A stretch of DNA of 35,191 nucleotides from an uncultured Bacteroidales bacterium (GTDB lineage: Bacteria > Bacteroidota > Bacteroidia > Bacteroidales > Paludibacteraceae). The notes beneath the pieces are model-generated. The model saw only the letters and a list, made by a program, of their open reading frames with translations, was not told where the DNA came from and ran no database searches. Location: NCBI GenBank assembly GCA_902798385.1, contig CADBWK010000016.1, positions 1-35,191 on the forward strand. The letters are read 5' to 3'. Made by a program: the position numbers and the translations under genes. Positions 1-35,191 of the stretch are shown piece after piece; position 1 is the first letter of the stretch; every line of letters begins with the position of its first letter.

Positions 1-1277
1 TTGTGACCGAGGGAGAGACGGCGGTTAGCTACGTCGATGTCGAGCACGACAACTTCGATCTGTGCGCCGATCTGGGTGAACTCATTCGGGTGTTTGATCT
101 TCTTGGTCCAGCTCAGGTCGCTGATGTGGATCAGGCCGTCAACGCCCTCTTCGATCTCAACAAAGACACCGAAGTTGGTGAAGTTACGAACCTTAGCCCA
201 GTGGCGAGTGCCAACTGCGTACTTGGTCTCCACGTTAGCCCACGGATCAGCCTTGAGTTGCTTGATACCGAGGGACATCTTACGCTCAGCGCGGTCGAGC
301 GTCAGGATAACAGCATCTACCTCGTCGCCGACTTTGAGGAAGTCGTTAGCGGAACGGAGATGCTGGCTCCAGCTCATCTCGCTGACGTGAACGAGGCCTT
401 CTACGCCTTCTGCGATCTCCACGAATGCGCCGTAATCAGCCATCACAACAACCTTACCGTGTACCTTGTCGCCTACTTTGAGGTTCGGATCAAGCGCATC
501 CCACGGGTGCGGAGTCAACTGCTTGAGACCGAGAGCGATACGTTTCTTCTCCTCATCGAAGTCGAGGATAACGACGTTGATCTTCTGGTCGAGTTGCAGC
601 AACTCGTGCGGGTCGTTAACGCGTCCCCAGCTGAGGTCGGTGATGTGGATAAGACCATCCACGCCTCCGAGGTCGATGAAGACACCATAGTTGGTGATGT
701 TCTTAACCGTACCTTCGAGTACCTGACCCTTCTCGAGTTTGCCGACGATCTCAGCCTTTTGAGCCTCGAGTTCAGCCTCGATGAGTGCTTTGTGGGAAAC
801 AACGACGTTGTTGACGTCGATCTGGCTACCCGGGAGGAATGCTTCCATACCGAGTACGTCCACGATCATGCCGCCTTTCGAGCGCCATTTGATGTAACCG
901 TTAACGATCTCACCTGCGTTGTAAGCCTCGTTGACGCGGTCCCAAGCCTTGGCTGTGCGTGCCTCATTGTGGGAGAGCACGAGCTGGCCCTTCTTGTCCT
1001 CCTGGCTCTTGATGTAGACTTCTACTTTGTCGCCTACTTTGAGCTCGGGGTTGTAACGGAACTCAGCAGCCGGAACGATACCGTCCGACTTGTAACCTAC
1101 GTTGACAACAACTTCGCGTTTGTTGATACTGATGACCGTACCCTCAACGACTTCGTTGTCCTTGATGGCGCTCAGGGTGTCATTATACTTTTGGATTTCT
1201 TCTTCGTTTTTTGTGCCTTGCTTTTGTGCTTCATAGGCATCCCAGTCGAAGTTCTGGAGAGAAAGATTTTCTGCCAT
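1..1277 (-). CDS. rpsA: 30S ribosomal protein S1 (3' end outside window)
   Basis: Reading the minus strand from the ATG at 1277 gives MAENLSLQNFDWDAYEAQ and then an uninterrupted frame to the window edge (about 425 codons, no stop), so the C-terminus is missing. At least five S1 RNA-binding repeats are visible. The first two are divergent (around residues 35-105 and 120-190). The later ones are typical, each with a GVFID/GAFVE strand, a G(L)IHI/GLVHVSE motif and a closing SLG/ALGLKQL strand. S1 binds mRNA on the 30S subunit and helps it into the decoding channel. The start is chosen because translation begins just upstream of the first S1 domain and a minus-strand promoter lies about 120 bp upstream. 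The leader between them carries a tandem octamer repeat. The frame on the opposite strand is also open here but is only a shadow. Confidence 0.97.
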   Translation of the reverse strand, partial: MAENLSLQNFDWDAYEAQKQGTKNEEEIQKYNDTLSAIKDNEVVEGTVISINKREVVVNVGYKSDGIVPAAEFRYNPELKVGDKVEVYIKSQEDKKGQLVLSHNEARTAKAWDRVNEAYNAGEIVNGYIKWRSKGGMIVDVLGMEAFLPGSQIDVNNVVVSHKALIEAELEAQKAEIVGKLEKGQVLEGTVKNITNYGVFIDLGGVDGLIHITDLSWGRVNDPHELLQLDQKINVVILDFDEEKKRIALGLKQLTPHPWDALDPNLKVGDKVHGKVVVMADYGAFVEIAEGVEGLVHVSEMSWSQHLRSANDFLKVGDEVDAVILTLDRAERKMSLGIKQLKADPWANVETKYAVGTRHWAKVRNFTNFGVFVEIEEGVDGLIHISDLSWTKKIKHPNEFTQIGAQIEVVVLDIDVANRRLSLGH

Positions 1278-1309
1278 GTTGGTAGAATGTTTGGGTGGGA
1301 ACCAGGGTA

Positions 1310-1341
1310 CTAGGATTCTAGGAAACTAGGACACTAGGATT
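1310..1341. repeat. Octamer tandem repeat CTAGGANN x4 in rpsA leader
   Basis: CTAGGA occurs at 1310, 1318, 1326 and 1334, an exact 8-bp period with two variable bases (tt, aa, ca, tt). It lies between the rpsA promoter and start codon, so the rpsA transcript would carry four TCCTAG units in its leader. No coding function is seen. Confidence 0.9.
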
Positions 1342-1398
1342 CCCGTTAAAGGGTTAAACATGTTAGCCTCTTTTCACTATCTCAGCGAAAAAAGCGTG

Positions 1399-1430
1399 CA
1401 AAGGTACGATTTTTTTTGGATATGTGCAAA
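1399..1430 (-). promoter_or_regulatory. rpsA promoter
   Basis: On the minus strand, TTTG (1430-1427) is followed after 20 bp by TACCTTTG (1406-1399), matching the Bacteroidota -33/-7 consensus. It overlaps the divergent promoter at 1415-1446. Confidence 0.85.
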
Positions 1431-1446
1431 TTTTTTTGTAATTTTG
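1415..1446 (+). promoter_or_regulatory. Promoter for the EF-hand membrane protein gene
   Basis: TTTG at 1415-1418, a 20-bp spacer, then TAATTTTG at 1439-1446. The start codon follows 38 bp later at 1485. The -33 box lies 12 bp from that of rpsA on the other strand, so the two promoters interlock. Confidence 0.85.
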
Positions 1447-1484
1447 CAGCGATTTTTTGAAAATTGACAAATAAACTATATACT

Positions 1485-3125
1485 ATGGCTGATTACAAAT
1501 GGAGTTTTGCGAATGTGGGTGGTGTGACCCGCGTGCGCATACAATCGGCGGAGGATATCCGTCATTTAGGCGAGTTGGATAAGAAGATGTGGACGGTGCT
1601 GAGTTGTCCGACCACGGGTCTGGAGATCAGCAGCGATTCGCTGAGTCTAATGGATATTGACGGCGACGGAAAGTTGCGTCTGAAAGAGGTGGTTGCTACG
1701 GCAGAGTGGCTGTGCAGCGTGCTGAAGGATGCTAACTCGCTGTTTGAGCAAAAGGACGAAATCGCCCTCGATAATATCGCGGACGAGGCAATCAAAGCTG
1801 TTGCCGAGAAATTGGCGAAAGACGGCAAGGTGGCTCTCGCAGATGTGCAGGCAGCTATTGATGCTGTGACGATCGAGGAACAACCGATTCCGGCAGCGCC
1901 GTTAGAGGCTGATGTCATCGCCGCTTATAAAGAGAAACAGGCAGAGTACGCCGCTTATTTCGAGCAGGAGAAGTTGCAGAAACTCGGTCTGGCGCTTATT
2001 CCCGAGGATGCTCCGAAGCCGGGTATGACGGAGAAGAAGTTCCTCGAAATGGGCAAGCAAATATCGGACTGGGAAGCCGCTAAGGCTGCAGCCGAGACGG
2101 CGAATGCAGACGCTTTGACTGCTGCCAAGGCAGAGTATATGCCGCTTCGTAAGTTGCTGTTGATCCACCGTGATTTCTACCGTCTGTTGCGTAACTTCGT
2201 GACGTTGGAGGACTTCTATGACCGCGATGATGCCACGGTGGCTTCGTTCGAGGCCGGTACACTCATTATTGATCAGCGTGCGTGCAAGCTCTGTATCCGC
2301 GTGCATGATCTCGCGAAGCACGATGCACAGGCTCCGTTGAGCGGTATGTACCTGATCTATTGCAACTGCGTGAACCAGAAGACAGGCAAGACCGCGCAGA
2401 TCGTAGCGGCTATGACGCAAGGCGAGGTAAGCAACCTGAGTATCGGTAAGAACGCCGTGTTCTATGACAACGACGGTCTGGATTACGACGCAACGGTGAC
2501 GAAGATCATCGAGAATCCGATCTCTATCCGTCAGGCATTCTGGACACCGTACCGTAAGTTCGCCAACTGGATCGAGGAGAAGATCAACAAGTCCGCGGCG
2601 GAGAAAGACGCGAAGGCATTCGGCGATATGACGGCGAAGGCAGATGCTGCTGCCGATCCGAATGCGGAGAAACCGCAAGCGTTCGATATTGCGAAGTTCG
2701 CCGGTATCTTTGCTGCCATCGGTATGGCATTAGGCATGATCGGTGCCGCATTGGTGAGCGTAGCAGAAGGTATGAGCGGTTTCAAATGGTGGCAGTACCT
2801 GATCGTGTTCGTTTGTATCTTGCTGGTGATCAGCGGTCCGAGTATGATCATGGCGTATCTCAAACTGCGTCGTCGTAACCTGGCTCCGGTGCTGAACGCC
2901 AACGGCTGGGCTGTCAACGCCGACGCGATCGTGAGCGTGATCTTCGGTCGTACGCTGACCGAGCAGGTAGCTTTCCCGATCGTTAAGTTACCGAAGGTAA
3001 AGAAAGGCATGGCGACCTGGAAGAAATGGCTCATCGCTATTTGTAGTATTTTGGTTGGATTAGCAATTGTATGCGGTATATTACATCTTTGTGGATTCTG
3101 CTGGCACTGTCTGTGCTTCCATTAA
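1485..3125 (+). CDS. Conserved membrane protein with an EF-hand calcium loop
   Basis: 546 residues from the ATG at 1485. An upstream in-frame TTG at 1464 is possible but less likely. Residues around 55-70 contain a canonical 12-residue EF-hand loop, DIDGDGKLRLKE, with D1/D3/D5, G6 and E12 in place, so calcium binding is plausible. A long soluble Ala/Lys/Glu-rich region (about 70-400) follows, then hydrophobic segments near 404-427, 434-455 and 513-541. The last one ends in a Cys-rich tail (CGILHLCGFCWHCLCFH). No known enzyme domain is recognised. The 3' end overlaps the next gene by 55 bp, which suggests coupled expression with the M23 peptidase. The role is unknown; a calcium-responsive envelope protein is only an inference. 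Confidence 0.8.
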   Translation: MADYKWSFANVGGVTRVRIQSAEDIRHLGELDKKMWTVLSCPTTGLEISSDSLSLMDIDGDGKLRLKEVVATAEWLCSVLKDANSLFEQKDEIALDNIADEAIKAVAEKLAKDGKVALADVQAAIDAVTIEEQPIPAAPLEADVIAAYKEKQAEYAAYFEQEKLQKLGLALIPEDAPKPGMTEKKFLEMGKQISDWEAAKAAAETANADALTAAKAEYMPLRKLLLIHRDFYRLLRNFVTLEDFYDRDDATVASFEAGTLIIDQRACKLCIRVHDLAKHDAQAPLSGMYLIYCNCVNQKTGKTAQIVAAMTQGEVSNLSIGKNAVFYDNDGLDYDATVTKIIENPISIRQAFWTPYRKFANWIEEKINKSAAEKDAKAFGDMTAKADAAADPNAEKPQAFDIAKFAGIFAAIGMALGMIGAALVSVAEGMSGFKWWQYLIVFVCILLVISGPSMIMAYLKLRRRNLAPVLNANGWAVNADAIVSVIFGRTLTEQVAFPIVKLPKVKKGMATWKKWLIAICSILVGLAIVCGILHLCGFCWHCLCFH

Positions 3126-4096
3126 AAGCAGATAATGTCTTCACGGAAGACTTGGGGCTGAATACACCTATTGACACGACGTCCGCAGACAGCGGCGATG
3201 AGTTGGAGGAGTTGGATGATATCGACGTTCGGGCAAGTCAGTTGCCGGAATGTCTGGCAGGTTTATTCTCGCACGACACCTTGATTCTGGGTTGCGACCT
3301 GGACCTGCTGCCGCAGAAGATCGTGGTGAAGACAAAGGACGGCGACGTGGTGTATAAGATCGCGCCGCAGTTCATGCTGGACACGAACCTGATCAACCAT
3401 CACCCTGCCGACAGCCTGTATTATTTCATCTGGACAGACGAGCGCGTGAACCCGTACGGGACGCTGTTTGACAGCTTGAAGAACGACGTGCATATCCCGA
3501 TGGCGGGCTTTGTGCTGCCGGCTCCGGGCTACGTGACGAGTCCGTACGGATGGCGCCGAAGCCGCATGCACAAGGGTACGGATATCAAGGTGCAAGTGGG
3601 TGACAGTATTCGTTCGGCTTGGGGCGGTCAGGTGCGTATCGTCGGCTGGGATCCGCGAGGATACGGTTATTTCGTAGTGGTACGTCATGACAACGGTCTG
3701 GAGACGGTCTATGGTCACTTGAGTCGTTCGTTGGTGGACGAGTACGAGATGGTTCCGGCAGGATATGTGCTGGGCCTGGGTGGTAATACGGGTCGCTCGA
3801 CCGGTAGTCACCTGCATTTCGAGATCCGCTATCTGGGCGAAGCGATGAACCCGGAAGGTGTGATCAATTTCTCGACAGGACAGTTGCGCAACAGCGAGGA
3901 GTACGTGATCGGTATCAAGGCGATGAAGCAGGCTCGTGCTGAGGCTGCGGCGATGAAGTACCATAAGGTACGTCAAGGCGACACGCTGAGCGGTATCGCC
4001 AAGAAATACGGTACGACGGTCAAGAAACTCTGTGCGCTGAATAAGATCAAAGAGACGAAAGTGCTCCAGATCGGGCAGAAGATACGGGTACGCTAG
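3071..4096 (+). CDS. Secreted M23 murein endopeptidase with C-terminal LysM
   Basis: 341 residues. The N-terminus MRYITSLWILLALSVLPLKA is a signal peptide, so the start at 3071 is accepted despite a 55-bp overlap with the upstream gene. The M23 (LytM) domain lies around residues 150-265. It retains the zinc ligands HKGTD and HLHFE, and the intervening VYGHLS motif, so it should be an active peptidoglycan DD-endopeptidase acting in the periplasm. A LysM domain (YHKVRQGDTLSGIAKKYGTT...) closes the protein and would bind glycan strands. This contrasts with the degenerate EnvC-like protein encoded at 11826-13034. The stop codon directly abuts the stop of convergent rlmH, with no terminator between them. 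Confidence 0.92.
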   Translation: MRYITSLWILLALSVLPLKADNVFTEDLGLNTPIDTTSADSGDELEELDDIDVRASQLPECLAGLFSHDTLILGCDLDLLPQKIVVKTKDGDVVYKIAPQFMLDTNLINHHPADSLYYFIWTDERVNPYGTLFDSLKNDVHIPMAGFVLPAPGYVTSPYGWRRSRMHKGTDIKVQVGDSIRSAWGGQVRIVGWDPRGYGYFVVVRHDNGLETVYGHLSRSLVDEYEMVPAGYVLGLGGNTGRSTGSHLHFEIRYLGEAMNPEGVINFSTGQLRNSEEYVIGIKAMKQARAEAAAMKYHKVRQGDTLSGIAKKYGTTVKKLCALNKIKETKVLQIGQKIRVR

Positions 4097-4567
4097 TTAC
4101 TCATGGTGGTAAGGCTCGTTACGAAGAATGGTCATTGCGCGGTAGATCTGCTCGATGGCCATTATTCGTATCATCTGGTGGGAGAAAGTCATTTGGGAGA
4201 AAGACAGTTTGCCGTTGGCACGGTCATAGACGGCTTGTGAGAACCCGTAAGGACCGCCAATGACGAGTGCAAGATCCCGACCGGAAGTCATCTTCTTCTG
4301 GAGGTAGTCGGCGAACTCGATGGAGCGAAACTCGCGACCGTGTTCATCGAGCAGAATAACGTCCATGGCGGGCGTGAGGGCCTGCAGAATGAGGTTGCCT
4401 TCGGCGGTTTTTATCTGGTCCTCGGTGAGCGCTTTGGCGTTCTTGAGATCCGGCAACACGACGATCTCAAACGGCACATAGTGCTTGAGCCGCTGTTGGT
4501 AATCGTCGATGAGCGAGGCGAAACGCGCGTCACTCGTCTTCCCGGAAAATAGCAATGTTATCTTCAT
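4097..4567 (-). CDS. rlmH: 23S rRNA pseudouridine-1915 N3-methyltransferase RlmH
   Basis: 156 residues, the usual family length, starting MKITLLFSGKTSD at 4567. It is a SPOUT-class methyltransferase: the knot region LALVIGGPYGFS and the C-terminal signature LSFSQMTFSHQMIRIMAIEQIYRA are present, including the closing YHHE. It methylates pseudouridine 1915 in helix 69 of 23S rRNA using SAM. The start overlaps the end of the upstream lipoprotein gene by 38 bp. The housekeeping enzyme therefore sits last in an operon of envelope genes and is probably translated by coupling; a longer in-frame extension upstream is a shadow of that gene. Confidence 0.96.
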   Translation of the reverse strand: MKITLLFSGKTSDARFASLIDDYQQRLKHYVPFEIVVLPDLKNAKALTEDQIKTAEGNLILQALTPAMDVILLDEHGREFRSIEFADYLQKKMTSGRDLALVIGGPYGFSQAVYDRANGKLSFSQMTFSHQMIRIMAIEQIYRAMTILRNEPYHHE

Positions 4568-5438
4568 CCGTGAAATAGGCCTCGAAGTCCTCGCCGGTCC
4601 ATGTGAACTTATAGATGACATTATTGCCCATGAAACCGTCGTGGCTGACGATGGCGGTGTAGTAGGTATGATTGACTTCGAAGGGTATACTCGTTCCGCT
4701 ACCGTCGTTCTTGACCACCGTGACGCCATAGTGAATGGACGACTCGTCATGGATTTCGGAGATGGTGATGAAGAGGTCATTGAAATAGTCTTCGGGCGAG
4801 ATGCCTCCCCATATGTCTGTGAGCGTGGCGCTATCGACGGTGGAGGCGAGGTAGGGCAGTTTGCTGTTGATCTTATTGTCCGGATCAAGCGGATATATGT
4901 AATCCCATATGCCGCGCACGCGGTAATCGAAATGCACGTCCATGATACTCTCGGCGGTGGTCTTCACGGTTTCGATGAACAGTTTTCCGACGGGTTGACT
5001 CTTCTCCGGATCGACCACGAAGGCAAATATCCAGTAATCCGTATTGGGCTTGAGGTTGGTGAAGAACTTGTCTATCTTACCATACTGCAGGCAGTGGCTC
5101 GCGAAAGGCGCGATATTGAACTCGCCATCTTTGAGCAGGTTATACCGCCATTGGATGTACTCGGTATATGCGGAGTCCAGCGCGAGGGTCATGAACTGCT
5201 TCTGGTTGTCCATGGGGTTGACACCTTTCCTCGCGGGCTCGCAGGCTACGAAGTAATACGCGTCCTTGTCGGGCGAGAAAGCGCACTCAACAAAACCCGC
5301 CGAGACGGTATAGGGCGAGATCTGAATCGATACGTCCTTGGTTGTCCAACTGGCGTCGGGGTCGCAGGAAGCGAGCATTATTATGGATAATAATGCAATT
5401 GGAAATTTGAAATTTGAAATTGGAAATTTCTTACTCAT
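4530..5438 (-). CDS. Lipoprotein with a fibronectin-III-like segment, function unknown
   Basis: 302 residues. The leader MSKKFPISNFKFPIALLSI ends in the lipobox MLASC, followed by DPD. Acidic residues just after the Cys are typical of surface-exported Bacteroidota lipoproteins. The phrase FFTNLKPNTDYWIFAFVVD (around residues 128-146) resembles the end of an Fn3-type beta sandwich. No catalytic motif is recognised. The N-terminal part of the signal peptide is made of a word repeat plus a hairpin (5375-5430). The gene overlaps the upstream hydrolase by 8 bp and rlmH by 38 bp, so it is in the middle of an operon. It may be a partner of the neighbouring lipoprotein hydrolase. Confidence 0.8.
   Translation of the reverse strand: MSKKFPISNFKFPIALLSIIMLASCDPDASWTTKDVSIQISPYTVSAGFVECAFSPDKDAYYFVACEPARKGVNPMDNQKQFMTLALDSAYTEYIQWRYNLLKDGEFNIAPFASHCLQYGKIDKFFTNLKPNTDYWIFAFVVDPEKSQPVGKLFIETVKTTAESIMDVHFDYRVRGIWDYIYPLDPDNKINSKLPYLASTVDSATLTDIWGGISPEDYFNDLFITISEIHDESSIHYGVTVVKNDGSGTSIPFEVNHTYYTAIVSHDGFMGNNVIYKFTWTGEDFEAYFTDEDNIAIFREDE
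5375..5430 (-). repeat. Word array plus inverted repeat in a lipoprotein leader (site A)
   Basis: Perfect 10-bp arms at 5375-5384 (GCATTATTAT) and 5387-5396 with a 2-base loop. They are immediately followed, toward higher coordinates, by four AT-rich units of the aatttgaaattt type (5397-5430). On the coding strand the order is words then hairpin, and together they encode most of the signal peptide (ISNFKFPIALLSIIM). Confidence 0.85.
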
Positions 5439-6777
5439 ATTGCTTCCTTTCTTCCTCTTCTTTCTTGAGGAGTTCTTGAACGGCCCCGATAAAGCGGAGA
5501 CAGGTCATGACATGTCCGCCGTAGTGGCCGAAGTTATAGGTGATGTTGGCATTGGTCCATCGCGCTTTGGCGTTCGAGGCGTTCTGGAAAGAGACCGTCT
5601 CGTCATCCATGGAGTGGGCGATATATACGGAGGCTTCCGGCGTCCAAGAGAACGAGACGATCGAGTTCGCCACCATCGCTTTCTGGAGTTCAGACACCTC
5701 CCACGAGGTCTGGTCCAAGGCTTTGGGCGTGAGCAGCTCATGGGTGACATGGGTGCCGATGAGTTTGTTGACCTGCCCGGTGGTGTATTTCTTGGAGTTG
5801 ATCCAATCGTCGAGGTGAACATATATCCACTCTTGCATCAGATCGCGCATGTCCATCTGCAGTTTGTTTCCGATGATCATGCCTTGTACGACGAGCGGAA
5901 CACCGACGGGGTAGCTGGCGAGGTCGGTGTTGACAAACTGCTCATAGGTGGCTTTCACGTCATACGGACCACCTCCGGCAAAGACACGGTGAATTTTTAC
6001 CTGCTTCGGGTTCTCGTCTGCGTAATATTCGGTCTCGATGAGGTGCTCAACCGCCATCGTGTTCGCGCCGCCCTGGCTATATCCCATGAGGATGAGTTCA
6101 TCGTGCTCGGGTTCCATGCCGACCGCTTTGAGCCAGGGTTTGACAGCGAGGTACATATCAAGTACGTTCCGCGCCGTGAGGTCCATGACGAGGTAGGGGT
6201 GCACCTGATTGGCTGTGATACCGTATCCCATATAATCGGGGATGATCAGGCCGTATCCTTGCTTGACGAGGATGCCTTCGAGCGAGAAGCAGTTAGAGGG
6301 GGCTTCGGAGTTGGAGCAGACGGTATAGTGACTGACGAGGATCATTCGCTTGGGTCGCTGTCCACGGGGAAGCATGACCTTACCGGAAAGGATGACCGTG
6401 TCCCAGTTCAGATCGATGGTAGGGTAGGTACCTACTATCTCGGTCACTTTATTCTGATTGCCGTACTTAAGCAGTTCCTGCACAATCGCGGCGCCGGTGA
6501 CGCTGCTGGTCTTGCGGATAGCCGGTCCGTTGGCCGGATCGGATGATTCGTACTCTTCCGTCCACTCGTTCACCGGGATACCATCCGGCAGGTAACAGTT
6601 GCTCGGCAGACCTTGCTCGAGGTCGGTCTCGTGTTGCCCGATCACCTTAAAAGCCAAGCCCTTCGCCGCTTCGATGTTCGCGAAGTCCACAAACTCATCC
6701 TGACGGAAGTGGCAGGAGGTGAGCACTATTGACAATAGTGCTATTTGATATTTTATATTTGATATTTGAAATTTCAT
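5431..6777 (-). CDS. Lipoprotein alpha/beta hydrolase (secretory-lipase-like)
   Basis: 448 residues, MKFQISNIKYQIALLSIVLTSC giving a lipoprotein signal peptide. The fold is recognisable: a strand MILVSHYTV, GLIIPDYMGYG, and the nucleophile elbow LILMGYSQGGANT with Ser near residue 238. A likely acid (HSMDDETV) and a C-terminal His (FGHYGGHV) follow. It resembles secretory lipases and esterases that act on acyl substrates outside the cytoplasm; the substrate is not predictable. It is the second gene of the block 7434-4097, starting directly at the stop of the outer-membrane protein gene. The leader is built from an AT-rich word array followed by a palindrome. Confidence 0.82.
   Translation of the reverse strand: MKFQISNIKYQIALLSIVLTSCHFRQDEFVDFANIEAAKGLAFKVIGQHETDLEQGLPSNCYLPDGIPVNEWTEEYESSDPANGPAIRKTSSVTGAAIVQELLKYGNQNKVTEIVGTYPTIDLNWDTVILSGKVMLPRGQRPKRMILVSHYTVCSNSEAPSNCFSLEGILVKQGYGLIIPDYMGYGITANQVHPYLVMDLTARNVLDMYLAVKPWLKAVGMEPEHDELILMGYSQGGANTMAVEHLIETEYYADENPKQVKIHRVFAGGGPYDVKATYEQFVNTDLASYPVGVPLVVQGMIIGNKLQMDMRDLMQEWIYVHLDDWINSKKYTTGQVNKLIGTHVTHELLTPKALDQTSWEVSELQKAMVANSIVSFSWTPEASVYIAHSMDDETVSFQNASNAKARWTNANITYNFGHYGGHVMTCLRFIGAVQELLKKEEEERKQYE
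6722..6777 (-). repeat. Word array plus inverted repeat in a lipoprotein leader (site B)
   Basis: Arms AGCACTATTG (6722-6731) and CAATAGTGCT (6733-6742) pair perfectly around one base. AT-rich words of the atatttgatatttg type fill 6743-6777, up to and including the start codon. It has the same arrangement and orientation as site A. Compared codon by codon, the arms differ from site A by paired changes. Confidence 0.85.
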
Positions 6778-7434
6778 TTAAAAACGTGCACCTATGCTGA
6801 CATTGATTATTCGTGAGGAAGCCATGAAGATATAGTTGGAATTCTTGAGGGCATATAAGCCACCGAACTCCACGGTGGCGAACCAGCGGTCGTAGTTGGC
6901 ACTGACTCCGAAGACGGTGATGTTCACCGCTGCTCCGACATCCGTGTGCCATCCCTTGGCGTTCGTCTCCGTTCCGCCGTTGATATCCATACCGAAACCG
7001 AGTCCGGAAAAGAGATTGACGTACTCATGGTGGTAGTACGTGAAGCGGACGGTCGGCATGATCACAAGGTTGTAGAAATGTTCCCCGCTTTGGCGTGCGA
7101 GCTCTTGTCCCTTGCCGTTGCGGGTCACGTTGTCCCAGCTGACACCACTACCGTCGAACAAACCACCCAAGGAGAACCAGTGATTGAAGCGCCATTGGTA
7201 CTCGATCCATAGATGTTGGTAGTACTTGAAGTTCTCGCGATAGACCTGCTCGTAGGAGGCGGGCATCGTATTGACGACATAGTTCTGCTTATGCCACATC
7301 AAGGTCTCGAAGAGCTGGTCTCCCCAGCCGATACGGATCTCGTTCCGGCGATCGAGGTACGCCATTTTGTCCTCTGCCAAAGCGGTTGTCGTTAACCCGC
7401 AAAGGAGGATGAGTATGTAAAATTGCATTTTCAC
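6778..7434 (-). CDS. Probable outer-membrane beta-barrel protein
   Basis: 218 residues with signal peptide MKMQFYILILLCGLTTTALA. The mature part alternates aromatic and polar residues in short amphipathic strands (IRIGWGDQLFETL, HLWIEYQWRFNHWFSLGGLFD, LVIMPTVRFTYYHHEYVNLFSGLGFG, ITVFGVSANYDRWFATVEFGGLY). It ends in a terminal strand closing with Phe (IINVSIGARF), as outer-membrane barrels do. No specific family or ligand is recognised. It is the first gene after the promoter at 7439-7470 and heads the operon that ends with rlmH. Confidence 0.7.
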   Translation of the reverse strand: MKMQFYILILLCGLTTTALAEDKMAYLDRRNEIRIGWGDQLFETLMWHKQNYVVNTMPASYEQVYRENFKYYQHLWIEYQWRFNHWFSLGGLFDGSGVSWDNVTRNGKGQELARQSGEHFYNLVIMPTVRFTYYHHEYVNLFSGLGFGMDINGGTETNAKGWHTDVGAAVNITVFGVSANYDRWFATVEFGGLYALKNSNYIFMASSRIINVSIGARF

Positions 7435-7438
7435 GCTG

Positions 7439-7470
7439 CAAAATTAGTGAAAAATTTGCACATATGCAAA
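7439..7470 (-). promoter_or_regulatory. Promoter of the outer-membrane protein operon
   Basis: Minus strand TTTG (7470-7467), a 20-bp spacer, TAATTTTG (7446-7439). The start codon is 5 bp further on, so the transcript would be almost leaderless. Confidence 0.75.
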
Positions 7471-7486
7471 AAAAAGTGTAATTTTG
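7455..7486 (+). promoter_or_regulatory. nadC: nadC promoter
   Basis: TTTG at 7455-7458, a 20-bp spacer, TAATTTTG at 7479-7486. It interlocks with the minus-strand promoter in exactly the geometry seen at 1399-1446; the shared core is TTTGCACATATGCAAA. Confidence 0.85.
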
Positions 7487-7506
7487 CACCGCAAAATCGT
7501 TAATTT

Positions 7507-8376
7507 ATGAAAAAAGAAGAACTTCGCAAGCTTATTGCTATCTGGTTTGAAGAGGATATCCGCGATGGTGACCACACCTCGCTCAGTTGTATTCCGCCGA
7601 CTCAAATGGGTTGCCAGCAACTCATCATCAAGGATACCGGTGTGCTTGCCGGCGTAGAAGTGGCGAAAGAGATCATCAACTATTTCGACCCCGAGTGCCG
7701 CTTCGAGCAGTTTTTGCATGACGGCGATCACGTGAAACCGGGTGACATCGCTTTTAAGGTGTACGGCAAGGAGTTGAGTCTGCTGCAGATCGAGCGCACG
7801 ATGCTCAATATCATGCAGCGGATGTCGGGTGTTGCTACGACCGCGCACAAGTACCAGCGTCTGATTGAGGACACGGGTTGCCATGTGCTCGATACGCGCA
7901 AGACCACGCCGGGACTGCGTTATCTGGAGAAAGAGGCGGTGGTGTTAGGCGGCGGTATGAACCACCGTATCGGTTTGTTCGATATGATTCTCTTGAAGGA
8001 CAACCACGTGGATTTCGCCGGCGGTATCACGAATGCGCTCACGCGTGCACGCGATTATTGCAAAGCGAAAGGCAAGGATCTGAAGATCGAGATCGAGGTG
8101 CGTAATTTCGATGAGATCAACGAGGCTTTGGCAACGAATATCCCCGATCGTATCATGCTCGATAATTTCAGTCCGGCGAAGACGAAAGAGGCGGTGGATA
8201 TGATCCGTGCATGGGAAAAGACGGCAGGTCGTCATATGGAGATCGAGTCCAGCGGTGGTATCACGATCGATACGATCCGCGACTACGCGATCCAGGGCGT
8301 GGACTTCGTGTCCGTAGGTGCGCTGACCCACAGCTACAAGAGCCTCGATATGAGTTTCAAAGCGGTGAAGGGTTAA
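7507..8376 (+). CDS. nadC: Quinolinate phosphoribosyltransferase
   Basis: 289 residues, normal for the family. It makes nicotinate mononucleotide from quinolinate and PRPP in de novo NAD synthesis, in the cytoplasm. Conserved motifs are all present: EEDIRDGDHTS at the N-terminus, ERTMLNIMQRMSGVAT, the active-site stretch LDTRKTTPGLRYLEK, GGGMNHRIGLFDMILLKDNH, the EIEVRN strand, MLDNFSP, and the phosphate-binding ESSGGI with VDFVSVGALTHS. It has its own promoter and appears to be a single-gene unit. Its stop codon overlaps the stop of the convergent small gene at 8373. Confidence 0.97.
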   Translation: MKKEELRKLIAIWFEEDIRDGDHTSLSCIPPTQMGCQQLIIKDTGVLAGVEVAKEIINYFDPECRFEQFLHDGDHVKPGDIAFKVYGKELSLLQIERTMLNIMQRMSGVATTAHKYQRLIEDTGCHVLDTRKTTPGLRYLEKEAVVLGGGMNHRIGLFDMILLKDNHVDFAGGITNALTRARDYCKAKGKDLKIEIEVRNFDEINEALATNIPDRIMLDNFSPAKTKEAVDMIRAWEKTAGRHMEIESSGGITIDTIRDYAIQGVDFVSVGALTHSYKSLDMSFKAVKG

Positions 8377-8558
8377 GCTTCGTCCACTAACATCTGACAG
8401 TTTTTGCAGTCGAAGGTAAGGCGAAGGACCTTACCGGTACGCAGACGCAAGTAACGCGGTTCCTTATCTTTCGGATAGGGAGCCGTTTTTCTACAATGCC
8501 CGAGTTCAAAGAGCAGGCAGTAGCGGCAAATCATCAGATGATCGTATTGCGTCTCCAT
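8373..8558 (-). CDS. Small Cys-rich protein, probable detached C-terminus of the U32 protein
   Basis: 61 residues, METQYDHLMICRYCLLFELG then HC and ending FDCKNCQM. It has four or five Cys in a CxxC...C...CxxC arrangement, suggesting a zinc or iron-sulfur site. From memory of the family, Bacteroidales U32 proteins end in such a segment (LMxCxxC...LGxC...LRLEFDCKNCQM) within a single chain. Here it is in a different frame, overlapping the last 25 bases of the U32 gene. It is either a frameshifted, internally deleted tail or a small protein made by coupled reinitiation. Its reading frame is intact, which argues for retained function. Confidence 0.6.
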   Translation of the reverse strand: METQYDHLMICRYCLLFELGHCRKTAPYPKDKEPRYLRLRTGKVLRLTFDCKNCQMLVDEA

Positions 8559-10048
8559 TCGTTGAGGATGCTAATGGGTATAAAATAGGGCTTGGTGTCC
8601 AACGTGATTTTGCGGGCAATATAGGGTGTGTCGCCGAGTTTGGCTAACTGCGTCCGAATGGTCTCGAGGGCTTTGTCGGTATTCTTAGCCGGCTCGTGCG
8701 GATAAACAAAAGAACGCTCTTTATCTCCGATACGCAGTTCAAAGCCCTCTTCGGTCTCGCGGAAGACGATATCCACGGGAATACGTCGTTCGCTCTTTAG
8801 ATTCTTGGCGAATTCGACGTCGAGATTTCGGTATAGTCGTTTAAGGTTTAGCGAATTAGCGTTTAGGGGCTTGTTGATCTTGATGAGGTTGCTTTCGATA
8901 CCGTTGACCGAGAAGCCTTCGCTGCCGATGGTGAGACCGTCGCCGTTATGGAGAACGATGCCGTCGTTGAGGCGCACACGGAGGGTGTTACCGTGCGCTT
9001 CGATCACTTCGCCCACGTACTCACCGGTCGATTTGGGTGTGTCCCAATTGGCCATAGGACGTGTGCGACCATGGAGGAAATAATCGGTGGCTCCGCGGTG
9101 GAAGGTCTTGGAAGGATCGGGTACAAAAGTTCTTTTGTACACAGCCCCATTGGATATTGGATATTTGATATTGGATATTTGATTTAATTTCTCGCGGTAG
9201 TACGCCACGATATTGGTCACGTAGTCGGCATCTTTGAGTCGGCCTTCGATCTTGAAGGTAGTCACACCGGCATCGATGAGTTCGTTCAGATACGCCGAGC
9301 GGTCGAGGTCTTGGAGGGAGAGTACATGCCGCTGGTGAATCGGTTGACCGGCCTCGTCGAGCACTTCATTCATCGACTCGTCCAACACATCGTAGGCCAT
9401 GCGGCAGAACTGTGCACACGCCCCGCGGTTGGCAGAGCGGTTGGCAAGCACTTCGGATATATAACAGCGGCCGGAATACGAAACGCACAAAGCCCCATGC
9501 ACAAAGGCTTCGAGTTCGATATCGGGTACGGCTTCATGGATCGCACGTATCTCGTTGATGCTGAGTTCGCGTGCCAGGACGACCCGTTTGAAACCCATGT
9601 CGCGCAGGTGTGCCACCTGTTCGGGAGTGCGGTTGTCGCATTGCGTGGAAGCATGCAGACGGATAGGGGGAAGGTCGAAGTCAAGCAGGTGCAGATCCTG
9701 AATGATAAGGGCGTCGACACCTATTTTATATAACGCGTGCGCGAGTGCGAGCGCGTGCGGGTACTCATCGTCATGGAGTAGGGTGTTGAGCGTGACAAGC
9801 ACCTGAACACCGTAGGTATGGGCATAGCGAACCACCTCCGCTAAGTCCTCCAGCGAGTTGCCGGCAGCCTGTCGCGCACCGTAAGCAGGTGGCCCGATAT
9901 AGATAGCATCGGCGCCGGCCTGGATGGCAGCGATCGCTACTTCTTTGTCGCGAGCCGGAGCGAGGAGGCTAAGCGGTACATCACGATGCCTGCCGTAACC
10001 GACACGTTCATCGAGTGCTTCGTTCCGTATTGGGGTATCTCTATGCAT
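8534..10048 (-). CDS. U32-family protein (RlhA/TrhP-like RNA hydroxylation factor), C-terminally shortened
   Basis: 504 residues. The barrel starts at LLAPARDKEVAIAAIQAGAD and IYIGPPAYGARQ. The U32 signature EAFVHGALCVSYSGRCYIS lies near residues 176-195, followed by NRGACAQFCR; these four Cys fit an Fe-S site known for this family. U32 members of the RlhA/TrhP group hydroxylate rRNA or tRNA bases. The only in-frame ATG (10048) gives a 112-bp overlap with the upstream methyltransferase gene, which is unusual. A word array encodes NQISNIKYPISN near residues 287-299, where relatives have an unrelated linker. The frame ends at WRRNTII, before the usual Cys-rich tail, which continues in another frame (8558-8373). 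Confidence 0.85.
   Translation of the reverse strand: MHRDTPIRNEALDERVGYGRHRDVPLSLLAPARDKEVAIAAIQAGADAIYIGPPAYGARQAAGNSLEDLAEVVRYAHTYGVQVLVTLNTLLHDDEYPHALALAHALYKIGVDALIIQDLHLLDFDLPPIRLHASTQCDNRTPEQVAHLRDMGFKRVVLARELSINEIRAIHEAVPDIELEAFVHGALCVSYSGRCYISEVLANRSANRGACAQFCRMAYDVLDESMNEVLDEAGQPIHQRHVLSLQDLDRSAYLNELIDAGVTTFKIEGRLKDADYVTNIVAYYREKLNQISNIKYPISNGAVYKRTFVPDPSKTFHRGATDYFLHGRTRPMANWDTPKSTGEYVGEVIEAHGNTLRVRLNDGIVLHNGDGLTIGSEGFSVNGIESNLIKINKPLNANSLNLKRLYRNLDVEFAKNLKSERRIPVDIVFRETEEGFELRIGDKERSFVYPHEPAKNTDKALETIRTQLAKLGDTPYIARKITLDTKPYFIPISILNEWRRNTII
9121..9187 (-). repeat. Word array plus inverted repeat inside the U32 gene (site C)
   Basis: Arms GTACAAAAG (9121-9129) and CTTTTGTAC (9132-9140) pair perfectly with a 2-base loop. 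After 8 bases come four units of the attggatatttgat type (9149-9187). On the coding strand the array comes first and the hairpin second, in frame, as at sites A and B. Confidence 0.85.
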
Positions 10049-10482
10049 TGACTGCAGTTATCTACTACTGATTGTTGAACACCGAAGACTTCGTGTCCCA
10101 AAATCACAGCGATTTTAGGACCCACCTTCTCCGCGATTTCTTCGAGGGTGACGGAGTCATGTGCCTGCTCGACGGCATAGACGGTATAACCCTGTGCCTG
10201 CAGGTCATGCACGGCATCGAGTGTGTCCTTGTAATATTGCCATTCGACTGATTCTTCGGCGCCGAGTGCGGTCTTGTGGATCTCCTGATTCGGCGGGCAA
10301 CAACAGATACCGCATAGCACCACTTTCTCTATGCGCATGGCGTCGGCGGTGCGAAAGACCGCACCTACGTTATGCTGACTGCGCACATTATCGAGCACCA
10401 CGACCAGCGGCAGTTTGTCGGCTGCGCGGTATTGGTCGACATTCATGCGACCCATTTCGGCGGAAGTCAGTTTGGTACTCAT
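9937..10482 (-). CDS. TrmH/SpoU-family RNA 2'-O-methyltransferase
   Basis: 181 residues. It is a SPOUT (trefoil-knot) methyltransferase, with motif 1 VLDNVRSQHNVGAVFRTADA, motif 2 IAVILGHEVFGV and motif 3 CIEIPQYGTKHSMNVSVTAGIVMY. These are the SAM-binding and catalytic signatures of TrmH-type enzymes, which methylate ribose 2'-OH in tRNA or rRNA. The target nucleotide cannot be told from the sequence. The start codon overlaps the stop of the RimM-like gene (ATGA), and the 3' end overlaps the U32 gene. It therefore sits in a run of RNA and ribosome maturation genes. Confidence 0.92.
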   Translation of the reverse strand: MSTKLTSAEMGRMNVDQYRAADKLPLVVVLDNVRSQHNVGAVFRTADAMRIEKVVLCGICCCPPNQEIHKTALGAEESVEWQYYKDTLDAVHDLQAQGYTVYAVEQAHDSVTLEEIAEKVGPKIAVILGHEVFGVQQSVVDNCSQCIEIPQYGTKHSMNVSVTAGIVMYRLASSLRLATKK

Positions 10483-10865
10483 AGGGCAAACGGTAAGTGG
10501 ACGCGAAGAAGTTTGGCGTCTTCGTCTATCTCGGTAATGAAATCTTCGTGCAGCGGTATCATTCGGCCGTCTTCCAACTCGGCGAAGATATTCATCGTGC
10601 TGTCATCAACTCGCACGATCTTGCCTATGGTCTGATCGCCCTCTTGCAGCGTCCAACCTTCAAAATCCACCCATGCCATTTCGTCTTCGTTCGTCACCAT
10701 GTCGCTCCGTAACACAAAGCCTTCTTCGCCTTTGATGTCGGCGATGTTCTCCGAGCGGAAGGGCACGAACAAGCCGTCGCGCTGCACGAACACGAATTCC
10801 GGCAGGTCTTTGTAATGGGTTCTTTTGAGAACGCCGATGGATATGAGATCTTGTGCTGTTATCAT
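10479..10865 (-). CDS. rimM: Compact RimM-like ribosome maturation factor
   Basis: 128 residues against about 170 for typical RimM. The C-terminal PRC-barrel half is clear: KIVRVDDSTMNIFAELEDGR, MIPLHEDFITEIDEDAKLLRVHLP. The N-terminal half begins ISIGVLKRTH and has DGLFVPFRSE, as in RimM. It lacks the usual GIHGEL-type loop and much of the rest of the N-terminal domain. RimM assists 30S head assembly by contacting protein S19. The neighbours (an RNA methyltransferase and a U32 protein) fit a ribosome-linked role. The overlaps with flanking genes (ATGA on both sides) indicate tight coupling. Divergence or domain shrinkage makes the symbol tentative. Confidence 0.62.
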   Translation of the reverse strand: MITAQDLISIGVLKRTHYKDLPEFVFVQRDGLFVPFRSENIADIKGEEGFVLRSDMVTNEDEMAWVDFEGWTLQEGDQTIGKIVRVDDSTMNIFAELEDGRMIPLHEDFITEIDEDAKLLRVHLPFAL

Positions 10866-11359
10866 TGTTGTGTGACAGTTAGTGTGTTACCCGAGCGGAT
10901 TAAGCCGAGCCGACGAAGGGTCTCGCGGATGAGTCCTTTCTGCGGTGCTGCCGTTCCGGAAGCGACGTCGTACTCTTCGCCGCAGACCGGGCAGACGGCA
11001 TACATTCCGTCAATTGTGCAGGTTGTGCGCTGCCCTTTGCTGGCGCAATAGGGGCAGCCTAAGTCATAGGCATCGTAGCCGTTCATGCTCACGTACACCA
11101 GTACACCTCCGTAGCCGCAGGCATTAACACCCAGCGGTAGAACGAGTTCGTCGTGATAATGGAATCCGTCCGACAGCACGTCGATATGATCGCCCGGAAC
11201 CTGATTCTGGAAATGCACAAACGATCCTAAGTCCATGTTGATCACCACATGCACCGGATATGCCGGCACGCTGGACCGGAAGGTGGAGTCCTCACAGGAA
11301 GCGAGGATCCATGCCATGAGGCAGCACCCTATAACCCTTAATTGCCGGAAACGCTGCAT
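10862..11359 (-). CDS. Rieske-like/zinc-ribbon lipoprotein
   Basis: 165 residues. The leader MQRFRQLRVIGCCLMAWILASC is followed by ED, an acidic lipoprotein signal. The core GYGGVLVYVSMNGYDAYDLGCPYC and YAVCPVCGEEYDV matches a Bacteroidota lipoprotein family resembling Rieske [2Fe-2S] domains. Here the ligand pattern is CPYC...CPVC, with no CxH motif, so a four-Cys metal site rather than a classical Rieske cluster is likely. The function is unknown; electron transfer or a structural zinc are both possible. It overlaps the FKBP gene by 22 bp and the RimM-like gene by 4 bp. Confidence 0.65.
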   Translation of the reverse strand: MQRFRQLRVIGCCLMAWILASCEDSTFRSSVPAYPVHVVINMDLGSFVHFQNQVPGDHIDVLSDGFHYHDELVLPLGVNACGYGGVLVYVSMNGYDAYDLGCPYCASKGQRTTCTIDGMYAVCPVCGEEYDVASGTAAPQKGLIRETLRRLGLIRSGNTLTVTQQ

Positions 11360-11841
11360 ATATGCACAGTGTAGATGAGCGTGGAGTAGGGCGGTATATA
11401 ACTCGTTGTACCTTCGGTACCAAAACCTTCCGCCTCTTCGTATTCATCCGATTGATATTTCGAGTAGTCATAACCCAGGGAGGCGGGGACATAGAGCTCG
11501 ATATCGCCGTTGTTATGGATCTTATGACATCCCTCGGAGAAGCCCGGGATGGTGTTGGCGAGCGAGAACGTGACATGACTACCTCCATCGACCTTGTAGC
11601 CGTTGATCAGTTTGCAGGTGTAGTCGCAGGTGACGTAACTGTTTGCGTTCGGTTGCGCATCGTTGGGAGTGGGGTCGGCGATGATCTTATAGAGCAAACC
11701 GGTGCTCGTTTCCACCACGCCGGGTTCTTTCGCTTTCTGCGCCAACCATAACTCGTTCTGCACCTTCCATTCCGTCCAGTTGTTTTGCTTACAACCGACC
11801 AAAAGGACTACCAGTAAGAAAAATATTATTTTGCGATCCAT
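11338..11841 (-). CDS. FKBP-type peptidyl-prolyl isomerase lipoprotein
   Basis: 167 residues. MDRKIIFFLLVVLLVGC is a lipoprotein signal. The rest fits the short Bacteroidales FKBP family: a helical WKVQNELWLAQKAKEPGVVET, then GLLYKIIADPTPNDAQPN, the strand VTCDYTCKLINGYKVDGG, FSLANTIPGFSEGCHKIHNNGDIELYVPASLGYD, and a final YIPPYSTLIYTVHI strand. These correspond to the FKBP beta sheet and the IPGxxEG / YVPxxLGYG signature. It probably helps fold envelope proteins in the periplasm. It overlaps the EnvC-like gene by 16 bp. Confidence 0.88.
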   Translation of the reverse strand: MDRKIIFFLLVVLLVGCKQNNWTEWKVQNELWLAQKAKEPGVVETSTGLLYKIIADPTPNDAQPNANSYVTCDYTCKLINGYKVDGGSHVTFSLANTIPGFSEGCHKIHNNGDIELYVPASLGYDYSKYQSDEYEEAEGFGTEGTTSYIPPYSTLIYTVHICSVSGN

Positions 11842-13034
11842 ACTTCAGGATTTAAAATGTTTCTGTCTTTGTATATCTGGAAATAGAGTTCCGTTTTCTG
11901 ATCTTGTTCGGTGTCGGTAAAGATGGTTCCGATGGCTTGCTTGGTCTCCACCTTATCGCCTTGCTTGACACTCAGTTTGCTGAGGTTGGAATAGACCGTG
12001 CGGTAGTTACCGTGTTGGATGATTACGGCGTACGTACCGGCCACCATGAAGCAACTAGTCACCTCGCCTTTATACACCGCACGCGCTTTGGCATTGGCGA
12101 CCGTCTGCAGGTAGATGCCTTTGTTGTCCGTCACCACTTGCGAATAGACAGGGTGTTGTTGCTTACCGAAATGTCCGCTGATCATACCTTTCTCCACCGG
12201 CCAGGGCAACCGTCCTTTGTTGGCCTCGAATCCACCGGCAATCAGTTGTTGCTCTTTGGTGAGCGAGGTCTTGGATGCTTTCTCGGTCTGCTTGCGCACC
12301 ATATCATCGATCTTGCGGTTCAGTTCATCCACTTTCTTCTGTTTCTGCTTGAGTTGCTTGCTCAGGTCTTTCTCTTTGGACTTGAGTTGATTGAGCATGT
12401 TCTGCTGCTTGCGCTCGTCGCGTTTGAGATTCTCCTGTTCCCGCTTACGCGAAGAAAGGGCAGTCTGTTTGTCGGCTTTGTTGGCCTGCAACAACTCATT
12501 CTGTATATCGATCTCCGCCTGGGTGTTCTCAATACGACGCACCTGTTGTTGACGGAAATGCGCGAACTCCTGCAGATACCGTGCGCGGCGGGCGAGTTGC
12601 TGAAAACTGTCGCTGCTCAAGAGGAATAACAAGGGTGACTGCTGCATGCGGGCATAATGGCTTTGACGCACCATCTGGGCGTAGTCGTTTTTATAGCCCT
12701 CCAACACGATCTGCAACGAGTCCCGTTTGTTATTCAACACGTTCATCTCGCGGTTGAGTGCCGTGATCTCGTTGTCCAGCGTGCGAATGAGCTGTTTCTG
12801 ATTCTTGATGTTCTGACCGATCAGATTCAACTTATTGAGCGTTGCCGTCTCGTCTTTCTTCGTCTGCTTGAGCATCTTGTTGGTCTGCTCTATCTCCTGC
12901 TGTAGTTTCTTCTGCTTCTTCTGCAGGTCCTTCACGCTCTCGCCAAAGGCAGGGAGACAGAGGAGCATGGCTATAAGGAAGACAAGCAGTCTTTCTCCTT
13001 TCACCTTTAATCTTTCACCTTTCATCTTTATCAT
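11826..13034 (-). CDS. envC: EnvC-like murein hydrolase activator (degenerate LytM)
   Basis: 402 residues from the ATG at 13034, which overlaps the preceding stop (ATGA); an ATG six bases upstream is also possible. After a signal peptide (LLVFLIAMLLCLPAFGE), two long coiled-coil stretches span about residues 25-250. A C-terminal LytM/M23 domain follows (GHFGKQQHP..., HGNYRTVYSNLS). The zinc ligands are lost: the HxxxD position reads NKGIYLQ, and the HLHFE position reads TELYFQIY. This is the EnvC/NlpD pattern, in which the domain activates amidases and does not cut murein itself. The leader begins with a KGERLKVKGERL word array. The dut-TPR-DUF4292-EnvC order is common in Bacteroidales. Confidence 0.9.
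   Translation of the reverse strand: MIKMKGERLKVKGERLLVFLIAMLLCLPAFGESVKDLQKKQKKLQQEIEQTNKMLKQTKKDETATLNKLNLIGQNIKNQKQLIRTLDNEITALNREMNVLNNKRDSLQIVLEGYKNDYAQMVRQSHYARMQQSPLLFLLSSDSFQQLARRARYLQEFAHFRQQQVRRIENTQAEIDIQNELLQANKADKQTALSSRKREQENLKRDERKQQNMLNQLKSKEKDLSKQLKQKQKKVDELNRKIDDMVRKQTEKASKTSLTKEQQLIAGGFEANKGRLPWPVEKGMISGHFGKQQHPVYSQVVTDNKGIYLQTVANAKARAVYKGEVTSCFMVAGTYAVIIQHGNYRTVYSNLSKLSVKQGDKVETKQAIGTIFTDTEQDQKTELYFQIYKDRNILNPEVWIAK
12976..13030 (-). repeat. GGTGAAAG word array plus hairpin in the EnvC leader (site E)
   Basis: Words of the type tttcacctttaat (12995-13030) encode KMKGERLKVKGER. The 3' side on the coding strand has an 8-bp stem at 12976-12983/12989-12996, with one G.T pair and a 5-base loop. 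It uses a different vocabulary from sites A-D but has the same array-then-hairpin order. Confidence 0.65.
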
Positions 13035-13588
13035 AGCCATTTCGATATATCTACTTCCGTGTATTTCTTGAGCGGTTGGTTCGTGACCCGTACCGGTACG
13101 TCTATTTTTCGTGGCGGGTAGTTGATCACGAGTTCGATGGTCTCGTTGCCGAACGCGTAGAGTAGGCGTGCTTTGTCGTTGCCGGTCGGCAAGTCCGCGG
13201 AGCATATCTGCTGCAGGATATCCCAGTTGAGATTCGGCGTCAGCTGGCGGTTCAAGTCAGCGAACGTGGCTTTGGCATAACGACCGTGGAGCTTGTCTAT
13301 CGCAATCAACTCTGTCGGTGTAGCCTCTAAACGGATCATCTCCATACCCAACATCGGCATGACGCTGATGACAAGCATCGAGTCCCGTACGGCCTGCATG
13401 GTCACACTGGCGCTGAACCGATCGGTGTTCGTGGTGATGGTTGCTACCGCCCCTTGTATGAGGCAGGTGTGCCAAGCGGGAGCGCTCTCTGCTTTTGACG
13501 CTTGACTCTTGCCTATCGACTTCTTCGCCCCGCATCCCACCAGCACCAGTACCGCCAGCAACAATACTATGTTATTTAATCGCTTCAA
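13031..13588 (-). CDS. DUF4292 lipoprotein
   Basis: 185 residues. MKRLNNIVLLLAVLVLVGC is a lipoprotein signal, followed by a basic, Ala/Ser-rich linker. The body (IQGAVATITTNTDRFSASVTMQAVRDSMLVISVMPMLGMEMIRLEATPTELIAID) matches the DUF4292 family. That family is structurally like LolA/LolB, concave beta sheets that bind lipid acyl chains, so envelope lipid or lipoprotein handling is a reasonable inference. It ends YTEVDISKWL. The start overlaps the TPR gene by 17 bp and the end overlaps the EnvC-like gene (ATGA). This gene order is widely seen in Bacteroidales. Confidence 0.83.
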   Translation of the reverse strand: MKRLNNIVLLLAVLVLVGCGAKKSIGKSQASKAESAPAWHTCLIQGAVATITTNTDRFSASVTMQAVRDSMLVISVMPMLGMEMIRLEATPTELIAIDKLHGRYAKATFADLNRQLTPNLNWDILQQICSADLPTGNDKARLLYAFGNETIELVINYPPRKIDVPVRVTNQPLKKYTEVDISKWL

Positions 13589-14438
13589 GATGTGATTTTA
13601 TTACTTCTTTATTGGCCTCATTGGTCGCGTTCCACAGCGCTTTGTTGAGGTAGAACTTCGCCAAATCGTCCTGTCCTTTAAGGTACATGATCCAACCGTA
13701 GGTGTCCAAAAACGTCGCGTTGTTCGGTTCTTCGCGGATGGTGATGGCACTCATCTGCTCGGCTTTCGTCAAGTCCCCGCCGTGGGTCGCCAGATGGTAG
13801 GCGTAGTTATTGAGCACCATCGTGTTGTACGGGTCGAGCTCCAAGGCGCGTTCGTACAAGGCGTAGAGTGTCTTTTTCTTGCCCTTGGTCAGTTCTGTCA
13901 ACTCAATTCGGAAGAGCAGGAATCGCAGATCATTGGGATCTGTCTCCAAGTAGCGATCTACTTCCTTGATGGCTTTCTTGGGCAGGTTGGCCATCGCGTA
14001 GATCCGGTACCGGGTGATGGCGCTGTAGCCGTCGTAGCCGTTAATCTTATCGATGGCATCCTGCATCTTGATCGCCTTGCCCCATTGCTTCTCGTGGATG
14101 TAGATGACCTTCAGCCTTTCCGGCAGCTCTTCCGACATCTTGCCTTTGGGCGCTAACTTATACGCCCGCTCGTAACAGTCTTTGGCTTCCTGGTCGTGCT
14201 TAAGCGCCTCGTGCATGGCTCCTAAGTAAAAGAGCGTCTGCACATCATTCGGCTTTAACTCATCGCAGAACTGAAGCAACACGTACGCTTCCGGATACCG
14301 CTCGTTCGAGATAGCCTCTTTCGCCGCGTACCAGTAGTACGTGAACTGCTGTTCCTGCTCCACGGTGACCGCTTGCATCTTCGGAACAAAGAGCAAGGAG
14401 CAAAGAACAAAGATGAATATGTAACGCAGTTTATTCAT
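13572..14438 (-). CDS. Secreted tetratricopeptide-repeat protein
   Basis: 288 residues. MNKLRYIFIFVLCSLLFVPKMQA is a signal peptide, partly made of a repeated ctttgttctttg-type word (14383-14412). Several TPR units follow: AYVLLQFCDELKPNDVQTLFYLGAMHEAL, AKDCYERAYKLAPKG, AIKEVDRYLETDPNDLRFLLFRIELT, LYALYERALELDPYNTMVLNNYAYHLA, FLDTYGWIMYLKGQDDLAKFYLNKAL. TPRs are protein-protein docking surfaces; the partner is unknown but is presumably in the periplasm, perhaps linked to its operon mates. The start directly follows the dut stop. Confidence 0.87.
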   Translation of the reverse strand: MNKLRYIFIFVLCSLLFVPKMQAVTVEQEQQFTYYWYAAKEAISNERYPEAYVLLQFCDELKPNDVQTLFYLGAMHEALKHDQEAKDCYERAYKLAPKGKMSEELPERLKVIYIHEKQWGKAIKMQDAIDKINGYDGYSAITRYRIYAMANLPKKAIKEVDRYLETDPNDLRFLLFRIELTELTKGKKKTLYALYERALELDPYNTMVLNNYAYHLATHGGDLTKAEQMSAITIREEPNNATFLDTYGWIMYLKGQDDLAKFYLNKALWNATNEANKEVIKSHLEAIK

Positions 14439-14873
14439 TTATTTTCTCCCACTGTGTCCGAATCCTCCTGCCCCGCGCTCGGTGTCGCTCAACTCTTTCA
14501 CTTCCACCACCTCCGGCGTCTCATGTTTGGCGATGACCATTTGGCATATCCGTTCGCCGGGTTCTATCGTCTGCGGCTCGCCGCTGAGGTTGATAAGTAT
14601 CACGCCCACCTCTCCGCGGTAGTCAGCATCGATCGTACCCGGGGTGTTGAGTACCGTTAGACCGCGCTTGAGTGCCAGACCGCTACGCGGACGAATCTGT
14701 GCCTCAAAGCCCGCCGGTAACTCGATATACAAACCCGTCGGAATCAACTTCCGCTCCATGGGCGCCAACGTGATCGGCTCTGCGATGTTACACCGTATAT
14801 CCATCCCCGCCGCCTGTTCACTCTCATATTTCGGCAGCGGATTATTGCTCTTATTGATGATCTTCAGTTTCAT
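14439..14873 (-). CDS. dut: dUTP diphosphatase
   Basis: 144 residues, the usual length of the trimeric enzyme. All five motifs are seen: AGMDIRC (1), [10 protein letters not shown] (2), [19 protein letters not shown] (3, with the catalytic Asp and uracil-recognising Tyr), GERICQMVI (4) and the C-terminal [11 protein letters not shown] (5). It hydrolyses dUTP to dUMP and pyrophosphate, keeping uracil out of DNA and supplying dTMP synthesis. It lies 3 bp after the lipid-kinase gene and directly precedes the TPR gene. Confidence 0.97.
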
Positions 14874-14876
14874 TTT

Positions 14877-15794
14877 TTAGAATCTCTTTTCAACGAGCAC
14901 TCTCAACCCGTCGGCAACGATTTTGATATGTATATCTTTCTCCATCTCCACGGGGTCTCCGTCGATATGGAAAGGCGCCGGCTCTTCGCGCTCGAGCGTC
15001 ACTTCCTTCGCGCGGATCGTATTCATGAAATGACTGTCATCGATGCTTCCTGCAAACAGACGCAACGCCAGACTGGCGCTACCCAACAGCGCGTTGCTCG
15101 ACATCATCATGATATCCATCTTACCATCCTGCAGACTCGCTTTGGGCGCAATCATCGCCTCGTAGCCCCATTGGTTGGCATTGGCGAAGGTGATCAAGAA
15201 GGCTTTGTGCGTCACATCCAGCCCATCGCCGATCAGGTGGTAGGTCTGCGGGTGATACGAGAACACGTCCTTGATGATGTTCTGGAAATAGGTTGCAAAC
15301 CCGCGTTTGTTGCTGCCTGCAAAATGATCGGCTATCACGGCATCAAAACCCGTGCCACATGTGCTGACGAACATCTTTCCGTTTGCCAGACCGTAGTCCA
15401 CGGAAATAGGTTCGCTGCGGTTGATCATCTCCAGCGCCTTCTGCGGCTTGATCGGGATATTGAGGTGACGTGCAAAACCGTTACCGCTACCCATAGGGAT
15501 GATACCGAGTGCGGTCTGACGGCTGATAGCTGACGGCTGACAGCCTTTAACCAAGCCACGTGCTACTTCATTCACCGTGCCATCACCGCCGACAGCTACT
15601 ACGGCGTCAAAGCCCATTCGGGCAAACTGGTAGGCCATCTCCGTGGCATGGCCGGCATGCTCCGTGAATACGATGTTCGGCAACCACTGCTCCGCATCCA
15701 GCGTCTGCATGATTAGTTTCGGCAACTTACGCTTTGCGTTCTGCGTCTCCTTACTTCCCGATACCGGGTTGATGATAAAAGCTATATTTTTCAT
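14877..15794 (-). CDS. Diacylglycerol-kinase-family lipid kinase
   Basis: 305 residues from MKNIAFIINPVSGSKE (15794). The nucleotide loop VVAVGGDGTVNEVARGL and the LGIIPMGSGNGFAR motif define the DAGK catalytic domain. The C-terminal beta sandwich ends FHIDGDPVEMEKDIHIKI. It phosphorylates a lipid such as diacylglycerol or a sphingoid base at the membrane; the exact substrate is not evident. Between the two motifs, CQPSAISRQ is encoded by a gctgatagctgacg word array that looks inserted, since relatives join these motifs by a shorter loop. It is the first gene after the promoter at 15826-15857 and heads the operon that runs to 8373. Confidence 0.92.
   Translation of the reverse strand: MKNIAFIINPVSGSKETQNAKRKLPKLIMQTLDAEQWLPNIVFTEHAGHATEMAYQFARMGFDAVVAVGGDGTVNEVARGLVKGCQPSAISRQTALGIIPMGSGNGFARHLNIPIKPQKALEMINRSEPISVDYGLANGKMFVSTCGTGFDAVIADHFAGSNKRGFATYFQNIIKDVFSYHPQTYHLIGDGLDVTHKAFLITFANANQWGYEAMIAPKASLQDGKMDIMMMSSNALLGSASLALRLFAGSIDDSHFMNTIRAKEVTLEREEPAPFHIDGDPVEMEKDIHIKIVADGLRVLVEKRF
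15516..15545 (-). repeat. CTGAtAGCTGACGG word array inside the lipid kinase gene
   Basis: Three to four copies of a ctga(c/t)(g/a)g-type unit in frame, encoding QPSAISRQ between two catalytic motifs. No strong flanking hairpin was found, unlike at sites A-E. Confidence 0.75.
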
Positions 15795-15825
15795 AAGCAC
15801 ATATTTATGCAATCTAAATTTGGCG

Positions 15826-15857
15826 CAAAATTACAAAAAAAAATTGACATACGCAAG
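15826..15857 (-). promoter_or_regulatory. Promoter of the lipid kinase-dut-envC operon
   Basis: On the minus strand, CTTG (15857-15854) stands in for TTTG. After 20 bp comes TAATTTTG (15833-15826), 31 bp before the start codon. No other promoter of this type was found down to 8373. Confidence 0.75.
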
Positions 15858-15884
15858 CGCGCACGCCATTTTTTTGAAATTTTA

Positions 15885-16790
15885 TCAAGATGCCTGACCT
15901 CGCATGTACTCGCCGGGGGTGATGCCGGTTTTGTTTTTGAACATGCGCGTGAAATGATGTGGGTAATCGAAGCCGAGCATGTATGCCGTTTCGCTGATAC
16001 TTCGGCCGCTCATAAGGATATTCTTCGCGATTCGGATGATGTACGACTGGATATATTCCTTGGCAGAAGCGCCTGTCGCTTGCTTCACCAAATCGCCGAA
16101 ATAACCGGCTGAATACGCCATCTCCGAGGCGCAATACGCTACTGTCGGCAGGCCCTTCTCGGCTTGCCGGCCTTCGTAATAATACTTGTCCAACAAGGCG
16201 TGAAACCGTTTCAGCACATCCGGCTCGTTCGCCGTAATCCGCGCATTCTGACGCCAATAGGCACGCTGGCAATAATCCAAGATCAACCGCAGATAGCTGA
16301 CCACTATATTCCGTAGAGCAGCGCTGTCGGTGTGCGTTTTCAGTTCCTCGCGCAGCGCGCTCAGAAGCGTCTCTATCGCATCCCATTCCTGCGGCTCCAA
16401 AGGCAGCGAGTCGGTGAAGAAATACGAGAAGAAATTATACTCCGAAATATGCGCCTCCAAATCGGTCTTGCTCATCAACTCCGGTGACCATAGTACCGCC
16501 CAGCCGTTCAGAAAGAGCGGTTTGCCATCATCTTCCCTGCCGCCTATTTGCCCCGGTGCGACAGCGATTACCGACCACTCGCTCACCTGCATAGGTCGCA
16601 CACCGTAAGACAGGTTCTGCGGAAACTCCCGTTGAATAAACAACCCGTACACGCTGTAGTTATTCAAACTTGTCCGCACGCCTTTCTCCAGTTCATCGAA
16701 ATGAACGACACTAATCAGCGGGTGAAGAACCTCCGCCTCCAGATGCCGCGCATACACATTCGGCTCGCGTATATTCAGGACTTTTTTCAT
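15885..16790 (-). CDS. AraC-family transcriptional regulator
   Basis: 301 residues from MKKVLNIREPNVYARHL (16790), 19 bp after its promoter. The N-terminal ligand domain (about 1-190) has the short cupin-like pattern of Bacteroidota AraC proteins. The C-terminal two-helix-turn-helix domain is complete: LPTVAYCASEMAYSAGYFGDLVKQATG, KEYIQSYIIRIAKNILM, ISETAYMLGFDYPHHFTRMFKNKTG and TPGEYMR. It is divergent from the cyclophilin-like gene at 16965 and the redox operon beyond it, which are its probable targets. The inducer is unknown; relatives in Bacteroides flank similar oxidoreductase clusters. Confidence 0.93.
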   Translation of the reverse strand: MKKVLNIREPNVYARHLEAEVLHPLISVVHFDELEKGVRTSLNNYSVYGLFIQREFPQNLSYGVRPMQVSEWSVIAVAPGQIGGREDDGKPLFLNGWAVLWSPELMSKTDLEAHISEYNFFSYFFTDSLPLEPQEWDAIETLLSALREELKTHTDSAALRNIVVSYLRLILDYCQRAYWRQNARITANEPDVLKRFHALLDKYYYEGRQAEKGLPTVAYCASEMAYSAGYFGDLVKQATGASAKEYIQSYIIRIAKNILMSGRSISETAYMLGFDYPHHFTRMFKNKTGITPGEYMRGQAS

Positions 16791-16809
16791 AAGGGCTGAA
16801 ATTTGCCTG

Positions 16810-16841
16810 CAAAGATACAATTTTTATTCGAGATATGCAAA
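16810..16841 (-). promoter_or_regulatory. Promoter of the AraC-family regulator
   Basis: Minus strand TTTG (16841-16838), a 20-bp spacer, TATCTTTG (16817-16810). Confidence 0.8.
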
Positions 16842-16909
16842 AATGGCGGCCCGAAAATGATGTTTTTCTTCGTTTTCTGCAAAAATGGTAGTTATTCGGG
16901 TGATTTATG

Positions 16910-16941
16910 TTTGTCCGTATATTGGAAAAGCAGTATTTTTG
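16910..16941 (+). promoter_or_regulatory. Promoter of the cyclophilin-like gene
   Basis: TTTG at 16910-16913, a 20-bp spacer, TATTTTTG at 16934-16941; start codon 23 bp later. About 70 bp separate its -33 box from that of the divergent regulator, room for AraC operators. Confidence 0.82.
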
Positions 16942-16964
16942 CAGCAAATTTTAAAAGAACAGTT

Positions 16965-17498
16965 ATGAAACATTTTGTAACACTTATTTTTGCGTTGAGC
17001 ACAATGACCCTTATGGCACAAACACCGATTAACATCATCATCGGCTCGAAGGCCTTTACCGCCACGCTTGCAGACACCGAAACCGGCGAAGCTTTTGCTG
17101 CATTGTTACCCCTTTCCGTCACGATGAATGAACTGAACGGCAATGAGAAATACCATTACCTCAGTTCCTCTCTTCCCACCGCCGCATACCGGCCCGGTAC
17201 CATCCATGCCGGCGATTTGATGCTCTACGGCAACAACTGCGTCGTCCTTTTCTACGAGACTTTCAATAGTTCGTATTCTTATACCCGAATAGGCGCAATA
17301 GACAACCCTTCCGGTTTGGCTGAGGCGCTTGGAGTAGGTAATGTGTCTGTCCGTTTTGAATTCGGAACCACTACTGAAAACCTCATCCCGAATGTACAAA
17401 GTGACGAGGTACAAAGTACAAAAGTTCTCCGCAACGGACAACTCTATATAAGGTACAATGGAACAATATACAATGTACAAGGAGTAAAAGTAAAATAG
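16965..17498 (+). CDS. Exported cyclophilin-like-fold protein with C-terminal tail
   Basis: 177 residues. MKHFVTLIFALSTMTLMAQ is a cleavable signal peptide. The rest matches the cyclophilin-like family: INIIIGSKAFTATLADTETGEAFAALLPLSVTMNELNGNEKYHYL, then GDLMLYGNNCVVLFYETFNSSYSYTRIGAI. It is not a classical isomerase, and its activity is unknown. It often accompanies AraC regulators and oxidoreductases in Bacteroidales. The last 25 residues (VLRNGQLYIRYNGTIYNVQG) look like a recurrent C-terminal tail of exported Bacteroidales proteins, possibly a sorting signal. It is joined to the fold by a GTACAAA word array (SDEVQSTK). Confidence 0.78.
   Translation: MKHFVTLIFALSTMTLMAQTPINIIIGSKAFTATLADTETGEAFAALLPLSVTMNELNGNEKYHYLSSSLPTAAYRPGTIHAGDLMLYGNNCVVLFYETFNSSYSYTRIGAIDNPSGLAEALGVGNVSVRFEFGTTTENLIPNVQSDEVQSTKVLRNGQLYIRYNGTIYNVQGVKVK
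17394..17488 (+). repeat. GTACAAA/GTACAAT words in the tail of the cyclophilin-like gene
   Basis: GTACAAA occurs at 17394, 17409 and 17416. Related GGTACAATGG, ATACAATG and GTACAAGG words recur at 17452-17482 up to the stop. They encode linker and tail residues. Confidence 0.7.
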
Positions 17499-17515
17499 TT
17501 TTTTTGCCCGTTGTG

Positions 17516-17547
17516 TTTGCAAATCTCAAAAAAAAGTAGTAATTTTG
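17516..17547 (+). promoter_or_regulatory. Promoter of the lipoprotein-DUF362-ADH operon
   Basis: TTTG at 17516-17519, a 20-bp spacer, TAATTTTG at 17540-17547, 27 bp before the start codon. The -33 region reads TTTGCAAATCTC, close to the local consensus TTTGCATATCTC. Confidence 0.88.
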
Positions 17548-17574
17548 CAGCGTGTTTTCAAACAGAACAGAATT

Positions 17575-18156
17575 ATGAAAAAATTCTTCCTTTTTGTATG
17601 TGCGGCGGTGATGATTGCTGCATGTGGGACGAAGAAGCCAAACGAAGAAGCGGCTATCCGTTCGATGTGCGAGGAGATAGCGCAACGCTATCCTCAAGCC
17701 ACGCTACAGGATATCTATAAGACTTGTTTTCAGGATTTCTTCGGGGCGGAGCATCTGTTGAGTGACACGACTGCGGCACATCTATATCTGAAGGCAGAGA
17801 TAGAAGCTACTCAAGCGCAAGATCTGAGTGCTATGCCGCTGTATGAGCCGACGGGTTTTCGGCATCGCTTTATGCGGGCTAATCTGTCACTCGTTCATAG
17901 CGGCGAGATGAGCGAAGATGAACTGTTTGCGCGATTTGCGGAAGCGGCAGGTACGAATAACGCTCTTTCCGACAAGTGGGAAGAGGAATGGCAAACGATT
18001 GAGACGATTGCTCTGGAGGTTCAACCGGCATGGGCGGACTCTACGCTACAAAATGAACTGCGATATGCTGCATCGGTTCAGAGCCCGGTAAGGCATAGCG
18101 AGACGTTCAGACAAGCATATCATCCACATTACCGAATAATTGTAAATCAACATTAA
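17575..18156 (+). CDS. Lipoprotein, function unknown
   Basis: 193 residues from MKKFFLFVCAAVMIAAC (lipobox IAAC), followed by GTKKPNEE. The mature part is mostly helical: EEAAIRSMCEEIAQRYPQATLQDIYKTCFQDFFGAEHLL, then GFRHRFMRANLSLVHSGEMSEDELFARFAEAAG and a C-terminal YHPHYRIIV. The phrase DIYKTCFQDFFGAEHLL looks like a conserved family signature but no named domain comes to mind. It is the first gene of a four-gene operon with DUF362, iron-ADH and ABM proteins. A role near that redox set is only inferred from position. Confidence 0.72.
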   Translation: MKKFFLFVCAAVMIAACGTKKPNEEAAIRSMCEEIAQRYPQATLQDIYKTCFQDFFGAEHLLSDTTAAHLYLKAEIEATQAQDLSAMPLYEPTGFRHRFMRANLSLVHSGEMSEDELFARFAEAAGTNNALSDKWEEEWQTIETIALEVQPAWADSTLQNELRYAASVQSPVRHSETFRQAYHPHYRIIVNQH

Positions 18157-18169
18157 ATCTGTAAACATT

Positions 18170-19168
18170 ATGAAAAAGATGCTCTTATTTTGTGCCTGTG
18201 CGGCACTATTAGCGGGATGTTCATGCAAACCCGCTGAGGACCAAACACAACATTCCGAGGACAAGCCGGTTGTCTATATGACCCGTGACATTTCGCCGGA
18301 ATCACTGGTTCGTATCTACGAAGCGCTCGGCCGGAAGGCGGAAGGAAAAGTGGCTGTGAAGATTTCTACCGGAGAAGCGGGCGGTCATAACTACCTCAAG
18401 CCTGCTCTCATCGAGCAATTAGTGAAAAAAGTGAATGGTACGATTGTGGAATGCAATACCGCTTATCCGGGCAAACGCAACACGTTCGAGGCACATTGGC
18501 AGACCATAAAGGATCATGGTTTCTTGGACATCGCGCCGGTGGATCTCATGGACGAAGAGGGCAATATGACCATTCCGGTACAAGACAGCACATGGATCAA
18601 ATATGACATCGTCGGCACACACCTTGCGAACTATGATTTCATGATTAATCTGGCACATTTCAAAGGGCATGCCATGGGCGGTTTCGGGGGCGTTCTCAAG
18701 AATCAATCTATCGGAGTCGCTTCGGCTGCAGGAAAGGCGTATATCCATTCCGCCGGCGTGACGGACGATGTGAATGAGTGTTGGAAACATACGGGTAATC
18801 AGGAAGGATTCCTGGAGTCCATGGCTGCTGCAGCACAAGCCGTACATGATTATTTCGGTCATGGAGAGCGCATTCTCTATATCAATGTGGCCAATAATCT
18901 TTCTGTCGATTGCGATTGCGACAGCCATCCGGCAGACCCCGAGATGAATGATATCGGTATTCTCGCTTCGCTCGACCCTGTGGCGCTCGATCAGGCTTGT
19001 GTCGATCTCGTTTTCCATTACCCTTCGAAAGAAGGCGATGATGCAGCGGCTCTTATCGAACGTATCAATTCGCGCCACGGCATTCATATCCTTGAGCAGG
19101 CGGAAAAGATAGGTCTCGGTTCCCGCGAGTACCAATTGGTTTCTATTGATGAGGAAGGCGAGAAATAA
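18170..19168 (+). CDS. DUF362-family lipoprotein
   Basis: 332 residues. MKKMLLFCACAALLAGC is a lipoprotein signal, with SCKPAEDQ after the Cys. The body matches DUF362: VYMTRDISPESLVRIYEALGRKAEGKVAVKISTGEAGGHNYLKP, VECNTAYPGKRN, DFMINLAHFKGHAMGGFGGVLKNQSIG, ILASLDPVALDQACVDLV and HGIHILEQAEKIGLG. DUF362 proteins are often fused to or encoded with ferredoxins and are thought to be redox-linked, but no reaction is proven. No 4Fe-4S motif is present here. The lipoprotein anchor on this family is notable. It lies 13 bp after the preceding gene and 29 bp before the ADH gene. Confidence 0.88.
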   Translation: MKKMLLFCACAALLAGCSCKPAEDQTQHSEDKPVVYMTRDISPESLVRIYEALGRKAEGKVAVKISTGEAGGHNYLKPALIEQLVKKVNGTIVECNTAYPGKRNTFEAHWQTIKDHGFLDIAPVDLMDEEGNMTIPVQDSTWIKYDIVGTHLANYDFMINLAHFKGHAMGGFGGVLKNQSIGVASAAGKAYIHSAGVTDDVNECWKHTGNQEGFLESMAAAAQAVHDYFGHGERILYINVANNLSVDCDCDSHPADPEMNDIGILASLDPVALDQACVDLVFHYPSKEGDDAAALIERINSRHGIHILEQAEKIGLGSREYQLVSIDEEGEK

Positions 19169-19197
19169 AGTTTACACGGAATAAAACGTATAACAAT

Positions 19198-20391
19198 ATG
19201 CAGAATTTTGATTATCAGACCCCGACACGCCTTATTTTTGGTGAAGGCGTAGTAGAACAACTGCAGAAAGTGATGAGTGCTTTCGGCAAGAAAATCCTCC
19301 TGACTTACGGCGGAGGCAGTATAAAGAAAATACCGGCTTTCAGAAATCAACCCGCAGCGGGCAGCCTTTATGAATACGTTCGCGAGACACTCAAGGATTT
19401 TGAGGTAGTTGAACTGAGCGGCATTCAGCCGAATCCGAAATATGATCCTTCGGTATTGGAAGGCGTGCGGCTGTGCAAGGAACATAAGGTGGATGTGATC
19501 CTTTCGGTCGGCGGCGGAAGTGTGTTGGATTGCTCGAAGGCAATTGCAGCAGGTGCTTGTTATGAAGGCGAGCCGTGGGATCTCATTTCGTACAAAGTGA
19601 AAGCGCAAGCTGCGCTGCCGATAGTGGATATTATCACGTTAGCGGCTACGGGAAGTGAGTACGACTGCGGCGGTGTGATCTCGCGCACGGAGACGAATGA
19701 CAAGATCGGTTATTTGGATCGGCACTTGTTCCCTGCCGTTTCGTTCTTGGATCCGACATACACGTTCTCGGTTAGCCGGAAACAGACCGCGGCGGGTATT
19801 GCGGACGCGATGAACCACACCATGGAGCAGTATTTCGTGGAGGACGCGACGCTGCTGAATGACGGTTTCTGCGAGTCGATGTTGCGTAGTCTTATGGCGA
19901 ACGGACGCAAGTGTATTGAGAACCCTGAGGATTACAAGGTGCGCGCAGAGATGATGCTGGCTTGTACGTACGGTTGCAACGGTATTTTGGCACTCGGTAA
20001 CAGCGAGAGCGGATGGCCATGTCATGGAATTGAGCACGCTTTGAGCGCTTATTACGATATTACGCACGGCGAGGGTTTGGCGATTATCACGCCGAGGTGG
20101 ATGAAGCATATTCTGAACGAGCGCACCTTGCCGCGGTTTGTTAAGTACGGTGTGAATGTGTTCGGTATTGACGCTTCGCTGGACGAATGGACGATTGCCA
20201 ATAAAGCGATTGAGGCGACATATGCGTTCTTTGAGTCGATCGGTATCCCGATGCACCTGCGCGAAGTGGGTATTGACGAGAGCCGCCTCGACGAAATGGC
20301 ACATCATATCGCTGTAAATGAGGGACTTGAGAATGCCTACGCGGCTCTGACTGAAAAGGACATCAAAGAGATTCTGGTGGCAAGTTTGTAA
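19198..20391 (+). CDS. Iron-containing alcohol dehydrogenase (BDH/YqhD-like)
   Basis: 397 residues, no signal peptide, so cytoplasmic. Nucleotide-binding features are LLTYGGGSIKK and ILSVGGGSVLDCSKAIAAG. The metal ligands are the Asp in GIADAMNHTMEQYF, the His in NHTMEQ, and the His residues in HGIEHALSAYYDITHGEGLAIITP. Overall it is close to the NADPH-dependent YqhD/BdhA group, which reduces short and reactive aldehydes to alcohols. In this operon it would be the only soluble cytoplasmic enzyme, and it could detoxify aldehydes. The ABM gene starts 1 bp after its stop. Confidence 0.94.
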   Translation: MQNFDYQTPTRLIFGEGVVEQLQKVMSAFGKKILLTYGGGSIKKIPAFRNQPAAGSLYEYVRETLKDFEVVELSGIQPNPKYDPSVLEGVRLCKEHKVDVILSVGGGSVLDCSKAIAAGACYEGEPWDLISYKVKAQAALPIVDIITLAATGSEYDCGGVISRTETNDKIGYLDRHLFPAVSFLDPTYTFSVSRKQTAAGIADAMNHTMEQYFVEDATLLNDGFCESMLRSLMANGRKCIENPEDYKVRAEMMLACTYGCNGILALGNSESGWPCHGIEHALSAYYDITHGEGLAIITPRWMKHILNERTLPRFVKYGVNVFGIDASLDEWTIANKAIEATYAFFESIGIPMHLREVGIDESRLDEMAHHIAVNEGLENAYAALTEKDIKEILVASL

Positions 20392-20392
20392 G

Positions 20393-20815
20393 ATGAGAAA
20401 GATTTTAATCTTTGCCTTTGCGGCAGTTATGTTTGCAGCGTGCACAACCCCCGATAGGAAAATGACAAATGACCAATTACAAATGACAAATGATTTAATC
20501 GTTCGTATTGCGGAGATTGAGGTGAATGAGGGATATTTGGAGGAATATCTCGCGGCGGCACATAATGTGGGTACGAAGTCTGTGGAGAGTGAGCCGGGCG
20601 TGATCTGTATCTTCCCGATGCAGGTCAAGGACTCGCCGAACACGATTCGCATTTTGGAGATTTACCGTAATGACGAAGCGTATCAGGCACATTTGCAGAC
20701 TCCACATTTCCTCGAGTACAAACAAGGCACGCTGCATATGGTTAAGTCGCTTCAACTCGTAGCAACGGAACCGCTGGCACCGGAAACCATGCCGCTGATT
20801 TTCAAGAAGTATTAA
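20393..20815 (+). CDS. Lipoprotein with ABM (antibiotic biosynthesis monooxygenase) domain
   Basis: 140 residues. MRKILIFAFAAVMFAAC is a lipoprotein signal. It is followed by a word-array linker (DRKMTNDQLQMTND) and then a ferredoxin-like ABM domain: LIVRIAEIEVNEGYLEEYLAAAHNVGTKSVESEPGVICIF, then TIRILEIYRNDEAYQAHLQTPHFLEYKQG. Proteins such as YgiN with this fold act as quinol monooxygenases or bind quinones without a cofactor. The H/F residues of HLQTPHFLEY are the usual signature. Such proteins are normally cytoplasmic; here the lipoprotein leader places it in the envelope. Confidence 0.88.
   Translation: MRKILIFAFAAVMFAACTTPDRKMTNDQLQMTNDLIVRIAEIEVNEGYLEEYLAAAHNVGTKSVESEPGVICIFPMQVKDSPNTIRILEIYRNDEAYQAHLQTPHFLEYKQGTLHMVKSLQLVATEPLAPETMPLIFKKY
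20459..20493 (+). repeat. AAATGAC word array in the ABM lipoprotein linker
   Basis: Words aaaatgacaaatgacc, aattacaaatgac and aaatgattt in frame encode KMTNDQLQMTNDL between the lipobox and the folded domain. No good hairpin follows. Confidence 0.75.
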
Positions 20816-20816
20816 C

Positions 20817-20888
20817 ACCGCCAAAATCGACGAGCAGAAAACCGAAGCTACGAAGCAAAAGATCGTTGAGTTGGTAGCGAAACTGTAA
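20817..20888 (+). pseudogene. Short coding relic downstream of the ABM gene
   Basis: In the +1 frame relative to the preceding gene, this stretch reads TAKIDEQKTEATKQKIVELV followed by AKL and a stop, with no start codon. It is lysine/glutamate-rich and looks like the C-terminal helix of a lost protein. The parent is not identified. Confidence 0.35.
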
Positions 20889-20901
20889 GAGAAATCATTA
20901 A

Positions 20902-20929
20902 AATCTGCATCCCAAGTGCAGATTTTTTT
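20902..20929 (+). terminator. Rho-independent terminator of the redox operon
   Basis: Perfect stem AATCTGCA (20902-20909) / TGCAGATT (20917-20924), a 7-base loop, then a T run to 20929. The T run merges with the -33 box of the next promoter. Confidence 0.85.
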
Positions 20930-20958
20930 GTATATCTCAAAAAAAAGTAGTACCTTTG
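20927..20958 (+). promoter_or_regulatory. Promoter of the AbiE-type toxin-antitoxin pair
   Basis: TTTG at 20927-20930, a 20-bp spacer containing the TATATCTC extension, TACCTTTG at 20951-20958. Confidence 0.87.
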
Positions 20959-20997
20959 CAGCCGAAAGTTGCAAAGATGTCCGTTCAAAGGAATCAT

Positions 20998-21300
20998 ATG
21001 GCTAAAAAACAATCGCTCTCGAAGCAGTTGTATGATAGTGGTTACTTGTGGTCCTATGAGGCTGCGAGTAAAGACGCTCTGCTACCGGATGAGGAGCTGA
21101 TTTTGAACGGTTTGGCACATCTTGAGTTTGAAGACATGCCTATGCTTTTTGCGGCTTTCCCGTATCGGCAAATCAAGTCTGTTTGGCAGCGACGCATGTT
21201 GCCTTACCCCGATTACTATGGAACTCTCAACTTGCTTTTGGCAGCACTCTTCTTCCATATCAAGAGCCCTAAGAAATATACTTCCAAATATGTGGCGTAG
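20998..21300 (+). CDS. Putative antitoxin partner of AbiEii-type toxin
   Basis: 100 residues from MAKKQSLSKQLYDSGYLWSY. The ATG at 20998 is preferred because AAAGGA lies 5 bases upstream; an in-frame ATG at 20977 is the alternative. The text LWSYEAASKDALLPDEELILNGLAHLEFEDMPMLFAAFPYRQIKSVWQRRMLPYPDYYGTLNLLLAALFF matches the small helical proteins that precede AbiEii-like nucleotidyltransferases in Bacteroidota. It is not the winged-helix AbiEi type. It is expected to neutralise the toxin directly or through repression. It overlaps the toxin gene by 11 bp. Confidence 0.72.
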   Translation: MAKKQSLSKQLYDSGYLWSYEAASKDALLPDEELILNGLAHLEFEDMPMLFAAFPYRQIKSVWQRRMLPYPDYYGTLNLLLAALFFHIKSPKKYTSKYVA

Positions 21301-21946
21301 CGGACTTCGTGATAATACATTGGATGTGTTCGAACAAGTATCCCGTTTGAATTGCATCAAAGACTTGTACCTCTGTGGAGGAACAGGGATTTCTTTGCTC
21401 TTGCAACATCGTCAGAGCGAAGACTTGGACTTTGAACTCCTGAACTACAGGGGTGACATTCGACATTTGGATGTTTCTAACATCAATAATGAATTGGTCT
21501 CTGTTTTTCCGGAATGCAAGCGTGAGATATTAGGTCCGCAACATATCCAGTACTATGTTGGTAATCATGTGAAGTTATCATTCTTTGAACCAAAAAACCG
21601 AGTTCCTGCCTTGCATACCGGCTTTACATACAACAATCTCAAAACGGTGAACGAACAGGATGCTTTGGGAATGAAACTTTTCACGATTACCGTCAGGAGT
21701 CTGTATCGCGATTACTACGATATCTATTCGTTGCTGCAAGCTGGTTTTTCTTTTGAGGAAGGTTTGGATTATGCCTTGAAGTTTACTCGGCATCAGGTTC
21801 ATTCGAAGGCGATTTTGTCGGCATTGATAACTCCCGCCTTGTATCCAATGCCTCAGGACTTTGACATTATGCAGCCGAAATATAATGTCTCTGCTGAAGA
21901 AATGGCGGATTACTTTATGCAAGTAATCGCGTCCCGAAAAAAGTGA
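21290..21946 (+). CDS. AbiEii/AbiGii-type nucleotidyltransferase toxin
   Basis: 218 residues from MWRSGLRDNTLDVFEQ (21290), whose start overlaps the antitoxin stop. The nucleotidyltransferase core is intact: LYLCGGTGISLLLQHRQSEDLDFELL, with the G(G/S)T helix and the DxDF metal-binding acids. It is followed by VKLSFFEPKNR and the helical R-DYYDIYSLLQAGFSFEEGLDYAL. AbiE-type toxins transfer nucleotides to cellular targets (tRNA for related enzymes) and can serve phage defence. Target and nucleotide are not predictable here. An upstream extension of the frame is a shadow of the antitoxin gene. Confidence 0.88.
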   Translation: MWRSGLRDNTLDVFEQVSRLNCIKDLYLCGGTGISLLLQHRQSEDLDFELLNYRGDIRHLDVSNINNELVSVFPECKREILGPQHIQYYVGNHVKLSFFEPKNRVPALHTGFTYNNLKTVNEQDALGMKLFTITVRSLYRDYYDIYSLLQAGFSFEEGLDYALKFTRHQVHSKAILSALITPALYPMPQDFDIMQPKYNVSAEEMADYFMQVIASRKK

Positions 21947-22021
21947 CACAATAATCATCGTCCTCTCTCCGAAACGGTGCTTCCGAGCACTCCGAGAAAG
22001 GAGCAAAAAATAACATCCATT

Positions 22022-22996
22022 ATGTCCAAATCAGAAAAGCGACCACTAGGGCTTTACCTTTTTCTTGTTTACATTTGTCTTGAAGCCTCAATAACATTGT
22101 GGCGTTGGTTGTTCTGGGACTCTGATTCTCATTATACTTTTTTTTCATATTTTATCTTTGAGGGTCTGCCTTTTTTGTTTTTAGCAGCTATTACAGTGGA
22201 CACAATCGCAAGACGGAAGTCGAATGCAATCTTTTGGAGTAAAACAACACTTATCTATTTTATTGTTGTCAGTTGCCTGAATCTGCATATATGCAACTTT
22301 AACAACTTGGATTTCAACTTAGTACGCAGAGTATGTACTTTGTTCATTTCTTTTGCATGGATATTATACTTTAGGTTTTCAACGCAAGTAAACCAAACTT
22401 TTCCTAAAGAAGAACGTATAGTTTCAAGACGAGACAAAGTGTTGCTTGTTCTACTATTGATTATTCCTAATGTACTTGGATTTTTTGCAGGCGTAGTAGA
22501 TGGAGTTAAGAAAGCTCGTAATTATCATGAGAAAATACTCGTTGATGCAAGCAACGAATATACCGACGGAATTATAGTTTTTTCCATTCCGGACGGCTGC
22601 AGTTGTAAAGAAAAATTAGAAGGTAGAAATATGGTATCTTCTATAACAAAAGATAAATGGGAGGTGCTCGTTTCAAGTGGTACTATTTCAGATCTTAATG
22701 ACGATAATTTGAATAGCATAGCTAAAGAAATTTTTGAAGAAATGCGACGAGAGCATCAACTAAGGGGCAAAGAAACCATAACTTTGTCTGTTTTTGAGCA
22801 AAGAGAGAATTCGTATATATTTCATAAAAAATTCGTGTACTCGGATTTTAAAGGTGGTTGTGACGCATTGGAGATGGATGCTTATGTCTTGTTATGTAAA
22901 GGCAGCAATAAATATGCAAGCGTCAAAGAGTTGCATCCGGTTAAATCTGCTCCTTCGGATATAGAAGCGATTGTTGGGACATTGCGATTCAAATAA
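22022..22996 (+). CDS. Membrane protein with DUF2569-like four-helix domain
   Basis: 324 residues from MSKSEKRPLGLYLFLVY. Four membrane segments fill about residues 8-125 (GLYLFLVYICLEASITLW; FFSYFIFEGLPFLFLAAITV; TLIYFIVVSCLNLHIC; TLFISFAWILYFRFS), the last ending as DUF2569 proteins do. A fifth helix (VLLVLLLIIPNVLGFFAGVV) precedes a soluble C-terminal domain of about 155 residues. That domain has no recognised fold (FSIPDGCSCKEKL..., ISDLNDDNLNSIAKEIFEEMRREH). Base composition is clearly more AT-rich than the neighbouring genes, a sign of recent transfer. No promoter of the local type was seen, so it may be read through from the toxin-antitoxin pair. Confidence 0.7.
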   Translation: MSKSEKRPLGLYLFLVYICLEASITLWRWLFWDSDSHYTFFSYFIFEGLPFLFLAAITVDTIARRKSNAIFWSKTTLIYFIVVSCLNLHICNFNNLDFNLVRRVCTLFISFAWILYFRFSTQVNQTFPKEERIVSRRDKVLLVLLLIIPNVLGFFAGVVDGVKKARNYHEKILVDASNEYTDGIIVFSIPDGCSCKEKLEGRNMVSSITKDKWEVLVSSGTISDLNDDNLNSIAKEIFEEMRREHQLRGKETITLSVFEQRENSYIFHKKFVYSDFKGGCDALEMDAYVLLCKGSNKYASVKELHPVKSAPSDIEAIVGTLRFK

Positions 22997-23044
22997 GTTG
23001 CATTTGCCTTTTAACTTCTTTCCAAGTAACTCCAAATCAGCAGA

Positions 23045-23068
23045 CCTTGCGCTGACGTTGCGCAGAGG
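23045..23068. other. Hairpin downstream of the DUF2569-like gene
   Basis: CCTTGCGC (23045-23052) pairs with GCGCA-G-AGG (23060-23068), with one bulged G and a 7-base loop. There is no T run, so it is not a standard terminator. Confidence 0.4.
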
Positions 23069-23101
23069 TTAGAGGGATGGTGGTATGATGCCAAAAATCT
23101 T

Positions 23102-23132
23102 AAAAATCGTACATTTCTTGTGCGATTTTTTT
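23102..23132 (+). terminator. Rho-independent terminator
   Basis: AAAAATCGTACA (23102-23113) pairs with TGTGCGATTTTT (23119-23130), with one T.G pair and a 5-base loop. Its A and T runs could make it work in both directions. It separates the AT-rich block from the next operon. Confidence 0.8.
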
Positions 23133-23170
23133 CTTTTCTGCGAAAATGGTAGATATTTAGCTAATTTATG

Positions 23171-23202
23171 TTTGCGTATCTCAAAAAAAAGCAGTAACTT
23201 TG
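23171..23202 (+). promoter_or_regulatory. Promoter of the CMD-cupin/hydrolase operon
   Basis: TTTG at 23171-23174 within TTTGCGTATCTC, a 20-bp spacer, TAACTTTG at 23195-23202; the start codon is 24 bp on. Confidence 0.88.
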
Positions 23203-23226
23203 CAGCAAATTTTCAAATGATACAAT

Positions 23227-24321
23227 ATGAAAATGAGAAAATGTAAAAATATTTTATTCTTTATGCTGGCGGCGCTTACTTTTGCGGCTTGCAACAACAC
23301 AAATGAGAAAATGAGTAAATGTGAAAATGAGAAAACGGAGCTCAGTTTTACGGCTGAGCAAGCGGCGTGGATGAGTGTTATCGCTTGCGATGAGGCCAAG
23401 GGAGATCTCGTGTCATTGGAATCGGCTATTCATAGCGGATTAAAGGCTGAATTGACGGTTAGTCAGATTAAGGAAGCACTCTCGCAGCTGTATGCTTATA
23501 CGGGTTTTCCGAGAAGCCTGAATGCGTTGGGCGTGTTGCAGCGCGTCATAGGCGACCGTCAGGCGAAAGGGGTAAAGGCTATTATGGGGGAGGATGCAAG
23601 TCCGCTTGGCGAGAATTACGATGCACTTAAAGAAGGTACGCGCGTGCAGACGCAGTTGGTGGGCAAGGCTTTCGAGTATGAGTTTGCGCCGGCGACGGAT
23701 TATTACCTGAAGGCGCATTTGTTCGGAGATATTTTTGCCCGCGATAACTTGACGTACGCCGACCGTGAGTTGGTGACCGTTTCTGTCTTGAGCGGTCTAG
23801 AAGGCGTAGAGCCGCAATTGAAAGCGCACATCGCCGGTGCACGCAATATGGGTGTGACCGAAGAACAACTGCAAGGTATTGTAGTAGCTCTCGCGGCAAA
23901 TGGTCTTCTGGCGGAAGCCGGACGCTTGGCAGGCCTGCTCCAAACAGAGTGGCCGCAAGGCAAATCGAATGATGCTTATGCGCAGTATTTCACGGGGCAA
24001 AGTTATCTGCAACCGTATTTCGGCGGTGTGGCAAATGTGACGTTCGAACCGCGTTGCCGCAATAACTGGCATGTTCACCACGGAGCGGTACAAGTGCTAA
24101 TCTGCGTGAGCGGCAAAGGTTGGTATCAGGAGTGGGGTAAACCTGCAGTTCCCCTTACTCCGGGAACGGTGATTGCTATTCCGGAAGGCGTCAAACACTG
24201 GCATGGAGCAGCGGCGGACTCGTGGATGCAGCACTTGGCAATTCATACCCAAGAGCAACCGGGTGCCACGAACGAATGGCTCGAACCGGTTAGCGATGAA
24301 CAATATAATTCCGTACAATAA
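23227..24321 (+). CDS. Lipoprotein: carboxymuconolactone decarboxylase-like domains plus cupin
   Basis: 364 residues. MKMRKCKNILFFMLAALTFAAC is a lipoprotein signal, followed by NNTNEKMSKCENEKT. The first CMD-like domain (about 40-120) contains LVSLESAIHSGLKAELTVSQIKEALSQLYAYTGFPRSLNAL. The second (about 150-240) contains DRELVTVSVLSGLEGVEPQLKAHIAGARNMGVTEEQL. A cupin closes the protein (WHVHHGAVQVLICVSGKGWYQEWG, PEGVKHWHGAA), with the His-rich metal site intact. AhpD/CMD domains act in thiol peroxidase or muconolactone chemistry; neither domain shows a clear CxxC, so redox activity is uncertain. Its stop codon overlaps the next start (TAATG). Confidence 0.92.
   Translation: MKMRKCKNILFFMLAALTFAACNNTNEKMSKCENEKTELSFTAEQAAWMSVIACDEAKGDLVSLESAIHSGLKAELTVSQIKEALSQLYAYTGFPRSLNALGVLQRVIGDRQAKGVKAIMGEDASPLGENYDALKEGTRVQTQLVGKAFEYEFAPATDYYLKAHLFGDIFARDNLTYADRELVTVSVLSGLEGVEPQLKAHIAGARNMGVTEEQLQGIVVALAANGLLAEAGRLAGLLQTEWPQGKSNDAYAQYFTGQSYLQPYFGGVANVTFEPRCRNNWHVHHGAVQVLICVSGKGWYQEWGKPAVPLTPGTVIAIPEGVKHWHGAAADSWMQHLAIHTQEQPGATNEWLEPVSDEQYNSVQ
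23301..23359 (+). repeat. AAATGAGAAAATG word array plus inverted repeat
   Basis: Words aaatgagaaaatgag, taaatgtgaaaatgag occupy 23301-23335 right after the lipobox codons, and related words also start the gene (23227-23246). A 6-bp inverted repeat follows: GCTCAG 23340-23345 / CTGAGC 23354-23359. Confidence 0.65.
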
Positions 24322-25466
24322 TGAGAAAGTTTTTCACCCTTATGCTTGCAGCCCTTACCTTTGCTGCTTGCACAAATTCAAATGAAAAAATGAAGAATTG
24401 TGAAAAAGACACATGGGACAAAGTCTTCCCGTTAAGCGAGAAAGTAAACCACAAAAAGGTATCCTTCGAGACCCAGTACGGCTTTACGTTGGTTGGCGAT
24501 TTATACACGCCGAAGGCAAATGACAAATCTCAAATGTCCACGGCTCTGCCGATCGACAGAAATCACAAATACGCCGCTATCGCGGTGTCCGGTCCTTTTG
24601 GCGCAACGAAAGAGCAGAGTTCGGGTCTGTATGCGATGAAGATGGCAGAGCGCGGATTTGTTGCATTGGCTTTTGATCCTTCTTTCACCGGTGAGAGTTC
24701 GGGTGAACCGCGTCGTACGGCTTCGCCGGATATCAATACCGAGGACTTCATGGCAGCAGTCGATTTCCTGAGCAAACTGCCCGAAGTGGATGCTGATAAA
24801 ATTGGTATCATCGGCATCTGCGGATGGGGAGGTATTGCCCTCAATGCGGCGGCAGCAGATACACGCATCAAAGCGACGGTGGCTTCGACGATGTACGACA
24901 TGACGCGTGTGTCGGGCAACGATTACAACGATGCTTTCGACGACGAACAGTGGCGTCATCGCAATCGTGAGAACCTCTCCCAACAGCGTCTCACTGACCC
25001 GCAAGCCATGGCTGGCGGTGTGTTAGATACCGTTCCTCCACAGGCTCCCCGTTTTGTGCACGACTACTACGATTACTACAAGACTCCGCGCGGCTACCAT
25101 GCACGTAGCGGTAACTCGAATGACGGTTGGCGTGTCATCGGCACGCAGGCTTATGCCAATAGCCGTTTCCCGTATTACATCAACGAGATCCGTTCTGCTG
25201 TTCTGATCATGCATGGCGCGGACGCTCACAGCCGTTATTTCGGCGAAGCAGCGTACCATTATATGGTGGATGGCAAGGCGGAAGGTTACAAGACCGTGGT
25301 AGCTCCTAATCCATGTCCAGAGAACAAAGAGTTGCTTATCATCCCGGACGCCTCGCATTGCGACCTCTATGACGGTGGCTATACCGAACCGGCAGGCAAA
25401 GGCGAGCCTAAAAACCTCATCCCGTGGGACAAATTAGCCGAGTTCTTTGAGAAAAATCTAAAGTAA
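24321..25466 (+). CDS. Lipoprotein dienelactone-hydrolase-like alpha/beta hydrolase
   Basis: 381 residues. MRKFFTLMLAALTFAAC is a lipoprotein signal nearly identical to that of the preceding gene, followed by TNSNEKMKNCEKD. The hydrolase core has YAAIAVSGPFGATKEQSSGLYA, VALAFDPSFTGESSGEPR, DINTEDFMAAVDFLSKLPEVDADKIGIIGICGWGGIAL with the G-x-C-x-G elbow. The Cys nucleophile is the dienelactone-hydrolase type. ADAHSRYF and IPDASHCDLYD supply the acid and His. Such proteins are annotated as hydrolases of unknown substrate and often sit with CMD proteins, as here. An in-frame word array (24517-24536) lies between the first strand and YAAIAVSG. Confidence 0.9.
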   Translation: MRKFFTLMLAALTFAACTNSNEKMKNCEKDTWDKVFPLSEKVNHKKVSFETQYGFTLVGDLYTPKANDKSQMSTALPIDRNHKYAAIAVSGPFGATKEQSSGLYAMKMAERGFVALAFDPSFTGESSGEPRRTASPDINTEDFMAAVDFLSKLPEVDADKIGIIGICGWGGIALNAAAADTRIKATVASTMYDMTRVSGNDYNDAFDDEQWRHRNRENLSQQRLTDPQAMAGGVLDTVPPQAPRFVHDYYDYYKTPRGYHARSGNSNDGWRVIGTQAYANSRFPYYINEIRSAVLIMHGADAHSRYFGEAAYHYMVDGKAEGYKTVVAPNPCPENKELLIIPDASHCDLYDGGYTEPAGKGEPKNLIPWDKLAEFFEKNLK

Positions 25467-25484
25467 AAAGTCTCAATGGTGAGG

Positions 25485-27641
25485 TTATAGTTTCGCCTGA
25501 ATGCTCACTTTTGCCCAAGCGCCGGGTTGGAGGATTCCGCCGTAGTCGTAATAGCGCGTATGGGTGATATTTGTACATTCGGCAGCGACACGCAGGTAGC
25601 GGTTCTGCCAATAGATAGAACCATCCAACAGCCATACGGGCTGATAGTCCTGCACAGCCCCTTCGGCATTGTTGAACTGACCTTCTCGTTTCTGAAAGCG
25701 CACCGTCCATGAAGCGCCAAAACCTTTGTAGATACCATGCTCCAGACGGATAGACAGTTTATGACTCAGGTAATCGAGATAGCGTGAACCCGTCTCTTTG
25801 AGGTCCAAGTTCAGATAGGTGTATGCGTAATCGACCGCCACACAACGCAGCCATTCGTTAAGCCGGTATGCGATAGAAAGTTCTATACCCGTAGCATCCA
25901 CACGTTGCTGATTCTGTGCGTGATACGGTCGTTTCGTATCTTCCGGCACATACACCCAATCGATGATGTCTCTTCCCCATCGGTAGTACCAATCGGCGGA
26001 CAAAGTGAGCATGCCTTTGTCCGATTTGTCATTTGAGATTTGAGATTTGAGATTTCCTAATTTCCATTCTCCTTTGTAACCGACTGAGAGGAGCCATGCT
26101 TTTTCGGGATTGAGGTTGCGGTTACCCAGTTGGTTTCCGGCGTTGTAATAGAGATCGGTGAACGTGGGCATGCGCAGCGAGCGGTTGGCATTCAGATAAA
26201 CGGTTCCACCTTTTTTGAAGTCATAGCCGATGTTTGCTCCTCCACCCAGATGGTGTCCGAATTGGGAGTTGTATGTGCCGTTGATGCCGATGGAAGCGGC
26301 TAAACCTGCATAATAGAAGCTTTGTTCGGCATAGTAGTTCGTATGGAAACGATTACCTCCTTTGACCAGATCCAATACGCGAACTTGGGATAGCGGAAAA
26401 CCTTCTGCATTCGGTACTTGTCCGTTTGGATTGATGGTGTCACCAAGGTTCGTAGAGTGCATGTTTTCATTACGGATACTGATTCCGAAGGATGTGGTTC
26501 CCACACGCGAAGCATAATGGGCAGCCAGCGTGGCGGAAGCGGTCTGCGCGAAGTGGAAATTGCCGTATAACCGTTGCCCGCGATGCCATTCGTAGCGGTC
26601 GTAGTTAGCGCGATAAGCCGCTTGAGCGTCTAAGCGCCATGCCCCCCAGCGATGTGCGTACTTGGCGGACGCAAAAGCGGTACGCGTGGCGTCAAACTGG
26701 TCTTGCGACCCAAAACCATAACCCATTCCCAACCCCGCATCTTTCCATTGCGCACCGGCCTGAACGTCAAGTCCTCTCCATCGTGTCTGGAAATAGAGGT
26801 TCACCAGTTGAAAATCCGAGTTACGGCATGCAAGGGCTTCTTTCTCCGTGGGTCGGGGCGCCAGATAGCCTTCTGCTCGCGAGTAATCCGCTGCTATATT
26901 GAATTGCGCCTCTTTGCGTGCCACGGACGCCGCCACCTGCGGATGAACCAAACCGTTCATGCCCCCGTCCAGACGTAAAATAGTTTGCGCTTCGTTGTTT
27001 GAAACAGTTTGTTTCGTGACGATATTGATTGCTCCGGAGAAGGCTCCGTGCAGATGTGCCGAGGTGCCTTGCAACACTTCGATGCGCTCAATCATCGCAG
27101 GCGTAATCGGTACGTTCAGCGCATAGTGCCCGGTGTGGAAATCGCTCATACTCACGCCGTTAAGCAGCACAAGGACTTGGTCGAACGTACCGCCGCGCAT
27201 ACTGATGTCGGCTTGGGAACCGTTGGCACCGCGTGTACGCACATCCACCCCAGGCAGGTATTGCAGAATATCCGCCACAGTCTGTATCGGCAACGCCTCT
27301 ATCTCGGCGTGCGACACCTGTGTGACAAGACGGAAGGCTTCCGAATGAACTTCAGCTTTCTGAGAAACGACCAACACCTCCTGAAGACTAAGTTGCCGGT
27401 CGGTTAAGGGGATGGAATCCGCCGTTCCCGATGAACCTTCCGCCATTACCGGTACGCAGAACAAGCCGCTGAGAGCAGCCACAGCCACACTCTTGCCATG
27501 CTTGAGCATCTCCAGATCGGTCATATAACCCGCCACATGTCCGATGGTCACCTCGCGGTGAAGTGAACGGAAAGCGGCGTACGCCTTGTGGCAGAACCGA
27601 CGGAAACGGATTCCTGTTTTGAATGAATAATTTTTGAACAT
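25485..27641 (-). CDS. TonB-dependent outer-membrane receptor (BtuB/CirA-like)
   Basis: 718 residues from MFKNYSFKTGIRFRRFCHKA (27641). A signal peptide follows a long n-region, as is common in Bacteroidales receptors. The plug domain is clear: LSLQEVLVVSQKAEVHSE (TonB-box-like), IQTVADILQYLPGVDVRTRGANGSQADISMRGGTFDQVLVLLNGV, MIERIEVLQGTSAHLHGAFSGAINIVTK. A beta barrel of about 500 residues follows, ending ILQPGAWAKVSIQAKL. It imports a large ligand such as a cobamide or siderophore using TonB energy. No partner transporter genes are next to it. An in-frame word array with a long inverted repeat interrupts the barrel near residues 525-550. Confidence 0.93.
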   Translation of the reverse strand: MFKNYSFKTGIRFRRFCHKAYAAFRSLHREVTIGHVAGYMTDLEMLKHGKSVAVAALSGLFCVPVMAEGSSGTADSIPLTDRQLSLQEVLVVSQKAEVHSEAFRLVTQVSHAEIEALPIQTVADILQYLPGVDVRTRGANGSQADISMRGGTFDQVLVLLNGVSMSDFHTGHYALNVPITPAMIERIEVLQGTSAHLHGAFSGAINIVTKQTVSNNEAQTILRLDGGMNGLVHPQVAASVARKEAQFNIAADYSRAEGYLAPRPTEKEALACRNSDFQLVNLYFQTRWRGLDVQAGAQWKDAGLGMGYGFGSQDQFDATRTAFASAKYAHRWGAWRLDAQAAYRANYDRYEWHRGQRLYGNFHFAQTASATLAAHYASRVGTTSFGISIRNENMHSTNLGDTINPNGQVPNAEGFPLSQVRVLDLVKGGNRFHTNYYAEQSFYYAGLAASIGINGTYNSQFGHHLGGGANIGYDFKKGGTVYLNANRSLRMPTFTDLYYNAGNQLGNRNLNPEKAWLLSVGYKGEWKLGNLKSQISNDKSDKGMLTLSADWYYRWGRDIIDWVYVPEDTKRPYHAQNQQRVDATGIELSIAYRLNEWLRCVAVDYAYTYLNLDLKETGSRYLDYLSHKLSIRLEHGIYKGFGASWTVRFQKREGQFNNAEGAVQDYQPVWLLDGSIYWQNRYLRVAAECTNITHTRYYDYGGILQPGAWAKVSIQAKL
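25991..26064 (-). repeat. Word array plus long inverted repeat inside the TonB receptor (site D)
   Basis: AATCGG-CGGACAAAG (25991-26005) pairs with CTTTGTCCGATT (26015-26026), leaving a 3-base bulge and a 9-base loop. Units of atttgag follow to 26064. The array encodes NLKSQISNDKSDKG in a surface or turn segment of the barrel. On the coding strand the array precedes the hairpin. Confidence 0.8.
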
Positions 27642-27673
27642 TTGAATAGGTGCTTTTTGTAAAAAAAAGCGCG

Positions 27674-27705
27674 CAAAGTTACAAAAAATAATTGAAAGTT
27701 GAAAA
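27674..27705 (-). promoter_or_regulatory. Probable promoter of the TonB receptor
   Basis: TAACTTTG on the minus strand (27681-27674), 32 bp before the start codon. The -33 position reads TTTC, not TTTG, so the promoter may be weak or need an activator. Confidence 0.55.
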
Positions 27706-27719
27706 TAAAAAACAGGAAA

Positions 27720-27751
27720 TTTGCATAATTCATGTTTTTTTTGTACTTTTG
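27720..27751 (+). promoter_or_regulatory. Promoter of the thioesterase-SDR-EFR1 operon
   Basis: TTTG at 27720-27723 (TTTGCATAATTC), a 20-bp spacer, TACTTTTG at 27744-27751; start codon 19 bp on. Confidence 0.85.
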
Positions 27752-27770
27752 CATCCTCAAAGTATAAATT

Positions 27771-28565
27771 ATGGAATCGTATACTCATCGTTATTCGCTT
27801 ACGGCGGCAGACATGGACACGCGTTACCGGATGACGCCGAACGCCGTGTTGCTCTATTATCAAGATTGCTGGGCACGCTATATGTCGTGCCTGCATCTGG
27901 CTGCTTTTGACGTCATCAAACAGAACCGCATCTGGGTCATTACGGAGTTCAACGCGTGGTTCGAGGAGCAGACAGCCCTTTGGTCGGACGATATCGATGT
28001 AACCGTTTGGAACAGCGAAGTGGGCGCTTTGCGTCTGTATGCCGAGTTCCGTGTGCATCGATCGGATGGGGTAGAGGTGGCGCATGGCTACGGCTGTTGG
28101 ACGTTGCTTGATACCGAGGCACATCGCCTTGCGCCGATGTCACCTTTCCAACCGCAGATACCCGTCCTGCAGGAAGTGACATCTGAGACCCATAAGAAAC
28201 GCCGTTTTCCGACGGATGGCACGCCGCTGCAACAGATTGAGCACCGCGTCAATCCGATCAATCTCGATTTCAACGGTCACGTCAACAACCGCACGTACCT
28301 TAGTATAGCCATGCAGTCGGCGGACGAGGCGTTCATGGATGCACATGCCATCCGGTGTCTGACCATTCATTGGCTCAAGGAGACGTTCCTTGGCGACACT
28401 CTCTTATGCCGTTTGAATCTGCTGCCCAACGAGACAGACGAAACCGTCTATCACTATCTCCACACGATAAGTCGTAACGATGCCGAGACAGCTGCGCAGG
28501 TCTATTCCGAATGGATCCCGCGTAAGGAACAGATAGACGTCTCGGTTCATGCATCGAGAAAATAA
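27771..28565 (+). CDS. Acyl-ACP thioesterase
   Basis: 264 residues with two tandem hotdog folds. The N-terminal half has YRMTPNAVLLYYQDCWARYM and IWVITEFNAWFEE. The C-terminal half has the active-site stretch INLDFNGHVNNRTYLSIAM, with the catalytic Asn/His region. It is the FatA/FatB-like bacterial family, which releases fatty acids from acyl carrier protein in the cytoplasm. It is the first gene after the promoter at 27720-27751. Its last 25 residues (VYSEWIPRKEQIDVSVHASR) have a close second copy at 30279-30355, downstream of the EFR1 gene. Confidence 0.92.
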   Translation: MESYTHRYSLTAADMDTRYRMTPNAVLLYYQDCWARYMSCLHLAAFDVIKQNRIWVITEFNAWFEEQTALWSDDIDVTVWNSEVGALRLYAEFRVHRSDGVEVAHGYGCWTLLDTEAHRLAPMSPFQPQIPVLQEVTSETHKKRRFPTDGTPLQQIEHRVNPINLDFNGHVNNRTYLSIAMQSADEAFMDAHAIRCLTIHWLKETFLGDTLLCRLNLLPNETDETVYHYLHTISRNDAETAAQVYSEWIPRKEQIDVSVHASRK

Positions 28566-28596
28566 TAGTTTAAACACTGAATCAGGAAAAGACAAA

Positions 28597-29442
28597 ATGA
28601 ACTCTATGAAAAGTAACAAAGTCATTCTCCTTACCGGAGCCAGTAGCGGCATCGGCTATGACACCGCGGTTGCGCTGGCGCAACAGGGACACAAAGTGTA
28701 TGCGGCAGCCCGCCGTGTGGAGCGCATGGAGCCTCTTCGTCAGTACGGCATCGTGCCGCTGAAGATGGATGTGACCGATGAAGCATCGATGAAGGAGGGC
28801 GTGAAGACGCTTTTGGATGCCGAAGGACGCATCGATGTGCTCATCAATAACGCCGGTTATGGTTATTTTGGAGCAGTAGAGAATGTGCCGATGGATGATG
28901 CCCGTAATCAGTTAGAGGTCAATGTGTTTGGTCTAGCTCGCCTTTGTCAGTTAGTGCTGCCGACGATGCGTGCCCAGCATAGCGGACGGATCATCAACAC
29001 AGCTTCGGTAGCCGGCAGGTCGGTCTTCTATTACGGCGGTTGGTATCATGTGTCCAAGTATGCCGTGGAGTCGCTTAGCGATGCGATGCGTATGGAACTC
29101 AAGCCGTTTGGCATCGACGTGGTCATCATCGAACCCGGTGCTATCAAAACCAATTGGGGCATCATTGCTGCCGATCACCTCATTGAGTCCTCGAAAGGAA
29201 CAGCCTATGAACAGACAGGAACGATGATGGCGAACAACCTGCGGAATATGTACCTCTCCAATACGATCTCCGATCCGGCTGTGGTACGCAAAGCGATTGT
29301 TCGTGCGGTGAATGCACGTCGTCCTTGTACCCGTTACCGCATAGGCAGAATGGCAAACGCAATCGTTTTCTTCCATTGGCTGCTTCCGACACGCTGGTGG
29401 GATGCCTTCCTTCGCCTCATGGGAAAACGTAAATTGATGTAA
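28597..29442 (+). CDS. Short-chain dehydrogenase/reductase
   Basis: 281 residues from MNSMKSNKVILLTGASSGIG. The SDR signatures are all there: TGASSGIG cofactor loop, the NNAG strand motif (LINNAGYGYFG), catalytic Ser in NTASVAG, and Tyr/Lys in YHVSK. Arg-rich AARRVERM after strand 2 favours NADP(H). The C-terminus (PTRWWDAFLRLMGKRKLM) may associate with the membrane. The substrate is unknown; the position between a thioesterase and a flavodoxin-ferredoxin suggests lipid or carbonyl reduction. A frame extending further upstream is unlikely to be used. Confidence 0.92.
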   Translation: MNSMKSNKVILLTGASSGIGYDTAVALAQQGHKVYAAARRVERMEPLRQYGIVPLKMDVTDEASMKEGVKTLLDAEGRIDVLINNAGYGYFGAVENVPMDDARNQLEVNVFGLARLCQLVLPTMRAQHSGRIINTASVAGRSVFYYGGWYHVSKYAVESLSDAMRMELKPFGIDVVIIEPGAIKTNWGIIAADHLIESSKGTAYEQTGTMMANNLRNMYLSNTISDPAVVRKAIVRAVNARRPCTRYRIGRMANAIVFFHWLLPTRWWDAFLRLMGKRKLM

Positions 29443-29454
29443 ATCCTATCGTAT

Positions 29455-30213
29455 ATGATTCTTTATTTTTCAGCAACAGGAAACAGCCTCGCCGTTGCAC
29501 GACAGCTGGCAGAACGGCTGAACGAGCAGCTCATGCCGTTGATTGAAGCGGTTCAGCAGGACCTGACAAACGAGAAACGTATCGGTCTAGTCTTTCCGAC
29601 GTACGACTTCAATCTGCCTCCCGCTATGCCCGAAATGATTGCGCAATTGAAGATCAGTCCGCAATCATACGTCTTTACGGTCGTCACGTGCGGCAGCATG
29701 GCGGGCAACTGCATCTGGGTGTTACGTCGCATTCTGCGCGAGAAAGGTATCGAACTGGCGTACAGTCATAAGGTAAGCGTGCCCGATAATAGTGCGCTGG
29801 CTTTCGGACGTAACCCGAACAAACAGTTGGGCAAGTTCGAACGTGTGCCGGCTCGCATGGAGCAAATCATCCGCGAGTTGGAGGAAGAGAGCCACGTGCT
29901 GCACTATAGTTGGTTCGGCCTCCTCTCATGGCTCCTTGGCCGCCCGGCAATAGAGAGAGGAATGATTCATTGCCTGGGTCCGAAAGTGATTGCGGACAAG
30001 TGTAACGGTTGTGGCACTTGCGTGCGTGTCTGCCCGATGGAGAACATCCGCCTGACGGACAATAAAGCCATTACCGGAGACCATTGTACCGTGTGTCTCG
30101 CGTGCGTACATGCCTGTGCACAACAGGCTTTCCGTACGAACGGGCAAGAGACACGCAAAGAACGCCAGTACCGCCATCCGCAAATCAAACTGAAAGACCT
30201 GCTGCTGAGATAG
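29455..30213 (+). CDS. EFR1-family flavodoxin-ferredoxin protein
   Basis: 252 residues. The N-terminus YFSATGNSLAVARQLAERL is a flavodoxin FMN-binding loop, followed by LVFPTYDFNLPPAMPEMI and VTCGSMAGN. The C-terminal third has two 4Fe-4S motifs, CNGCGTCVRVCPMENI and CTVCLACVHACAQQAF, of the bacterial ferredoxin type. It would shuttle electrons between an FMN and two clusters in the cytoplasm. The partner is unknown but may be the preceding SDR, 12 bp upstream. A relic of a thioesterase gene lies just downstream. Confidence 0.93.
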   Translation: MILYFSATGNSLAVARQLAERLNEQLMPLIEAVQQDLTNEKRIGLVFPTYDFNLPPAMPEMIAQLKISPQSYVFTVVTCGSMAGNCIWVLRRILREKGIELAYSHKVSVPDNSALAFGRNPNKQLGKFERVPARMEQIIRELEEESHVLHYSWFGLLSWLLGRPAIERGMIHCLGPKVIADKCNGCGTCVRVCPMENIRLTDNKAITGDHCTVCLACVHACAQQAFRTNGQETRKERQYRHPQIKLKDLLLR

Positions 30214-30229
30214 ACCTTTGCAAACTGAC

Positions 30230-30355
30230 ATGATTGATGTTCTTCCTGGGCGGTTGTACGGAGATGGCAGCATGGTCGGCGACGCGCGGATTTATTCCGA
30301 ATGGATTCCTCGCACCGAGCAGATAGATGTATCGGCTCATGCTCCAAGACGTTAA
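30230..30355 (+). pseudogene. Relic of a second acyl-ACP thioesterase (C-terminal end only)
   Basis: From about 30279 the frame reads DARIYSEWIPRTEQIDVSAH then APRR and stop. The end of the complete thioesterase reads QVYSEWIPRKEQIDVSVH then ASRK. The upstream part (from ATG 30230) does not match. The DNA also aligns (ttccgaatggat, gagcagatagat). It is either a leftover of a duplicated gene or a recombination scar. Confidence 0.75.
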
Positions 30356-30376
30356 AGCCAAATACACCAAGAAAAA

Positions 30377-30934
30377 ATGATGACAGAATACGAAAAAATG
30401 CTTCATAACATGCCGTATGATTATACGGACAAGGAGGTCCAGGCGAATATCCTGCGGGCGTATTATGCGATGCGCGACCTCAATCAATGCGGCGCATGGG
30501 ATATGGACGAGTTACATCGTTGCATCAAAGCCCTCATCCCTGATGCCCATCCTTCGGTGATTATTTGTCCGCCATTCCACTGTGACCACGGCAACCGAAT
30601 TAGCATAGGCGAAGGTTCGTTTATCAATTTTAACGGAGTCTTCTTGGATGGTGGAGGTATTACCATCGGCGCCCACACGCTTATCGGGCCCAACTGCCAA
30701 CTGCTGACACCTGACCATCCGCATGATTATCTGGAGCGCCGCCAGACCATAGAAACAGGTCTGCCGATACGGATAGGCGATGACTGCTGGTTGGGCGGCG
30801 GAGTAATCGTTTGTCCGGGTGTCACCATCGGAAACCGTGTGATTGTAGGAGCCGGTTCGGTCGTTACGCATGACATCCCCGACGATGTGGTCGTTGCCGG
30901 TAATCCTGCGAAAATAATAAAGAAGATAGAATAA
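30377..30934 (+). CDS. Sugar O-acetyltransferase (maltose/galactoside acetyltransferase type)
   Basis: 185 residues. The N-terminal Mac helix pair is MTEYEKMLHNMPYDYTDKEVQANILRAYYAMRDLN. A left-handed beta helix of hexapeptide repeats follows: GNRISIGEGSFINFNGVFLDGGGITIGAHTLIGPNCQLLTPDHPHD, then RIGDDCWLGGGVIVCPGVTIGNRVIVGAGSVVTHDIPDDVVVAGNPAKIIKKI. The catalytic His is in TPDHPHD. It transfers acetyl from acetyl-CoA to a sugar hydroxyl. It lies downstream of the thioesterase relic, probably on the same transcript as the EFR1 gene. Confidence 0.94.
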   Translation: MMTEYEKMLHNMPYDYTDKEVQANILRAYYAMRDLNQCGAWDMDELHRCIKALIPDAHPSVIICPPFHCDHGNRISIGEGSFINFNGVFLDGGGITIGAHTLIGPNCQLLTPDHPHDYLERRQTIETGLPIRIGDDCWLGGGVIVCPGVTIGNRVIVGAGSVVTHDIPDDVVVAGNPAKIIKKIE

Positions 30935-30991
30935 TAAAATCATTCCTTCTAATCAAAATTTCGGTTTTTACACATTTTTCGGTAATTAATG

Positions 30992-31023
30992 TACAAGCGT
31001 TTGCAAAAATAGCACTACCTTTG
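30992..31023 (+). promoter_or_regulatory. Probable promoter of the PL9 lyase gene
   Basis: TACCTTTG at 31016-31023, 28 bp before the start codon. The -33 position 20 bp upstream reads TACA; a TTTG at 31000 is only 12 bp away. The poor -33 box suggests activator-dependent expression. Confidence 0.55.
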
Positions 31024-31051
31024 CAGCATCAATTCAAAAACTTGACTGAAC

Positions 31052-33274
31052 ATGAAAAAGGTAACACTTCTTGCTCTTTTTAGCCTGATCACTCTCGGAG
31101 TTCGGGCTGATCTTTCGGAGGACTTCAACTCTCTTAGTTCCGGAACATGGTCCACGGAGACGAATGTAGATCTTCCTTCGGGTACATGGTCGTTTGGTGG
31201 CGGGGCTCAGTATAACAAGTCCAGTAATGTCATCGCCATTAAGTTCAACAACGAGAACGCATATATGATCTCGCCTGCGATGGACAGCCTTGCTACCATC
31301 GAGTTCAAGTATCGTTCCGGCGGTAGTAACAAGAAAGTGGAGATTGCATACCAGATCGGTTCAGAGGCATGGCAAGTGATAGATACCCTTTCTATTCCCT
31401 CCTCTTCCTCGTCGTTCTCCTCGTATTCTCATGCTGTTCCGGCGGACTCCTCTTTAAATGTGCGCGTACGTATAAAAGGTCTTGCAAGCAGTATATTTAT
31501 TGATGATGTTCTCCTCAAAAACCCCGTGCAGGGTCAAGGAGGCGGAACGGTTGTGCCCGGTGAACCTGATCCGGAATTTACCCGTCCGGAATATGTAGCT
31601 ACACATGCTACCTATTATATCTCTCCGGAGGGTAACGACGAGACAGGTAACGGTTCGTTTGAGAATCCGTGGTATAACCTCGGTAAAGCTATCTCTGTAG
31701 CACAGGCAGGCGATGTGATCTATTGTCGTGGCGGACGCTATATGATGTCATGGCGGGGAACAGACGGCAAGCTAACGGTTCGTCTCTCGCAGTCCGGAAC
31801 TGCAGCTGCGCCGATTGTCATCTCTGCTTATGAGAACGAAGCTCCGATCTTTGATTTCGAGCAGCAGTTATTGGATTGTAATCGCAATAAGAACAATGTG
31901 GGAGACCGTGGTATGCTCATTACCGGTAATTACTGGATCCTCTTCGGTCTGCATCTCATGCACGCTGCCGACAATGCCATCAAACTGGAAGGATCGCACA
32001 ACCGTATTGAGCGTTGCGAGTTCTCCTATAACCTCGATACCGGCATCCAACTCGGTTTCGGACATAAGTTCTCCGACACATTCCCCGGCATAAGTAAGAA
32101 TGATGGCAGTTATTGTGCCTATAACGATATCGTTGATTGTGACTCGCATCATAACTGCGATTACGATGCTAACTACGGTTCCGATGCCGATGGTTTTGCC
32201 TGCAAGATGCACAACGGTAAAGGTAATCGTTTCATCCGCTGCCGCGCATGGCGTAACTCCGATGACGCATGGGATCTTTTTGAGACCGATTACGATGTGA
32301 TCCTCGCAGAATGCTGGGCATGGGAATCCGGCAACGCTTCTGACCATCTCTGGGTAAAGCAGTATTTTGATGGCTCGGCTTCCTTCTCCGGCAACGGTAA
32401 TGGTATCAAATTAGGCGGCAACGGAACCGGTGGCAGCAGTCAGGGTATTCACTATGCCTATCGTTGCGTAGCCTTCGGATGCGATATCACTTCGTCCGTG
32501 AAGGGCTTTGATTGCAATAGCCACAAGGGCGGACACGTGCTCATCAACTGTCTCGCGTTCGATAACTCCTATGATTTTATGTTCGAGTCCGGTGGTTCGG
32601 ATGCCAACACCTACTATTACAACAATGTCTGCTTCGGCAAACAGGAGGCATGTGTCGGCACGGATGATTATAATGCCCTGGGCACCTCGCTTTCCAAGGA
32701 TGCCTGGACGAACCATCTGGTGACTTCTTTCTCGCGTTCGGATTATGTCTCGCTCAGCGAAGCAGATGCTATAGCTCCTCGTCGTGGAGACGGATCGATG
32801 CCTTCGCGTTTTGCACGCCTTCTGCCGGGGTCTAATCTCGTTGACGCCGGTTGTGAAGTGCCCTCGTCCGTTACGCCTAATCTGGGTCAGATGCTTACTG
32901 ACTTCCCCTTCTTGGCAGTAAATGTTAGCGGCACAGCACGTGATCTGGGTCCGTATGAGTTACCCCAAATAGAAGACACCACCACCTCACTTACTCAGGT
33001 CATCGTTAATCCGGAAAAGCAAGGCTCTATTGATGTTATCGCCGGTAACTCGGCTAACGAGCGGATTGTTCGTTTCTCTGTTCCCAATGCTGTTGCAGAG
33101 GCAGAACTTGCGATCTTTGATCTCAGCGGACGCTTGGTTCAACGTATTCCGCTGTCGCATCTGAGTTATGGAGCCGAGTACTATCAGCCTCTCGAAATGC
33201 CCGAAGGAAACGGTCTGTATGTCGTACGCCTTACTGCCGGGACGTACTCTGCTTCTGCTAAGTTTACGCGGTAA
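31052..33274 (+). CDS. Secreted PL9-type pectate lyase with T9SS-like C-terminal domain
   Basis: 740 residues. MKKVTLLALFSLITLGVRA is a signal peptide. Residues 20-165 form a jelly-roll-like domain ending FIDDVLLKNP. Then comes a Pro/Gly linker and a right-handed beta helix (about 185-600). PL9 features are clear: YYISPEGNDETGNGSFENPWYNLGKAISVAQAGDVIYCRGG, the Ca-binding run SDADGFACKMHNGKGNRFIRC, NSDDAWDLFE, and NGNGIKLGGNG with Lys453 as the probable catalytic base. The last 80 residues (LAIFDLSGRLVQRI...GLYVVRLTAGTYSASAKFT) look like a type A T9SS sorting domain, so the enzyme should be exported or surface-attached. It would cleave homogalacturonan by beta-elimination. Confidence 0.92.
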   Translation: MKKVTLLALFSLITLGVRADLSEDFNSLSSGTWSTETNVDLPSGTWSFGGGAQYNKSSNVIAIKFNNENAYMISPAMDSLATIEFKYRSGGSNKKVEIAYQIGSEAWQVIDTLSIPSSSSSFSSYSHAVPADSSLNVRVRIKGLASSIFIDDVLLKNPVQGQGGGTVVPGEPDPEFTRPEYVATHATYYISPEGNDETGNGSFENPWYNLGKAISVAQAGDVIYCRGGRYMMSWRGTDGKLTVRLSQSGTAAAPIVISAYENEAPIFDFEQQLLDCNRNKNNVGDRGMLITGNYWILFGLHLMHAADNAIKLEGSHNRIERCEFSYNLDTGIQLGFGHKFSDTFPGISKNDGSYCAYNDIVDCDSHHNCDYDANYGSDADGFACKMHNGKGNRFIRCRAWRNSDDAWDLFETDYDVILAECWAWESGNASDHLWVKQYFDGSASFSGNGNGIKLGGNGTGGSSQGIHYAYRCVAFGCDITSSVKGFDCNSHKGGHVLINCLAFDNSYDFMFESGGSDANTYYYNNVCFGKQEACVGTDDYNALGTSLSKDAWTNHLVTSFSRSDYVSLSEADAIAPRRGDGSMPSRFARLLPGSNLVDAGCEVPSSVTPNLGQMLTDFPFLAVNVSGTARDLGPYELPQIEDTTTSLTQVIVNPEKQGSIDVIAGNSANERIVRFSVPNAVAEAELAIFDLSGRLVQRIPLSHLSYGAEYYQPLEMPEGNGLYVVRLTAGTYSASAKFTR

Positions 33275-33389
33275 ACGCGGATTTCTTATGCGGGCATAAC
33301 CATGAACAATCCCGCATGAGCGGCTCACAGCGATGTGAGCCGCTTTTTTTTTTTCTTCTTTCAGGGAAAAAGCCCCGCGGTTTACCGCG
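33267..33389. repeat. Long-range inverted repeat flanking the lyase terminator
   Basis: CGCGGTAAAC-GCGG (33267-33280, spanning the stop codon) is the reverse complement, less one base, of CCGCGGTTTACCGCG (33375-33389). The second copy is also nearly self-complementary (CGCGGT/ACCGCG). The terminator stem lies between them. Confidence 0.6.
33320..33354 (+). terminator. Strong Rho-independent terminator of the lyase gene
   Basis: Perfect 10-bp stem GCGGCTCACA (33320-33329) / TGTGAGCCGC (33334-33343) with a GCGA tetraloop, followed by eleven T. Confidence 0.96.
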
Positions 33390-33606
33390 CCAACAAGCCC
33401 GCGAACGTAGAGAGATAATCGACAGAGCGTAGCGGAGGAGGATAAATCAGCCGTGAGCGGAGCGTAATAATCGACAGAGCAAAGCGGCGGAGAACACCTT
33501 ATAAAAAATGGGGGAAAGAAAAAATCGAAAAAACTAAATAGCAACAATAAAAATGTAATAAATCAGGGCAGAAAATGTGATTTTTTATGGCAATTTTCAT
33601 TTTTTT
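33355..33606. other. Non-coding stretch with a repeated 12-mer
   Basis: No credible gene. TAATCGACAGAGC occurs at about 33416 and 33470, each followed by (gt/aa)AGCGG, and the spacer also carries a GAGCGGAGCGTAA element. A T/A-rich segment (33500-33606) leads into the next promoter. A minus-strand open frame here is contradicted by the lyase gene and lacks protein-like composition. Confidence 0.55.
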
Positions 33607-33638
33607 CTTGCATAATTAGGAAAAAAGTTGTACCTTTG
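33607..33638 (+). promoter_or_regulatory. Promoter of the Panacea-domain pair
   Basis: CTTG at 33607-33610 (CTTGCATAATTAGG), a 20-bp spacer, TACCTTTG at 33631-33638. Confidence 0.83.
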
Positions 33639-33649
33639 CAGCGGTTTTT

Positions 33650-34246
33650 ATGTCACGTTGTATGTGTAAGTTCTCAAAAAGCGATAGAGCCAAGTTGGGA
33701 AATACAGTAGTGTATATCTCAAATAAAGTACAGCATCTTCACAAAACGAAGTTGCTCAAATTGCTGTATTTGATGGAAGAATCCATGGTTAAAGCATACC
33801 ATGTGCCATTCTTGGCAATTCCGTACGAGACATGGAAATTAGGTCCTGTACAGAAGGATGTGTTTGTGGAAATATCTGATGGAGCGAAGGATTTGCTGGC
33901 GGAATATATCAGCGTCAATTCTGACGAAGAAATTGTTGCACGTGCAGCATTTGATGATAGTGAGTTTTCAGATGCCGAAATCGGCATGATGAACTCTGTT
34001 CTGAAAAAGTACGGTAAGTATTCTGCAGAGCAATTGGTAGATCTGCTGCATCAAAAGGACGGATTATGGTATCAAACAGCCAGTGAGCATGGTTTGATAG
34101 AAGCGTTCAATGATAATTTAGAGAACAATTCCGATGTGCGTTTGGAATTCTCGAATCTATTGTCAGGCTGTGAGCGTGATTTCTATGAGGAAACGCTGAA
34201 TGTCAAACTCAATGCGCGCATGATGCGTTCGGAAGCACATGTTTAA
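33650..34246 (+). CDS. Panacea (DUF4065/SocA-like) antitoxin
   Basis: 198 residues. The DUF4065 core is clear: GNTVVYISNKVQHLHKTKLL followed by KLLYLMEESMVKAYHVPFLAIPYETWKLGPVQKDVF, then an all-helical region and LWYQTASEHG. Panacea domains neutralise many unrelated toxins encoded next to them, by direct binding or proteolytic adaptor action. The ATG at 33650 is only 11 bp after the -7 box; the in-frame ATG at 33662 (MCKFSKSDRAKLGN) would give a leader length like that of other genes here and may be the true start. It overlaps the next gene by 8 bp, the usual antitoxin-toxin pairing. Confidence 0.87.
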   Translation: MSRCMCKFSKSDRAKLGNTVVYISNKVQHLHKTKLLKLLYLMEESMVKAYHVPFLAIPYETWKLGPVQKDVFVEISDGAKDLLAEYISVNSDEEIVARAAFDDSEFSDAEIGMMNSVLKKYGKYSAEQLVDLLHQKDGLWYQTASEHGLIEAFNDNLENNSDVRLEFSNLLSGCERDFYEETLNVKLNARMMRSEAHV

Positions 34247-34691
34247 AGAGGGGCAGTTGCTGCGTTTCGACCCATTCATCTTCAAGAACGGGGCGAAGCC
34301 GAAACCGAAATATTTTCTGGTATTAGCTATTCAAGACACATCAATGTTGTTGGTATCGTTACCAACATCAAAAGACCATGTGCCAGCATCGTTGGAGCAC
34401 TTGAGCGGCTGTATTAATGATGATTCGGCATGTTTTAATGCTTATGCTTTCAATGCCGGCGTGCCGGTAGCAGTAAACGATAAAGGAACTGAATTTGCAT
34501 TCCCTATACGGACATACATCTACGGCGAGCAATTGGACACATACGTCACAGCATCAATTGAGGCGATGGCAGCAAGACCAGATGTACAAGTAGAGGATAA
34601 AGGCTTTTTGAAATCTGATATACTAACTGATCTCAAAGCTTGTTTAAAAAACTCTTCCCGCGTCAAACGAGGATACAAGCGAATACTTTAG
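34239..34691 (+). CDS. Putative toxin paired with the Panacea antitoxin
   Basis: 150 residues, MFKEGQLLRFDPFIFKNGAK then PKPKYFLVLAIQDTSMLLVSLPTSKDHVP. The short strands and the pattern KxKYFLVL...SLPTS recall the SH3-like barrel of PemK/MazF endoribonucleases, but no catalytic Arg/Ser pair can be assigned with confidence. ACFNAYAFNAGVPVAVND and FAFPIRTYIYGEQLD form the middle, and a basic tail (NSSRVKRGYKRIL) ends it. Tight overlap with the antitoxin supports a toxin role. This toxin type with a Panacea partner is not one I can name. Confidence 0.65.
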   Translation: MFKEGQLLRFDPFIFKNGAKPKPKYFLVLAIQDTSMLLVSLPTSKDHVPASLEHLSGCINDDSACFNAYAFNAGVPVAVNDKGTEFAFPIRTYIYGEQLDTYVTASIEAMAARPDVQVEDKGFLKSDILTDLKACLKNSSRVKRGYKRIL

Positions 34692-34726
34692 TATCCGTAT
34701 ATTGGTAAGTCCAATATCTACACTTA

Positions 34727-34757
34727 AACGACACTCCACGTTGGGGTGTTGTTTTTT
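34727..34757 (+). terminator. Terminator of the Panacea-toxin pair
   Basis: AACGACACTCC (34727-34737) pairs with GGGGTGTTGTT (34743-34753) with two G.T pairs and a 5-base loop, followed by a T run to 34757. Confidence 0.82.
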
Positions 34758-34886
34758 ATTTCTGCAACAAGTTACGATAGTTTTTTGACATAGGCAAATA
34801 AATATTCCGATTTAGACGGAAATGCAAGGCAAAGGCGGAATACAACGCAAAAATCAATTCATTTCACTTGCAAAATCAAAATTTTA

Positions 34887-34918
34887 TTAGCATATCTCGA
34901 AAAAATATTGTACCTTTG
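34887..34918 (+). promoter_or_regulatory. Promoter of the ECF sigma factor
   Basis: TTAGCATATCTC from 34887 (TTAG for TTTG), a 20-bp spacer, TACCTTTG at 34911-34918; the start codon is 135 bp on. Confidence 0.75.
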
Positions 34919-35053
34919 TGCAGTTTTTCGGAAAAAAAATGAAGTGTGGTTGTAAGATTTGGGCGGGAAAATCGTATTACATATAGAGAGGCTCTACAAA
35001 TGGTGGCAAATGGCACATGATTTGAGGGTTAAAGTTGAAGAGTTTTAGTACAA

Positions 35054-35191
35054 ATGACGCACGAGCAGTTTACGCAAATATATTTACCGTTTAGCGGAAA
35101 GATGTATGCGCTTGCATACAACTTGCTCCGTAACCGTGACGAGGCGCGAGACTGCGTGCAAGATGTGTACTCCGAGTTATGGGTCAAACGG
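35054..35191 (+). CDS. ECF-type RNA polymerase sigma factor (3' end outside window)
   Basis: 46 codons of an N-terminus: MTHEQFTQIYLPFSGKMYAL followed by AYNLLRNRDEARDCVQDVYSELWVKR. This is region 2 of sigma-70, including the core-binding YALAYNLLRNRDEARDCVQDVY helix (the 2.2 motif). The gene continues past the window. In Bacteroidales such sigma factors often pair with an anti-sigma factor and a TonB receptor; those partners would lie downstream. Confidence 0.9.
   Translation, partial: MTHEQFTQIYLPFSGKMYALAYNLLRNRDEARDCVQDVYSELWVKR

Follow-up and report, generated by a model that had tools for sequence, protein, structure and literature searches.

The palindromic elements of Rickettsia are sequence families of about 100–150 bp, REPs are families of extragenic sequences that come with a Y1 transposase, and the small dispersed repeats of cyanobacteria, which are reportedly very small, dispersed and linked to heptameric STRR, are also sequence families. 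Heptameric simple-sequence repeats have been described in bacteria (Mrazek et al. 2007, as cited in PMC4692102 and PMC4679880), and a heptamer excess is in itself already known. In the cited passages, these repeats have a period of 7 and exceed chance, slippage is proposed as their origin, the 7-nt step is noted without an explanation, and the cases named mostly concern one intergenic word per genome (GGGAATC in Xanthomonas, TAACTGA in Beggiatoaceae). It is also known that template switching creates and repairs hairpins (PMC8794818). Quasipalindrome template-switch mutation (PMC8794818, PMC7202029), which creates perfect arms and paired changes in a single step, resembles the case described below in such arms and changes, but heptamer arrays and in-frame linker turnover form no part of the account in the passages cited.

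The 35,191-nt stretch of DNA analyzed here (the window) carries heptamer arrays that agree with the cited repeats in period and excess, but differ from them in several ways. A single preferred word per genome was not found, since 91 arrays in this genome had 63 consensus words (the commonest occurring 8 times), 58 of the 91 lay in open reading frames, and some were accompanied by hairpins. No paper on this in-gene, multi-word, hairpin-linked form was found in the literature. Like the Rickettsia palindromic elements, the arrays are inserted in frame at permissive points in genes and have a palindromic character; unlike them, they are short (some 28–40 nt), have unrelated words and hairpins, and do not form one alignable family. 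A shared family sequence of the kind that defines the cyanobacterial repeats was likewise not found among them. A dispersed hairpin combined with a short repeat recalls the REP/REPIN elements mobilized by RAYT transposases (PMC3116915), whereas the palindrome sequence here is not conserved between loci and no match to the Y1 transposase (PF01797) was obtained in this genome, the assembly of which is 74% complete. Repeats made by reverse transcriptases (retron, DGR, DRT) differ in the same way, as no reverse transcriptase gene (PF00078) was matched in this assembly.

In the window, stretches of 24 positions that matched in 20 or more places under one constant shift numbered five at shift 7, two at shift 8 and three at shift 14, with none at the other shifts from 4 to 15. 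These counts and TRF gave a period of 7, not the 8–11 bp of a preliminary description of this DNA, and the encoded peptide also has a period of 7, because 21 nt correspond to 7 aa. The five in-gene arrays of that description are real, and all lie in open frames of the minus strand. The AAATTTC/AATTTCC array at 5397–5429 encodes KFPISNFKFPI in the first part of a lipoprotein signal peptide, and 3′ of it on the coding strand is a hairpin with 10-bp arms and a 2-nt loop (5375–5396), located in the signal-peptide segment ALLSIIMLA. The AAATATC array at 6742–6774 encodes KFQISNIKYQI, which belongs to the signal peptide of a lipoprotein resembling secretory lipases (PF03583), and is followed 3′ by the hairpin AGCACTATTG..CAATAGTGCT (6722–6742, minus strand) with 10-bp arms and a 1-nt loop, which was scored 9 since the minimum loop was set to 2. 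In the linker of a U32 peptidase, the AATATCC array at 9149–9183 encodes ISNIKYPISN, and the hairpin GTACAAAAG AA CTTTTGTAC (9121–9140, minus strand), with 9-bp arms, lies 8 nt 3′ of it. The AAATCTC array at 26023–26055 encodes NLKSQISNDKS, part of the barrel of a TonB-dependent receptor; the stem reported beside it (25991–26026, minus strand) has perfect 9-bp arms at 25997–26023 and reaches 12 bp once a 3-nt bulge is included. At the N-terminus of an M23 peptidase, the AAAGGTG array at 12990–13030 encodes MKGERLKVKGER. The supposed 8-bp stem at 12976–12996 (minus strand) exists, but is imperfect (7 of 8 pairs), one of its arms falling within the final word of the array, and it scores below 8. 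Three heptamer arrays without a strong hairpin had been overlooked: TTTGTTC/TTTGCTC (14383–14410, minus strand) in the signal peptide of a TPR protein; CCGTCAG (15516–15544, minus strand), which encodes CQPSAISRQ and adds 8 aa in frame to a DAGK-like kinase; and AAATGAC (20460–20493, plus strand), which encodes MTNDQLQMTND shortly past a cysteine that we take to be a lipoprotein-like motif. A strong hairpin was therefore present at four of the eight heptamer arrays in the window (TRF score 40), and an imperfect one at a fifth. Arrays with 8- or 16-nt units were located at 1304–1340, 23215–23250 and 23301–23335, and a hairpin without an array at 10095–10121 (minus strand) in a SpoU methylase gene. 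No Rfam family matched within the window at the gathering score.

TRF analysis of 435 kb of this genome detected the 91 arrays with a period of 7 or a multiple of it, period 7 accounting for 72 of 220 rows. Three Markov-3 shuffles of the genome yielded 7, 14 and 9 rows, none of them with period 7 and one to three with period 14. Tandem 7-nt units thus exceed chance, as in heptameric simple-sequence repeats elsewhere, and these shuffles, together with the hairpin controls given below, rule out chance or low complexity as the source of the arrays. Coding DNA is not their particular home, as had been thought, because the 58 in-gene arrays compare with 83 at random positions.

Hairpins were defined by a stem score of at least 9, and their positions were counted 3′ of the G-poor strand of the array; arrays in which neither strand was richer in G were excluded from the orientation counts and tallied separately, identical array contexts were counted once, and terminator-like hairpins at gene ends or A/T runs (C3a 26504, C4 31647, L265, L267) were retained. 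The comparison with chance that the preliminary description had proposed came out in its favor: 13 of the 91 arrays had a hairpin within 45 nt, against 0.39 expected for random positions, and none of 100 control sets reached that number. At 0–15 nt, hairpin density was 0.674 versus a background of 0.017 per 100 nt in this genome (9 hairpins, 89 arrays; approximately 40-fold), 0.433 versus 0.018 in 60 other stretches of the genus (10 hairpins, about half of them probably one SpoU site across species, 154 arrays; 24-fold), and 0.274 versus 0.019 in a replicate declared in advance (3 hairpins, 73 arrays; 14-fold). More than 30 nt from arrays, the density was near background. The claim that each array ends in a hairpin did not hold, since at most approximately 7–13% had one within 15 nt, and the hairpin-free majority counts against a model based on hairpins. 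Hairpin sequences differed from locus to locus, with no fixed hairpin. Many vocabularies share a single architecture, and in this the earlier view is supported. The pooled hairpins lay 3′ in 22 cases and 5′ in 7, but the pre-declared replicate gave 3 versus 2, so that the side preference was not independently replicated. The preference for the G-poor strand relative to GC skew was moderate here (60/89) and weak in the other genus stretches (89/154). The G-poor strand was the coding strand in 27 of 63 in-gene arrays; this independence from gene strand rules out an orientation imposed at the mRNA level.

Relatives were then compared at the same codons. The array carriers form a group that comes from the rumen and gut. 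Two stretches, of 422 and 552 bases, were left out. In the DAGK-like kinase, 8 of 19 relatives had an insertion at one exact point and 11 did not, in agreement with the claim that arrays leave the frame intact; the words at this site were AAAGGTG, AATGGCG, GTTCACG, GGTTACG and CCGTCAG in different species. All of the arrays compared were in frame at tolerant sites, and close relatives held unrelated words, or none, at the same codons. The U32 linker type varied between species (5 of 74 loci were unparsed and left out), with L119 carrying GTACAAACG CT CGTTTGTAC as the counterpart of the window hairpin. Among eight relatives found for the 5397–5429 site, inspection by eye revealed another repeat type in L081 and TTATTCC/TTGTTCC heptamers in L082 and L084, the others being without a clear array. 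At the M23 site, AAAGGTG words also occurred in L081 and L090 among the 20 relatives listed, and several more had other repeats; those of L090 contain stops in the M23 frame and are thus probably upstream of the start. Presence and absence in close relatives, another comparison proposed earlier, were seen directly: in L131/L133 and L109/L168 (loci with 90.9–94.8% raw identity), one member had an array where the other had array-free codons, the open frame being the same, and L131/L133 also paired two different arrays of equal length. Unit number changed between close pairs as well, with gains of 49 nt (7×7) away from any long frame, of 22 nt at the U32 end and of 21 nt, in frame, in SpoU. Tolerant in-gene array sites therefore turn over fast.

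Each of five genomes compared had its own preferred words. The expectation that words recur within a genome was confirmed, as identical-word pairs within genomes numbered 102, against 52.0 for shuffled labels (the largest of 2000 being 77), and arrays less than 5 kb apart had words more alike (permutation p 0.006). Arrays shorter than 28 nt were excluded from the identical-word and unit-order tests. Unit order was not shared between loci in excess in this genome; in genome G044, 65 pairs shared unit order at k=18, and the largest of 60 shuffles gave 58. Wide sharing of this genome's commonest word was rejected, because AATCTCCAATCTCCAATCTC was matched (with up to one mismatch) in just 3 of 197 other Bacteroidales genomes. 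That each genome has words of its own suggests that arrays are also copied from one another.

The reading that we favor, with a confidence that stops just short of an even chance, is that replication slippage and template switching, some of it at hairpins, make the arrays, which frame selection and recombination then sort and swap. The strongest competitor, that these are ordinary heptameric repeats arising by local polymerase slippage under frame selection with hairpins as occasional neighbors, is unlikely in our judgment. It accounts for the unit gains between close pairs and for the absence of hairpins at most arrays, and the heptamer excess known in many bacteria is ascribed in the cited passages to slippage on a polymerase-sized stretch (PMC4692102, PMC4679880). 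However, the words at the DAGK site vary widely from one species to another and, on visual inspection, are very different from the sequence of array-free relatives, the net insertions there are of 8, 9 or 17 codons, which are not multiples of 7 nt, and neither genome-specific words nor the hairpin excess is expected from it.

A very small mobile element that some enzyme mobilizes in trans, with a hairpin and an array as its ends in the manner of the Rickettsia or cyanobacterial elements, is distinctly improbable. The exact-point in-frame insertions with array-free relatives, the adjacent hairpins and the shared words would suit it, but conserved sequence and a fixed hairpin are lacking, and hairpins also occur without arrays. 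Neither a Y1 transposase nor a reverse transcriptase, both of which were considered as the engine, was found in this genome or in G004, G011, G014 and G017 (96–98% complete); PF00078 was matched in 5 of 25 genus genomes. Since hairpins occur array-free, unit order is not copied here and these enzymes were not found in this genome, the view of the arrays as one transposable element is not supported; of the earlier phrase, an element that “spreads, or forms”, the second verb fits better. With nearly even confidence, we regard the arrays as products of replication errors and not as an enzyme-driven element. Loss of mismatch repair was ruled out as the cause, MutS1 being above the cut-off in 24 of the 25 genus genomes (the exception is 54% complete). 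SbcD was present in 5 of the 25; 13 arrays were counted in 314 kb of these five, against 38 in 388 kb of eight distant genomes without it. These counts are consistent with a role of SbcD loss, but the values overlap and kinship confounds the comparison. That some members of the genus have lost the SbcCD hairpin nuclease may predispose them to arrays, but this is no more than a lead.

The SpoU site bears on two further explanations. The window allele has the hairpin without an array, as do L090 and L129, whereas a number of relatives have a heptamer array directly before the hairpin. The search gave no match in 33 of 98 stretches, in many cases because the gene or the motif lies outside the stretch. 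Among 19 sequences, 10.0 of 12 stem pairs were formed, against 8.6 after codon shuffling, which ignores relatedness (0/5000). In the PK class, 9.57 pairs were formed without an array (7 sequences) and 10.25 with one (12 sequences); stems are nearly as good array-free, so that in this class the stem tracks peptide class as much as array. An automatic table listed hairpins in 9 of 18 array alleles and 7 of 27 others, a tree-based test of array against hairpin had just 3 supported pairs, and by hand count 11 of 51 distinct alleles (30, 31, 34 and 42–47 residues) fell outside three classes, one of the 11 with a stem of at least 9. By the codon shuffle, with relatedness uncontrolled, the arms change together here, and they do likewise at the 6722–6742 stem, which is retained in L081 with both arms altered (GTGCTATTG..CAATAGCAC). 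Cassette exchange, in which homologous recombination through the flanks swaps linkers between species and old arrays merely circulate, is very unlikely: the same linker types recur at dispersed points of the tree (37 or more changes between 9 classes roughly defined by regex, in 68 rows) and other parts of these genes differ between close pairs in short, clustered blocks, but period 7, the hairpin excess, genome-specific words and close-pair unit gains would be left unexplained. A selected function of array and hairpin in mRNA or DNA (pausing, Rho loading, delayed signal-peptide folding) is hardly credible, because, despite the hairpin after the G-poor strand and the paired codon changes in the SpoU stem, orientation does not follow gene strand and the arrays turn over fast, are lost and are under-represented in genes.

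Under slippage and template switching, the nascent 3′ end would stall, sometimes ahead of a hairpin in the template, and the paused end would slip approximately 7 nt back or use short homology to re-prime on a similar array at another genomic site. Such a jump, on a strand that we can only infer, would copy a few units before returning, leaving a heptamer array that, in the hairpin cases, lies just ahead of the hairpin. Strand switching may copy one hairpin arm from the other, so that the arms stay complementary. Selection would purge frameshifts and stops, and the in-gene arrays that persist would thus be those that fill signal peptides, loops and linkers without loss of frame. A word set particular to each genome would result as arrays are copied from one another, and recombination over short tracts probably exchanges array fillings among related species. 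A bolder version, which we consider rather doubtful, is a self-propagating DNA word without genes, in which arrays seed arrays by drawing in nascent strands stalled at other loci, with hairpins as favored landing points, so that each genome develops a dialect and tolerant protein segments keep being rewritten in frame.

If slippage and template switching are indeed responsible, replication errors of one preferred step size would supply new peptide sequence in bacteria, and such change would be seen at corresponding points of genes across dozens of related species. Three questions could then be put to a natural system: what sets the step at 7 nt, in what way hairpins direct the jumps of the polymerase, and whether arrays become possible once a hairpin nuclease is lost. 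These genomes also carry a warning, that their signal peptides and linkers are not alignable as ordinary homologous sequence.

All five arrays placed in the window by a preliminary description (5397-5430, 6743-6777, 9149-9187, 12995-13030 and 26029-26064) were found, and the period of 8-11 bp attributed to them was corrected by fixed-shift match counts and TRF to 7 nt. Because this nucleotide period is read in frame, the encoded peptides repeat every seven residues (ISNIKYP, KGERLKV). TRF located further heptamer arrays at 14383, 15516 and 20460. The Pfam families of the host genes comprised secretory lipase-like, U32 peptidase, M23 peptidase, TPR protein, DAGK-like kinase, ABM protein and TonB receptor; the first array-bearing lipoprotein matched no Pfam family. 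The source genome has 1.92 Mb in 44 contigs (completeness, 74%), of which the window is contig C16, and the relatives with names are Bacteroidales MAGs from the rumen and gut, many of which bear the label Paludibacteraceae and two of which are titled Candidatus Colicola. Arrays of period 8 or 16, of the CCTAGGATCCTAGGGT kind, were observed outside the ORF set used, at 1304-1340 in the window and on contigs C1 (114754, 163981), C3 (29308) and C4 (42959); one of them, C1 114754, adjoins a strong terminator-like hairpin. A 66-nt direct repeat (77%; 28494-28559 and 30284-30349), which spans the end of ORF 27771-28565, is perhaps a remnant of a duplication.

In a 435-kb sample of this genome (the window together with twenty 20-kb stretches of C1, C3 and C4), 72 of 220 TRF rows at score 40 had period 7, whereas three Markov-3 resamplings (7, 14 and 9 TRF rows in total) gave none. 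Rows of period 7, 14, 21, 28 or 35 were merged into 91 arrays, a few of which are not clean heptamers (e.g., the CAA-rich array at C4 47304). These arrays have 63 consensus words, the commonest being AATCTCC (8 arrays), and one strand is nearly devoid of G, the less frequent of the two bases G and C making up 5.1% in arrays versus 19.9% at random positions. Arrays avoid genes, although genes contain the majority of them: 58 of 91 lay wholly within an ORF of at least 100 codons, compared with 83.3 expected at random (200 draws; range, 77-89). Array density was 2.09 per 10 kb in this genome, 2.84 in genus relatives (111 in 390.5 kb; 20 syntenic stretches) and 0.35 in other Bacteroidales (18 stretches, about 313 kb, 11 arrays), where 9 of 11 had 14- or 21-nt units; the syntenic stretches have some orthologous sites in common. 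Thirteen more distant genus members ranged from 0 to 2.35 per 10 kb. In G249, a genome of another Bacteroidales family and one in which a single heptamer word abounds, a reversed control pattern, CTCTAACCTCTAACCTCTAA, had 104 matches with at most one mismatch. In the source genome, GC skew at positions 1-50000 of C1 was very strong (0.19-0.29) and almost every ORF lay on the same strand, in contrast to the remaining contig.

Identical words recurred among arrays of the source genome in 60 pairs, compared with 8.5 for letter-shuffled words (largest of 500, 19). Across 180 arrays from five genomes, within-genome identical-word pairs numbered 102 versus 52.0 with shuffled labels (largest of 2000, 77), and 72 versus 40.8 when the genome G044 was left out (72 was reached in 0 of 2000 shuffles). 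Words were more alike in arrays less than 5 kb apart (p 0.006). Exact unit order common to different arrays was not above chance in the source genome, and showed some sign in G044.

The claim that hairpins adjoin arrays above chance was upheld in the 435-kb sample, where 13 of 91 arrays had a hairpin of score ≥9 within 45 nt, compared with 0.39 expected, a count reached by none of 100 control sets. The excess was concentrated at 0-15 nt, mainly 3′ of the G-poor strand, with 9 hairpins in the source genome (0.674 versus 0.017 per 100 nt; 3 on the 5′ side) and 10 in 60 other genus stretches (0.433 versus 0.018; 2 on the 5′ side). A larger set of 1.22 Mb, in which 409 distinct arrays had period 7 or 8, gave 33 on the 3′ versus 5 on the 5′ side, many entries being one SpoU site in different species. 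In a replicate fixed beforehand, 400 kb of new stretches yielded 3 hairpins on the 3′ side (0.274 versus 0.019 per 100 nt) and 2, both rich in A and T runs, on the 5′ side; therefore adjacency replicates more weakly, and the side preference alone does not. Pooling the source genome, the 60 stretches and the replicate gave 22 to 7.

At the SpoU site, the segment between SVTLEE and AVILGHEVFGV mostly lacked arrays in its 26-29-residue forms and mostly carried them, with many words, in its 31-47-residue forms. By hand count, a hairpin of score ≥9 followed in 8 of the 12 distinct alleles with 35 residues, in 2 of 17 with 26-29 residues and in none of 11 with 32 residues; an automatic table at score ≥8 was weaker (9 of 18 array alleles versus 7 of 27 others), and a tree-based comparison had only 3 supported pairs, an insufficient number. 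In the window itself, SpoU has the hairpin and no array. In the PK class (19 of 62 distinct sequences), a mean of 10.0 of 12 stem pairs formed, versus 8.6 after a codon shuffle that exchanges codons among sequences and ignores their kinship (reached in 0 of 5000). Paired changes occurred at P3-L3, K3-V3 and I/T2-V/I1. Stem pairing was nearly equal in sequences without an array (9.57; 7 sequences) and with one (10.25; 12 sequences).

Orthologues without the array gave the exact junction in the DAGK-like kinase: the loop is short, GL[KR][DG]..TALGI, in 11 of 19 relatives, and in the other 8 it is extended by 8 to 17 residues at this very position. These insertions use at least four different words, not counting that of the window. 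For the U32 linker, 69 of 74 loci were parsed, and rough regular expressions sorted the fillings into nine classes, the class "none" included. Heptamer words included AATATCC, TTCAGCA and AATCGTC; among the other fillings were 8-mers (CATCATTC), a palindromic kind (CCCTCTCC..GGAGAGGG) and the 21-nt GACCGCTTCGCTGAAA type. Filling class changed at least 37 times on a 68-row tree, in which 18 of 65 inner branches were well supported. The palindromic filling, in frame as LTPTLSxGRGSSSLEG, recurred across many genus members (L053, L064, L065, L106, L120, L130, L144 and L157); similar LTPTLSQRER-like peptides occur in other phyla. A second dispersed unit, GACCGCTTCGCTGAAA / CTTACAGCGAAGCGGT, was observed at heptamer-array gene points in U32 (L055, L056, L066 and L067) and in SpoU (L089, L097, L112 and L126), where the copies carry their own hairpin, GACCGC..GCGGTC. 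Variants of TGGRTTCGACTAATCNTTTTAGTCC lie in different signal peptides of L082, L084, L092, L094 and L095, most being followed by TTTGTCC- or TTATTCC-like heptamers; here hairpin and array are a single piece.

Ten close pairs of relatives (raw megablast identity, 90.9-96.5% over 3.7-5.5 kb) contained 60 blocks of at least 8 clustered differences, some without repeats, and 37 blocks were flanked by 150 nt at ≥92% identity. Within one checked frame of 286 / 290 codons, L131 and L133 had VDQMVNSTWPNGKW (AAATGGT words) versus VERLVESQKSKVES (CGACTTT words), equal in length, and NAIHMTELPE (30 nt, no array) versus QAINYKLPITNHQLP (45 nt, ATTGGTG array). Other frame-checked differences were KLLEGRYTDIP versus KPLSTFDFRLSTK inside U32 (L109 and L168), 21 extra nt within SpoU (L141 and L147) and 22 extra nt at the U32 end (L131 and L158); seven units (49 nt) were gained outside long frames between L110 and L111. 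Other blocks, clustered and partly synonymous differences, probably reflect short-tract recombination.

Heptamer excess and the slippage idea have been published (PMC4692102, PMC4679880), as have hairpins made by template switching (PMC8794818), and a short-tandem-repeat survey reports bacteria on average without enrichment (PMC12699852). Among the matches listed, in a search that covered subscription literature thinly, no paper described heptamer arrays of many words that lie in genes and adjoin hairpins, and none concerned tandem repeats in Paludibacteraceae. The Y1 transposase (PF01797) and reverse transcriptase (PF00078) profiles had no match in the 74% complete source genome, nor in G004, G011, G014 and G017 (96-98% complete). 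The mismatch repair protein MutS1 exceeded the cut-off in 24 of the 25 genomes of the genus; the hairpin nuclease subunit SbcD did so in 5 of these 25, compared with 8 of 16 further genomes from the order.

We favour a mechanism in which replication slippage and template switching would generate the arrays, with hairpins serving as pause points, although this leaves two facts unexplained, namely that most arrays have no hairpin and that the step size is 7. The G-poor strand may be the nascent lagging strand, as is suggested by its agreement with GC skew in the source genome (60 of 89 arrays) and weakly indicated elsewhere (89 of 154). Slippage with template switching would account for the array position before the hairpin, the matched arms and the non-local words, as well as for the absence of an enzyme and the frame-neutral survivors.
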